From positions 101,319 to 149,656 of the forward strand of contig NZ_AOIB01000037.1 of the NCBI RefSeq assembly GCF_000337675.1: 48,338 nt of DNA. The letters run 5' to 3'. The notes under the pieces were generated by a model. The model saw only the letters and a list, made by a program, of their open reading frames with translations. It did not search any database and was not told the origin of the DNA. The stretch comes from Natronococcus amylolyticus DSM 10524. Its GTDB lineage: Archaea > Halobacteriota > Halobacteria > Halobacteriales > Natrialbaceae. Positions 1-48,338 of this stretch are shown here, in pieces. Position numbers and translations under genes: made by a program. Position 1 is the first letter of the stretch; the number at the start of each line of letters is the position of its first letter.

Positions 1-33
1 GCCAGCCCGCTCAGAGATGTGTATAAGAGACAG
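1..33 (+). other. Nextera (Tn5 mosaic-end) adapter remnant, not genomic
   Basis: Bases 15-33 read AGATGTGTATAAGAGACAG, which is exactly the 19-base hyperactive Tn5 mosaic end used in Nextera tagmentation libraries. Bases 1-14 (GCCAGCCCGCTCAG) match, from memory, the 3' part of an early Epicentre Nextera adapter. The 33 bases are therefore untrimmed library sequence at a contig end. An ATG inside the adapter (base 19) opens a false start, so five artificial residues (MYKRQ) become fused to the truncated gene that follows. Confidence 0.96.
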
Positions 34-1539
34 GTCGTGCCCCGGCAGGACCACGCCGAGGACGCGACCGTGACCGTCGGCGTCACCGAGGACGCCGACA
101 TCCCCGGCGAGCTGACCGAGATCCCGCAGGCTTCGGAGACAAACAAGTACGTCGCCTCGATGTACTCGGAGTGGGCGGGGTTCCCGCCGCCGCTGACCAA
201 CGGCGGGCTCAACGAACACGGCGTCGCCGCCCGCGATATCTGGTCGCCCTCGCGGGCCGAACTCGTCGAGCTAGCCGAGGAGGAGGCACCTCAGACTGGC
301 CCCCAGTACTCCGACCTCGCGAAGGCGGCGATGGAGCGGGCCTCGAGCGCCCGGGAGGCCGTCGAGGTCGTCGGCGGGCTGATGGACGAGCACGGCTACT
401 CGACCTACGGCGGAAACTCTCACCTGTTCGCCGACGAGGACGAGGGGTGGGTGTTCATCAACTTCGCCCACCCAGACGGCGATCTCTGGGCGGCCGAACG
501 GCTCGGCGCCGACGAGGTCCGGGTGTCGTACTTCGGGTATATCCGCGAGTTCCCCGTCGACCACGAGGACGACCCCGACTTCGTGGGTTCGGATCGGCTG
601 GTCGAGTTCGCGGAGGAACAGGGGTGGTGGGACGGCGAGGGCGACACCCTCGATCTGTTCGAAGTCTACGGCCTCGGGGAGTTCCCCGCCGAGGCCGACG
701 AGTACGACGCGCCGGAGTTCTACCAGGACGCGCGCTATCCGCCCGCCCGCGAGGAGGAACTCCGGGAGCTGGCCCCGGTCAGCCTCGAGGACATGCTCGC
801 GCTGGTGCGGGACCCCCGCTGGGCGACCGACCACGCGGGCTACGGTCAGGTCGCCCACCTGCGGCCCGACACTCGAGAGGAACTCCAGACGCTGTGGACC
901 GCCGTTACGAGCGCCGCGACGACGCCGTACGTCCCGATTCCCGTCGGCGTCGAGGAGGTCCCCCCGGAGTTCCGCCAACACCGGTATCTCACCACGAACT
1001 CGGCCGCGAACTTCCTCGACGAGGAGTGGAAGCTCCAGGAGGCCACCCGGTACGCGACCCGGGAGTTCAAACGCCTGCTGTACTTCACCTCGGCCGACCC
1101 CGAGGCGTTCTACGCCGACGTTGTGGGCGCCATCGAGGGCTTCGAGCAAGAGGTGCTCGAGGAGCGCGACGACGTCGAGGCCAACGCTCGTGAGCTGTTC
1201 GAGGCCGGCGAGGAGCGGGCGGCCTGCGAGTACCTCACGGAGGACACCTCGAGACGACTGCTCGAGAGCCTGCGACTCGGAACGACGCTGGCGATGGACG
1301 TCGAGGCCGACCTCCGCGAGCGCATCGAGATCCCGAAACCCGAGGGCCGACCCGAGCCGGGCGAGACGACGCCGCCGACCAGCCAGTCGATGGACGAGGG
1401 GCCCGACACCGAGAAGGTCCACGTCTACAGCGCGGATCTCCACGCCGATTACCCGCGGGAACACGGCGTCTACACCAACGAGGCCGACGGCGTTCGGGAC
1501 GGGCGCTCGAAGCCGGCGCCAACACTCGAGGACGAGTAG
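34..1539 (+). CDS. C69-family dipeptidase, 5'-truncated at contig edge
   Basis: The protein resembles peptidase family C69/U34 (PepD-like N-terminal nucleophile dipeptidases), which cleave dipeptides with a processed N-terminal Cys. Seen here are the motif NGGLNEHGVAARDIWSPSR near the genomic N terminus, a GGNSHLF segment and a long acidic C-terminal part; about 501 genomic residues remain. The true N terminus, including the catalytic Cys, lies off the contig because the sequence runs into adapter at base 33. There is no signal peptide to judge. It is followed by a 126-base gap and the convergent YihY gene. The family call is fairly secure; the exact substrate is unknown. Confidence 0.85.
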   Translation, partial: VVPRQDHAEDATVTVGVTEDADIPGELTEIPQASETNKYVASMYSEWAGFPPPLTNGGLNEHGVAARDIWSPSRAELVELAEEEAPQTGPQYSDLAKAAMERASSAREAVEVVGGLMDEHGYSTYGGNSHLFADEDEGWVFINFAHPDGDLWAAERLGADEVRVSYFGYIREFPVDHEDDPDFVGSDRLVEFAEEQGWWDGEGDTLDLFEVYGLGEFPAEADEYDAPEFYQDARYPPAREEELRELAPVSLEDMLALVRDPRWATDHAGYGQVAHLRPDTREELQTLWTAVTSAATTPYVPIPVGVEEVPPEFRQHRYLTTNSAANFLDEEWKLQEATRYATREFKRLLYFTSADPEAFYADVVGAIEGFEQEVLEERDDVEANARELFEAGEERAACEYLTEDTSRRLLESLRLGTTLAMDVEADLRERIEIPKPEGRPEPGETTPPTSQSMDEGPDTEKVHVYSADLHADYPREHGVYTNEADGVRDGRSKPAPTLEDE

Positions 1540-1665
1540 CTCGGCGCTTCGGACGAGATTTTCGAACACCACCTCGAGCAGCGGTGCAGGTTCCGCCTCT
1601 CGATCGGCGATCGAACGACCTGCAGTGGCCGGAGTTCCGTACGATCACGCCTACGAGTTCCAGCC

Positions 1666-2460
1666 TCAGACCGGAGACGTTCGCTCGAGGTCCTGTTCGA
1701 GGACCGCATTGACGACCGCTCCGAGGAGAAGAAGAGTACTGGCGAAGTACAACCACGTGAGAAACAGCAAGACGCCGCCGATGACACCGTACGCCTCGAA
1801 CCCGGCAGCATAGCTGCTGTACAGCTGGAATCCGGCCTGGAGAAACAGCCACCCGACGGAAACGACGAGCGTTCCCGGCAGCGCTGCGGCGAGACTCATC
1901 TGCTGGGGTGGCATGACGTAATACACCGGGAGAAACACGATCGTGAGTCCAACCACCAGAACGGTCCAGCCGACGAGATCGACGTACGGAAGCTCGACGA
2001 TGGTCGGACGACTGATGAACGTTCCAGCGCCGACCATGAGACTCACGCCGACGCCGACCAGCCCCAGCACTACGATTCCGTCGAGAATTTGGCGCGTGAA
2101 CGGCGTTTCCACGTCCGCCGCGTAGACCTCGTCGAACGCCATATCGATCGCTCGAACGACTTTGACCGCCGACCACGCTAAGCCGAGCACGCCGACGATC
2201 GACGCGCCGACTTGCCCCGACTGGTTCTCGAGCGTCTGATTTACGATCTCGCGGCCGGACGCCGAGAGATGCTCTTCGACCGCAGCGATGATTCGCTCGG
2301 CGAACGCTTCCTCGCCGACGAACGATCCGATCGCCAGCGTTAGCAGTAGCAACGGGATGATCGAAAAGAACGCGTAGTACGCGATGCTGGAAGCGTAGAA
2401 GGTGATGTGTTCGTCGCTCGCTCGCGACGCGATCGTTCGGATACTGTCAAGACGGCTCAT
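1666..2460 (-). CDS. YihY/BrkB family membrane protein
   Basis: This 264-residue integral membrane protein has the YihY (formerly 'ribonuclease BN', BrkB) layout. An N-terminal amphipathic helix precedes YASSIAYYAFFSIIPLLLL (first membrane segment, about residues 22-45). Further hydrophobic segments lie near residues 88-110, 125-150, 165-190, 205-225 and 235-255. The start fits a leaderless mRNA: on the coding strand an ACTTTTTCG box lies about 27 bases upstream of the ATG. The family is often called a putative transporter; no RNase activity is implied. It is convergent with the C69 dipeptidase and downstream of, but 170 bases from, the parA operon. Confidence 0.88.
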   Translation of the reverse strand: MSRLDSIRTIASRASDEHITFYASSIAYYAFFSIIPLLLLTLAIGSFVGEEAFAERIIAAVEEHLSASGREIVNQTLENQSGQVGASIVGVLGLAWSAVKVVRAIDMAFDEVYAADVETPFTRQILDGIVVLGLVGVGVSLMVGAGTFISRPTIVELPYVDLVGWTVLVVGLTIVFLPVYYVMPPQQMSLAAALPGTLVVSVGWLFLQAGFQLYSSYAAGFEAYGVIGGVLLFLTWLYFASTLLLLGAVVNAVLEQDLERTSPV

Positions 2461-2630
2461 AGAGGGCGTACAGGGGGGTCGAAAAAGTCGCTGAGCGTGG
2501 ACGTTGCAAGGCAGCGCACCGAAGGGGGACGGAGGTGGCCTCTTCGGCCTCCCAGGACCCGCGTTCCCAGCTACTACTCTCTCAAAACTACCGACGCGAT
2601 CCGCAGCTATCGGAATGGACCGTTACGGCG

Positions 2631-3017
2631 CTACTCCTTCCGGCGGGCCTCGAGCACCAGTTCGGCGATTCGTTCGGGCTCCTCGGTCGCCAGCCGGAGC
2701 ACCGCGTCGTGGATCTCGCGGGTTTCCTCGTCGACGACGTCCTCGCGAGCCAGCGTCGGCGTGATCGTCGTCCGCAGCTTCTTCTCGAAGGCGTCCCAGG
2801 TCTCGCCGCGGGCGTACAGCGGGCGCTGGCGGACCGCGTCGTACTCGAAGGCGGGGCCACTCTCGGCGGGCGTCGACTCGACCGAACCCGCGTCCTTAGC
2901 ATCCTCGGATTCGACCGACTCCTCGTCGACGAACGCGGTCTCGACTGTCTCCTCGTCGTCTTCGACGTTCGGCGACTCGGCGGTCTCGGCCTCGAGGTCG
3001 TCGAACGGGTTGCTCAC
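2631..3017 (-). CDS. Small acidic ParA-operon partner, unknown family
   Basis: This 128-residue protein starts at a GTG whose bases overlap the parA stop by four (GTGA), so translation is probably coupled to parA. The N-terminal half is very acidic and low-complexity. The C-terminal half (about residues 60-128; YARGETWDAFEKKLRTTITP, then a helix ending VLEARRKE) looks helical and could be the ordered domain. Its place downstream of a Walker-type ParA suggests a ParB-like or adaptor role, but no ParB nuclease motif or clear helix-turn-helix is visible. The extreme acidity of the N terminus argues that this half does not touch DNA. The function is inferred from position only. Confidence 0.65.
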   Translation of the reverse strand: MSNPFDDLEAETAESPNVEDDEETVETAFVDEESVESEDAKDAGSVESTPAESGPAFEYDAVRQRPLYARGETWDAFEKKLRTTITPTLAREDVVDEETREIHDAVLRLATEEPERIAELVLEARRKE

Positions 3018-3895
3018 CGTCGAACACCTCCCTGGGCGACGACCTCAGCGAGTTCCTCGTAGGCGGCGATCTGGTCGGAATCGGGCGCATAGTCCTGCAG
3101 GGGTTGTTCGTGGCTCAGCGATCGGGAGAGCGCCGCCCGGTGGCGAATGCCCGGCTTCGGGGCCTCGAGCTCGCCGGCGTCGATGCGCTCGAACTCGTCG
3201 GCGGTAATCCGGGCGAACTCGGGGACGACCTCCGGTAGCGGCTGACCGGGGTTGACCTCGTGTTCGGCCGTGTTCAGGCTCTCGAGCAGTTCTCGGGCCT
3301 CGGTGCGTTGATCGATACGGTCCTCGAGTTTGTTCGGGACGATCGCGAGGACCTCGACGTCGATGTACTCGCGGGCGGGCTCGATCAGCCGCTCCATCGT
3401 CCGCTTGTAGCCGCCGATGGCGCTCGAGCCGGGCTCGATCGGGATCACGACGTTGCCCGTCGCGACCAGGGCGTTGTTGTTGAGCATCCCGGGGTAGGCC
3501 GGACAGTCGAAGACGACGTAGTCGTAGGCCTCGCCCAGCAGGGGATCGACGATCTTGGACTTGACGCGGGCCGAGCCCTGCATCGCGCCCGCCAGTTCGG
3601 TCTCGACGTCCTCGAGGGAGTCCGAGGAGGGCAGCAGGTCGAACCCGTACCCCGTCTGCCGGATGATGTCGTGGGGCGTAGCGTCGCCCTCCAGAATGAC
3701 GTTTCCGAGATCCGTCTCGCTGTGGTAGGCCTCCTCGAACCCGAGGCCGTTCGTCGCGTGTCCGTTCGGGTCCAGATCGACGAACAGCGTCGATCCGCGT
3801 TCCGCGAGCTGCCGTGCGAGGTTGATCGAGGTTGTCGACTTTCCGACACCGCCTTTCAAGATGACTACGCTTACCGCGCGTGGCTCGTCTGTCAT
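3014..3895 (-). CDS. ParA/Soj-family partition ATPase
   Basis: This 293-residue protein carries the deviant Walker A motif KGGVGKST at residues 14-21, a switch I-like DLDPNGHATNG segment and YVVFDCPAYPGML as Walker B. These are hallmarks of the ParA/MinD ATPases that pattern on nucleoid DNA to segregate plasmids, chromosomes or protein cargo. It is first in a two-gene operon with the small acidic protein (4-base overlap). No ParB gene is nearby, so it may be an orphan or a cargo-positioning ParA. An iteron-like repeat array lies about 110-150 bases upstream and may be its autoregulatory or centromere-like site. Confidence 0.9.
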   Translation of the reverse strand: MTDEPRAVSVVILKGGVGKSTTSINLARQLAERGSTLFVDLDPNGHATNGLGFEEAYHSETDLGNVILEGDATPHDIIRQTGYGFDLLPSSDSLEDVETELAGAMQGSARVKSKIVDPLLGEAYDYVVFDCPAYPGMLNNNALVATGNVVIPIEPGSSAIGGYKRTMERLIEPAREYIDVEVLAIVPNKLEDRIDQRTEARELLESLNTAEHEVNPGQPLPEVVPEFARITADEFERIDAGELEAPKPGIRHRAALSRSLSHEQPLQDYAPDSDQIAAYEELAEVVAQGGVRR

Positions 3896-4006
3896 GGTGT
3901 ATTCCCATCCACTGAATGAGAGCTCCCTACTCGTCCGTGAACGTCACTCTCAGCGGATACTGGACACAGCTGATGAGAGGCACATAACCCTGCCGACTTC
4001 GCTACA

Positions 4007-4046
4007 ATAGCTCACATAGCTTCAATAGGTGCAGTAGCTAAGCTAC
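4007..4046. repeat. Iteron-like 9-bp-spaced repeats upstream of parA
   Basis: Four hexamers of the form (A/G)TAG(C/G)T start at 4007, 4016, 4025 and 4034, exactly nine bases apart. The last one forms a perfect inverted pair with AGCTAC (GTAGCT-A-AGCTAC, 4034-4046), followed by CTATT. The array sits in an AT-rich gap between divergent parA and the GNAT gene. Regular spacing close to a helical turn and the position upstream of parA suggest a protein-binding array (ParA operator, centromere-like site or replication iterons). Its role is inference. Confidence 0.6.
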
Positions 4047-4152
4047 CTATTATACTGTGGAGCGCTGACTCGAGCCGTCTCCGACGTGTCGTTCGCGTGA
4101 TCGCATCGGAGACCCGCAAACCCTTTTGGTAGCAGATGGCCTAGGTCCGATC

Positions 4153-4749
4153 ATGTACGTCCGAGACGCCAAAAACAGGGAGGAGGTCTGGCTGCTCGAC
4201 CACATCGAGTCGATGGGGCTCGACGATACGGCGTTTCGCTCCCGCGACTACGTGGTCGCCGTCGACGAGGTCTCCGGCCAGAAGGCGGGGTTCGGACGGA
4301 TTCGGATCCACAGGACCGACCCCGAGGAGGAGGGACCGAACGAGGTCTGCGAGCTGACCAGCATCGGCGTCCTCGAGGGATGGCGCGACCAGGGCGTCGG
4401 CGCCCACGTCGTCGAACGGCTGCTCGAGTACGCCGGCGACGAGGGGTTCGACACCGTCTACGCGCTGACCGGCGAGAGCGCCTACCTTGCCCGGTTCGGC
4501 TTCCGCCGGATCGACGCCGAGCAGCTTCCGGCACCGCTCGAGAAGCGCCACGACGAAAAACGCGAGCGGATCGATCCCGAAGCGGTGCCGTTAGCGATCG
4601 AGGTCGAGCGGTTCCGGATGCCGGAGCGACTCCGAGAGGCGTTCAAGCAAGCGACGGAACAGCCCGAAGAGGAGGACGACGACGAGAGCGCCGAGGACTT
4701 CGGTATCGACCCGGAGACGGCGACGTACAAGTACGATACGGGTCGGTGA
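4153..4749 (+). CDS. GNAT family N-acetyltransferase
   Basis: This acidic 198-residue protein has a GNAT fold. Motif A is visible as LTSIGVLEGWRDQGVGAHVV (acetyl-CoA pyrophosphate loop R-D-Q-G-V-G at about residues 81-86), followed by YALTGESAYLARFGF, the usual beta strand and loop with the Y-x-x-F-GF ending. The C-terminal 60 residues are a charged extension. I chose the ATG at 4153 because an ACCCTTTTGG box lies about 27 bases upstream, fitting a leaderless mRNA; an upstream in-frame GTG at 4126 lies inside that box. The acceptor substrate is unknown. Confidence 0.82.
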   Translation: MYVRDAKNREEVWLLDHIESMGLDDTAFRSRDYVVAVDEVSGQKAGFGRIRIHRTDPEEEGPNEVCELTSIGVLEGWRDQGVGAHVVERLLEYAGDEGFDTVYALTGESAYLARFGFRRIDAEQLPAPLEKRHDEKRERIDPEAVPLAIEVERFRMPERLREAFKQATEQPEEEDDDESAEDFGIDPETATYKYDTGR

Positions 4750-4752
4750 GGC

Positions 4753-5166
4753 TTAGGCTCGCGTGTCCTCGACCGCCGGCGTCCCGTCCTCGACGCCCTC
4801 GTACTTGTCCTCGAACTCCTGGATGAGCTGGCCCATCTTCGCGTACCAGTCGTTCAACATCCGCTGCATGTCGTTTGCAATCTGGGTCGGGTCGGTCGGG
4901 TAGTAGACGTGGTAGTAGCCGCCCTGGTCGTAGTTGACCTGTTCCTTCTGGATGAACCCGCTCTGGAGCAGCCGCTGGATCGCTCGGTACGCCGTCGAGC
5001 GCTCGCGGTCGACTCGCTCGGCGACTTCGTCGATCGTCAGCGGCTCCTCGCTCTCGACGAGCGCCCGGAAGCAGTCCTTGTCGAGCTGTTTGAGACCGTG
5101 GATGCACTCGAGCAGCCCCTCGCACTGCATGTCCTGCTGGAGTTGTTCCGCCATCGAGTTTGCCAT
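4753..5166 (-). CDS. Cysteine-bearing HTH regulator, candidate sulfur-response repressor
   Basis: This 137-residue winged-helix protein (TrmB/MarR-like) has its DNA-binding domain at about residues 28-90: LTIDEVAERVDRERSTAYRA as helix-turn-helix, then a wing (KEQVNYDQGGYYHVYYP). A C-terminal helix likely dimerises. Three cysteines (C15, C21, C32) precede the HTH, where redox- or persulfide-responsive regulators often place sensor thiols. The ATG at 5166 is preferred over a longer frame to 5235 because the TATA box (5193-5201) is about 30 bases upstream, giving a leaderless mRNA, and would otherwise lie inside the gene. A palindrome abuts that TATA box, and nearly the same module occurs at the sulfur dioxygenase gene, so autoregulation and control of the sulfur module are inferred. 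Confidence 0.8.
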   Translation of the reverse strand: MANSMAEQLQQDMQCEGLLECIHGLKQLDKDCFRALVESEEPLTIDEVAERVDRERSTAYRAIQRLLQSGFIQKEQVNYDQGGYYHVYYPTDPTQIANDMQRMLNDWYAKMGQLIQEFEDKYEGVEDGTPAVEDTRA

Positions 5167-5192
5167 TGTTGACTCGAGGTAGGATCCCCGTC

Positions 5193-5221
5193 GGTATAAG
5201 GGTTGTGCGAATATTGTACAA
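5193..5221 (-). promoter_or_regulatory. TATA box plus palindromic operator of HTH regulator
   Basis: On the top strand GGTATAAGG (5193-5201) is followed by TTGTGCGAATATTGTACAA (5203-5221), an imperfect palindrome with half-sites TTGTGC and GTACAA. Read on the coding (minus) strand, the palindrome lies directly upstream of the TATA/BRE element. The same order and much of the sequence recur at 16452-16491 in front of the rhodanese/dioxygenase gene, and a related site precedes tusA. Confidence 0.65.
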
Positions 5222-5682
5222 AGTCGAGGAACCACTTCGTGTGCCGTTGAGTTTGCCGTTTCGAGCGCTAGCGTCTTTGTCGAAACCGCTCGACGGCGTT
5301 CCGAAAGGTTACCCGTTAGAATTGTGGGACTCGATCAAGAGTTACCCTCCGACGCCCGGAATCCCACGGCTTTCAGCTCGTATCGGTCGTGGGTAAGGGC
5401 TGCGGTCGTAAGCGCTTCCCGAGCGTGATTCGCCGCAGAGTGGACTCGAGGGAACGCCAATCTCCCGGATCAGGAACCGGCTCACCGAGGCGATTGAACT
5501 GACGGCCGCGGGTGGCAACTCGCCGGCTACCGCGGCGAACCGCCCAGCGCGCGATCCGTCCTCCGGGAGTTCGAGGAGCGATCCGGGAGGAATGGGCTCG
5601 AGGCGATCGTTCGAACGGAGAGCCCGCTTCGAGGGGCTGCAACCGCCCGATAGAGAGCGATCGTAGCGCGCCGACAGCCCTC
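5222..5682. other. Gene-free stretch with possible IS200/IS605-type end relic
   Basis: No convincing gene lies here; an 89-codon minus-strand frame (5373-5642) has arginine-rich, non-haloarchaeal composition and is rejected. Bases 5341-5393 contain a GACGCCCGGAATCCCACGGC stretch and a hairpin with arms CCCACGGC (5363-5370) and GTCGTGGG (5386-5393, one G-T pair). This resembles, from memory, the right-end hairpin following tnpB genes of haloarchaeal IS200/IS605 elements. No transposase remnant is recognisable, so at most it is a decayed end. Confidence 0.3.
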
Positions 5683-7692
5683 TCAGCCGTCGAACCGGAG
5701 CAGCCGCAACCCGATCAGGCTGACCAGCACGGTCGATCCCTCGTGGCCGACCACCGCGACCGGCAGCGGGATCCCCGCCGTGAGGATCGCCACGATCATG
5801 ATCGCGATCGCGCCGAACGCGATGGCGAAGTTGATGTACAGCGTTCGCCGCGTCTCCTTGCTGAGCGCGAACGCGTACGGCAGCCGGTCGAGCCTGTCCG
5901 ACATGAGCACGATGTCGGCCGTCTCGAGGGCGACGTCGGTTCCGGCCCCACCCATCCCGATGCTGATGTCCGCCGTCGCGAGCGCGGGGGCGTCGTTCAC
6001 CCCATCGCCGACCATCGCGACGGCCTCGTGGCGCCCCTGGAGCGCCTCGATGTGGTCGACTTTTTCCTCGGGAAGGAGCTCCGCGTACACCTCGTCGATG
6101 CCGAGTTCCTCGGCGATATACTGGGCAACCCGTTCGTTGTCACCCGTGAGCATGACGATCTGTTCGACGCCGCGCTCGCGGAGCCGTTCGATGGTCTCGG
6201 CCGCGTCGGCCCGGATCGTATCGCTAAAGGCGAGCCAGCCGAGCACCCGCAGGCGATCGTCGGTTTCCTCGACGACGAGGACGCTCGTCTTTCCGCCGCG
6301 CTCGAGGTCGCGGACGGCATCGAGACCGGCCTCGAGCCCGTCGACCGATCGTCCCTCGAGTTCGGTCCGGACGTATCGGGGGTTGCCGATGTGAATTGTC
6401 CGCCCCTCGACGGTCGCGTGAACGCCCTTGCCGACGACCGCCTCGAACCCGGTCGCCGCGGGGATCTCGAGGCCGCGCTCTCGGGCGGCCTCGACGGTCG
6501 CTTCGGCGAGGTGGTGCTCGGACCGGGACTGCACCGCGGCCGCGATGGCGAGCAGCTGCTCGTCGGTTAGTGACTCCCCGGCGACCAGTTCGCCGCGGAC
6601 CGATCCACCGTCGCCGGAGACGGCGCCTCGAGCGCTCACGTCGGTCAGCCGGGTGTTGCCCTCCGTCAGAGTCCCGGTCTTGTCGAAGGCGACGGCGTCG
6701 ACGTTGCCCGCCGTCTCGATGTGTTCGCCGCCCTTGAACAGGACACCCTGTCGGCCGCCGGCCGAGATCGCCGAGAGCACCGCCGCCGGCGTCGAGATGA
6801 TGACCGCACAGGGCGACGCCGCGACCATGAGCGTCATCGCGCGGTAGAACGTCGGTTCGAACGAGTGGTTCAGCACCGTTATCGGGAGCGCGACCGCAAC
6901 CGCCGTCATCGCGAGGACGCTCATCACGTAGGGCTGCTCGAAGCGGTCGATGAGTTGCTGGGTCGGCGCCCGCTTCTCCTGGGCCCGCTCGACCATGTTG
7001 ATGAGCCGGGAGATCGCCGACTCCTCCGCTTTGCGGGTGACCCGCACCTCGAGACTGCCCGTCTCGTTGATCGTCCCGCTGAACACCTCGTCGCCGGGTT
7101 CTTTCGTCACCGGCACCGACTCGCCGGTGAGCGAGGACTGGTCGACCGTGCTCTCGCCGGACTCGACGACGCCGTCCAGCGGCAGCCGATCGCCGGGACG
7201 AACGACGAACACGTCGCCGACCTCGACGTCGTCGATCGGCGTCGTCGTTTCCACCCCGTCGCGGAGGATTCGGGCCGACTCCGGGCGCATCTCGATGAGC
7301 GACCTGATCGCGGTTCTCGATCGGCCGATCGCATACTCCTCCAGGACGCCCGACAGCGAGAACAGAAACAGCAACATCGCGCCCTCGAACGGGGCGCCGA
7401 TAAATAGCGCGCCGAGCGCCGCGAGGATCATCAGCAGGTCGATCTCCACTGCGGGCTCTCGGATGGCCCTGATGCTCTCTTTGAGTCCGTACCAGCCGCC
7501 GAAAACGTAGGCGACCGCGTAGCTGCCCCACACGACCGACTCCGGAGCGCCGAACCACCCGCCGAGCAGCCCGCCCACCATCCCGAGAAAGGTGAGCACG
7601 ACGAACGCCGCCTGCCGCCGGACGATCGGTCGCTCCGTCGGTGTCGGCGACCGGTCGGACCCGATCGAAGCCGCGTTCGAGGACGTCTGCAT
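5683..7692 (-). CDS. P1B-4-type heavy-metal exporting ATPase
   Basis: This 669-residue P-type ATPase exports a transition metal from the cytosol. Visible are the TGES actuator motif, the membrane metal motif SPC (about residue 294), DKTGTLTEG phosphorylation site (about 336), an HP-like SEHHLAEA motif, GDGVNDAPALATADIS, and HEGST near residue 650 in the last membrane helices. SPC plus HEGST is the signature of subgroup P1B-4 (Co/Zn/Fe(II)/Cd exporters such as CoaT, CtpD, PfeT). There is no N-terminal CxxC metal-binding domain, also typical. I chose the ATG at 7692: a TACTTATT box ends 23 bases before it, and the longer frame to 7743 would include that box. Metal specificity cannot be decided. 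Confidence 0.9.
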   Translation of the reverse strand: MQTSSNAASIGSDRSPTPTERPIVRRQAAFVVLTFLGMVGGLLGGWFGAPESVVWGSYAVAYVFGGWYGLKESIRAIREPAVEIDLLMILAALGALFIGAPFEGAMLLFLFSLSGVLEEYAIGRSRTAIRSLIEMRPESARILRDGVETTTPIDDVEVGDVFVVRPGDRLPLDGVVESGESTVDQSSLTGESVPVTKEPGDEVFSGTINETGSLEVRVTRKAEESAISRLINMVERAQEKRAPTQQLIDRFEQPYVMSVLAMTAVAVALPITVLNHSFEPTFYRAMTLMVAASPCAVIISTPAAVLSAISAGGRQGVLFKGGEHIETAGNVDAVAFDKTGTLTEGNTRLTDVSARGAVSGDGGSVRGELVAGESLTDEQLLAIAAAVQSRSEHHLAEATVEAARERGLEIPAATGFEAVVGKGVHATVEGRTIHIGNPRYVRTELEGRSVDGLEAGLDAVRDLERGGKTSVLVVEETDDRLRVLGWLAFSDTIRADAAETIERLRERGVEQIVMLTGDNERVAQYIAEELGIDEVYAELLPEEKVDHIEALQGRHEAVAMVGDGVNDAPALATADISIGMGGAGTDVALETADIVLMSDRLDRLPYAFALSKETRRTLYINFAIAFGAIAIMIVAILTAGIPLPVAVVGHEGSTVLVSLIGLRLLRFDG

Positions 7693-7785
7693 ACTACTAC
7701 TCGTACCGTCGATCGAATAAGTATTCGTCAGCGGACGACGCACGGCGACGTCCTCGGGATGGGACGGCGGTGGCTTCGATCGTCG

Positions 7786-8148
7786 TCACTCCCCGTCCCT
7801 CCGGAGCGTCCGTTGCCGTCGCTCGAACTCCCCCTCGGCGATGTCTCCGCAAGCGTCGCGTTCGCGGAGTTCCTCGAGCGCCCGACTCGAGGTCCCGGTT
7901 CGGTCGCGTGCGGTCGAGCCCCCGTCGCGGCTCGCGGCCCAGGCGGCTGCGATCGCGAGCAGACCGATCGCCAGCAGCGGCCAGAACAGCCAGCCCCAGC
8001 TTCCCCAGCCCCCCATCGTTCCGCCGTGGCCCTGCGCGACGGCGGTTCCCGTCATGCCGACGAGGATGGCAACGGTCGCCACGAGCGCTGATACGTCCCG
8101 TCCGAACCGCTCGCGTGCGGTCGTCATGGCTTGATCACGTTCGAACAT
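7786..8148 (-). CDS. SHOCT domain membrane protein
   Basis: This protein of about 120 residues has two membrane segments (ALVATVAILVGMTGTAVAQ, which may instead be a signal peptide, and WGWLFWPLLAIGLLAIAAAWAA), separated by a Gly/Trp-rich GHGGTMGGWGSWG linker. It ends in a SHOCT motif (LEELRERDACGDIAEGEFERR), a short C-terminal oligomerisation helix pair. It lies 94 bases upstream of the metal ATPase in the same direction and may be co-transcribed. The start is ambiguous between ATG 8148 and ATG 8127; a longer frame to 8295 has poor composition. Its role in metal export is guesswork. Confidence 0.75.
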   Translation of the reverse strand: MFERDQAMTTARERFGRDVSALVATVAILVGMTGTAVAQGHGGTMGGWGSWGWLFWPLLAIGLLAIAAAWAASRDGGSTARDRTGTSSRALEELRERDACGDIAEGEFERRQRTLRRDGE

Positions 8149-8337
8149 ACGATATTGTGGTGTATAGGCATAGTCGTACGTTCCCAGCGAGCCGGAAGTA
8201 TCGAAGAAACCTCTTGAGGAGTGCTGATTACGGTGGTTCGAGAAGTCATTGACAGCCGAAAGTCGGTTACGAACTCCATGTATTGCTCCACACATACAGA
8301 TCTGTTATGTCCGACGAGCGCGTACCGTCGTTCGACG

Positions 8338-8766
8338 ATGAGCGACACTGCCGACGACGAGCGAGCGCAGATCCGCGAACGGAAGAAACGGGAACTGCAG
8401 CGTCGCCTCGAGAACGGCGGCGACCCGAGCGAGGACGGAGCGGAGACGCCGGCCGAGCCGATCGCGATCGAGGGGCAGGGACACCTCCAGGACGTCGTCG
8501 ACAGCCACGACGTCGTCCTCGTCGACTGCTACGCCGACTGGTGTGGTCCCTGCAAGATGCTCGAGCCGACGATCGAGTCGCTGGCTGCAGAGACGGACGC
8601 CGCCGTCGCGAAAGTCGACGTCGACGCCCACCAGCGGCTGGCCCAACAACTCGGCGCTCGGAGCATCCCGACCCTGGTGCTGTACGTCGACGGCGAACCG
8701 GTCGAGCGACTGCTCGGGGCGCAAGACCGGGCGACGCTCGAATCGCTGATCGAGCGACACGGTTAG
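8338..8766 (+). CDS. Thioredoxin with charged N-terminal extension
   Basis: This 142-residue thioredoxin has active site W68-C-G-P-C72, the cis-proline segment RSIPTLVLY and the usual following GEPVERLLGA. About 40 N-terminal residues (ERAQIRERKKRELQRRLENG) form a charged helix not found in minimal thioredoxins; similar extensions occur on haloarchaeal paralogues. It is a cytosolic dithiol-disulfide reductant. I chose ATG 8338 because the protein resembles its family only from there; upstream in-frame codons to 8221 look non-coding. It is divergent from the SHOCT gene; its stop codon directly abuts the inverted-repeat element at 8767. Confidence 0.9.
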   Translation: MSDTADDERAQIRERKKRELQRRLENGGDPSEDGAETPAEPIAIEGQGHLQDVVDSHDVVLVDCYADWCGPCKMLEPTIESLAAETDAAVAKVDVDAHQRLAQQLGARSIPTLVLYVDGEPVERLLGAQDRATLESLIERHG

Positions 8767-8852
8767 CTATAGTAGGCACTGAACGTCAGTGCGCGCCCGA
8801 TCGCACGATGGCTGTGTGGTCGGTGTGCAAACAGTTTCAGTTGCTACTATAG
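8767..8852. repeat. 86-bp inverted-repeat (MITE/REP-like) element
   Basis: The terminal arms CTATAGTAG (8767-8775) and CTACTATAG (8844-8852) are perfect inverted copies, and similarity continues inward (about 16 of 20 positions). Next to the left arm is a second perfect hairpin, GCACTGA-ACG-TCAGTGC (8776-8792). The element starts immediately after the thioredoxin stop, encodes nothing and looks like a small non-autonomous repeat. It could also act as a 3' structural element for the thioredoxin mRNA. I recall similar CTATAGTAG-ended palindromes in other haloarchaea but cannot verify this here. Confidence 0.65.
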
Positions 8853-8929
8853 TACCGGAGCGAGCGACCGCGTGACAGCGTCGGCCGCGTGACGATACAC
8901 CGAAAAGGCTCCGCTCGAAAGGACGGATA

Positions 8930-10210
8930 ATGAAGGTCGGTATCGTCGGAGCTGGGATCTCGGGTCTCTCGCTCGTTCACGCGCTCGAGAAGCGAGACAT
9001 CGACGTGACGGCGTTCGAGGCGCGCGAGGAGCCCGGCGGGGTCGTACGAAGCCGACGCGTGGGTGACCACGTCGTCGAGCTGGGGCCACAGCGGCTCCGG
9101 CTGACGCCGGGGCTCGAGTCGATGGTCGACGACCTCGGTCTCCGCGATCGCCTGGAGTTCGGCGACGACGACCAGCCGATCTACGTCTACCACGACGGCG
9201 AGCTGAAGGTGGCGCCGCTATCGGTCCGGGAGGCGCTGACGACCGACCTCCTCTCTCCCGCAGGAAAGCTCCGGATGCTTCTCGAGCCCCTGATGGGACC
9301 GCCGCGGCCGAACGATACCGTCGACGAGTATCTGGTTCGAGCGTTCGGGACGCAGGCGGCGCGACGGTACCTCGGACCGCTGTACAGCGGCCTCTACGGA
9401 ACCGACCCCCGAGATATGCTCGTGGAGTACTCGCTCGGACGCGTCCTCGAGAAGGCCGGCATCGATCGAAGTGTCCTCCTGTGGGTCGCCGGGAAGCTGC
9501 TCGAGGATCGCGAGACGCCGCCGATGTGTACCTTCGAGGACGGGCTGGGCGAGCTGACGAACGGCCTGTACGAGGCCCACGCCGACTCGATCCACCTCGA
9601 GACGCCCGTCGACTCGATCCGCGAGCGAGCCGACGGGTACGAGCTCCACACCGCCGACGGAAGCGAGCGCGTCGACGAGGTCGTCCTGACGGCGCCCGCC
9701 GAGATCTGCGCCGAGTTGCTCGCGCCGGTCGATTCCCAACTGGAGGCGACGCTGCGCCGGTTCAACTACAACCCGATCGGGATGGTCTTTCTCGAGTCGC
9801 CGTTCGACGGCACCGGAATCGGGACGCTCGTCCCGCCGGGATCGGACGTCCGGATCAGCGGGCTGACCTGGAACTCGAGTTTCCTCGACCGTGACGGGCT
9901 CTTTACGTGCTACATCGATCCGCTGAGCTACCCGGCGCTCGCCGAGGCAGACGACGAGGAGCTGGGACGAGTCGGCGCCGCAGAGTTCGAGCGCATCACC
10001 GATGCTCCGGCGACACCGATCCACGTCCACCGCTGGGAGCCCGGAATGCCGGCGTACGACCGCTCGTGGACGGCGACGGACGATCTCGAGCTTCCCAAGG
10101 GTCTCCATCTCTGTACGAACTTCGTCGGCCGGCCCGGGATCCCGGGACGTATTCGAACCGCCACGGCGATCGCCGACGAGCTTGACGGCGAGGCGACACC
10201 CGCCAAATGA
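8930..10210 (+). CDS. hemG: HemG/HemY-type porphyrinogen oxidase (FAD)
   Basis: This 426-residue flavoprotein of the HemY/CgoX type oxidises protoporphyrinogen IX or coproporphyrinogen III to the porphyrin with O2. It opens with the FAD-binding GxGxxG motif (VGIVGAGISGLSLV, residues 3-16), then EAREEPGGVVRS and ELGPQRL. The C-terminal FAD-contact segment is GLHLCTNFVGRPGIPGRIRTA. The length is slightly below the usual 450-480. It is followed 91 bases later by hemH on the same strand. With no hemF/hemN in the window it is open whether the substrate is proto- or coproporphyrinogen; haloarchaea also encode chlorite-dismutase-like ChdC/PitA proteins, which would fit the coproporphyrin route. Confidence 0.85.
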   Translation: MKVGIVGAGISGLSLVHALEKRDIDVTAFEAREEPGGVVRSRRVGDHVVELGPQRLRLTPGLESMVDDLGLRDRLEFGDDDQPIYVYHDGELKVAPLSVREALTTDLLSPAGKLRMLLEPLMGPPRPNDTVDEYLVRAFGTQAARRYLGPLYSGLYGTDPRDMLVEYSLGRVLEKAGIDRSVLLWVAGKLLEDRETPPMCTFEDGLGELTNGLYEAHADSIHLETPVDSIRERADGYELHTADGSERVDEVVLTAPAEICAELLAPVDSQLEATLRRFNYNPIGMVFLESPFDGTGIGTLVPPGSDVRISGLTWNSSFLDRDGLFTCYIDPLSYPALAEADDEELGRVGAAEFERITDAPATPIHVHRWEPGMPAYDRSWTATDDLELPKGLHLCTNFVGRPGIPGRIRTATAIADELDGEATPAK

Positions 10211-10301
10211 GGGGGCAAGCCGGTCGTGATGGGTGCCAGCGGGAACGGAGTCGGGTTCCGCCTTCGAAGTATCTATACCGGCACCGTCCTAACGGCCGGC
10301 T

Positions 10302-11363
10302 ATGACAACCGGCGTCGTCCTGTTGAACTTCGGCGAACCGGCCGTACCGGACCGCGACACGGTGCTCGAGTACCTTTCCCGGATCTTCTTCGACAACGCC
10401 GATCTCGAGGAGGCCGACTCCGAGGAGGCCGCCTGGGAGCGCTCGCGGGAGCTGGCCGAGCGACGGCTGCCGAGCCTGATGGAGGAGTACGAGGAGATCG
10501 GCGGCTCGCCGCTCCAGGAGCAGGCGGGCGCCCAGGCCGACGCCCTCGAGGACGCCCTGACCGAGCGCGGCCACGAGGTCGAGCTCTACCACGCGATGCA
10601 GTTCATGGAGCCGCTGATCACCGACCTCCCGGCGACGCTGGCCGACGACGGGATCGACTCGGTCGTCGCCGTCCCGATCTACCCGCTGTGTGGCCCCTCG
10701 ACGACGGTCTCCGCCATCGACTCGCTGGAGTCCTCGATCGAGAGCCACGAGGGGTACGAGCCCGAGTTTACGGCCATCACCGGCTGGCACCGGGTGCCCG
10801 CCTACAACCGACTCCGGGCTGAGGGGATCCGCGGATTCGTCGAGGAGGAGGGCGTCGACCTCCAGGACCCCGACACCGCGTTCGTCTTCTCCGCACACGG
10901 AACCCCGAAAAAGTACCTCGCGGAGGGCAGCCGGTACGACCAGTACGTCGAGGAACACGCGTCGGCGATCGCCAGCATCCTCGGGATCGAGGACTACGAG
11001 ATCGGCTACCAGAACCACGCCAACCGCGGGATCGAGTGGACCGAGCCCGAGACCGAGGCCGTCGTCGAGGGCTTCGAGGGCGAGGCCGAACGCGTCGTCG
11101 TCGAGCCGATGAGCTTCATGCACGAACAGTCCGAGACGCTGGTCGAACTCGACGTCGACCTCCGCGAAGACGCCGCCGACGTCGGCCTCGAGCTCCACCG
11201 GGTCCCGGTCCCCCACGACGACCCGCGGTTCGCGACGCTGCTCGCCGACACCGTCGAGCCGTTCCTCTCGGGCTTCGAGCCGTCGTACTACCAGCTCCGC
11301 CAGTGCGAGTGTCGGCCCGAGCCGGGCACGTACTGCTACAACGCGGGGCTGCCGCCGCGGTAG
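10302..11363 (+). CDS. hemH: Ferrochelatase
   Basis: This 353-residue ferrochelatase inserts Fe(II) into proto- or coproporphyrin. Hallmarks are GVVLLNFGEP at the N terminus, YPLCGPSTT (about residues 127-135), the FSAHGTP segment with the catalytic His, and the GYQNHANRGIEWTEP segment. The C-terminal tail has a C-x-C-x7-C pattern (C335, C337, C345), and C130 lies near the position of the fourth [2Fe-2S] ligand of known cluster-bearing ferrochelatases. An iron-sulfur cluster is therefore possible. The ATG is supported by a TATCTATACC box about 28 bases upstream (leaderless). It is downstream of hemG; hemE is convergent beyond the insertion. Confidence 0.92.
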   Translation: MTTGVVLLNFGEPAVPDRDTVLEYLSRIFFDNADLEEADSEEAAWERSRELAERRLPSLMEEYEEIGGSPLQEQAGAQADALEDALTERGHEVELYHAMQFMEPLITDLPATLADDGIDSVVAVPIYPLCGPSTTVSAIDSLESSIESHEGYEPEFTAITGWHRVPAYNRLRAEGIRGFVEEEGVDLQDPDTAFVFSAHGTPKKYLAEGSRYDQYVEEHASAIASILGIEDYEIGYQNHANRGIEWTEPETEAVVEGFEGEAERVVVEPMSFMHEQSETLVELDVDLREDAADVGLELHRVPVPHDDPRFATLLADTVEPFLSGFEPSYYQLRQCECRPEPGTYCYNAGLPPR

Positions 11364-12186
11364 CGCATAATTGATAGGCTCGTTTCGCTAGCATTTTTGA
11401 GCCCGTTATTTCGGAGTTCGGTACCAGTAGATAGTAACGCGGTTTGTTTATTCAGAACCTCATGTGAAAATGGTGTTGCGTACAGGGGAACGATGTATCA
11501 GTCCGGTCCGAACTATCTTTCTGCGGTGGCGCGCGCTGTCGACCGTTCGAACGCCAGTGAGGGCGGTCGACGACACGGTGCGAGGGATGAGCGAACGACC
11601 GTAGGGAGTGAGCGAATCGGCTGGGGAGGAGGTGGAGATCCACTGTTTTCGTGCGAGCAAGACCTGATTCCACCGGAATTACCTCGAAAGGGACTGGCTC
11701 GCTCGAGGGCTGCGGCTCGCTGCGCGCCTCCTTCGCTCCGCCCGGTGGTGCTTACTTCGCCTCGCTCCTCGAGCGAGCCAGCCCCTTTCAGTCCCACCCA
11801 GCGGTGTGTAAGTCGGCACTGCAGGCTCAGCGCTGGACGCTCCCCTCGCATCTGCACGTAATGAATCGGCCAGTTCAGGTTCACGATCTGAGCTGAGTAG
11901 ATAAATTGTACTACTGACTGTTGGTAGATTAGCCAATGAATAGCGATTAGAGGCTTTTGTACACCGATGGCAGGTTAGATGTGTTGGTGTATAACTTGAG
12001 GCAGGTAGCCGAGTGATCGCCCCTTCTTATATTTATGACGGTTCAAAGAATAATAATATGTGGGAAATACATGACTATCGCCTCCTCGCAAAGATGATTT
12101 GTTCTAGAGGAAGTTGATATATTGAGTATGTCGGGGAACCTTAGAGATACTCCGCTTGACAGACCTCTGTCATCCTGAGGTGGAAG
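11364..12186. other. Gene-poor, repeat-rich and AT-rich intergenic insertion
   Basis: 823 bases separate hemH from the next gene. A T5 tract at 11394-11398 may end the hemG-hemH transcript. From about 11530 to 11800 there are simple inverted blocks (see repeat at 11686-11789) and stretches such as GGGAGTGAGCGAATCGGCTG that I associate with dispersed haloarchaeal intergenic repeats. From about 11890 the composition shifts to AT-rich, with a TATA-like TTCTTATATTTATG near 12023-12036. No gene is convincing; short frames on both strands have repeat-derived composition. It looks like accumulated mobile or horizontally acquired DNA between heme genes. Confidence 0.55.
11686..11789. repeat. Long inverted repeat, 23-bp arms
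   Basis: Arms at 11686-11708 and 11767-11789 are inverted copies with a single mismatch (left begins GAAAGGGACTGGCTCGCTCG; right ends GAGCCAGCCCCTTTC). The 58-base spacer is GC-rich and itself partly self-complementary. The transcript would fold into a long hairpin. It may be a MITE-like element or the scar of a mobile element; no coding capacity is seen. Confidence 0.7.
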
Positions 12187-12975
12187 GTGGCAGGTGCTAT
12201 TACTGAGAATGTCGGATACATATTAGCGATGATTTCCTTTCTGATATTAGGTGCCGGAACTTATCTTTTTGAGGAAAACGCTGGTCTGCCGGTTTTGCTA
12301 TCTGGATTGTTGATCTCTTTCTTAGGTACGGCAGTCATGGCCATTCCATCAGTTTCATTTCTTCGTTCTTTTTCAGTCAGGCATAAATTCAACAGATGCA
12401 TTGAACCAGCGCTTACAAAATTAAAGAACGGAGAGAGTATCGATGAGGGCACCACTGGCTTCCACTTGATTGTATATTATCTCGAGTCAGCATTAGAGAG
12501 TGAATTAGGGTGCCCTGATCAAATCAGCCCTACTGGCCGTTATCTGATTACGAATCTCTGGGTTGATGATAACAATGTACCGCCTGAGTCAGTCGACTTA
12601 ATAGCCGGAGCCTGTGCTCAATCTAACAACAAAAAACTCCAGTACGGATATCGAACCCTCCTCAAAGGGTTTGATTTGGAAAAAGGCCAGCATGGGTTTT
12701 CGGAAATTGTTGGTATACTCGAAGAAGCATCTGGTAAGGAATTTGACAGTCCCGAAGTGATACGTGTACATGGGGAATGGCTCATCACTGGGTTGGCGAT
12801 TGATGAAAGAGTGGTTACTGGTGATCTGGAGTCTGTTGATCTAACTATGGAAAATCTCACTGAGGAGTTAGAAGTCACGTGCCAAACGACAGGTTTGAAA
12901 ATACTTTGTGCCGGTTTCTTTGTGCAAATTATGGGGACACTTATTATGAATGTGACTGTTACCAATGTGTTTTGA
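12187..12975 (+). CDS. Unrecognised membrane protein in AT-rich island
   Basis: This 262-residue protein is of no family I recognise. Two adjacent membrane segments lie at about residues 9-27 and 33-56, followed by a large soluble domain of about 180 residues and a third membrane segment at about 240-260. Codon use is AT-rich, clearly unlike the neighbouring GC-rich genes, and the protein is less acidic than its neighbours, which points to horizontal transfer. The start is a GTG with a purine-rich GAGGTGG just upstream. A TATA-like element lies about 155 bases upstream. It sits alone between hemH and hemE and could be a toxin, immunity or phage/plasmid-derived protein, but nothing decides this. 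Confidence 0.65.
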   Translation: MAGAITENVGYILAMISFLILGAGTYLFEENAGLPVLLSGLLISFLGTAVMAIPSVSFLRSFSVRHKFNRCIEPALTKLKNGESIDEGTTGFHLIVYYLESALESELGCPDQISPTGRYLITNLWVDDNNVPPESVDLIAGACAQSNNKKLQYGYRTLLKGFDLEKGQHGFSEIVGILEEASGKEFDSPEVIRVHGEWLITGLAIDERVVTGDLESVDLTMENLTEELEVTCQTTGLKILCAGFFVQIMGTLIMNVTVTNVF

Positions 12976-13028
12976 GATTCTGTAATGAAGAAAGTCGTGA
13001 GTAGTAGTTGTCCGAGTGAGGGTGGAAC

Positions 13029-14042
13029 TTATTCGTCTCTCGAAACTGACTTCGCCGCCTCGAAGAACGCCTCGACGTTCTCGACGGGGACGTTACGGTC
13101 GACGCCGTGGCCCAGGTTCAGAATGTGTCCCGCATCGCCCGCGGCCGCGATAACGTCTCGAGTCCGCTCCCGAACGGTGTCGGGATCGCCGTACAACAGG
13201 GCGGGATCGAGGTTCCCCTGGATCGCCACGTCGCCGAGTTCCTCGCGGGCCTCCTCGAGTTCGACCGTCCAGTCGAGGCTAACCACGTCCGCGCCGGTGT
13301 CCTCGAGCAGGTCGAGGTTGCCGCTGACGTTGCGGACGAAGGCGATCGTGGGGACATCGACCGCGTCGACGATCTCCTGATGGAGGGGGAGGAGGAATCG
13401 ACGGTAGTCCGCGGGCGAGAGCAGGCCGCCGTAGGTGTCGAACAGCTGGATCGCGTCGGCGCCCGCCTCGACCTGGAATTGGACGTAGTCGACGATGATG
13501 TCGGTAAACGCCCGGAGCAGGCGCTCGAACGCCTCCGGGTGCTCCGCGCGCAATCGGCGGACGTCCATGAACGACCGCGAGGGAGTTCCCTCGCAGACGT
13601 AGGCCGCGAGGGTGAACGGCCCTCCAGTAAAGCCCAGCACCGCCGCTTGCTCGCCGAGTTCGTCGCTCAGTCGCTCGAGGAGCTCGCCGACGTACCATAG
13701 TTCCTCCTCGACGTCGCCCCGCTCTCTGTGGGTGTCGTCCGGGGACTCGACGGGGTTCTCGACGACCGGGCCGACGCCGGACTCGAGGTGATACGAGAAA
13801 CCCAGGGGCTCGAGCACGGTGAGAATGTCCGAGTACATGACGATGCCGTCGGGCCGAAACCGCTCCCAGGGCTGGAGGGTGATCTCGGTTGCGATCTCTG
13901 GCGTCGAGATCGCCTCGAGAAACGAGTAGTCCTCGCGTAGCTCGCGATACTCCGGGAGATACCGACCTGCCTGTCGCATCATCCACACCGGCGGGCGTTC
14001 GGTCCGCTCGCCACGTGCCGCCCGGAGGAATAGCTCTTCCAT
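13029..14042 (-). CDS. hemE: Uroporphyrinogen decarboxylase
   Basis: This 337-residue enzyme decarboxylates uroporphyrinogen III to coproporphyrinogen III. Diagnostic segments are PPVWMMRQAGRYLPEYRELR near the N terminus (substrate-binding Arg), the active-site Asp in VMYSDILT, GFTGGPFTLAAY, LFDTYGGLLSPADY and the C-terminal GHILNLGHGVDRNVP. I chose ATG 14042 because family similarity begins there; the open frame continues upstream with Arg/Pro-rich, non-coding composition. It is convergent with hemG-hemH across the AT-rich insertion and lies 104 bases downstream of the sulfur-transport genes on the same strand. Confidence 0.95.
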   Translation of the reverse strand: MEELFLRAARGERTERPPVWMMRQAGRYLPEYRELREDYSFLEAISTPEIATEITLQPWERFRPDGIVMYSDILTVLEPLGFSYHLESGVGPVVENPVESPDDTHRERGDVEEELWYVGELLERLSDELGEQAAVLGFTGGPFTLAAYVCEGTPSRSFMDVRRLRAEHPEAFERLLRAFTDIIVDYVQFQVEAGADAIQLFDTYGGLLSPADYRRFLLPLHQEIVDAVDVPTIAFVRNVSGNLDLLEDTGADVVSLDWTVELEEAREELGDVAIQGNLDPALLYGDPDTVRERTRDVIAAAGDAGHILNLGHGVDRNVPVENVEAFFEAAKSVSRDE

Positions 14043-14146
14043 GACTGGAAGTTGGGTTCTCGAGCGCCTAATAGTTGCGAAACAGGGCGATGGCGCCCCT
14101 TCGAGACGCGTCGCTCGGCAGTCGCGTGTCGTCGAGCGAGGGGCGG

Positions 14147-14608
14147 TCAGTCGGCGCCCGCGGAGGTGGTTCCGGAGGCGGCACGCTGGCTGCGCCAGAC
14201 ACCCTGAACGTAGGCGCCGACGAACATTCCGGCGATCGCCCACAGAATCGTGACGTTGCCGACCCCGAGGCTGGCGTAGGCCGCACCGGGACAGATCCCC
14301 GAGAGGCCCCAGCCGACGCCGAAGATCCCACCACCGATCAGCACGTTGCGGTCGAACGACTTCAGCCGACGGCCGTAGGCGGCTCCGGTCAGCGGCGCCC
14401 GCTCGCGCAGTCGCGGCACGAGCGCGAACGCCAGGCCGGAGACGACCGCCGCGCCGCCCATCACGAACAGCAGCCCGAAGTCCTCGAACTGCAGGAAGTT
14501 CAGGACCACCTCGGGGCGGGCCATGTGGCTGAAGCCGAGCCCGAAGCCGAAGATCAGGCCGCCGAGGAAGATCAGCGGCATGAACAGGGGGTGTCTTTGC
14601 TGACTCAT
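14147..14608 (-). CDS. YeeE/YedE family protein, C-terminal half-type (DUF6691)
   Basis: This 153-residue membrane protein with about four hydrophobic segments corresponds to one half of the YeeE/YedE (TsuA-like) fold that moves thiosulfate or sulfur compounds. The conserved Cys motif GLSGICPGAAYAS (about residues 100-112) matches the channel Cys of the family. Its start lies one base from the stop of the partner half, so the two probably assemble as a split transporter. It is the last gene of the leftward sulfur operon (dioxygenase, YeeE half A, YeeE half B). The N terminus is hydrophilic and short. Confidence 0.88.
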   Translation of the reverse strand: MSQQRHPLFMPLIFLGGLIFGFGLGFSHMARPEVVLNFLQFEDFGLLFVMGGAAVVSGLAFALVPRLRERAPLTGAAYGRRLKSFDRNVLIGGGIFGVGWGLSGICPGAAYASLGVGNVTILWAIAGMFVGAYVQGVWRSQRAASGTTSAGAD

Positions 14609-14609
14609 A

Positions 14610-15167
14610 CTATGGTGTCACCCCCAGTGCCATCACGACCTGTGCCGTTCCGATCGCGACCGTCAGGAACGTGATCACGCCCACGATCGAGGTCTTCGAG
14701 GCCGAGCCGACGCCGCAGACGCCGTGGCCCGAGGTACAGCCCTTGCCGATCCGGGTGCCGATTCCGACGAGGATCCCGCCGAGGAACAGCCGCCAGGGCT
14801 GGACGTCGGTGAGCCAGATCGTGAATCCGCCGACCTCACGGAGCTCGCCGGTCGTCCCGGACTGGTAGAGCCCGCTCGAGACAAGCCCGGACTGGAACGT
14901 CAGCGCGTAGATCGCCGCGCCGACGACGATCCCCAGGGTGAAGACGACCCGCCAGTCCCGCGAAGCGCGATAGCGCTGGAACCGCGACTGGTCCGAGACG
15001 TACGACAGCGTCGACTCGAGGAACGTGCTCGCGCCGGCGGCGATGCCAGTGCCGAGGTAGATGACGACGGCGCCGAGGCCGACGAGCAGCCCGCCGACGG
15101 CGTAGCGACTGACTCCGGCGGGAAAGAGGGTCTCGTACAGCGCGGGTGCGATGAGTTCAGGAGCCAT
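14610..15167 (-). CDS. YeeE/YedE family protein, N-terminal half-type
   Basis: This 185-residue membrane protein with about five membrane segments carries the family Cys motif GKGCTSGHGVCGVGSASK (about residues 141-158), in which Cys residues are thought to relay thiosulfate or sulfane sulfur through the channel. It lies 17 bases downstream of the rhodanese/dioxygenase gene and immediately upstream of the second half, so the three form one operon. In many bacteria both halves are fused; the split form is common in archaea and proteobacteria with DsrE/TusA modules. Confidence 0.88.
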   Translation of the reverse strand: MAPELIAPALYETLFPAGVSRYAVGGLLVGLGAVVIYLGTGIAAGASTFLESTLSYVSDQSRFQRYRASRDWRVVFTLGIVVGAAIYALTFQSGLVSSGLYQSGTTGELREVGGFTIWLTDVQPWRLFLGGILVGIGTRIGKGCTSGHGVCGVGSASKTSIVGVITFLTVAIGTAQVVMALGVTP

Positions 15168-15184
15168 GCAGCCGGTCGAGTAAG

Positions 15185-16426
15185 TCAGTCATCCGCCAGC
15201 GAATCCCGGCTGGCGGCGCAGTTGTTCGGGCCGAGCTCGAGTTCGAACGCCTCGTCGTCGGGGGTCTCCTGCTGCCCGAGGTTCGTCGCGATGATCTCCT
15301 CGTGGTTCGCGGGACGGGGCGGCATGTCCGAGAGGATCAGCTCGACGAACTCGTCTTCGTTCATCGACAGCGCGGCCATCTTCTCTCGAAGCTCACCGAT
15401 CGGCGCGGTGTAGGTGCCGTCCTCGGCGGGAAGTGCCGCGTCGCTGAAGTGGGCACCGCCGATCAGGGTTTCGTCGGGCAGCGAGAGGATACGCTCATGG
15501 AGCGTCTCGTGGAGCTGTCTCGCGGCGTCCTCGGCGCCCTCGTCCCCCTCCTCGAGGTCGGGGCGGGCGACGCTCTCGACGAACAGCGTGTCGCCCGTCG
15601 CGAGCAACTCGCCGTCGATCAGGTAGGCGGTCATCCCGGAGGTGTGGCCAGGCGTGTAGACCGCCTCGATCGTCACGTCACCGACCTGGAACTCGTCGCC
15701 GTCCTCGGCCAGCGTCATTTCGTCAGCGTAGGTGACGCCGCGCTCGGCCGACGCCGCAGGGATAACGCCCTCGACGCCCTTCTCGACGAGTTCACGGACG
15801 CCCGAGACGTGGTCTGCGTGGACGTGCGTGTCGATGGCATACTCGAGGTCGACGCCGAGTTCGGCCGCATCCTGTCGAGCCTGCGAGACAGGGCTCGCGG
15901 AACTCAGTTCCGCGGCGTCCTCGAGATAGCGGTCGGTGAACGCGCGCAGCGGGTCGATGACCGCGGCCTCGCCGTCGTCGTAGACGAGGTACCCGAGACA
16001 GCCCGTCGAGGGACGCTGATACTGCAGCAGCGTTCCGCTTCCCTCGTAGCGCTCGACCTCGACGGCCTCGTAGAGCCGCGCCCAGCCGTTCATCCCCTCC
16101 TCGAGGTGATTCACGTCGTAGCCGCGGTCCTTTAGCGCGCCCGCGACGAACTCGCTGGCGCCGCCTTTCGCACAGAGGACCGTCACCTCGCGGTCGTCGG
16201 GGATCTTCGCGAGGACGTCGTCGTCGATCTCCTCGTCGAGGAACTCGAAGTAGGGAACGTTGACCGACTCGACGGTGTCGCCGTCGATGTGCCACTCCTC
16301 GTACTCCGAGCGCATTCGCGAATCGAGAAGCGTCACCGCCCCGCCGGCGTCGACGCGAGCCTTCAGCTCGCTCGCCGTGACCGACTCGACTGACGAATCC
16401 GGCGTTGGAAAGTCCATGTCGTCCAT
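15185..16426 (-). CDS. Rhodanese-persulfide dioxygenase (MBL-fold) fusion
   Basis: This 413-residue fusion has an N-terminal rhodanese domain (residues about 14-120, active loop C85-A-K-G-G-A) followed by a metallo-beta-lactamase domain resembling ETHE1 persulfide dioxygenases: THVHADH near residues 205-211, TPGHTSGM, GDTLFVESVARPDL and AHFSD. Such enzymes oxidise glutathione or low-molecular-weight persulfides to sulfite; haloarchaea use other thiols (gamma-glutamylcysteine), so the acceptor is open. The order rhodanese-MBL is reversed relative to common bacterial fusions (MBL then rhodanese). It leads the operon with the YeeE halves and is divergent from tusA. The promoter shows a TATA box with an abutting palindrome. 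Confidence 0.87.
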   Translation of the reverse strand: MDDMDFPTPDSSVESVTASELKARVDAGGAVTLLDSRMRSEYEEWHIDGDTVESVNVPYFEFLDEEIDDDVLAKIPDDREVTVLCAKGGASEFVAGALKDRGYDVNHLEEGMNGWARLYEAVEVERYEGSGTLLQYQRPSTGCLGYLVYDDGEAAVIDPLRAFTDRYLEDAAELSSASPVSQARQDAAELGVDLEYAIDTHVHADHVSGVRELVEKGVEGVIPAASAERGVTYADEMTLAEDGDEFQVGDVTIEAVYTPGHTSGMTAYLIDGELLATGDTLFVESVARPDLEEGDEGAEDAARQLHETLHERILSLPDETLIGGAHFSDAALPAEDGTYTAPIGELREKMAALSMNEDEFVELILSDMPPRPANHEEIIATNLGQQETPDDEAFELELGPNNCAASRDSLADD

Positions 16427-16451
16427 ACTCTACTCCGAAGTACCGGCCGAA

Positions 16452-16491
16452 CCCATATAAGGTTTTGCGTAATATTTCCCATAATACACAA
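16452..16491 (-). promoter_or_regulatory. Promoter with palindromic operator, dioxygenase operon
   Basis: On the top strand CATATAAGG (16454-16462, TATA for the leftward gene) is followed by an imperfect palindrome at 16465-16491 with arms TTGCGTAATAT and its counterpart ending in ATAATACACAA (9 of 11 half-site positions match). Placed beside the HTH gene promoter at 5193-5221, TATAAGG, then TT, TGCG and AATATT occur in the same order and spacing to within one base. A common regulator is inferred. Confidence 0.65.
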
Positions 16492-16593
16492 TATAGCTGG
16501 CCCAGGGTACAAACGGTACATCTGTTTTCTACGCGTGTAGGCGACTGATGGGGCGACTGTGCGGTCAGTTTCGACCACAGAGATATTCGAGAG

Positions 16594-16620
16594 TTGTACA
16601 ATTACCGGTACACTTTTATG
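16594..16620 (+). promoter_or_regulatory. Promoter with palindromic operator, tusA operon
   Basis: TTGTACAATTACCGGTACA (16594-16612) is an imperfect palindrome directly followed by a TATA-like CTTTTATG (16613-16620). The start codon of tusA is about 50 bases downstream, so the mRNA should have a leader of about 25 bases. The first nine bases, TTGTACAAT, are identical to the same-side part of the HTH gene operator. A third, weaker inverted pair (TTGTG at 16635 and CACAA at 16659) lies downstream of the TATA box. Confidence 0.5.
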
Positions 16621-16670
16621 CTCGTAGCAGGTATTGTGTGATAGCTCCAATATAGAGCACAAGGATTACT

Positions 16671-16916
16671 ATGAGTTCTACACCCACCGCAACCGAGACC
16701 CTCGACGTGAAAGGACAGTCCTGTCCGATGCCCATCGTCAAGACCAAACAGGCGATCGACGACCTCGAGGCGGGCGACGTCCTCGAAGTCGTCGCGACCG
16801 ACTCGGGCAGCATGAGCGACATCCAAGGCTGGGCCGAGGGGACCGACGGCGTCGAGCTCCTCGAGCAGGTCGAGGACGAGGACCTGTACATCCACTACGT
16901 GGAGAAGACGGCCTGA
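16671..16916 (+). CDS. tusA: TusA-family sulfurtransferase
   Basis: This 81-residue sulfur carrier has the TusA signature CPMPIVKTKQAI with C18 as persulfide carrier and the usual beta-alpha-beta-alpha-beta fold size. TusA proteins pass sulfane sulfur between donors such as rhodaneses or DsrE and downstream enzymes (tRNA thiolation, sulfur oxidation). It heads a rightward operon with dsrE2 and a HalOD1 gene, with one base between genes, and is divergent from the dioxygenase operon, so the 245-base region between them contains both promoters. Confidence 0.93.
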   Translation: MSSTPTATETLDVKGQSCPMPIVKTKQAIDDLEAGDVLEVVATDSGSMSDIQGWAEGTDGVELLEQVEDEDLYIHYVEKTA

Positions 16917-16917
16917 G

Positions 16918-17499
16918 ATGAGCACGGAGACCCAAACACCGACCGGCGACGGCGAGTCGATGAGCGAGGCCGAGCTCGAGGCCCGGATCGCGGAGCTCGA
17001 GGAGAAGATCGCTGGCCTCGAGACCGAACTCGGTGACGATCGCAAGAAGATGACGATCGTCGCGACGAAGGGGTCACTCGATATGGCGTACCCGCCGCTG
17101 ATCCTCGCGAGCACGGCGGCCGCCTTCGGCTGGGAGGTCATCGTCTTCCACACGTTCTGGGGACTCGACATCCTCCACGAGGAGAAATCGAAGAAGCTCA
17201 AGCTGAGCGCGCTCGGCAACCCCAACATGCCGATGCCGAACGCCCTCGCGGCGCTGCCGGGGATGGACTCGATGGCGACCCGGATGATGCGAAAGCGGAT
17301 CGACGACAACGGAACGGCGACGATCGAGGAGCTGATCGACGTCTCCCTCGAGAGCGGCGTCGAACTGCAGGCCTGCCAGATGACCGTCGAGCTGATGGAG
17401 TACGACGAGGACGACTTCTACGAGGGCGTGACGACCGGCGTCGGCGCGGCGACGGCGCTGCAACACATGGCCGAGTCGGACGTCCAGCTGTTGATCTGA
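16918..17499 (+). CDS. DsrE2-type sulfur carrier protein
   Basis: This 193-residue member of the DsrE/DsrF/DsrH-like family matches the DsrE2 (DrsE-like) type usually linked to tusA and rhodanese genes. A coiled-coil N terminus (about residues 15-45, LEARIAELEEKIAGLETEL) precedes the DsrE fold starting MTIVATKGSLDMAYPPLILA. C153 in the ACQMTVELM segment is the likely persulfide Cys. Segments PNMPMPNALAALPGMDSMAT and GVGAATALQHM are typical. DsrE2 in other organisms can be membrane-anchored; here no clear membrane helix is seen. It starts one base after the tusA stop, so the two are surely co-translated. Confidence 0.9.
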   Translation: MSTETQTPTGDGESMSEAELEARIAELEEKIAGLETELGDDRKKMTIVATKGSLDMAYPPLILASTAAAFGWEVIVFHTFWGLDILHEEKSKKLKLSALGNPNMPMPNALAALPGMDSMATRMMRKRIDDNGTATIEELIDVSLESGVELQACQMTVELMEYDEDDFYEGVTTGVGAATALQHMAESDVQLLI

Positions 17500-17500
17500 C

Positions 17501-17746
17501 GTGTCCGGATCGACACACTCCTCGCCGGGAAGTTCCAGCCTGCGCGTCGTCAAGGCCGTCGCGAACGCGGAAGGGGTCGACCCCGTCGAGCTCGAGCCCC
17601 CGCTGTACGACGCCGTGGATCCGACCGCGATCGACGAACTCTTTGCCCCGACGACCCCGAACGCGTCGCGAAACGGCCGACTGTGCTTCCGGTACCGAGG
17701 CTACGACGTGACGGTTCAATCGGATAGGGCCGTCTTCCTCGAGTAG
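17501..17746 (+). CDS. HalOD1 domain small protein in sulfur operon
   Basis: This 81-residue protein consists essentially of a HalOD1 domain (halobacterial output domain), with SLRVVKAVANAEGVDPVELEPPLYDAVDPTAIDELF and the C-terminal strand FRYRGYDVTVQSD. HalOD1 is a haloarchaeal-specific domain of unknown biochemical function, often attached to sensory proteins. The GTG start is one base from the dsrE2 stop, making it the third gene of a tight tusA-dsrE2 operon. Its place suggests a regulatory or adaptor role in sulfur transfer, but this is inferred from position alone. Confidence 0.8.
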   Translation: MSGSTHSSPGSSSLRVVKAVANAEGVDPVELEPPLYDAVDPTAIDELFAPTTPNASRNGRLCFRYRGYDVTVQSDRAVFLE

Positions 17747-17860
17747 AACTCTCCTACGGCGGCGTCTCCTCCTTTCGTGCTCGCGAGCGACGACGGTCGT
17801 TCGTCCAGGTTCGACGACTGTTCAGCTACTCCTATATCCACGTCCTCTGTACCGTTCGGC

Positions 17861-18787
17861 ATGGCTGTGATCGAACTCGAGGGGCTCACCAAGGACTACG
17901 GCGAGGTCGTCGCAAACGACTCGCTTGAGTTCACCGTCGAGCGCGGCGAGATATTCGGCTTTCTCGGACCGAACGGCGCGGGGAAGACGACGACGATCAG
18001 GATGCTTCTCGGATTCATCTCGCCGACGTCGGGAACGGCCCGCGTGCTCGGCGAGGACGTTCGCGAGGAGCGCTCGCTGCTCGAGGCCAAACGGCGGATC
18101 GGCTACCTCTCGGACGAACCCGGGTTCGACGAACAACAGACCGGTACCGACGTCCTCGACCTCCACGCCTCGATCAAGGGCGACAGCAGACGGGAGGAAC
18201 TGCTCGAGCTGTTCGATCCGCCGGTCGAGCGCCGGATTCGGGAGTACTCGCAGGGAAACGCCCGGAAGCTCGGGATCGTGACGGCGTTTATGCACGACCC
18301 CGACCTGGTGATCCTGGACGAGCCGACCAACGGCCTGGATCCGCTGATGCGCCAGCGCTTCGCCGACTTCCTCCGGGCCGAACGTCAGCGGGGCGTAACG
18401 GTGTTTTTCTCCTCGCACAACCTGAGCGAGGTCCGGCGGCTCTGCGATCGGGTCGGGATCATCCGCGAGGGGAAACTCGTCACGATCGAACCCGTCGACG
18501 CGCTGTTGCGGCGCAGCGGGAAGGTGATCCGGATCCGCAGCGTCGATCCGATCCCGATCGACGCCCTCGACCTCGAGGGCGTTCACGACCTCGAGACGAG
18601 CGTCTCCGACGGCCACGAGGGGACCGATCCGTCGACAGCGTTCACCGAGTGCGTCTTCACCTTCACCGGCGACATCAACGCCCTGCTCCCCCGGCTCGCC
18701 GACGACGAGCTGATCGACCTCGCGATCGAGGAGGCGCCCCTCGAGGACGTCTTCATGCGGTTCTACGGGGGTGAGGACGATGTTTGA
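17861..18787 (+). CDS. ABC transporter ATP-binding protein
   Basis: This 308-residue ATPase subunit of an ABC-2-type exporter has Walker A GPNGAGKTTT, a Q-loop region, a degenerate signature SQGNARKLG, Walker B LVILDEPTNGLDPL and the switch His in FSSHNLSEV. The C-terminal 80 residues are an accessory domain typical of drug, bacitracin or Na+-exporter-type ATPases. ATG 17861 is chosen because a CCTATATCC box lies about 26 bases upstream, as expected for a leaderless gene; frames further upstream would read through the box. The permease overlaps its 3' end by eight bases. Substrate unknown. Confidence 0.92.
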   Translation: MAVIELEGLTKDYGEVVANDSLEFTVERGEIFGFLGPNGAGKTTTIRMLLGFISPTSGTARVLGEDVREERSLLEAKRRIGYLSDEPGFDEQQTGTDVLDLHASIKGDSRREELLELFDPPVERRIREYSQGNARKLGIVTAFMHDPDLVILDEPTNGLDPLMRQRFADFLRAERQRGVTVFFSSHNLSEVRRLCDRVGIIREGKLVTIEPVDALLRRSGKVIRIRSVDPIPIDALDLEGVHDLETSVSDGHEGTDPSTAFTECVFTFTGDINALLPRLADDELIDLAIEEAPLEDVFMRFYGGEDDV

Positions 18788-19565
18788 GATCACGCGTTAC
18801 GAGGGGCGCAACCGGCTCAAAGGCAGCGTCTATCTCTCGATCGGGATGGCGCTGCTGGCGGCGCTGGTCATCTGGGTCTACCCCTCGTTCAGCGACGCTC
18901 TCGGCGGAGACGAACTCCTCGAGGCCTACCCCCAGGAGATGCTTCAGCTGTTCCGCATCGAGACGATGGCCTCCCTCGAGGGGTTTCTCGCCTTCGAACT
19001 CTACACGTTCGGCTGGATCATCCTGCTCGGACTGTACGTCGCCTACTCGGCCGCGGGCGTAATCGCCGACGACGTCGATCGGGGACGGATGGACACCCTG
19101 CTGGCGATGCCGATCTCCCGCGCCCGGCTCGTCGCCGAGAAGTTCGCCGCCCTCTCGGTTCCGATCCTCGTGGTCAACCTCCTCACGCCGCCCGCCATCC
19201 TCCTCGGCGCCTGGCTGATCGACGAGCCGCTATCGATCGCCGACGTCCTCGCGGCGCACCTGCTGTCGGTTCCGTACCTCTTCGCCTGCGCCGGGATCGG
19301 GCTGCTGTGCTCGGTCGTCTTCGACCGCGTCGGGATCGCCCAGCGGGTCGCCCTGGGCGTCACGTTCGCGCTGTTTCTCGTCGAGTCGCTGCTGGTCGGA
19401 ACCGACTACGAGGAGCTCGGCGCGATCGCGCCGATGCGGTACTACGACCCCAACGAGATCCTGCTCGAGGGAAGCTACGACCTCGTCGGCGTCGCAGTCC
19501 TCGTCGCGATGACGGTCGTGTTGCTCGGCGTCAGCCAGCTGGTGTTTCGCCGCTCGGATCTGTAG
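18780..19565 (+). CDS. ABC-2 type transporter permease
   Basis: This 261-residue permease has about six membrane segments (near residues 20-38, 80-105, 125-150, 165-190, 195-215 and 235-255). The MDTLLAMPISRARLVAEKF segment is typical of ABC-2 permeases (coupling helix region). Its ATG overlaps the ATPase gene by eight bases; an alternative GTG lies nine bases earlier at 18771. The two together form a simple exporter. Nothing indicates the substrate. Confidence 0.9.
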   Translation: MFEITRYEGRNRLKGSVYLSIGMALLAALVIWVYPSFSDALGGDELLEAYPQEMLQLFRIETMASLEGFLAFELYTFGWIILLGLYVAYSAAGVIADDVDRGRMDTLLAMPISRARLVAEKFAALSVPILVVNLLTPPAILLGAWLIDEPLSIADVLAAHLLSVPYLFACAGIGLLCSVVFDRVGIAQRVALGVTFALFLVESLLVGTDYEELGAIAPMRYYDPNEILLEGSYDLVGVAVLVAMTVVLLGVSQLVFRRSDL

Positions 19566-19792
19566 GGCAGGCCAGCGAGGATCGGTTCGTCGCCGTCGGT
19601 GCGAGTTGTGGGGTTCCCCCTATCGCTCCCGCTCCTTGGCTCCGTTCCTTCTCGGGGTGCTCCCTCGAGTGAACGTTCTCGAGGTCGGACGCTGCCGGGG
19701 CTGGGTTCAGAGAGTCCGCCGCTGGCGGCCCCCTCGTGGAGCTTCGAACGAGTTGCCCCGTCGGTTGAGCTCACAGTTTCTATCGAGAGAAC

Positions 19793-19801
19793 CCTTTTGC
19801 C
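19793..19801 (+). promoter_or_regulatory. Core promoter box of giant regulator 1
   Basis: CCTTTTGCC lies exactly 21 bases before the ATG at 19823, in the position of a TATA-like box for a leaderless mRNA. The paralogous gene starting at 43962 has the identical nonamer at the identical distance. Confidence 0.5.
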
Positions 19802-19822
19802 AGTGGTTGACTAGACTACCCT

Positions 19823-22800
19823 ATGTCCACGGCTCCACCAGCGCCCGAGGACGTGCTGGAAGCGGTCGACGCTCTCGGCCCACCCAGCACGCCGGTTACG
19901 ACGCCGGAGGTCGCCGAGGGGTTCGACTGTACGCAGCGCACGATCTACAACAGACTCGATTCACTCGTCGACGCCGCCGTCTTGGAAACGAAGAAAGTCG
20001 GGGCCAACAGCCGCGTGTGGTGGCGCCCCATCGACGGTATCATCCAGCAGAACGGCGGTACTTTCGACCACCGTGCTCCAGCCCCGCTCCGAAATGGACG
20101 GACACTCCCGGACAGCGAGATGACTGAGCGCATCCTCGAGTTCGACTGGGCCGAGACGTCGCTCGGTCCGATCGAGGAGTGGCCCCCAGCGTTACGAACG
20201 GCAGTCGATGTCATGCTCGGTGCGAACGAAGCGATCGGCATCTACTGGGGAGACGACCTCCGGTTACTGTACAACGATCTCGCGCGGGACCTCATCGGCG
20301 AAAAACACCCGGAAGCCCTCGGCAAGCCCGGCCGGGACGTCTTCCCGGAGGCCTGGGACACGCTCGGTCCGCTCCACGAGCAGGTACTGGCGGGAGAGGG
20401 TGCGACCCGGCTCGACGAGTTCCTGCTCCCGATCGAACGGACCGGTGAGATCGAGGACGTCTGGTGGGATACGAGTTACAACCCGATTCCACTCGCGGAC
20501 GGCTCGATCGGTGGCGTGTTCAACGTCACGGTCGACGTGACCGAGCGCGTCCAGGCCAAACGGGAGCTCTGCGAATTCAAACGGAAGAGCGAGGCGAGGT
20601 ACCGAACGCTGTTCGAGTCGATCGACGAGGGCTTCTGTATCATCGAGATGCTGTTCGACGAGGACGAACAGCCGGTCGATTACCGGTTCCTCGAGACGAA
20701 TCCGAGGTTCGAAGCGATAACCGATCTGGCGGACGCGGAGGGGAAACGAATGCGGGCTCTGGAGCCAGCCCACGAAAAACACTGGTTCGAGATCTACGGG
20801 ACGGTCGCGAGGACGGGCGAACCCGTGCGATTCATGGAGCAAGCTGAGCACCTTGGCGGCCGGTGGTACGACGTCTACGCGTTCCGAATCGGCGACCCCG
20901 ACGAGCGCCAGGTCGCCATCCTCTTCGAGGACATCACCGAGCGCAAGCAGACCGAGAAGGCACTGCGCGAGAACGAGGCACGGCTCGACGCGTTCGTGGC
21001 GGCGACCTCAGAGGTCGTCTATCGGATGAGTCCCGACTGGTCGGGGATGTACGAACTCGAGGGCAAGGGATTCATCCCCGATACCGAAGAACCCCAGCGC
21101 ACGTGGCTCGACGAGTACATCCCCGACGAGCAAGAGCGCGTTGAGGCTGCGATAACCGAGGCCATCGAGACCAAGAGCACCTTCGAGCTAGAACACCAGG
21201 TCCTGCAGGTAGACGGAACGAGGGGCTGGACGCACTCACGAGCCGTCCCACTCCTGGATGAGGACGGCGACATCATCGAGTGGTTCGGGACGGCCACGGA
21301 CATTACCGAGCGCAAACAACGCCAAAAAGCACTCCGAAAGAGCGAACAGCGCCTCACCGCTGCGACGAACGCCGCGGAGATCGGCATCTGGGAACTCGAC
21401 CTTCAAACTGACGAGGGTCTCTACACGTCGCCACGCTACGCCGAAATCCTGGGATACGACGAGATGCCCGACGACTGGAATCTGGAACGCGCCCTCGAGC
21501 ATTATCATCCGGACGATCGCGAGCGATTGGCAACGTATCTCGAGGAGGGACTCGGCAAGCGGACGTTCGAAGGTCGGATCGTTCGTCCCGATGGCGAACA
21601 GTGCTGGATCTCGGTCGAGAGCACGGTGTACGAAGACGGTGACGGAACGCCGGTACGCGCCGTCGGTACCATACTGGATATCACCGAACGAAAGAAGCGC
21701 GAGCGGAAACAAGCGTATCAGCTCAAAGTGAACGACGCGCTCCGCCCGCTCACCGATCCGGCCGCGATCCAGAAGGAAGCGTGTCGCGTCCTGGGCGAGC
21801 ACCTGGACGTCAAACGGTCACAGTACGGCAAACTCGACCTCGATCGGGAGCTCATCGATATCACCCGGGACTACTACCGCGGCGAAAACGTCGACGAGCT
21901 GCCGAGCCTCGTGGGGGAATACAGCTTCGACGACTTCCCGGCCCACGCGGAGGCGTGGCTCGAACAACGCTCGCTCGTCGTGAACGACGCGGAACGCGAT
22001 GCGGCGTTGAGCGAGGTTAAACGGGCAGGCATGAAGCAACGCGAGGTTCGAGCCACCCTGTCGACGCCACTGGTCAAGAATGGTGTGCCGGTGGTCGTCA
22101 TGGCCGTGACCAGCTCCGTGCCCCGGCAGTGGACGGAGGAAGATATCGCGTTGCTCGAGGAAACGGCCGAGCGCACCTGGGACGCAGTCCAGCGGGCACA
22201 GGCAGAACAGGATCTGCGCGAGTCCGAGGCGCGATTCCGGAACGTGTTCGAGAACGACATGGTTCCGATGGCCCAGTGGATGCAGGATGGCCAAGTCACT
22301 GACGCGAACGAGGCGTTTCTCGATTTGCTCGGGTACACACACGAGGAACTCGAAGCCGGCGAACTCGACTGGGCGGACCGGACACCGGACGAATATCACG
22401 AGCGTGACCGGGCGGCGATCGCGGAAGTCGAGGAACTTGGATCGTGCGAACCGTACGAGAAGGAGTTCATACACAAGGACGGGCATCGAATACCCATCTT
22501 CATCGGCGGCGGGGAGTTCGACCAGCGTTCGGACGAAAATATCCTATTCGCCATCGACATCACCGAGCGCAAGGAGATCGAGGAGGCGCTTCGCGAGAGC
22601 GAGGCACGACTCACTGCCGAACTCGAGGCCATCGAGCGACTGCAGGACGTCAGCACACAGAGTATCGAGGAACACGAGGGTGACGTGCTGTACGGTTCAG
22701 TCCTCGAGACCGCCATGGACCTCCTGGATGCCGGCTTCGGGACGATACAACGACTCGACCCCCAGCCGTACGAACTCGATATGTTATCATACCGCGGATT

Positions 22801-24832
22801 CACGGCGGAGACAATTTCCCGATGGGATCGGGTCGACGTCGAGACGTCGAACAGCTGTGGGAAAGCCCTGCAGACGGAGGAGCGCGTCATTATTCCGGAC
22901 GTCGAGACGTGCGAGTTCATCGAAGCGGGTGACGACCTCGAGGCGTTCACCCGGGTCGGGATCCGATCGATGCAGTCCACGCCGCTGGTCTCTCGAAGCG
23001 GAGAGCTACTCGGCATGCTATCGACGCACTGGACGGACCCGCACGAGCCATCCGAGCGTGACCTCCATCTGCTGGACGTGATTGCCCGGCAGGTTGCCGA
23101 CCTCATGGAGCAGCGGGCGGCCTACGAGACCGTCTCCGAGAGCGAAGCGTCCCTCCAACGGCTCAACGCCGCGACCCAGGAGTTGATCGACGCCGAGCCG
23201 GCGACGATCGCCACCCGTGTCGCGCCGCTCGTGCGCGAGGTTCTCGATGTCGAGTACGCTGCCCTCTGGCAGTACAATACCCAGCGTGGCGACCTCGAAG
23301 CGCGCGCTGCCGACGTCTCTCCGGCTGTGGACGGTGACGCGCTCGAGTCCTCCACTGAGATCGCCGAACAAGCCTGGGAGACGTTCGTCGGGACCGACAT
23401 CGTTGTGGCAAACGACCTCGACGCATCCCCGGACGCGACCTCGATATTGCGAAGCCGCGCGTTCGTCTCGCTGGGTCGCCATGGTGTCGTCTGTCTCGGT
23501 TCGGCGGGGGTCGACACCTTCGACGAGCGAACGATCGACCTCGTGGAAACGGTCGCCTCGACCGTCGAAACCGCGTGGGACCGTGCCGAGAGCGAGGCAC
23601 AACTGGAGCAGCGAAACGAGGAGTTGACCCGACTCGACCGACTCAACTCGCTCATCCGGGAGATCGATACGAGTCTCGTCGAAGCCGAGACCGTCGACGC
23701 GATCGACGACGCGGTCTGTGAGCGCCTGGTTGCATCGCCGCGCTACGAGGTCGCCTGGGTCGGCGAGTTCGACGCCGAGGCAGACGCCGTCCAACCGCGG
23801 TCGTGGGCGGGTACCGAGGCCAGTACCATCGAGGAACTCGCCGCCGGGAGCGACGACCCAGCCATCGCTCCGGACCCCTTCGTGAGCGCGATACGGACCG
23901 GCGAGATGCAAGTCATCGAGGATATCGCCACTGACGCACGAAGCGGATCGTGGCGGGAAGTCGCACTCAAACGCGGGGCACGTTCGTGTTTCAGTATCCC
24001 GCTCACGTACGACAAGTCCGTCTACGGCGTGCTCGTCGTGTACGGCAACTCGCCCGCTCGGAACTTGGATCCCGACGTCCTCGTCGAATTCGGCCGGACG
24101 ATCGCTCACACGATCAACGCCGTCGAAACGAGGGATACGTTCCAGGCCGACAGTATCGTCGAACTCACGCTTCGCTCGACGGAAGCGGACACGCCGCTGT
24201 GTCGCCTGGCACGGGGCATCGACCACGAACTCGAGTTCGAGGGGCTCGTTCCGGGAACCGACGACGCGGCAACGGTCTTCTTCAGCGTGCCGGACGTGGC
24301 GCCCGAGCGGGTGATGGCCGCCGGTGAGGACGTACTCGGAATCGAAGACGTAGTCTCTCTCGCAGAGCACGCCGACAGCTCCCTCTTCAAAGCGCGACTG
24401 AGCGAGTCGGGGCTTGCCGCGCTCGTCCTCGAGCAGAACGCCACGGTCCGGTCGCTTCGGATCGATGCAGGAACCGCCACCGTCGTGGTTGACCTTCCCG
24501 GATCGACGAGCGTCCGTACGTTCGTCGACGCTCTTACGCGGGAGGCACCGGATCTCGAGTTGCTCTCGCGGCGGACTCGAACGCGTGAACCAGGGACGAC
24601 GCTTCAGACCGCCGTCCTCGAGCAGTTGACGCCACGTCAGCAGGAGGTCTTGCAGCTGGCCTATCGGAGCGGGTACTTCGAAATGCCGCGCGTTCGGACG
24701 GGCAAAGAGCTGGCCGACGCGTTGAATATCGTCCCATCGACGTTCGCCAGACACATTCGGAGCGCCGAACGGAACCTGCTCGACGTGCTCTTCGCCAACG
24801 GAAACGAGTCGTCGGAGGAAGGGGCGCAGTAG
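19823..24832 (+). CDS. Giant multi-PAS/GAF regulator with HTH at both ends (1)
   Basis: This 1669-residue soluble protein resembles Bat-type activators. Order: winged HTH (1-67; TPEVAEGFDCTQRTIYNRLD), PAS (about 100-245), PAS (255-372), PAS (380-495), PAS (503-620), GAF (634-785), PAS (795-913), GAF (935-1095), GAF (1110-1255), GAF (1270-1430), Bat-associated domain (1440-1590) and C-terminal HTH_10 (about 1600-1655; LTPRQQEVLQLAYRSGYFE). No histidine kinase or membrane segment is present, so it should be a cytosolic one-component regulator sensing redox, light or small ligands. The ATG is supported by a CCTTTTGCC box 21 bases upstream. It has a 2295-residue paralogue at 37075-43962. Ligands and targets are unknown. 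Confidence 0.88.
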   Translation: MSTAPPAPEDVLEAVDALGPPSTPVTTPEVAEGFDCTQRTIYNRLDSLVDAAVLETKKVGANSRVWWRPIDGIIQQNGGTFDHRAPAPLRNGRTLPDSEMTERILEFDWAETSLGPIEEWPPALRTAVDVMLGANEAIGIYWGDDLRLLYNDLARDLIGEKHPEALGKPGRDVFPEAWDTLGPLHEQVLAGEGATRLDEFLLPIERTGEIEDVWWDTSYNPIPLADGSIGGVFNVTVDVTERVQAKRELCEFKRKSEARYRTLFESIDEGFCIIEMLFDEDEQPVDYRFLETNPRFEAITDLADAEGKRMRALEPAHEKHWFEIYGTVARTGEPVRFMEQAEHLGGRWYDVYAFRIGDPDERQVAILFEDITERKQTEKALRENEARLDAFVAATSEVVYRMSPDWSGMYELEGKGFIPDTEEPQRTWLDEYIPDEQERVEAAITEAIETKSTFELEHQVLQVDGTRGWTHSRAVPLLDEDGDIIEWFGTATDITERKQRQKALRKSEQRLTAATNAAEIGIWELDLQTDEGLYTSPRYAEILGYDEMPDDWNLERALEHYHPDDRERLATYLEEGLGKRTFEGRIVRPDGEQCWISVESTVYEDGDGTPVRAVGTILDITERKKRERKQAYQLKVNDALRPLTDPAAIQKEACRVLGEHLDVKRSQYGKLDLDRELIDITRDYYRGENVDELPSLVGEYSFDDFPAHAEAWLEQRSLVVNDAERDAALSEVKRAGMKQREVRATLSTPLVKNGVPVVVMAVTSSVPRQWTEEDIALLEETAERTWDAVQRAQAEQDLRESEARFRNVFENDMVPMAQWMQDGQVTDANEAFLDLLGYTHEELEAGELDWADRTPDEYHERDRAAIAEVEELGSCEPYEKEFIHKDGHRIPIFIGGGEFDQRSDENILFAIDITERKEIEEALRESEARLTAELEAIERLQDVSTQSIEEHEGDVLYGSVLETAMDLLDAGFGTIQRLDPQPYELDMLSYRGFTAETISRWDRVDVETSNSCGKALQTEERVIIPDVETCEFIEAGDDLEAFTRVGIRSMQSTPLVSRSGELLGMLSTHWTDPHEPSERDLHLLDVIARQVADLMEQRAAYETVSESEASLQRLNAATQELIDAEPATIATRVAPLVREVLDVEYAALWQYNTQRGDLEARAADVSPAVDGDALESSTEIAEQAWETFVGTDIVVANDLDASPDATSILRSRAFVSLGRHGVVCLGSAGVDTFDERTIDLVETVASTVETAWDRAESEAQLEQRNEELTRLDRLNSLIREIDTSLVEAETVDAIDDAVCERLVASPRYEVAWVGEFDAEADAVQPRSWAGTEASTIEELAAGSDDPAIAPDPFVSAIRTGEMQVIEDIATDARSGSWREVALKRGARSCFSIPLTYDKSVYGVLVVYGNSPARNLDPDVLVEFGRTIAHTINAVETRDTFQADSIVELTLRSTEADTPLCRLARGIDHELEFEGLVPGTDDAATVFFSVPDVAPERVMAAGEDVLGIEDVVSLAEHADSSLFKARLSESGLAALVLEQNATVRSLRIDAGTATVVVDLPGSTSVRTFVDALTREAPDLELLSRRTRTREPGTTLQTAVLEQLTPRQQEVLQLAYRSGYFEMPRVRTGKELADALNIVPSTFARHIRSAERNLLDVLFANGNESSEEGAQ

Positions 24833-25172
24833 TTTCATCGTCCTGAAACGCGGCACAAACTCGTTTCCAGTTCAGGATGTCCCACCGTAGCGTCGAACGT
24901 AGCGTCTGGGTGTTCGTCGTGCTGCTCGAGCACAGTTCCCGGAACGATCGCGAGCCACAAATTCCGACGGATTCAACCTCGAATCGAATGAGGCCGAATC
25001 GAGTCTCGGCCGGGTATCGAGGGTCGGCGTGTCGTCCGGACGGTTGCTCGATGGCTCGCCGCGGTATCGGCGGACTCGATCTCCGGGCCGCTCTCGAGAG
25101 GACGCCCCTCGCCGCTGGCCGAAACGTTCGCTGTGGGAGGTGAGCTAAGGTCACCCGAGTCGTACCGTACCC
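24833..25172. other. Gene-free 340-base spacer
   Basis: No gene is convincing; an 88-codon frame at 24877-25143 lacks a recognisable motif and its composition is not that of a haloarchaeal protein. A hairpin with perfect 7-base arms TCCTGAA (24841-24847) and TTCAGGA (24871-24877) follows the giant gene by nine bases and may mark its 3' end. Confidence 0.5.
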
Positions 25173-26378
25173 ATGTTCAGGAGCTTCAGGATCGGCTCGC
25201 TGCTGGGGATCCCGATCAAGCTGGACGTCACCTTCCTGTTGATCCTGCCGGCGTTCGCGTGGCTCATCGCGATCCAGGTCGGCGATCTCGTGCCCGTCCT
25301 CAACGGGCTACTCGGCACGGCGATCGACGGCGAGGCGGTCACGACGGGTGCGACGCCGTGGCTGCTCGGCGCGACCGCCGCGATCGGTCTCTTCGCCAGC
25401 GTCCTGTTGCACGAACTGGGTCACTCGGTCGTCGCGATCCGCTACGGGTTCCCGATCGACTCGATTACGCTCTGGCTGCTCGGCGGCGTCGCACAGCTCT
25501 CCGAGCAGCCGACGAACTGGCGCCAGGAGCTGGCGATCGCGATCGCCGGGCCGATCGTCAGCGTCGGCCTCGGGATCGGGTTCTACGCGCTCGTCCTCGT
25601 CGTTCCGGCGACCCTCGAGACCGCGCAGTTCGTCTTCGCGTATCTGGCGGTGATCAACGTCGTCCTCGCGGCGTTCAACATGCTGCCGGGGTTTCCGATG
25701 GACGGCGGACGGGTCCTCCGGGCGATCCTGGGACGGAATCGCCCGTTCGCCGTCGCGACGGCACAGGCCGCACAGGTCGGAAAGACGTTCGCCCTCCTGC
25801 TGGGGCTGTTCGGCCTGCTCGCGTTCAACATCTTCCTGATCGCGATCGCCTTCTTCATCTACATCGCGGCGACCGGAGAGGCCCGTCAGACCGCGATTCA
25901 GGCCGCCATCGAGGGGATCACTGTCGCGGACGTGATGACACCGGTCGACGAGCTCGACACCGTCTCCCCGGAGACGACGATCGCCGAACTGCTCGACGCG
26001 ATGATGGAGCACCGTCACACGGGGTTTCCGGTCGTCGAGAACGACTCGATCGCCGGCGTCGTCACCCTCGAGGACGTCCGGGCGGTCCCGCCGAGCGAGC
26101 GCGACTCGCGGACGGTTCGAGCGGTGATGGCGACCGACCTCGAGACGCTCTCGCCGACCGAGGAGGCCTGGGAGGCGCTCGTCTCGCTGCAGCGAAACGA
26201 CATCGGCCGTCTCGTCGTTCTCGACGACCGCGAGCGACTCGCGGGGCTGGTTACGCGAACCGACCTGATCACGGCGCTCAACGTCGGCGCGGTTCGCTCG
26301 GCTGGAGGGACGGTTGATCGGCCGTCGGCGGAACGTCCGGACGACGCGCCACAGCCGATCGAAAAACCCCGTTGGTAA
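25173..26378 (+). CDS. Site-2 protease (M50) with CBS pair
   Basis: This 401-residue intramembrane zinc metalloprotease of the S2P/SpoIVFB type has about six membrane segments. The zinc site H80-E-x-x-H84 (LLHELGHSVVAIRYGFP) is in one helix and the third ligand Asp in NMLPGFPMDGGRVLRAILG (about residues 168-186). Two CBS domains (about 245-305 and 310-370; VADVMTPVDELDTVSPE and VRAVMATDLETLSPTEEAW) follow and may sense adenine nucleotides. This architecture is common in haloarchaea. It probably cleaves membrane-bound regulators; no substrate is evident nearby. Confidence 0.93.
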   Translation: MFRSFRIGSLLGIPIKLDVTFLLILPAFAWLIAIQVGDLVPVLNGLLGTAIDGEAVTTGATPWLLGATAAIGLFASVLLHELGHSVVAIRYGFPIDSITLWLLGGVAQLSEQPTNWRQELAIAIAGPIVSVGLGIGFYALVLVVPATLETAQFVFAYLAVINVVLAAFNMLPGFPMDGGRVLRAILGRNRPFAVATAQAAQVGKTFALLLGLFGLLAFNIFLIAIAFFIYIAATGEARQTAIQAAIEGITVADVMTPVDELDTVSPETTIAELLDAMMEHRHTGFPVVENDSIAGVVTLEDVRAVPPSERDSRTVRAVMATDLETLSPTEEAWEALVSLQRNDIGRLVVLDDRERLAGLVTRTDLITALNVGAVRSAGGTVDRPSAERPDDAPQPIEKPRW

Positions 26379-26418
26379 GGGGTGCCGATTCATACCCTGT
26401 CCGCGCGTAGGATCGACT

Positions 26419-26880
26419 ATGTCCCTCGATCGGATTGGGTACGTGTACACGTTCGGGATGGACGAGGCCGAACTCCTCGAGGCCCTCGAGACAACCGACA
26501 CCGGCGTGCTCGCGCTGGCGAGCCAGGGATCGGCCTACGCGATCCCAGTCGGCTGTTACTACGACGACGGGGCGCTGTACGTCCGACTCACCGACGACGG
26601 CGCGAGTACGAAGCTGTCCTATCTCGAGGCGACGACCGAGGCCTGCCTCCTGCTGTACGCCGTCGAACCGCCCGACGGCTCCTGGAGCATCGTCGCACTC
26701 GGGCCGATACGGGAGCTGACCGACCGGGAGAGCGAGGCGTTCGACGAGGCGACGATGATCGAGCGGTTCGGAAAGCCACGGATCTTCGACGAGGATCTGG
26801 ACGCCCTCGAGTGGTCGGTGTACGAACTCGAAATCGCGGAGCTCACCGGTCGCAAGACGGGCGGACGGACCCTTTCGTAG
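26419..26880 (+). CDS. PNPOx-like (FMN split-barrel) protein
   Basis: This 153-residue protein of the pyridoxamine 5'-phosphate oxidase-like split-barrel superfamily has LASQGSAYAIPVGCYYDDGALYVRL and a later GPIRELTDRESEAF segment typical of haloarchaeal members. These bind FMN or F420, but few have a known substrate. The start at 26419 is supported by a CATACCC box about 25 bases upstream; the frame extends further upstream into the protease gene with implausible composition. A second, distant relative lies at 31828. Confidence 0.82.
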   Translation: MSLDRIGYVYTFGMDEAELLEALETTDTGVLALASQGSAYAIPVGCYYDDGALYVRLTDDGASTKLSYLEATTEACLLLYAVEPPDGSWSIVALGPIRELTDRESEAFDEATMIERFGKPRIFDEDLDALEWSVYELEIAELTGRKTGGRTLS

Positions 26881-27012
26881 TTCGGTCCCGTCGGGAAACG
26901 CGCTGCTCGGCGACGACTCGCACGCGACAGGACCGGTGACTACCGATCGCTCGCGACTATCATCGCCGTCGTGAACGGAGTTTACTACACCCTTCGGTGT
27001 AGCGACGATCCG

Positions 27013-27492
27013 ATGACTGAGACCGCACGGAGGGACCTGTTACGACTCGCGGGCGCGTCGACCGTCGCGTTCCTCGCGGGCTGTGGAAACGACGGCGAGG
27101 AGGAGCCGACCGATGATGAGAACGCAGAACCGGAGGAGGAGACGGCCGACGAGGACTGGGGGGACGTCGACGAGTTCGCCTTCGAGGGACGGGTCGAGGC
27201 CTGGACCGGGCTCGAGCCGGAGTTCATCGGCGGCGAGGACAACCCGACGATCACCCTCGTCGAGGGCCAGGAGTACGACTTCAGGTGGGTCAACGCCGAC
27301 GGGATCCTCCACAACCTGGAGATTCGAGACGAGGACGGCGAGATCGTCGACGACTACCAGAGCGACGACGTCGAAGAGGAGGGCGAGGAGACGACACTCG
27401 AGGGCGTCACTGCAACCGAGGAGATGACGACGTACATCTGTGCGTACCACGAATCGACGCAGGTCGGCGACATCGAGATCGAAACGGAGTAG
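27013..27492 (+). CDS. Tat lipoprotein cupredoxin with Gln in place of axial Met
   Basis: This 159-residue protein starts with a twin-arginine signal (ARRDLLRLAG) and a lipobox LAGC (Cys24), so it is exported folded and lipid-anchored outside the membrane. A low-complexity acidic linker (residues 25-52) leads to a cupredoxin domain with copper ligands H100 (GILHNLEI), C143 and H146 (YICAYHESTQVG). The position of the usual axial Met is Gln150, as in stellacyanin, which would lower the redox potential. It probably carries electrons like halocyanin. ATG 27013 is chosen because it gives the Tat signal directly. Confidence 0.85.
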   Translation: MTETARRDLLRLAGASTVAFLAGCGNDGEEEPTDDENAEPEEETADEDWGDVDEFAFEGRVEAWTGLEPEFIGGEDNPTITLVEGQEYDFRWVNADGILHNLEIRDEDGEIVDDYQSDDVEEEGEETTLEGVTATEEMTTYICAYHESTQVGDIEIETE

Positions 27493-27624
27493 CCGACGTC
27501 GCCTCGAGCCGATCGACGGCGGTCTCGAGGGGGACCGAAACTTGACTTCCCGTTCCCGCCCGATGAGAACCTATAGTGACTGTTATCACCTAGCATCCCG
27601 TTTCCCTAGACGAGGTGAGCACCG

Positions 27625-27897
27625 ATGGCCGACTATTACGACGAACTCCTCGGCAGCATCGTCGTCTGTCTGGTGGGCGGCGTACTGGTCGGTCTGCTCA
27701 CCCCGATCGCGTTCCATTTTGGAGTGTTGTTCGGGGCGCTGACCGCGATGGCGTTCGTCTGCGACGCGCTCTTCGTCCACCCGCCGCTTTCCGAGACCGA
27801 TCCGCGCCGACGACCAGCCGATCAGCCGATCGGTAGCCAACGGGACGATACCGTTCGGTTACCGGTTCGAGCAATCGATCCGGATATCCGTCGCTAA
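27625..27897 (+). CDS. Small two-helix membrane protein
   Basis: This 90-residue protein has two membrane segments (about residues 10-30 and 33-50: LLGSIVVCLVGGVLVGLLTP, then HFGVLFGALTAMAFVCDALF) and a 38-residue charged tail. A GAGGTGAG element lies just before the ATG and could serve as ribosome binding site, so this gene may have a leader. No family is recognised with certainty; similar small hypothetical membrane proteins are common in haloarchaea. Confidence 0.65.
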   Translation: MADYYDELLGSIVVCLVGGVLVGLLTPIAFHFGVLFGALTAMAFVCDALFVHPPLSETDPRRRPADQPIGSQRDDTVRLPVRAIDPDIRR

Positions 27898-28015
27898 CCG
27901 CGGCGACTAACCGGAATCCGATAGGCGATCCTTACACACATATGTATGTAACATATCCCATACTGAATTGACCGATTACCGACTGGTTGCGTCGGATTTC
28001 GTCGTACGTTCACCC

Positions 28016-29383
28016 TCACCGTTCGCGGTCCTCGATCTTTCGTTCCGTCTGCCGCCTGAGGCGCTCGAGCCCGTCGCTGATCCGGACCTCGTAGGCGTCG
28101 GGCTCGGAGACCCGACGGTGGCGCTCGGGGAGACGCTCGAGTTGACTCCGGGTTCGCTCGCGGACGTCGGAGAGGGTGGGCAGGTTGGCGACGAGCGAGC
28201 CGTCCTCGACGACCGTCTCGAGCAGCGGCCGACCGTCGATCGACTCCCCGCGTGTCGCGAGGACGTCCCGAACGAACGAGCCGTCTCGTTCGACGCGATA
28301 GGTCTGCTTCTGTCCCGGGTAGGTCACCTTCCCCGGCGAGAGCTTCATGCTCGGCTCGAGTTCGCCGTCCCGTTCGACCGCGGTGAGCTTGTAGACGACG
28401 CCGCTGCTGGGGGCGTCCCCGCTCGTCGTCAGCGCCGTCCCGGGACCGAACGCGGTCGCGACGCCGCCCGCGTCGAAAAACTCCCGGAGAAAGAACTCGT
28501 CGACGCTCGAGGAAACGACGATGCCGGCGTCGCCGACGACGTCGTCGACCGCCTTCGAGAGCGCGATCAGATTTCCCGAGTCGAGGCGGACGCCGCCCAG
28601 CCGGACGCCGCGCTCGTCGGCGACGGCGACCGCGCGTTCGGCTCCCCGGACCGTGTCGTAGGTGTCGACGAGGTAGATCGCGTCGTCGCCGTAGCTGTCG
28701 GCGAACGCCTCGAACGACGCCCGTTCGGTCTCGAAACTCTGGACCCACGAGTGGGCCATCGTTCCGTAGGTCGGCACCCCGAACCGTTCGCCGGCCAGCA
28801 GGTTCGAACTGCCGTCGAACCCGCCGACGTAGGCGGCCCTGGCGGCCTTGAGCCCCGCGTCGACGCCGTGGGCCCGCCGGGAGCCGAAGTCGACCAGCGT
28901 CTGGCCGTTGCCGTGGCGGGCGACGACGTCGGCCATCCGCGCGGCCTTCGTCGCCACGAGCGTCTGGTAGCCGACCTGATTGAGCACCAGCGTCTCGAGC
29001 AGTTGGGCCTCGAGGATCGGCGCCGTCACCTCGAGGAGGGATTCGTTCGGGAAGACGAGCGTCCCCTCCGGAACCGCGCGGAGCTCGCCGCTGAACGAGA
29101 ACGACTCCAGTTCGGCGAGGAACGCGTCGTCGAACCCCTGATCGGCGAGAAACGCCAGCGCGTCGGCGTCGAACTCGAGCGACTCGAGGGCCGCCAGCAC
29201 CTGCTCGAGTCCCGCGGCGACGGCGTAGCCGCGATCCGGCGGCAGCGATCGGAAGTACACCGAGAACGTCGCGAGCCGGTCGTGGTTCGCATCGTGGTAC
29301 CCCTGCATCATGGTCAGCTCGTACCGATCGGTAAACAGCGCGAGGTCTCGAGAGCCGACGTGGCCGAACCTGGGAGCGGTCAT
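28016..29383 (-). CDS. pncB: Nicotinate phosphoribosyltransferase
   Basis: This 455-residue enzyme converts nicotinate and PRPP to nicotinate mononucleotide in NAD salvage. It shows LFTDRYELTMMQGYHDAN (N-terminal family motif), TLVDFGSRRAHGVDAGLKAARAAY, the YGTMAHSWVQSFE segment with the catalytic His, and VRLDSGNL. The start at 29383 is set by family similarity and an ACTATTTGC box about 33 bases upstream; the frame stays open far upstream antisense to a USP gene, but that portion is not coding. It is divergent from the first USP gene, with 108 bases between them. NAD precursor supply next to adenine-nucleotide-binding USPs is suggestive, not proof, of a shared stress role. Confidence 0.92.
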   Translation of the reverse strand: MTAPRFGHVGSRDLALFTDRYELTMMQGYHDANHDRLATFSVYFRSLPPDRGYAVAAGLEQVLAALESLEFDADALAFLADQGFDDAFLAELESFSFSGELRAVPEGTLVFPNESLLEVTAPILEAQLLETLVLNQVGYQTLVATKAARMADVVARHGNGQTLVDFGSRRAHGVDAGLKAARAAYVGGFDGSSNLLAGERFGVPTYGTMAHSWVQSFETERASFEAFADSYGDDAIYLVDTYDTVRGAERAVAVADERGVRLGGVRLDSGNLIALSKAVDDVVGDAGIVVSSSVDEFFLREFFDAGGVATAFGPGTALTTSGDAPSSGVVYKLTAVERDGELEPSMKLSPGKVTYPGQKQTYRVERDGSFVRDVLATRGESIDGRPLLETVVEDGSLVANLPTLSDVRERTRSQLERLPERHRRVSEPDAYEVRISDGLERLRRQTERKIEDRER

Positions 29384-29491
29384 GACTGCGGGTACTGACG
29401 CGGCCGCGAAGCAAATAGTCCGGGGCGGAACGCCCGTCGCTCGCTCGGCAACCTTTCTTGTGGGTCGATCGCGTACCCTGCGACGATCCAG

Positions 29492-30361
29492 ATGTACTCG
29501 ACAATACTCCTCCCGATCGACGACGGTGGCGACGCCGACGGTGTAATCGACCGCACGCTCGAGTTCGCTCGACGGTTCGACGCGACGGTCCACGTCCTCT
29601 CGGTCGTCGAAACCGGCGCCGAACCCGTGGGCCTCGACCAGCAAGCGCGCGACGAACTCCGGGGGCGGGCCGAGAAGCGCGGGCGGCAGGCAACCGCGCG
29701 CGTTCAGGAACGCGCGGCGGAGCTCGACGTCGAGACGACGCGGGCCGTCCGGGAGGGAACTCCCCACGAACTCGTCCTCGAGTACGCCGAGAACGAGGGG
29801 GTCGACCTGATCGTGATGGGAACCCGCACTCGAGACGGTCCGTCCGTCGGGCTCGGGAGCACGACCGAGCGCGTGGTCGCCCGGGCCGATCGTCCCGTGA
29901 TCGCGGTTCGACTCGAGAACGACACACCGGGCGTCGACGAGATCTCGTACGACCGGGTCGTGATCCCCACCGACGGCAGCGACGCCGCCGAACGCGCCGC
30001 CGAGCGCGGCCTCGAGTTCGCCGAGGCCTGTGGCGCGTCCGTGTACGTTCCCTACGTGGTCGACACGACGAGCTACGACCTCGAGGAGACCTCCCGGAGT
30101 ATGGTCGGCCTGCTGAAACAGGGCGGGCAAAACGCCGTCGAGGGGGTCGCCGAGGACGCCCGCGAGCGCGGCCTGTCGGTGAAGACCGACGTCCTCCGAG
30201 GGGTTCCCGACGAGGAACTCCTCGAGTACGCCGACGGGCTCGAGGGCGATCTGATCGCGATGGGAACGCGGGGACGAGGCGGAGCCACGGGCGACCTGCT
30301 GGGAAGCACCACCGATCGCGTCCTGCGACGTGCGCACTGTCCGGTGTTGACCGTGCGTTGA
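29492..30361 (+). CDS. Tandem universal stress protein (two UspA domains)
   Basis: This 289-residue protein comprises two UspA domains (about 1-142 and 152-289). The second keeps the ATP-binding loop G-x2-G-x9-G-S (GTRGRGGATGDLLGS). The first has GTRTRDGPSVGLGS, where the second Gly is Thr, so only one domain may bind nucleotide well. Both begin with the strand-loop-Asp motif (ILLPIDDGG and VVIPTDGSD). It is the first of seven USP genes in 5.3 kb and is divergent from pncB. USPs act in stress survival; no partner is defined. Confidence 0.9.
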   Translation: MYSTILLPIDDGGDADGVIDRTLEFARRFDATVHVLSVVETGAEPVGLDQQARDELRGRAEKRGRQATARVQERAAELDVETTRAVREGTPHELVLEYAENEGVDLIVMGTRTRDGPSVGLGSTTERVVARADRPVIAVRLENDTPGVDEISYDRVVIPTDGSDAAERAAERGLEFAEACGASVYVPYVVDTTSYDLEETSRSMVGLLKQGGQNAVEGVAEDARERGLSVKTDVLRGVPDEELLEYADGLEGDLIAMGTRGRGGATGDLLGSTTDRVLRRAHCPVLTVR

Positions 30362-30403
30362 CGCGGTGGGTGTTTCAAGACGCTGGTCGTGGTACCGCGA
30401 CCC

Positions 30404-31246
30404 ATGTACGACGACGTCCTCATCGCGACCGACGGGAGCGACGTGGCGGCGACGGCAGGAACGGTCGGTATCTCGCTCGCCCGCGCGCTCGAGGCGTCGG
30501 TCCACGTGCTGGCGGTGGCCGAACGGAAACGCGGCGGCACGGCCGAGCGCGACCATCGCGAAGCGGATGTAGAGGCGCTCGCGGGCAAAGCGCGCGGGGC
30601 CGGCTGCGAGGCCGAGCCCGTCGTCCGGACCGGCCGTCCGGCGAGCGAGATCTCGACGTACGCCGACGAGATCGACGCGGATCTGGTCGTCGTCGGGACT
30701 CACGGACGGACGGGCGTCCGTCAGGTAGTTCTCGGAAGCGTCGCACTCGAGGTGATCCGCGAGGTCCAACGGCCCGTCCTCTCGGTCGGGCCGACGGCGT
30801 CGTGGAACGGGAGCTCGGAGTCGATCGAGGACGTGCTGCTTGCGACCGATGGCTGGTCGGGGTCGACGGCTGCAACCGAACACGCCCTAGCGCTGGCCGA
30901 GGCCTGCGACGCCAGGCTCCACGCGCTGTACGCTGTCGACCTCGATGCAGAGGTGCCGGAGCTCCGTCAGGGGTTCGAGGAACACGGTGAGAAGACGACG
31001 GCAGCCGTCGCGGAACGAGCCACAGAACGCGGCGTCGAGGCGACCCGAACGGTCGCCCAGGGACCTGCCCACGAGGTCGTCCTCGAGCACACGGGCACCG
31101 ACAGCGTCGACCTGCTCGTGATGGGAACCGAGAGCAAATCGAACCTCGAGCGACTGGTCGTCGGCAGCGTCTCCCAGCGCGTGGTTCCGTCCGCGGACGT
31201 GCCGGTGTTGACCGTGCGAACGGTCGACGATCAGGACTCCTCGTAG
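30404..31246 (+). CDS. Tandem universal stress protein (two UspA domains)
   Basis: This 280-residue protein has two UspA domains (about 1-138 and 145-280). Domain 1 has a full loop (GTHGRTGVRQVVLGS). Domain 2 has GTESKSNLERLVVGS, with Ser in place of the second Gly, so it probably does not bind ATP normally. ATG 30404 is chosen because the strand motif MYDDVLIATDGS begins there, as in most USPs; an earlier in-frame start at 30389 is possible. It starts 42 bases after the previous USP on the same strand, so the two may be one transcript. Its 3' end overlaps the next, convergent USP by 16 bases. Confidence 0.9.
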   Translation: MYDDVLIATDGSDVAATAGTVGISLARALEASVHVLAVAERKRGGTAERDHREADVEALAGKARGAGCEAEPVVRTGRPASEISTYADEIDADLVVVGTHGRTGVRQVVLGSVALEVIREVQRPVLSVGPTASWNGSSESIEDVLLATDGWSGSTAATEHALALAEACDARLHALYAVDLDAEVPELRQGFEEHGEKTTAAVAERATERGVEATRTVAQGPAHEVVLEHTGTDSVDLLVMGTESKSNLERLVVGSVSQRVVPSADVPVLTVRTVDDQDSS

Positions 31247-31716
31247 AACGACTCGTGGGGATCGATCCCCGCGACCGTCGGCGGCGAGGGGTGACGAACG
31301 ACGAACACGTCGTAGGCGTCCTCGGCCGCGAGGTGGACGCCGACGCTCGTCAGCGGCGTCACGACGCGGCCGACGTTGTCGCTGCCGAGGAAGACGACGC
31401 TCGGGTCGTGCTCGAGGACCAGCCGCTCGATGTAGGTGGCCAGTCGATCCTCGGGCGGGAACTCCCGAATTCGCTCGGCGTCGAACGATGCCTCCGGGGC
31501 CAGCTCGCGGACGTGGTCTCGCAGGGTTGCGACGATCCGCTCAGGATCGAACGGCTCCTCGTCGGCGATCCACCCCTTCTCCCTGGCGTAGCGGTTGCGC
31601 TCGGGGACGACGCTGACCGCGACGACGTCCTCCTCCAGGGCACGTCCGTACTCGAGTGCACGGACGAGCGCGGCCGCCGCGAGCTCGGAACCGTCGAACG
31701 GGACGACGAACGTCAT
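31231..31716 (-). CDS. Divergent universal stress protein without ATP loop
   Basis: This 161-residue single UspA-domain protein starts MTFVVPFDGSELAAAALVRA. At the usual nucleotide loop it has FLGSDNVGRVVTPLTSVGVHL, lacking the G-x2-G-x9-G-S/T pattern, so it belongs to the non-nucleotide-binding class. ATG 31716 is preferred to a GTG nine bases upstream because a TTAATACC box lies about 26 bases before it. Its 3' end overlaps the 3' end of the convergent tandem USP by 16 bases, so antisense interaction is possible. Confidence 0.82.
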   Translation of the reverse strand: MTFVVPFDGSELAAAALVRALEYGRALEEDVVAVSVVPERNRYAREKGWIADEEPFDPERIVATLRDHVRELAPEASFDAERIREFPPEDRLATYIERLVLEHDPSVVFLGSDNVGRVVTPLTSVGVHLAAEDAYDVFVVRHPSPPTVAGIDPHESFYEES

Positions 31717-31827
31717 ACCCGTCACACCACCGCACGGGTATTAATGCTCGAGGGCGCGTTCTCGTTGCCAATACAGTCACCATTTCCGGAGCGAGGTGTT
31801 TTGCGGCCTCGAGCCGTTCGTCGGAGT

Positions 31828-32283
31828 ATGCGCGACTCACGCTGGCACCAGCTGAGCGGGTCGGAACTCGAGGCGTTCCTCGGGCGGGGCGGAACGGGCG
31901 TCATCTCCTTCGCTACCGGCACCGACACCGGCACCGCACCGCCGTCGATACCCGTCTCCTACGGGTACAACGCGGACGTCGAGGCGTTCTACTTCCGGCT
32001 CTCGCTGCCGCCGGAGAGTCGGAAAGCGGAGCTCGTCGACTGCCCGGTGTCGTTCGTCACCTACGGGGAAACCGACGACGGCTGGAAAAGCGCCGTCGCG
32101 ACGGGCCGGCTCGAGCCAGTCGAGGAGGCGTCGTACGACTCGCCGACCGTCCAGGGGATGTGGGGGATCAAGATTCCCGAGGTCGACGTGTTCGAGCAAC
32201 CCCGCGAGGAGCTGACGTTCCGGGACTTCCAGCTCGCACCCGAGACGCTGTCGGGGCGCACGGAGGTCCCGTCGGAGCCGTAA
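31828..32283 (+). CDS. PNPOx-like (FMN split-barrel) protein
   Basis: This 151-residue pyridoxamine 5'-phosphate oxidase-like protein shows LEAFLGRGGTGVISFATG, PVSYGYNADVEAFYFRLSL, SFVTYGETDDGWKSAVATGRLEPVEE and a GMWGIKIPEVDVFE C-terminal segment, all typical of haloarchaeal flavin split-barrel proteins. Substrate unknown. ATG 31828 is chosen because the family begins there; a GTGTTTTGC stretch about 30 bases upstream could be its promoter. It is surrounded by USP genes, convergent with the next one at 32323 (39 bases apart), so it probably forms its own transcript. Confidence 0.83.
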   Translation: MRDSRWHQLSGSELEAFLGRGGTGVISFATGTDTGTAPPSIPVSYGYNADVEAFYFRLSLPPESRKAELVDCPVSFVTYGETDDGWKSAVATGRLEPVEEASYDSPTVQGMWGIKIPEVDVFEQPREELTFRDFQLAPETLSGRTEVPSEP

Positions 32284-32322
32284 CTGTCCGGGCTGGAACG
32301 AACCGAAGCGAACCGCTCGCCG

Positions 32323-32754
32323 TTACTTTTCGGGACGGACGATCGTTACCGAGACGGGCGCCCGCCTCGAGACGGTTTCGGCGACGCTCCCGAGCAGCAC
32401 ACGGCCGATCCCGGAACGACCCTGGCTCCCGATGACGACGTGATCGGCGTCGAGGTCGTCGACGGCGCCGACGATCGCCCGTGCAGGTGAGCCGCGGGCG
32501 AGTTCCGTCCTGACGGGGACGTCGAACTCGGCCGCGAACTCGGCGTACTCCTCGAGTAACGCCTCGGCCTCGCGTTCGCGATCGTCCATGTACTCGCGGT
32601 TCCAGACCGCCTCCTCGGTCGTCGAGGCGGCGCGGAAGGGATCGAGTACGTGCAAAACGACGATCTCGTTCGTCTCGAACGCGGTCGCCGCAACCTGTAG
32701 CGCGCGCCGGGAGTGTTCGGAGCCGTCCACTGGAACAAGGATCCTGTCGAACAT
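32323..32754 (-). CDS. Universal stress protein (UspA domain)
   Basis: This 143-residue single-domain USP has the N-terminal strand-loop MFDRILVPVDGSEHSRRAL and a complete ATP loop GSQGRSGIGRVLLGS. It should bind ATP or AMP and dimerise. The coding-strand TATA ATTATATG lies about 27 bases upstream of the ATG (leaderless). It is divergent from the USP at 32941, with 186 bases between the two starts. Confidence 0.92.
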   Translation of the reverse strand: MFDRILVPVDGSEHSRRALQVAATAFETNEIVVLHVLDPFRAASTTEEAVWNREYMDDREREAEALLEEYAEFAAEFDVPVRTELARGSPARAIVGAVDDLDADHVVIGSQGRSGIGRVLLGSVAETVSRRAPVSVTIVRPEK

Positions 32755-32940
32755 CGTCGCATCTACACCGAAAAGACATATAATGGTAATTCGTCAGCGG
32801 AAGAGAATCTCGACATCGAACACGTAGGGACAGGCGAACGAAGCGCTTTCCGGCCCCGACTCGGGGAACCGTCGTCGGACGTTTCGCGTCGCCGAGAACG
32901 ATCACGGAACGCTTTATATCCGGATCGCATTGCCCCCCGC

Positions 32941-33378
32941 ATGGTACGACACATCCTGGTCCCGCTGGACGGATCGGAGCCCTCGTGGGCCGCCCTCGAG
33001 CACGCCGCCGAGAACTACGAAGGGGGTCGGATCACCGCCCTGCACGTCGTCGATCCCTCGGCGGGATCGTACGCGGGCGCCGAGGGCGGCTACTACGATC
33101 CAGTGGCGTTCGACCGCGCACGCGAACGCGGCGAGGAGATCTGCGAGGAGGCCCGCGAGCGGCTCCGCGAAGCGGGCGTTCTGGAGACGACCGAGCTCGA
33201 GACCGCCGTCGAGACCGGCGGCGCCTCCCGGACGATCCTCGAGTACACGGAGGCCGAGGACGTCGACCACGTCGTCATCGGCAGCCACGGTCGCTCGGGC
33301 ATCTCGCGGATCCTCATCGGCAGCGTCGCCGAGACAGTGACACGTCGGGCACCCGTCCCCGTAACGATCGTTCGGTGA
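32941..33378 (+). CDS. Universal stress protein (UspA domain)
   Basis: This 145-residue single-domain USP starts MVRHILVPLDGSEPSWAALE and has the complete ATP loop GSHGRSGISRILIGS. ATG 32941 is chosen because a CTTTATATCC box lies about 27 bases upstream and because family similarity starts there; a longer frame to 32713 runs through the divergent promoter. It is followed by the tandem USP at 33392 after 13 bases, probably in one operon. Confidence 0.93.
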   Translation: MVRHILVPLDGSEPSWAALEHAAENYEGGRITALHVVDPSAGSYAGAEGGYYDPVAFDRARERGEEICEEARERLREAGVLETTELETAVETGGASRTILEYTEAEDVDHVVIGSHGRSGISRILIGSVAETVTRRAPVPVTIVR

Positions 33379-33391
33379 GTCACTCGTGACG

Positions 33392-34276
33392 ATGCCTGAC
33401 CACACCACGGACGTCGGCGGAACCCTGCTCGTCCCGGTCGCGAACGCCGAAGCTGCGGACCGCCAGCTCGACACCGCGATCGACATCGCTACCGACCACT
33501 CCGCTCGCATCCTGCTAGTGTACGTCCTCGAGGTCCCCCCGCAGCTGTCGCTACAGGACGGACGCCGATACCTCCTCGAGGACGAGACCGAAGCGATGCT
33601 CGAGGAGGCCGCGGCGTCCGTTGCCTCTCGGGGCATCCCCGTCGACAGGCGCATCCGGATGGCCCGCGGCGTGGCTACGGGGATCGTCGGCGCGGCCGAC
33701 GAGCACGACGTCGACGCGGTCCTGCTGGGGTGGCGCGGTCGACCGCCCCGACAGGACGTCATTCTAGGTTCTCACCTCGACAGGGTCCTCCGGGACGCCG
33801 GCTGCGACGTCCTCGTCAAGCGGATCAAGACGCCGACCGACGACGTCGAGTCGGTGCTCGTCCCGATCGTCGGCGGCCCCCATGACGAGTTCGCAGCCGA
33901 GGCTGCCGCCTCGGTCGCCCGCGCGAACGACGCCGACGCGACGCTGTTACACGTTCTCGAGTCGGACGAACCCGAACTCACTCGGGAGGCCGCTCGAGCC
34001 GTCCTCGCCGAGACTGCGGGGGTCTTCGAGGGCGTGTCGTCGGTCGAACGCGAACTGCTCGAGGCCGACGACGTCGCGGGGACGATCACCGACCGAACGA
34101 CCGAACACGATCTCACCGTGCTCGGCGTCTCCCGGGGCGGGCTCGTCCAGCGCAAACTCCTGGGAACGATCTCCGAGGCGGTCGGTCGCCACGCGGCCGG
34201 GACGGTCGTGCTCGCGAAACGCCACGATCCCGTCCCCTCCCGGCTGCGCCGGCTCGGGTCGCGTCTCGGACGCTGA
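33392..34276 (+). CDS. Tandem universal stress protein, divergent
   Basis: This protein of about 294 residues has two UspA-like domains (about 8-145 and 150-275) that diverge strongly from the other USPs here. The loop in the first domain (GWRGRPPRQDVILGS) keeps the G-x2-G-x9-G-S pattern; that in the second (GVSRGGLVQRKLLGT) is displaced by one residue. The C terminus is basic (RLRRLGSRLGR). It starts at ATG 33392, or at GTG 33386, 7-13 bases after the previous USP stop, so the pair is probably an operon. USPs of this shape often accompany amino-acid or cation transporters, though none is here. Confidence 0.83.
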   Translation: MPDHTTDVGGTLLVPVANAEAADRQLDTAIDIATDHSARILLVYVLEVPPQLSLQDGRRYLLEDETEAMLEEAAASVASRGIPVDRRIRMARGVATGIVGAADEHDVDAVLLGWRGRPPRQDVILGSHLDRVLRDAGCDVLVKRIKTPTDDVESVLVPIVGGPHDEFAAEAAASVARANDADATLLHVLESDEPELTREAARAVLAETAGVFEGVSSVERELLEADDVAGTITDRTTEHDLTVLGVSRGGLVQRKLLGTISEAVGRHAAGTVVLAKRHDPVPSRLRRLGSRLGR

Positions 34277-34363
34277 TCGACGATCGGCGACTCGTTCCGT
34301 GGTCGGGTTTGGGATCCTGAGGACAGGAGATACAATTATACGGATCGTCGGAATACCTCCGAT

Positions 34364-34804
34364 ATGAGCGATCGTATTCTCGTCCCGTACGACGGCTCCG
34401 AGCCCGCGGACTACGCTCTCGAGTTCGCCTTCGAGACGTTCGCCGACGCCGACGTCACCGCGCTCCACGTCATCCAGATCCCGGAGGGGTACTGGGGCGC
34501 CTTCGAGGGTCCCGACATCAGTCCGCCCGTCACCGAGAAGGCCCGCGAGTACGCCGAGGAGCTCCTTGAGCCCGCACGGGAACTCGCGGCCGACCGCGAT
34601 CGGGATCTCGAGACCGAGATTCTCTCCGGAAAGCCCGACGATCAAATCGTCGCCTACGCGGAGGAGGAGGGGTACGACGCCATCGTCGTGGGCAGTCACG
34701 GCCGCGAGGGGATCTCGAGAGTGCTGCTCGGCAGCGTTGCAGAGAACGTCGTCCGTCGGTCACCGACCCCCGTCGTCGTCGCTCGCGACCCCGACGTCAA
34801 GTGA
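34364..34804 (+). CDS. Universal stress protein (UspA domain)
   Basis: This 146-residue single-domain USP has MSDRILVPYDGSEPADYALE at the N terminus and a complete ATP loop GSHGREGISRVLLGS. A CAATTATAC box about 28 bases before the ATG supports a leaderless start. Its stop lies three bases from the stop of the convergent class V aminotransferase, so the two transcripts must overlap. Confidence 0.93.
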   Translation: MSDRILVPYDGSEPADYALEFAFETFADADVTALHVIQIPEGYWGAFEGPDISPPVTEKAREYAEELLEPARELAADRDRDLETEILSGKPDDQIVAYAEEEGYDAIVVGSHGREGISRVLLGSVAENVVRRSPTPVVVARDPDVK

Positions 34805-34807
34805 GCG

Positions 34808-35914
34808 CTACAGCGTCTCGAGCAGTTTGTCGATCTCGTCTCGCGTGTTGAACGCGTGAACCGAGATCCGAATCGCGTCGGGGTACGGCAGCGAGCGGAC
34901 GACGATATCCTCGCTGGCGAGCCGTTCGACGGTCGCCTCGGGGTCGTCGACGTCGACGGTGACTAGTCCCGACTCGAACGATCGCGGGCTCAGCAGGCGC
35001 TCGTCGGAGAGCCCGTCCTTGAGGCGATCGGTCAGCGTCTCGATGCGCGACTCGATGGCGTCGGCGCCGAGTTCCTGATGGAGGTCGATGGCCTGCCGGA
35101 GTCCGGCGTCGGTCGCGGGACTCGTCGTCCCGACCTCGAATCGGCCAGCGCCGGGCGCGTACTCGTAGTCGGGTGCGTTCGGGTCGACGACGCTGCGGTA
35201 GCCGATCGCGCTCGGCGCGTAGTCGGCTTCGACGCCCTCCCGAACGTAGAGGAAGCCGGCGCCGAAGGGACCCAGCAGCCACTTGTGGCCCGCACCGACG
35301 ACGAAGTCGGCGCCCCACTCGCTGACGTCGACGGGGGTCTGGCCGGGCGACTGGACGGCGTCGAGCAACACCGCGGCACCGGCGTCGTGGGCGATGTCGA
35401 CCAGTTCGCGGACCGGGAGCCGGGTGCCGTGGGTCCAGGTGATCGAGCTGAACTCGAACAGCGTCGCGCCCTCGAGGGCGGTCTTGACGTCGTCGAGGTC
35501 GACCCGTCCGTTCTCGGTCTCGAGGACGTGCACCTCGACGCCGTACTCGCGCTCGAGGCGGCGCCAGGGGAGGATTCCCGCGGCGTGCTCGAGGTCCGTG
35601 CGGACGACGACGTCGTCGGCGTCCCAGTCGAGGGCGCCGGCGACGCGGTTGATCCCATCCGTTGTGCTCTGAGTGAGCGCGACCTCGGCCTCGCTCGCCC
35701 CCAGCAGGTCGGCGACCGCGGGCTTTGTCTCGTCGTGGCTCTCGCCCGCGGCGACGTACATCCCCTCCTCGACGGGCGCCTCGTACTCGTGAGACTGGAG
35801 TGCCGACTCGGCGGCCTCGACGACCCGCCGCGGGCTGGGGCCGCCCGCGCCCGTGTTGAAGTAGCTGGCGCGCTCGAGGGCCGGAATTTCGTCCCTGAGC
35901 CGTTCGTAATCCAT
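34808..35914 (-). CDS. Class V aminotransferase (cysteine desulfurase-like)
   Basis: This 368-residue PLP enzyme of the class V aminotransferase/cysteine desulfurase-like fold has YFNTGAGGPSPRRVVEA at the N terminus, LTQSTTDGINRV, LDAVQSPGQTPVDV (PLP-binding Asp and Gln region), and GAGHKWLLGPFGAGFLYV with the Schiff-base Lys. A mobile active-site Cys typical of SufS is not obvious, so isopenicillin N epimerase-like or other transaminase function is as likely. ATG 35914 is chosen because the family begins there; a GAACGCTTAGG stretch about 28 bases upstream could be its promoter. Confidence 0.88.
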   Translation of the reverse strand: MDYERLRDEIPALERASYFNTGAGGPSPRRVVEAAESALQSHEYEAPVEEGMYVAAGESHDETKPAVADLLGASEAEVALTQSTTDGINRVAGALDWDADDVVVRTDLEHAAGILPWRRLEREYGVEVHVLETENGRVDLDDVKTALEGATLFEFSSITWTHGTRLPVRELVDIAHDAGAAVLLDAVQSPGQTPVDVSEWGADFVVGAGHKWLLGPFGAGFLYVREGVEADYAPSAIGYRSVVDPNAPDYEYAPGAGRFEVGTTSPATDAGLRQAIDLHQELGADAIESRIETLTDRLKDGLSDERLLSPRSFESGLVTVDVDDPEATVERLASEDIVVRSLPYPDAIRISVHAFNTRDEIDKLLETL

Positions 35915-36231
35915 ATGCCGAATCGTCGGGTCGACGGCTCCTAAGCGTTCGGCTCGGCGGCCGAGCGAGAGAGATGAGGGGGTCTCGCGGCTCGCCCTCG
36001 AGTGACCGTGGATAGCGGTAGCCGGTAGTGCGATTTCGTTGTTCAGCTCGGGCCGTAATCCGAATCGCCGGTCCGTCAGGTAGCGAGTGCGAACGGAGCG
36101 CTGGTACATCGATTAGCTACCGATGGTGTTGAGACAGTCCCGCTGCAGAGACAGCGCTCACTCATCAGTTTAGCAATACAGAGTACGGTGCGCAAAAGTA
36201 CAATCCTGCACCCGCCGGTAGCTCACTTCAG
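35915..36231. other. Gene-free 317-base spacer
   Basis: The region separates the aminotransferase start from the end of a DUF7344-type gene. It has mixed composition, turning AT-richer towards 36180. I see no gene, RNA or clear repeat in it. Confidence 0.5.
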
Positions 36232-36570
36232 TCACAGCCAGTCGTCGGGAAGTTCGTTAGCATGGTTCTCCATCAGCTCCAGCAGCGGCCGGATCTCGTC
36301 GAATCGAGGGCCCGTTCGAATCGTATTGGTATCTCGGTCCCATTCGATCAATTCTGCCTTCTCCAGCTTTGGAAGGTGCGTGTGTGTCATGTGGATCCTG
36401 AGCGTCTCTAGATCCTCGTCTGTGAAGGTGAGGGCCGCAGGGATCTGTGGGTCGTCGTCTTGTGGATTGTGCTCTAGCAACGCGACGAGCAGACGCCGAC
36501 GATACCTGTTCGACAGAATGTCCAGGGTTGCATCCAGCGATACCGAGTGCTTCGGGCCGTCGGCAGTCAT
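36232..36570 (-). CDS. DUF7344-type winged-helix regulator
   Basis: This 112-residue protein resembles the DUF7344 HTH family, which is abundant in haloarchaea. Helix 1 is VSLDATLDILSNRYRRRLLVALLEH; the recognition segment is LRIHMTHTHLPKLEKAELIEWDRDTNTI. The start at 36570 overlaps the stop of the upstream gene by four bases (ATGA), so the two are translationally coupled. Likely a DNA-binding transcriptional regulator with a short C-terminal dimerisation helix (IRPLLELMENHANEL). Targets unknown. The longer frame to 36828 is out of the family and overlaps the upstream gene. Confidence 0.82.
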   Translation of the reverse strand: MTADGPKHSVSLDATLDILSNRYRRRLLVALLEHNPQDDDPQIPAALTFTDEDLETLRIHMTHTHLPKLEKAELIEWDRDTNTIRTGPRFDEIRPLLELMENHANELPDDWL

Positions 36571-36962
36571 GGTCCGGTATCCTCGTCGTTTCGTTCCGCA
36601 CTTTTTACGACGCCGTCGGTCGCGGGTAGTGCCTGCTCTTCGGCGATGCGTGTCGCGAGCCGTTCGACCGGGAGCTCCTCGTCTTGCTGGAGGAGGTGAG
36701 ACAGGATGCGACGGTTGGTCCGGTGACGCAACACACTGAGCGCTTCGGGGAGATTGGTTGGCTCGGGCGCGCCAGGAGACGAGACCGCCGATTCGTATTC
36801 GTCCGAACCGTCCTCTTCGCTGTTCCACGCGTTCGTACCTTCCGTCGGGCGGATAGCGACGAAAAGTCGGCTGCGGAATATTGCGACGTTCCCGATGTGG
36901 CGTCGAATCATTTCGATACTCGCGGAGAACGATCGCTCGTTCTCTTCCGCCGTCGCGTCCAT
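36567..36962 (-). CDS. Half DUF7344-like HTH protein, coupled to the next gene
   Basis: This protein of about 131 residues has a C-terminal half (about residues 70-131) that matches only the first part of a DUF7344 domain: LPEALSVLRHRTNRRILSHL and LPVERLATRIAEEQALPATDG. It then ends without the HLPKL recognition segment that its partner has. The N-terminal part is acidic and shows no known motif. The stop overlaps the start of the full domain gene. It may be a truncated paralogue acting as a partner or antagonist, or a decaying copy. The N terminus is uncertain (ATG 36962 or TTG 36965, or an internal ATG near 36911). Confidence 0.6.
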   Translation of the reverse strand: MDATAEENERSFSASIEMIRRHIGNVAIFRSRLFVAIRPTEGTNAWNSEEDGSDEYESAVSSPGAPEPTNLPEALSVLRHRTNRRILSHLLQQDEELPVERLATRIAEEQALPATDGVVKSAERNDEDTGP

Positions 36963-37074
36963 CAACCTCGAGTTCGCCGTCTACCGACGGGTGAGACGAA
37001 ATTACAGGTGATCGGGATAGTATGACTCAATCGAAATACTGAGACGCGTGGTAGTCGAAACGCGCCGACGCGAC

Positions 37075-40000
37075 TCAGACGCTATCGAACACCGCTTCGA
37101 AGACGCGACGTTCTGCAGCCCTGAGATGATGGTTGAACGTCGACTGGGAGAGGTCCAGCGCCTCGGAGAGGTCTTGGCCCGTCTGCACGCGGGGTGACTC
37201 GAAGTATCCGCTCCGGTAGGCCAGTTGAAGGGTTTCCCGCTGACGAGGCGTCAGGCGGTCCTCGAACGCCGTCTGGAGCTGCTGTGCTATGTCGGGCGAC
37301 GGTTGCCGTGATCGACGAGCGAGGAGATCGAGGTCGGGAAGATCCTGCTTAAATTCCTCGATGAACCCGCGGACGTCCGTCGATCCCGGCGCCGCTACGA
37401 CGGCGGTCGCCGTTCCCGCATCCATGGTCAGCGACCTGATCGACGCGCCCGCTTCGAGGAATCCTGCGGCGAGCGATTCGTCGGTTACCTGTGCCTTGAA
37501 TCGATGCCCCTCATCGCGTTCGACCAGCGGTATCAGTTCCTCGAATGCGAGTGACCGCTCGGCGGCGGCGGCCACCTCGTCGGGGTCGACGTCTTGCGCG
37601 GTGAAGAAGATGGTCGTCTCACCGTCTGCGCCCGGCACCAGGCCCTCGAACTCGAGCACGCAGTCCAGCGCCTGTGCGAGGCGAACGAGTGGGGTGTCAG
37701 CCGTCGTGGTCTGGAGGGTGAGTTCGACGACGCTCTCCGTCCGGGACGTCCGTCTGGTCTCGACGGCGTGTATCGCGTGGCCGACCGTTCGTCCGAGTTC
37801 CGAGAGGACGTCGAGGTCACGCTCGTCGGGTTGTGGCTGTCCTCCGTAGACGACGACAACCCCGTAGACGGAGTCGTCGTATGCGAGCGGGATGGCGAGA
37901 CACGAGCGCGCCCCGAGGCCGAGCGCGGCCTCGCGCCACGGGGCCGCCCGCGCGTCCGTAGCGATGTCGGCGACGACCTGCATCTCGCCGCTCCGCACCG
38001 CGGCGGCGAACGGGCTCGTCTGCGAAGGTGACCCGTTGGGTGCGACGGTGAGGTCTTCTACCGAGACGCTGTCGACACCCGCCCACGCTCGCGGGAGTAC
38101 GTCGTCGGCATCCGCATCGTACTCGCCGAGCCACGCAAACTCGTAGAGCGCCGAGTCGGCGAGGCGCCCACAGACCATCTCGTCGATCCTCTCGACGGTC
38201 TCGGCGTCGACGAGTCCCTGGTCGGTCCGCCGGATGAGGATATTCAGCCGGTCGAGACGGGTCAGTTCTTCGTTGCGCTGTTCCAGTGCTCGCTCACTCT
38301 CGGCGCGGTCCCACGCGGTCTCGACGGTCGAGGCGACCATCTCGAGGAGATCGAGGCGCCACTCGTCGAACGCCTCTGCGTGACCGGAGCCAACGAAGAC
38401 GACGCCGTGGCGACCCAGCGGAACGAACGCTCGACTCCCCAGTCGGGACGGCCACGATCCGTCGTCGGCGATGTCGATCGCGACGTCGACGTCGATTTCG
38501 TCGCCGATGAACGTCTCCCAGACGCGCTCGTGGGATACTTCCGAGGGACCAATCCCATCGAGGTCCGTCTCGGATTCTGCGTGTTCGGACACCACGTCGA
38601 GCGTGCCAGTCTGCTCGTCGTACTGCCAGAGCGCCGCGTACTCGACGTCGAGGACGTCGACGGTGAGTTCGGCCATGCGGTCGATGATCGCCTCCGGGTC
38701 GGCATCTATCAGCTTGCGGCCCACGTCGTTGAGTCGCTCGAGCGACTCGTTGGACGTTTTCAGCGCCTGTTCGGCGCGGGCGCGCTCCACCGCCGTCCAG
38801 GTGCGGTCTGCTGTTTCTTCGACCAGCGAGAGTTCGAACTCCGTCCAGTCGTGCGGGTCGCTGTACACCGCGTACAACGCCAAGTCGACGTTCTCCCCCC
38901 GAATCGGCGCACCGATCCAGGCACCGAAATCGAGCTCGAGGAGCGCCTGCCGTTCCGCCTCGTGGAGCGACGAATCGTTCGCAACGTCGTCGTAGACGGG
39001 CGTTTCAGTCTGGATCTGCTGGACCGCGTCCGGGAAGGACGAAAACGGATACAGTCCACTCACCGGCTCGAGGCCGTCGCTGTGATACTCCGGCCCGACC
39101 AGTGCCTCTTCCGCCTCGGAATCGAACCGCACGAGATAGGCTCTGTCGAGCCCCATCTCCTCGGCGAGCAGCTCCGTACACACCTCTCCGACCGCCTCTT
39201 CGTCTGTGAGGGTGCGTATCTCGTCGTTGAGGTCGAGCATGAACTGATCGCGTCGCTCTCGTTGCTTGCGCTCGGTGACGTCATCGAATACAAGTGCTAC
39301 ACGGTCGTGGTGAGTATCGATCTGCGAGACGAAAACGTTGTACCATCGCTGCGTCGGCTCGTGATAGCGCTCGAAACGAGTTGCGACGCCAGTCCGAGCC
39401 ACCTCTCCGTATTTCTCGAACCAGTTCCGGTCGGTTTCGAGGCCCAGATCGGCGTGAGTCTTTCCGACCGCATCGTCCAGACCGGTCTGGCGCTCGAAAG
39501 CGTCATTGTGCTCGAGATACCGCATATCGACCGGACGATCGTTTTCGTCGCGAACTATCTCCACGACGCAAAAGCCCTCGTCGATCGATTCGAACAGGGT
39601 GCGGTACTTTTCCTCGCTCTCGCGCAGCGCTTGTTCGGCCTGTGCCCGCTGGACTGCGTTCCAGGTACGATCCGCCGTTTCTTCGAGCAACGCGATATCT
39701 TCCTCCGTCCACTTCCGGGGCACAGAACTGGTCACCGCCATGACCACCATCGGCTCGTTGTTCTTGACCAGCGGCGTCGACAGCGTGGCGCGAACCTCGC
39801 GTTGGTGCATGCCGGCGCGTTCACTCTCGCTCAACGCGGGATCGCGTTCCGCGTCGTTTACCGCGAGCGAGCGACGGTCGAGCCACGCCTCTGCGTGAGC
39901 CGGAAAGTCGTCGAAGTCGAATTCCCCCACGAGACTTGGGAGCTCGTTGACGTCTTGTCCGCCCCGATAGTAGTCTCGCGTGATATCGATGAGCTCTCGG

Positions 40001-43000
40001 TCGAGATCGAGTTTGCCGTACTGCGCCCGTTTGACGTCGAGGTGTTCGCCTAGAACGCGACACGCCTCCTCCTGAATTGCAGCCGGATCGGTGAGCGGGC
40101 GGAGCGCGTCGTTCAGTTCGAGCAGATAGGCCTGACGCTCCTCGGCCTGCTTGTGTTCGGTGATCTCCATCGTTACCCCGACATGACCCTGATAGCCACC
40201 GTCGGTACCGAAGAGCGGTTGGGCGTGGTTGTCGAACCAGCGCCACTCGCCGTCATGGCGTCGGAGGCGGTTTTGGTTGGACCACGCCCGCTGCTCGGCA
40301 ACTGCCGCCTGATAGTCGGCCACATACGCGTCCCGTTCGTCCGGGTGCACGAGCGTGTGCCACCCCTCGCCGCGAATCGCTTCCTCGCTCATGCCGGTGA
40401 AATCCAGAAACTCTTGATTAACGAATTGATTTTCGCCGTGCTCGTCATTTTGCCAGATCAGTGCCGGCGCGGTCTCGGCCAGGGTGCGAAACTTTTTCTC
40501 GCTCTCGCGGATTTTCTCCTCGGTCCTGGCCCGTTCGACGGCCTGCCATGTCCTCTCGGCGGCGTCCTCCAGTAATATCCGCTCGCTGTCGGTCCATTGG
40601 CGTGGCGTAGCCGTGGTGCCCGTGAGCGCCCAGATGACGTCGCGTTCTCCCTCCCGTAGCGGAACGGACAGCAGGGCGACGATGTTCAGCCCGGCCAGCA
40701 ACTCGTTCTCCGAATCCGAAAAGCGCGGGTCGTCAGCCACGTTCGCGATCTGAATCGTCTGCGTAGCGAGCTGTCGCATCACCTCCGGGTAGTTCGAAAG
40801 TTGGAATATACCGGACATCGGCTGCAGGTCCGAGCGAATCTGCTCCGGGCCGACTCGAGCAACTCCCTCCTCCTCGGATACCTTGCTGATGTAACAGCGG
40901 TCAAGATCCAGCTGCTCGGCGATCATCTCGACGGCCTGGTCTTTGATCGACTCGGCATCGGGTTGCGCCCGCAGCGCATCGCTGAACTGGAGCAGGAAAT
41001 CTTGCCGTTCCTCGCGCTGCTTCTGCTCGGTGATGTCGGAGAAAAGAACTGCCACCGTCCGTTCTTCTGGCTCTCCGATGCGGAACGCGAAGACGTCGAA
41101 CCATCGGCCGTCCAGGTACCTGGCCTGGTCCGTGAATCGCTCGGGTTCGCCCGTCTGCGCGATACGTCCGTACTTTTCGAACCGTTGTTCGTCGTGTTCG
41201 TCGTAGTCGGGCTCGAGGTCCCGCATTCGTTCGCCCTCCACATCGACGTAGCCGGTTATCTCCTCGAACGCCGAATTCGTCTCGAGGAATTGGAAATCGA
41301 CAGCCTCGTCGTCTTCGTCGAAGATGACGTTCATGGTCATGAACCCCTCGTCGATCGACTCGAACAGCATCCGGTGCTTCTCCTCGCTCTCGCGCAACGC
41401 TTGTTCCGCCTGTGCCCGCTGGACTGCGTTCCAGGTGCGGTCTGCCGTCTCTTCGACCATCTCGATCTCGGCGTCGGTCCACTCACGAGGCGTCGATCCG
41501 TTGACGACAACGTATGCTGTGCATTGACCCCCTTTGAGTATCGGCGCGATCAGCAACGATCGAATGTCGTATTTCAGATATGAGGTGCGTTGTTCCTCGG
41601 TGAACTGTGAATCGGTCCGCAGGTCGTCTACCACCACTGACTCACCTGCTTGGAGCGACTCGAGGAGGTGCTGGCCGAAGTCGTCGAGGTGGTGCTCACC
41701 GAGAGCGGCCGGAGTGTCGCCGTGGAGGTATTCGCTGTGAACGATCACCCGGCCATCCTCGGAGAGAACTTCGCAATAGTTTGCTCGCGCGACGTTCAAT
41801 TGCTCGCCAAGAACGCGGGCTGCCTCCTGCTGAACCGCGACGGGATCGGTGAGTGAGCGAATCGCGTCGGCAAGGTCGATGCGGAAGGCATCCAGTTCGG
41901 CTTGTTGCTGGAGTTTTCGCTCAGCCTCTTTACGCTTGGTGATGTCTGTGGCCGTCCCGAACCACTCGGTGATCTCGCCGTCGTCGGAACGCACCGGCAC
42001 CGCCCGTGAGTGGATCCAGCCACGGCTTCCGTCCACTCGTCGGACCTGGTGTTCGAGGTCGAACTGGCTCTCCGTTTCGATGGCCTCCTCGACGGCCGCC
42101 ATCACTCGTTCTTTCTCCTCCGGTGGGGTGTACTCCTCCAGCCATCGCTCCCGCGGCTCATCCGTATCGACGATGAAACCCTTGCCATCCAGGTGGTACA
42201 GTTCCGACCAGTCTGGACTCTGGCGGTAGACGACCTCCGAGGTCGCAGTCACGAACGAATCCAGTCGCTCCTGGCTCTCGCGAAGCGCGTCTACAGTCTG
42301 CTGGCGCTCGATGAGATCGGCAGCCTGCCGTGCCAGGATATCCAGATGCGCCAATTCACGCTCGGACGGCTCGGTTGGCGTCTCCCAGTGCGTCGAGAAC
42401 ATCCCGAGCACCTCCCCGCTCCGTGAGACGAGCGGCGTCGTCTGCATCGACCGAATCCCGGTCTGGCGGTAGTTCTCCAGCTCCTCCGCCTCCGCGATGT
42501 CGTTGTCCGTCTCGACGTCAGACAGGATGACGCGCTCGCCGGTCCGGAACGCCTCACCACACGTGGTTCCGTGCTCGGGGGTGACCCTGTTCCACGCCGA
42601 TTCTGCCTCCTCGGAGAATCCGCGGTTCGCGACGAGCTCGAGATCGTTCCGGTCGGGGTCGTAGAGTTGCACGCTTGCGAAGTCGGCGTCCACGAGTTCG
42701 AGCGCGGAGTCGAGCACGCGTTCGGACAGCGCCGCGACGTCGTCCTCGCCGATCAGTTCGGTGCTGAACTCTCCTAGCCTGCGCGTCGCCTCCAGTTCGG
42801 CTGCGAGTTTGCTCTCGCTCTCACGCAGTGCGGTTTCCTGCCGCTTTCGCTCGGTGATATCGTCAAAGAGAATACCAACCTCGTTGCTGTCTCCGTCACC
42901 GACGGGGAACGCGAAGACGTCGAACCACTTCCCCCAGGCGTCGACGTGCTCTTCGAATCGCATCGACTCGCCGGTGCGGGCGACCTCTCCGTAGCGCTCG

Positions 43001-43962
43001 TACCAGTACCCCTCGAGCGCTGCCCCCATCTCGTTGATTGTCCGTCCCTCGGCGTCCGTCAGTCCTGTGAACGTCTCGTTGGCTTCGACGATACGATAGT
43101 CGACCGGGTCGTCCCCGTCGAAAATTACGTCGACGATACAGAACCCCTCGGTGATCGATTCGAAGAGCTGTCGGTAGCGCTGTCTGGTCTCTTGCTCGCG
43201 TTTCCGGAGTTTCCGCTCGGCCTGCAAGCGCTCGGTGACGTCGAACGAGATATTGAAGACCCCACCGACCGAGCCGTCTTCGCCGGGAATCGGGTTGAAC
43301 GTCGAATCCCACCAGACGTCTTCTATCGTCCCATCGCGCTCTATCGGGAGGTACTGAGCTTCCCTTTGAACGGGTCCCTCGCCCGCCATCACCTGCTCGT
43401 GGAACGACCCGAATTCGTCCCAGGCTTCCGGAAACACGTCCCGGGCGGGTTGGCCGAGTGCATCGGGGTGTTTCTCGCCGATCCGCTCGACTGCCGCGTC
43501 GTTGTACAGTAACCGGAGGTCGTCTCCCCAGTAGATGCCGATCGCCTCGTTCGCACCGAGCATGATGTCGACGGCGACCCGTAGCTGCGGCGGCCAGTCG
43601 ACTATCGGACCGACGGGCGTCTCGCCCCAGTCGAACTCCCGGATGCGTTCGGCCATCTCTCCCCTCGAATGGAAAAGCGACGACTGCTCGGCGTGCTGTG
43701 ATCGTGGATTCGTGGTCGAGCCGCCGTTCTCGGTCACTCGGCGGTCGTCACGGACGGGTTTCCACCACACGCGGCTGTTGGCACCGACCTTCTTCGTCTC
43801 GATGGCACCCGCTTCGACGAGCGCGTCGAGTCGGTTGTAGACCGTTCGGTCGGAACAGTCGAACTCCGCGGCGATCTCCGGCGTCGTGAAGGGAGTCCCG
43901 GGCGGGCCGAGGTGGTCAAACATCCGCCGGACGGTGTCCGCGGATGGTGTGGACGGGGCCAT
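37075..43962 (-). CDS. Giant multi-PAS/GAF regulator with HTH at both ends (2)
   Basis: This 2295-residue soluble protein is a paralogue of the product at 19823-24832. Approximate order: HTH (1-70), PAS (103-245), PAS (257-375), GAF (391-550), PAS (561-680), GAF (694-850), PAS (857-975), GAF (986-1150), PAS (1157-1275), GAF (1284-1440), PAS (1450-1565), GAF (1574-1730), GAF (1742-1895), GAF (1905-2080), Bat-associated domain (2085-2230) and HTH_10 (2236-2292; LTPRQRETLQLAYRSGYFE). No kinase or membrane segment was found. The GAF at 1284-1440 is nearly identical to the GAF at 634-785 of the shorter paralogue. The ATG has the same CCTTTTGCC box at the same distance. It looks like a one-component regulator with an enlarged sensory array; ligands unknown. 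Confidence 0.88.
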   Translation of the reverse strand: MAPSTPSADTVRRMFDHLGPPGTPFTTPEIAAEFDCSDRTVYNRLDALVEAGAIETKKVGANSRVWWKPVRDDRRVTENGGSTTNPRSQHAEQSSLFHSRGEMAERIREFDWGETPVGPIVDWPPQLRVAVDIMLGANEAIGIYWGDDLRLLYNDAAVERIGEKHPDALGQPARDVFPEAWDEFGSFHEQVMAGEGPVQREAQYLPIERDGTIEDVWWDSTFNPIPGEDGSVGGVFNISFDVTERLQAERKLRKREQETRQRYRQLFESITEGFCIVDVIFDGDDPVDYRIVEANETFTGLTDAEGRTINEMGAALEGYWYERYGEVARTGESMRFEEHVDAWGKWFDVFAFPVGDGDSNEVGILFDDITERKRQETALRESESKLAAELEATRRLGEFSTELIGEDDVAALSERVLDSALELVDADFASVQLYDPDRNDLELVANRGFSEEAESAWNRVTPEHGTTCGEAFRTGERVILSDVETDNDIAEAEELENYRQTGIRSMQTTPLVSRSGEVLGMFSTHWETPTEPSERELAHLDILARQAADLIERQQTVDALRESQERLDSFVTATSEVVYRQSPDWSELYHLDGKGFIVDTDEPRERWLEEYTPPEEKERVMAAVEEAIETESQFDLEHQVRRVDGSRGWIHSRAVPVRSDDGEITEWFGTATDITKRKEAERKLQQQAELDAFRIDLADAIRSLTDPVAVQQEAARVLGEQLNVARANYCEVLSEDGRVIVHSEYLHGDTPAALGEHHLDDFGQHLLESLQAGESVVVDDLRTDSQFTEEQRTSYLKYDIRSLLIAPILKGGQCTAYVVVNGSTPREWTDAEIEMVEETADRTWNAVQRAQAEQALRESEEKHRMLFESIDEGFMTMNVIFDEDDEAVDFQFLETNSAFEEITGYVDVEGERMRDLEPDYDEHDEQRFEKYGRIAQTGEPERFTDQARYLDGRWFDVFAFRIGEPEERTVAVLFSDITEQKQREERQDFLLQFSDALRAQPDAESIKDQAVEMIAEQLDLDRCYISKVSEEEGVARVGPEQIRSDLQPMSGIFQLSNYPEVMRQLATQTIQIANVADDPRFSDSENELLAGLNIVALLSVPLREGERDVIWALTGTTATPRQWTDSERILLEDAAERTWQAVERARTEEKIRESEKKFRTLAETAPALIWQNDEHGENQFVNQEFLDFTGMSEEAIRGEGWHTLVHPDERDAYVADYQAAVAEQRAWSNQNRLRRHDGEWRWFDNHAQPLFGTDGGYQGHVGVTMEITEHKQAEERQAYLLELNDALRPLTDPAAIQEEACRVLGEHLDVKRAQYGKLDLDRELIDITRDYYRGGQDVNELPSLVGEFDFDDFPAHAEAWLDRRSLAVNDAERDPALSESERAGMHQREVRATLSTPLVKNNEPMVVMAVTSSVPRKWTEEDIALLEETADRTWNAVQRAQAEQALRESEEKYRTLFESIDEGFCVVEIVRDENDRPVDMRYLEHNDAFERQTGLDDAVGKTHADLGLETDRNWFEKYGEVARTGVATRFERYHEPTQRWYNVFVSQIDTHHDRVALVFDDVTERKQRERRDQFMLDLNDEIRTLTDEEAVGEVCTELLAEEMGLDRAYLVRFDSEAEEALVGPEYHSDGLEPVSGLYPFSSFPDAVQQIQTETPVYDDVANDSSLHEAERQALLELDFGAWIGAPIRGENVDLALYAVYSDPHDWTEFELSLVEETADRTWTAVERARAEQALKTSNESLERLNDVGRKLIDADPEAIIDRMAELTVDVLDVEYAALWQYDEQTGTLDVVSEHAESETDLDGIGPSEVSHERVWETFIGDEIDVDVAIDIADDGSWPSRLGSRAFVPLGRHGVVFVGSGHAEAFDEWRLDLLEMVASTVETAWDRAESERALEQRNEELTRLDRLNILIRRTDQGLVDAETVERIDEMVCGRLADSALYEFAWLGEYDADADDVLPRAWAGVDSVSVEDLTVAPNGSPSQTSPFAAAVRSGEMQVVADIATDARAAPWREAALGLGARSCLAIPLAYDDSVYGVVVVYGGQPQPDERDLDVLSELGRTVGHAIHAVETRRTSRTESVVELTLQTTTADTPLVRLAQALDCVLEFEGLVPGADGETTIFFTAQDVDPDEVAAAAERSLAFEELIPLVERDEGHRFKAQVTDESLAAGFLEAGASIRSLTMDAGTATAVVAAPGSTDVRGFIEEFKQDLPDLDLLARRSRQPSPDIAQQLQTAFEDRLTPRQRETLQLAYRSGYFESPRVQTGQDLSEALDLSQSTFNHHLRAAERRVFEAVFDSV

Positions 43963-43983
43963 AGAACTAGCTGGCTCCTGACA

Positions 43984-43992
43984 GGCAAAAGG
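43984..43992 (-). promoter_or_regulatory. Core promoter box of giant regulator 2
   Basis: The coding strand reads CCTTTTGCC, ending 21 bases before the ATG at 43962, exactly as at the paralogous gene (19793-19801). Between box and start the two sequences differ, so the shared nonamer is probably functional rather than simple residual homology. Confidence 0.5.
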
Positions 43993-44049
43993 ATGCGGTC
44001 AACAGAAATACCGATACTGCGCTCTCGGCTACTGGGAGAGGGCAGCCCG

Positions 44050-44499
44050 CTACTCGTCGACTGGAGACTTGACGACCGTCACCGGCCGTTCGGACAGGTT
44101 TACGACCCGTTCGGCAACACTTCCGAGCAGCCGTCGGTACTCGCCCGAGCGGTTCTTCGAGCCGACCACCGTGAGGCCGATGTCGGCCTCGTCGCCGTAT
44201 CGGAGGATCTCCTCGTGGGGGACGCCGTGACGGACGACCTCGGTCGTCTCGAGCCCGGCCGCTTCGGCTTCGTCGGCGATCGCCTCGACGGCGTCGGTGC
44301 CGGCCTGCTCGAGGGCGCTCTCTAAGCCCTCGAGTTCGTGGACGTACTCGTCGCCGGGGTAGGAGCTGTAGGCGTCGGTGTCGACGACGTAGAGGACGTG
44401 TAGCTCGGCGTCGTACCGTTCGGCCGCGTCGATCGCGTGATCGATCGCGTCCTCGATTCCGGCGCTCATGTCAGTCGGCAACAGGAGTCGATCGTACAT
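44050..44499 (-). CDS. Universal stress protein (UspA domain)
   Basis: This 149-residue USP starts MYDRLLLPTDMSAGIEDAI. The ATP loop reads GSKNRSGEYRRLLGS, where the second Gly is Asn, so nucleotide affinity may be altered. An insert DTDAYSSYPGDEYVHELEG (about residues 45-64) replaces the common shorter loop. ATG 44499 is chosen because the family begins there. It is divergent from the aarF gene, 184 bases away. Confidence 0.88.
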   Translation of the reverse strand: MYDRLLLPTDMSAGIEDAIDHAIDAAERYDAELHVLYVVDTDAYSSYPGDEYVHELEGLESALEQAGTDAVEAIADEAEAAGLETTEVVRHGVPHEEILRYGDEADIGLTVVGSKNRSGEYRRLLGSVAERVVNLSERPVTVVKSPVDE

Positions 44500-44611
44500 A
44501 CTCGAGGGGAGGCGGGCCGACACCATATTTCCGGCGACGAGTCCCAGTACGCTGGAAGGGACGAAAGCACGAATCCGCGCGGAAGGGGCGGCCGGGTTGC
44601 CAGGCCACTGA

Positions 44612-44640
44612 TGTATTTGTAGCCGGACTTCGAAGCCGGC
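44612..44640 (+). promoter_or_regulatory. TATA box and palindrome at the aarF leader
   Basis: TGTATTTGTA (44612-44621) lies about 26 bases before the ATG of a tiny leader frame. Between them, GCCGGACTTCGAAGCCGGC (44622-44640) is palindromic apart from one bulged A (GCCGG/CTTCGAAG/CCGGC). Placed over the expected transcription start, it could be a repressor site. Confidence 0.45.
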
Positions 44641-44642
44641 GT

Positions 44643-44687
44643 ATGGACAGGGAGACGGTTGGCAGCGGGACCTCGCTCGAGCGATGA
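44643..44687 (+). CDS. Possible 14-codon leader peptide of aarF
   Basis: The ATG at 44643 sits at the expected leaderless start, about 26 bases after the TATA-like box. It opens a 14-residue frame, MDRETVGSGTSLER, whose TGA overlaps the ATG of the aarF gene (ATGA). This would couple translation of aarF to the leader. Alternatively the true protein starts only at 44684 from an untranslated leader and the short frame is chance. Confidence 0.4.
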   Translation: MDRETVGSGTSLER

Positions 44688-46246
44688 TCGGCTACTACCT
44701 GCGGTACGCCCAGGTGTTGCTTCGATTCCTTCCCGTCGCGATCGCGCTGCTCAGGGACCAGCGGCGGTTTCTCCTGTTCGGTCCGCCCCGGCGGGTGTCG
44801 ACGGCCGTCCACCGCGAACGGGCCGAACGGCTCACCGAAACGATGCTCGATCTCGGCCCCGCGTTCATCAAGGTCGGCCAGGTGCTGTCGACGCGTCCGG
44901 ACGTCGTCCCCCCGACGTACGTCGAGGTCTTTTCGAGCTTGCAGGACGAGGTTCCCGAGAACACGGGCGGGGACCCGATGACCATCCTCGAGGCGGAGCT
45001 GGGCGACGACCTCGACCTCGAGACGGTCGAGCCCGTCGCGGGCGGCTCGCTCGCGTTCGTCTACACCGCCGTGTACGAGGGCGAGCGGATCGCGCTGAAG
45101 GTCCGCCGACCGGAGCTGGTCTCGATGATCGAGCGCGACCTGCGGGTCATCAGGGGGATCGTGCCGCTGCTCGCGATGTTCGCTGACGAGCGCCAGCGCT
45201 ACTCGCTCGAGAACGTCGCCGACGACTTCGAGGCGATCATCCTCAAGGAGCTGGATTTCGAGCGCGAGGCCGCGATCATGGACGAGATCGGCGACAACCT
45301 CGCCGACGACGATCGGGTCGTCGTTCCCGACACGTACGACGAACTGTGTTCCGAGCGGCTGATTGCCATGGAGTACGTCGAGGGACGGAAGATCACCGAC
45401 GAGGACGCCCTCGCTGCGGCCGACACCGATCCGACCGAGATGGCCACCCTGATCGCCCGGACCTACCTGAAGATGGGGCTGGTCGACGGCGTGTTCCACG
45501 CCGATCCGCACCCCGGAAACCTCGCGATAACCGGCGACGGGCGACTCGTCATCTACGACTACGGGATGAGCCAGCGGCTCACCCCCCAGGAGCAGGAGGA
45601 CATCGCCAGCCTCTACCGCACGCTCGTCCGACGGGACGTCGACGGCCTGCTGAACACGCTCGTCGCACTCGAGGTGCTCGAGCCGACCGTCGACCGGGTC
45701 GCGGTTCGTCGCGTCCTCGAGCTGGTGATCGAGAACCTCGAGGGGCGCTCGGAGATCACCTGGCGGGCGATCATCACGGAGCTGCTGTCGATGCTGCAGG
45801 ACTTTCCGTTCCGGATCCCGCCGAACGTGATGTTGCTCGTCAGGGTCGGCACCGTCGGCGAGGGGGTCTGTCGGAGCCTCGACCCCGAGTTCGACTTCCT
45901 CGGGGCGACGCGGTCGTTTCTCGTCGACCACGGGTTCATCGAGAGCGAACTCGAGGCGCTGCTCGCGGAGACTCGAACCGACCTGCGGGAGTCGGCGCCC
46001 GTCCTCGCGCGAGCGCCAGCCCGGTTCGATTCCGTCTTCGGACAGCTCGAGCGGGGCGAACTCGTCGTCAGGACCGACCCCGTCGATCCGCCCAGCGGGA
46101 GCGATCCCGCGGTCGGGTACGCCGTCCTCGCGGGCGCGCTGTTCGTCGCGACAGCAGTGTTGACGCTGCACGCCCAACCCTACGAGCTCCCGTCGCTGCT
46201 CGCCGCGGTCGCCGCGCTCGTCCAGTACGTTCGGGCACGGCGGTGA
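44684..46246 (+). CDS. AarF/UbiB (ABC1) family kinase-like protein
   Basis: This 520-residue atypical kinase of the ABC1/UbiB/AarF family has the KxGQ motif in FIKVGQVLSTRPDVVP, the Ala-rich loop region GGSLAFVYTAVYEGERIALKV with the ATP Lys, FEREAAIMDEIGDNL, HADPHPGNL (catalytic loop) and YDYGMSQRL (Mg2+ loop). The C terminus has two hydrophobic segments (about residues 470-515), so it is membrane-associated. Relatives support quinone or isoprenoid-lipid synthesis. It has a possible coupled leader peptide and is followed by a USP gene after 84 bases. Confidence 0.93.
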   Translation: MIGYYLRYAQVLLRFLPVAIALLRDQRRFLLFGPPRRVSTAVHRERAERLTETMLDLGPAFIKVGQVLSTRPDVVPPTYVEVFSSLQDEVPENTGGDPMTILEAELGDDLDLETVEPVAGGSLAFVYTAVYEGERIALKVRRPELVSMIERDLRVIRGIVPLLAMFADERQRYSLENVADDFEAIILKELDFEREAAIMDEIGDNLADDDRVVVPDTYDELCSERLIAMEYVEGRKITDEDALAAADTDPTEMATLIARTYLKMGLVDGVFHADPHPGNLAITGDGRLVIYDYGMSQRLTPQEQEDIASLYRTLVRRDVDGLLNTLVALEVLEPTVDRVAVRRVLELVIENLEGRSEITWRAIITELLSMLQDFPFRIPPNVMLLVRVGTVGEGVCRSLDPEFDFLGATRSFLVDHGFIESELEALLAETRTDLRESAPVLARAPARFDSVFGQLERGELVVRTDPVDPPSGSDPAVGYAVLAGALFVATAVLTLHAQPYELPSLLAAVAALVQYVRARR

Positions 46247-46330
46247 GCCCCGGGTCGACGGCTCGCTCGCGGCTCTCGGTGCTCGCCGAGGCCACCCGGA
46301 CTTATCCAGTCCGCGGGAGAACGGACGGAC

Positions 46331-46774
46331 ATGTACGATCGGATTCTGGTTCCCACTGATGGCAGCGAGTACGCCGAGGACGCCGCCGAACGGGCGTTCG
46401 ACCTCGCAGAGACGACCGACGCCGCAGTCCACGTCGTCTGTGTCGTCGAGCAGGGACCGCTGGGTTCCGTTCGGCTCCCCGGCGACGACGCCAGCGCCGC
46501 CGACGCGTTCGCCGAGCGAGCCGAGGAGTTCGTCGGTCGGCTCGCCGAGCGAGCCCGGGAGCGCAGCCTCGAGGTCGAGACCGAGATCCGCGAGGGCGTC
46601 CCGGTCCGGGAGCTTCTCGACTACGCCGACGAGGTCGACGCAGAGGTAGCCGTCATGGGCTCTCGGGGTCGGGGCGAGGTTAGCCGGATGATGCTCGGCA
46701 GCGTCACCGACGGGGTCGCCAGGGAAGGCGATATCGACGTGCTCGTCGTCGGTGAGAACGGAGACGCCGACTAA
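46331..46774 (+). CDS. Universal stress protein (UspA domain)
   Basis: This 147-residue USP starts MYDRILVPTDGSEYAEDA and has the complete ATP loop GSRGRGEVSRMMLGS. The start fits a leaderless mRNA: ACTTATCC lies about 28 bases upstream and is the centre of a perfect palindrome CGGACT-TATCC-AGTCCG (46297-46313), which may be an operator over the TATA box. Its last four bases overlap the stop of the convergent small membrane protein. Confidence 0.92.
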   Translation: MYDRILVPTDGSEYAEDAAERAFDLAETTDAAVHVVCVVEQGPLGSVRLPGDDASAADAFAERAEEFVGRLAERARERSLEVETEIREGVPVRELLDYADEVDAEVAVMGSRGRGEVSRMMLGSVTDGVAREGDIDVLVVGENGDAD

Positions 46775-47181
46775 TTATCCGTTCGCTCGCCGATCGCCCG
46801 CGAGCGACGGCCGATCCCCCAGCCGAACAGCGCGAGGCCGAGGAAGATCCCGATCGCCTGGAGGACGTACGCCTCCGGCAGCTGTTCGGGCGAGATCCCC
46901 CAGGCCTCGAGACCGAGGCTGAGCAGGAGCAAGACGAGCACGAGCGCGAGGCCGGCGTCGGCGCTGCGCATGCTCGGTAGCGCCTCCGGCGAGGAGAACC
47001 CGCGTCCGAGCGCGTAGAAGACGAGCGTGAACGGCACCCAGCCGACGACGACGTACAGTACTGCCTGCGAGCCGTCGCCGCCGAGGACGTCGCTCGGTAC
47101 CAACACGCCGTAAACGAACGCGACCGCGAGCAGGCTTCCGGCGAGCAAGAGGAGGGCACTCGAGTCGCTCGATGAATCCAT
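46771..47181 (-). CDS. Small four-helix membrane protein, unknown
   Basis: This 136-residue protein has four membrane segments (about residues 8-26, 38-58, 76-93 and 105-123) linked by short loops; the C terminus is charged (GRRSRAIGERTDN). No conserved family is recognised; such small hydrophobic proteins are frequent in haloarchaea. ATG 47181 is chosen because the first membrane segment begins a few residues later; the longer frame to 47295 is Arg/Ser-rich and non-coding in appearance. Convergent with the USP (4-base overlap). Confidence 0.75.
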   Translation of the reverse strand: MDSSSDSSALLLLAGSLLAVAFVYGVLVPSDVLGGDGSQAVLYVVVGWVPFTLVFYALGRGFSSPEALPSMRSADAGLALVLVLLLLSLGLEAWGISPEQLPEAYVLQAIGIFLGLALFGWGIGRRSRAIGERTDN

Positions 47182-47252
47182 CACCGACTGTTCTGCCCCT
47201 GAACTGTTCAAACTACCGCTCAGTCTCCGCCGCAGGCTCGAGTGCGACCCGA

Positions 47253-47999
47253 CTAGCCCTCGAGGTGTCCCCGAACTCGCTCGGCGGTGTCGCACAGTAG
47301 CGGGACGTCGTCGGTGAAGACCTCGACCGCGACGGTGTCGTCGAACCCCTCAAGTCGATCGGCGACGATCCCGTAGTCGATCTCGCCGGCCCCCAGCGGG
47401 AGGTGGGTGTCGCCCCGACTGCGGGCGTCGTGGACGTGCAGGTGGCTGACGAGGTCGCCGTACCCCGAGAGGAAGCGCTTGACTCCGTCGTTGCCGTCCT
47501 CCATGTAGGCGTGACCGACGTCGAAACAGACCGCGGTGTCGGTCTCGCGGGCCAGATCGCCGAGCACCGACAGCGGCAGGCCGCGCTTCTGGTGGCCGAC
47601 GTTCTCGACGACGAGTTCGACGCCCGCGTCGGCGCCGGCGTCTGCGATGGCCGCAAGCTGCTCGGCGAACACCGGCCGGAGGTCCGTGTCGTGTGGGTTC
47701 CGGGCCGTCCCGTGGAGAACCGCCTTCTCGGCGCCGACGGATCCCGCCCACTCGAGTAACTCCCGCTGGTAGTCGAGGATCGCGTCGTTGATCCCGTTGA
47801 CAGGCGTCACGACGACCTGTTTGAACGGCAGGTGGACACAGAGGTCGGCGTCTTCCCGCTCGAGAATCCCCTCGAGGCGGTCGGTGTCGATCGCGTTCGG
47901 ATCCGCTCCTTCGCCGATCGACAGCTCGAGCAGGTCGAAGCCGTCGATCGTTCGGTCGGCGCGCTCGAGCGAGTCGCCGACGGTGAGGCCGAGCTCCAT
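47253..47999 (-). CDS. Sugar phosphate isomerase/epimerase (TIM barrel)
   Basis: This 248-residue xylose-isomerase-like TIM-barrel protein (AP endonuclease family 2 fold) shows metal-binding features: ADLCVHLPF, VLHGTA, VELVVENVGH (Glu ligand), VCFDVGHAYM (Asp/His ligands), LVSHLHVHDAR (His ligand) and a final VAVEVF. These match the His/Glu/Asp ligand set. The family includes sugar isomerases, epimerases and endonuclease IV; the haloarchaeal members are usually annotated as sugar phosphate isomerase/epimerase with unknown substrate. It is divergent from the USP at 48123. Confidence 0.88.
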   Translation of the reverse strand: MELGLTVGDSLERADRTIDGFDLLELSIGEGADPNAIDTDRLEGILEREDADLCVHLPFKQVVVTPVNGINDAILDYQRELLEWAGSVGAEKAVLHGTARNPHDTDLRPVFAEQLAAIADAGADAGVELVVENVGHQKRGLPLSVLGDLARETDTAVCFDVGHAYMEDGNDGVKRFLSGYGDLVSHLHVHDARSRGDTHLPLGAGEIDYGIVADRLEGFDDTVAVEVFTDDVPLLCDTAERVRGHLEG

Positions 48000-48122
48000 A
48001 TCGGATCAGGGACCGCCGGCCCCATAGTTCCGCTGGCGCGGCGACCGTCTCCGACCGTCGTTTTATACCCGCGGACGTGGGAGACGGGCTCCAGCGGGCC
48101 CACGCCCGTCTTCACCACTACC

Positions 48123-48338
48123 ATGTCATACGACGTCCTCGTCCCCGTCGACGGATCGGACCGGGGGTTCGCCGGTCTGGAGTACTGCCTCGCATCGTTT
48201 CCGGACGCGTCGCCGACCGCGCTGTTCGTCGCCGACCCCGCACACGATCACACGGCGACCGTCGGATCGTCCGAACCGACCGCCGAGCGCGCACAGGAGC
48301 GGGGAGAGCAGGTTCTTGAGCGCGCGACCGACCGTGCC
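48123..48338 (+). CDS. Universal stress protein, 3'-truncated by window end
   Basis: The frame starts ATG 48123 and runs to the window end, with 72 residues visible: MSYDVLVPVDGSDRGFAGLE, then LFVADPAHDHTATVGSS and an ERAQERGEQVLERATDRA helix. The start matches the UspA strand-loop-helix pattern; the ATP loop lies beyond the window. A TTTTATACC box at 48061-48069 would give a 5' leader of about 30 bases. Confidence 0.82.
   Translation, partial: MSYDVLVPVDGSDRGFAGLEYCLASFPDASPTALFVADPAHDHTATVGSSEPTAERAQERGEQVLERATDRA

Follow-up and report, generated by a model that had tools for sequence, protein, structure and literature searches.

The two giant paralogues P0001 and P0002 of Natronococcus amylolyticus DSM 10524 are probably Bat-type one-component regulators with many inputs, in which the N-terminal receiver has been replaced by a winged helix-turn-helix domain (N-wHTH) that acts as a second, portable DNA-contact module. 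Both genes lie in a window of 48,338 nucleotides, the whole stretch of DNA that was analysed. Family scans, structure models and charge all speak for the two predicted DNA-binding ends of each protein.

Layout and predicted folds of P0001 and P0002

An earlier note on this DNA had described two giant paralogues of 1669 and 2295 residues, with 9 or 13 PAS/GAF modules followed by a BAT domain and HTH_10 at the C terminus, and this description holds. Both ORFs are intact and free of frameshifts, which rules out a frameshifted gene or pseudogene. Their features are as follows.

19823..24832, + strand: P0001, 1669 aa, N-wHTH, 5 PAS, 4 GAF, BAT and HTH_10 (ORF, Pfam/NCBIfam)
19823..20032, + strand: P0001 N-terminal winged HTH, residues 1-70 (HTH_20 26.3 bits; alignment of 79; family fold)
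20120..24142, + strand: P0001 PAS/GAF sensor array, about residues 100-1440 (Pfam/NCBIfam)
24149..24598, + strand: P0001 BAT domain, residues 1443-1592 (Pfam)
24626..24781, + strand: P0001 HTH_10, residues 1602-1653 (Pfam)
37075..43962, - strand: P0002, 2295 aa, N-wHTH, 6 PAS, 7 GAF, BAT and HTH_10 (ORF, Pfam/NCBIfam)
43753..43962, - strand: P0002 N-terminal winged HTH, residues 1-70 (HTH_20 41.7 bits; AlphaFold)
37753..43653, - strand: P0002 PAS/GAF sensor array, about residues 104-2070 (Pfam/NCBIfam)
37273..37737, - strand: P0002 BAT domain, residues 2076-2230 (Pfam; structure model)
37096..37254, - strand: P0002 HTH_10, residues 2237-2289, sigma-region-4-like fold (Pfam; structure model)

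Both C-terminal domains score far above their Pfam cutoffs: BAT (PF15915) reaches 132.8 bits in P0001 and 129.7 bits in P0002 (cutoff 25.8), and HTH_10 (PF04967) reaches 65.7 and 68.1 bits (cutoff 23.1). At the N end, HTH_20 (PF12840) scores 41.7 bits in P0002 and 26.3 in P0001, the latter just under the Pfam cutoff of 27. The modules between were recovered as five PAS S-box and four separate GAF_2 stretches in P0001, and as six and seven in P0002 (GAF_2 by Pfam). Response_reg has no Pfam match at E <= 0.01 in either protein, the N end being occupied by HTH_20; a very diverged receiver may be present elsewhere in them. No membrane span is indicated in either (maximum 19-residue hydropathy about 1.3-1.4), and a motif search found the LOV flavin-binding Cys motif (NCR / NxRFLQ) absent from both. 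Most parts common to the two genes share 67-76% DNA identity, and one GAF-module block (window positions 21675-22229, + strand, versus 39612-40169, - strand) is 84% identical over 558 bases, which suggests recent duplication or gene conversion of single modules between the paralogues. The neighbouring genes (an ABC transporter, an M50-CBS protease, universal stress proteins, an ABC1 kinase, nicotinate phosphoribosyltransferase and an aminotransferase) suggest no clear regulon.

Structure prediction gives the N end a winged helix and the C end an HTH like that of sigma region 4, in agreement with the HTH proposed for each end by the earlier note. In an alignment of 79 N-terminal segments, P0001 among them, 76 of the 79 match HTH_20 at E <= 0.01. 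The AlphaFold model of the N-domain has three helices (residues 8-18, 27-34 and 38-50) and a two-stranded wing (55-59 and 63-67). Its matches in the PDB are winged helices, the top ones nearly all nucleic-acid-binding; the structural search returned 3f22_B (Z 10.7, 1.6 A over 62 residues), 3r0a_A (Z 10.1, 4.2 A over 75 residues) and 6cmv_D (Z 9.9, 2.2 A over 69 residues). Conserved in the alignment are Arg39 of the recognition helix and the basic wing residues Lys57, Lys58 and Arg64, the conservation of the wing being partly due to a search seed that lies in it (VGxxxRVWW). The fold and family score liken the N-domain to the ArsR-like winged helices of HTH_20. Those proteins are small dimeric repressors, whereas the N-domain here is joined to a histidine kinase, or to a cytosolic sensor array together with a second HTH.

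Z-alpha chains (3f22_B) head the structural list, yet ordinary winged helices are tied with them, and Z-DNA binding by the N-domain was rejected. The Z-alpha triad is Asn173-Tyr177-Trp195; mapped by hand from the aligned ranges, it falls on Tyr42, Asp46 and Trp66, so that only the Trp agrees and two of the three positions mismatch.

For P0002, the last 226 residues were modelled with confidence (pLDDT 90.8). In this model the BAT domain consists of two beta-alpha-beta-beta-alpha-beta repeats, a tandem ferredoxin/ACT-like unit, and most resembles Ta1207 of Thermoplasma (5m86_A, Z 11.0, 2.9 A over 140 residues), a likeness that may hint at ligand binding or oligomerisation. The HTH_10 model matches region 4 of sigmaE on -35 DNA (SigE; 2h27_D, Z 9.5, 2.4 A over 68 residues). 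The fold is common to both, but region 4 belongs to a bacterial sigma factor and the HTH_10 domain to a regulator from archaea, whose transcription relies on TBP and TFB and not on sigma factors. Across 64 dual-ended proteins the mean net charge per residue is -0.015 for the N-wHTH and -0.010 for HTH_10, versus -0.107 for the sensors and -0.085 for BAT. Near-neutral ends around an acidic middle are consistent with what would be expected of the nucleic-acid-binding parts of a haloarchaeal protein. Fold and charge stop short of proof of DNA binding by the N-domain or HTH_10, and binding by each end is a prediction.

Distribution of the layout and exchange of outputs

The N. amylolyticus genome holds 55 HTH_10 matches, 54 of them above the Pfam cutoff. 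A search for the N-terminal HTH together with HTH_10 found the combination to be widespread, with five dual-ended proteins in the own genome: P0001, P0002 and frames of 1387, 1097 and 781 aa. In named haloarchaeal genomes, 62 of the 80 best N-domain loci encode N-wHTH, BAT and HTH_10 in one ORF (433-2107 aa) and six encode the N-wHTH with a kinase and without BAT or HTH_10; these loci were chosen with the seed in the wing, and 62/80 is thus a biased figure and not a true frequency. None of the 62 is as long as P0002 (2295 aa). An N-domain match at E <= 1e-5 occurs in 166 of 195 genomes of Halobacteriales, about 110 of which reach 1e-15 (counted by hand from the table). A phylum-wide sample gave only weak matches outside Halobacteriales, most of them to short ORFs. 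Judged by these searches, the layout of P0001 and P0002 is ordinary for the group and not peculiar to the pair.

Some loci depart from this pattern. Dual-ended proteins of three other haloarchaeal loci (L064, L078 and L122) are seemingly split by frameshifts, the BAT-HTH_10 half lying in another frame. Related winged HTHs occur at L114, L116 and L125 at the head of short proteins, which measure about 170-195 aa counted from the HTH; these share a C-terminal segment ending in WHxxGG and form a separate small haloarchaeal family.

The N-wHTH is, on sequence grounds, a portable module that is joined either to BAT/HTH_10 or to histidine-kinase outputs, because the first 370 residues of a kinase-ended protein are 67% identical to P0002. 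This protein, from the same genus (L174, G196:C1:1574000-1586000), matches residues 4-373 of P0002, a stretch comprising the N-wHTH and the first two PAS modules, and ends in a histidine kinase. On a tree of the N-domain, at least three changes of label are required to account for the kinase and BAT outputs, with few branches well supported; the starred branches alone are compatible with a single origin. One HTH_10 gene lies near the N-wHTH kinase of the own genome and none near the other seven such kinases, which is no enrichment. Exchange of a portable, DNA-tethering winged HTH between Bat-type and histidine-kinase outputs, giving rise to dual-ended regulators and DNA-bound kinases, is a tentative proposal that we regard as possible but somewhat doubtful.

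Two further proteins belong beside these. A sixth N-wHTH of the own genome (L043, about 1380-3393) heads a PAS/histidine-kinase frame that seems to be interrupted by a frameshift within a PAS module; the gene may be a pseudogene, or the assembly may be wrong here. On a plasmid of Natrinema gelatinilyticum (L057:8001-14321), a single ORF of 2107 aa runs from an N-terminal winged HTH (HTH_20 score 24.9, under the cutoff of 27) through PAS/GAF, HisKA-HATPase, a receiver and more PAS/GAF to BAT and HTH_10, so that one polypeptide combines a kinase with a Bat-type response regulator.

The upstream nonamer

P0001 and P0002 carry an identical nonamer 21 bases before the ATG, as the earlier note had observed.

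19793..19801, + strand: CCTTTTGCC, core-promoter element (TATA-box position), separated from the P0001 ATG by 21 bases
43984..43992, - strand: CCTTTTGCC, core-promoter element, separated from the P0002 ATG by 21 bases

This spacing suggests that both transcripts are leaderless. The same note had suggested from the nonamer that the two genes may be co-regulated, and two facts might seem to speak for co-regulation by a common factor: element and 21-base spacing are identical at the two genes, and only 10 copies exist in the 4.4 Mb genome. However, an ATG follows 7 of the 10 at a distance of 21-22 bases, and in five of the seven cases it belongs to an unrelated gene (the five start with MGEQYTILVALSNP..., MEVAEVLPEFADAF..., MDADDFDHDAHM..., MPTPTERVRRAER... 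and MDTHEAFAILADTDR...). A 9-base word common to the two 150-base upstream regions arose in 51 of 500 shuffles, and at roughly this position the T-rich elements of other family paralogues differ from it. On the copies before unrelated genes and the shuffle result, a specific operator was rejected. Elsewhere in haloarchaeal DNA (1.2 Mb scanned), seven TTTTGCC words are linked to an ATG, and six of them likewise lie 21-22 bases ahead of it. CCTTTTGCC is best read as a generic core-promoter element for leaderless starts; equal spacing is therefore expected and is uninformative on co-regulation. The promoters of P0001 and P0002 would be two among CTTTTGCC promoters, and co-regulation through the nonamer is very improbable.

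Proposed mechanism and relation to known regulators

We propose that P0001 and P0002 are soluble one-component transcription regulators in which the PAS/GAF array would read signals and pass them to the BAT domain, and BAT would in turn alter the action of the sigma-region-4-like HTH_10 at target promoters. The N-wHTH would provide a second DNA contact that helps to choose or hold the site, in a local double contact. What the analysis shows is that the genes are intact, which domains and predicted folds they encode, that both ends are close to neutral, that the layout is widely conserved and that outputs have been exchanged; DNA binding by each end, the direction of signalling and any target genes are inferred.

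The most likely role of the N-wHTH is that of a second, portable DNA-contact module that places the protein at its sites. A domain of this fold might instead head the sensor array as a dimerisation or signalling domain, leaving HTH_10 as the only part to contact DNA. Winged helices often serve as dimerisation modules and also take part in protein contacts, and the module is also present on histidine kinases, proteins that can work without binding DNA. Against this, the charge of the N-wHTH is near-neutral like that of HTH_10 and unlike that of the acidic sensors, most of its nearest PDB neighbours are nucleic-acid-binding, and Arg39, Lys57, Lys58 and Arg64 are conserved (in the wing partly via the search seed). 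We consider a non-binding N-wHTH unlikely. Less likely still is DNA looping or bridging, in which each end would hold its own site and the giant sensor array would be the long spacer between these distant sites. The two predicted DNA-binding ends would suit such a role, as would an array that is up to about 2000 residues long, but spacer length is not conserved: dual-ended relatives can be as short as 433 aa, with one PAS, or as long as 2295 aa. Looping is not favoured because dual-ended members with one sensor module exist, and we favour the local double contact over it. We know of no paired operators for dual-ended regulators. Neither looping nor two regulons per protein, the suggestions of the earlier note, gains specific support, given that the ends are set apart by anything from one sensor module to 13 within the family and that the histidine kinases with the N-domain are without a second HTH.

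The combination of BAT and HTH_10 outputs with PAS/GAF sensors is that of the already known Bat family. Bat (bacterioopsin activator of transcription) and the Bat-type response regulators of haloarchaea have the order REC-PAS-GAF-BAT-HTH_10 (PMC5847659; PMC3184054). P0001 and P0002 resemble them in their PAS/GAF sensors and in the BAT and HTH_10 that come after these at the C end, and differ in carrying a winged HTH where the response regulators have their receiver and in the much larger number of sensor modules (9 and 13). HVO_1357 of Haloferax volcanii, which is linked to motility, is REC-HalX-GAF-BAT-HTH_10 (PMC7824242). It shares the BAT and HTH_10 output pair, whereas its N end has a receiver and HalX, with no N-terminal winged HTH reported, and P0001 and P0002 have the winged HTH. 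The literature searched, of partial coverage, gave no description of Bat-like proteins with a winged HTH at the N terminus. The dual-ended layout thus seems, provisionally, to be both common across haloarchaea and undescribed.

Haloarchaea can encode dozens of HTH_10 proteins, few of which have known targets; 27 HTH_10 genes have been reported for Natrialba magadii (PMC3403918). If a large conserved subset of these proteins, together with kinases, carries a second DNA-binding end, the one-HTH picture of Bat regulators would be incomplete. DNA-bound histidine kinases, if they exist, would signal from a fixed chromosomal place.
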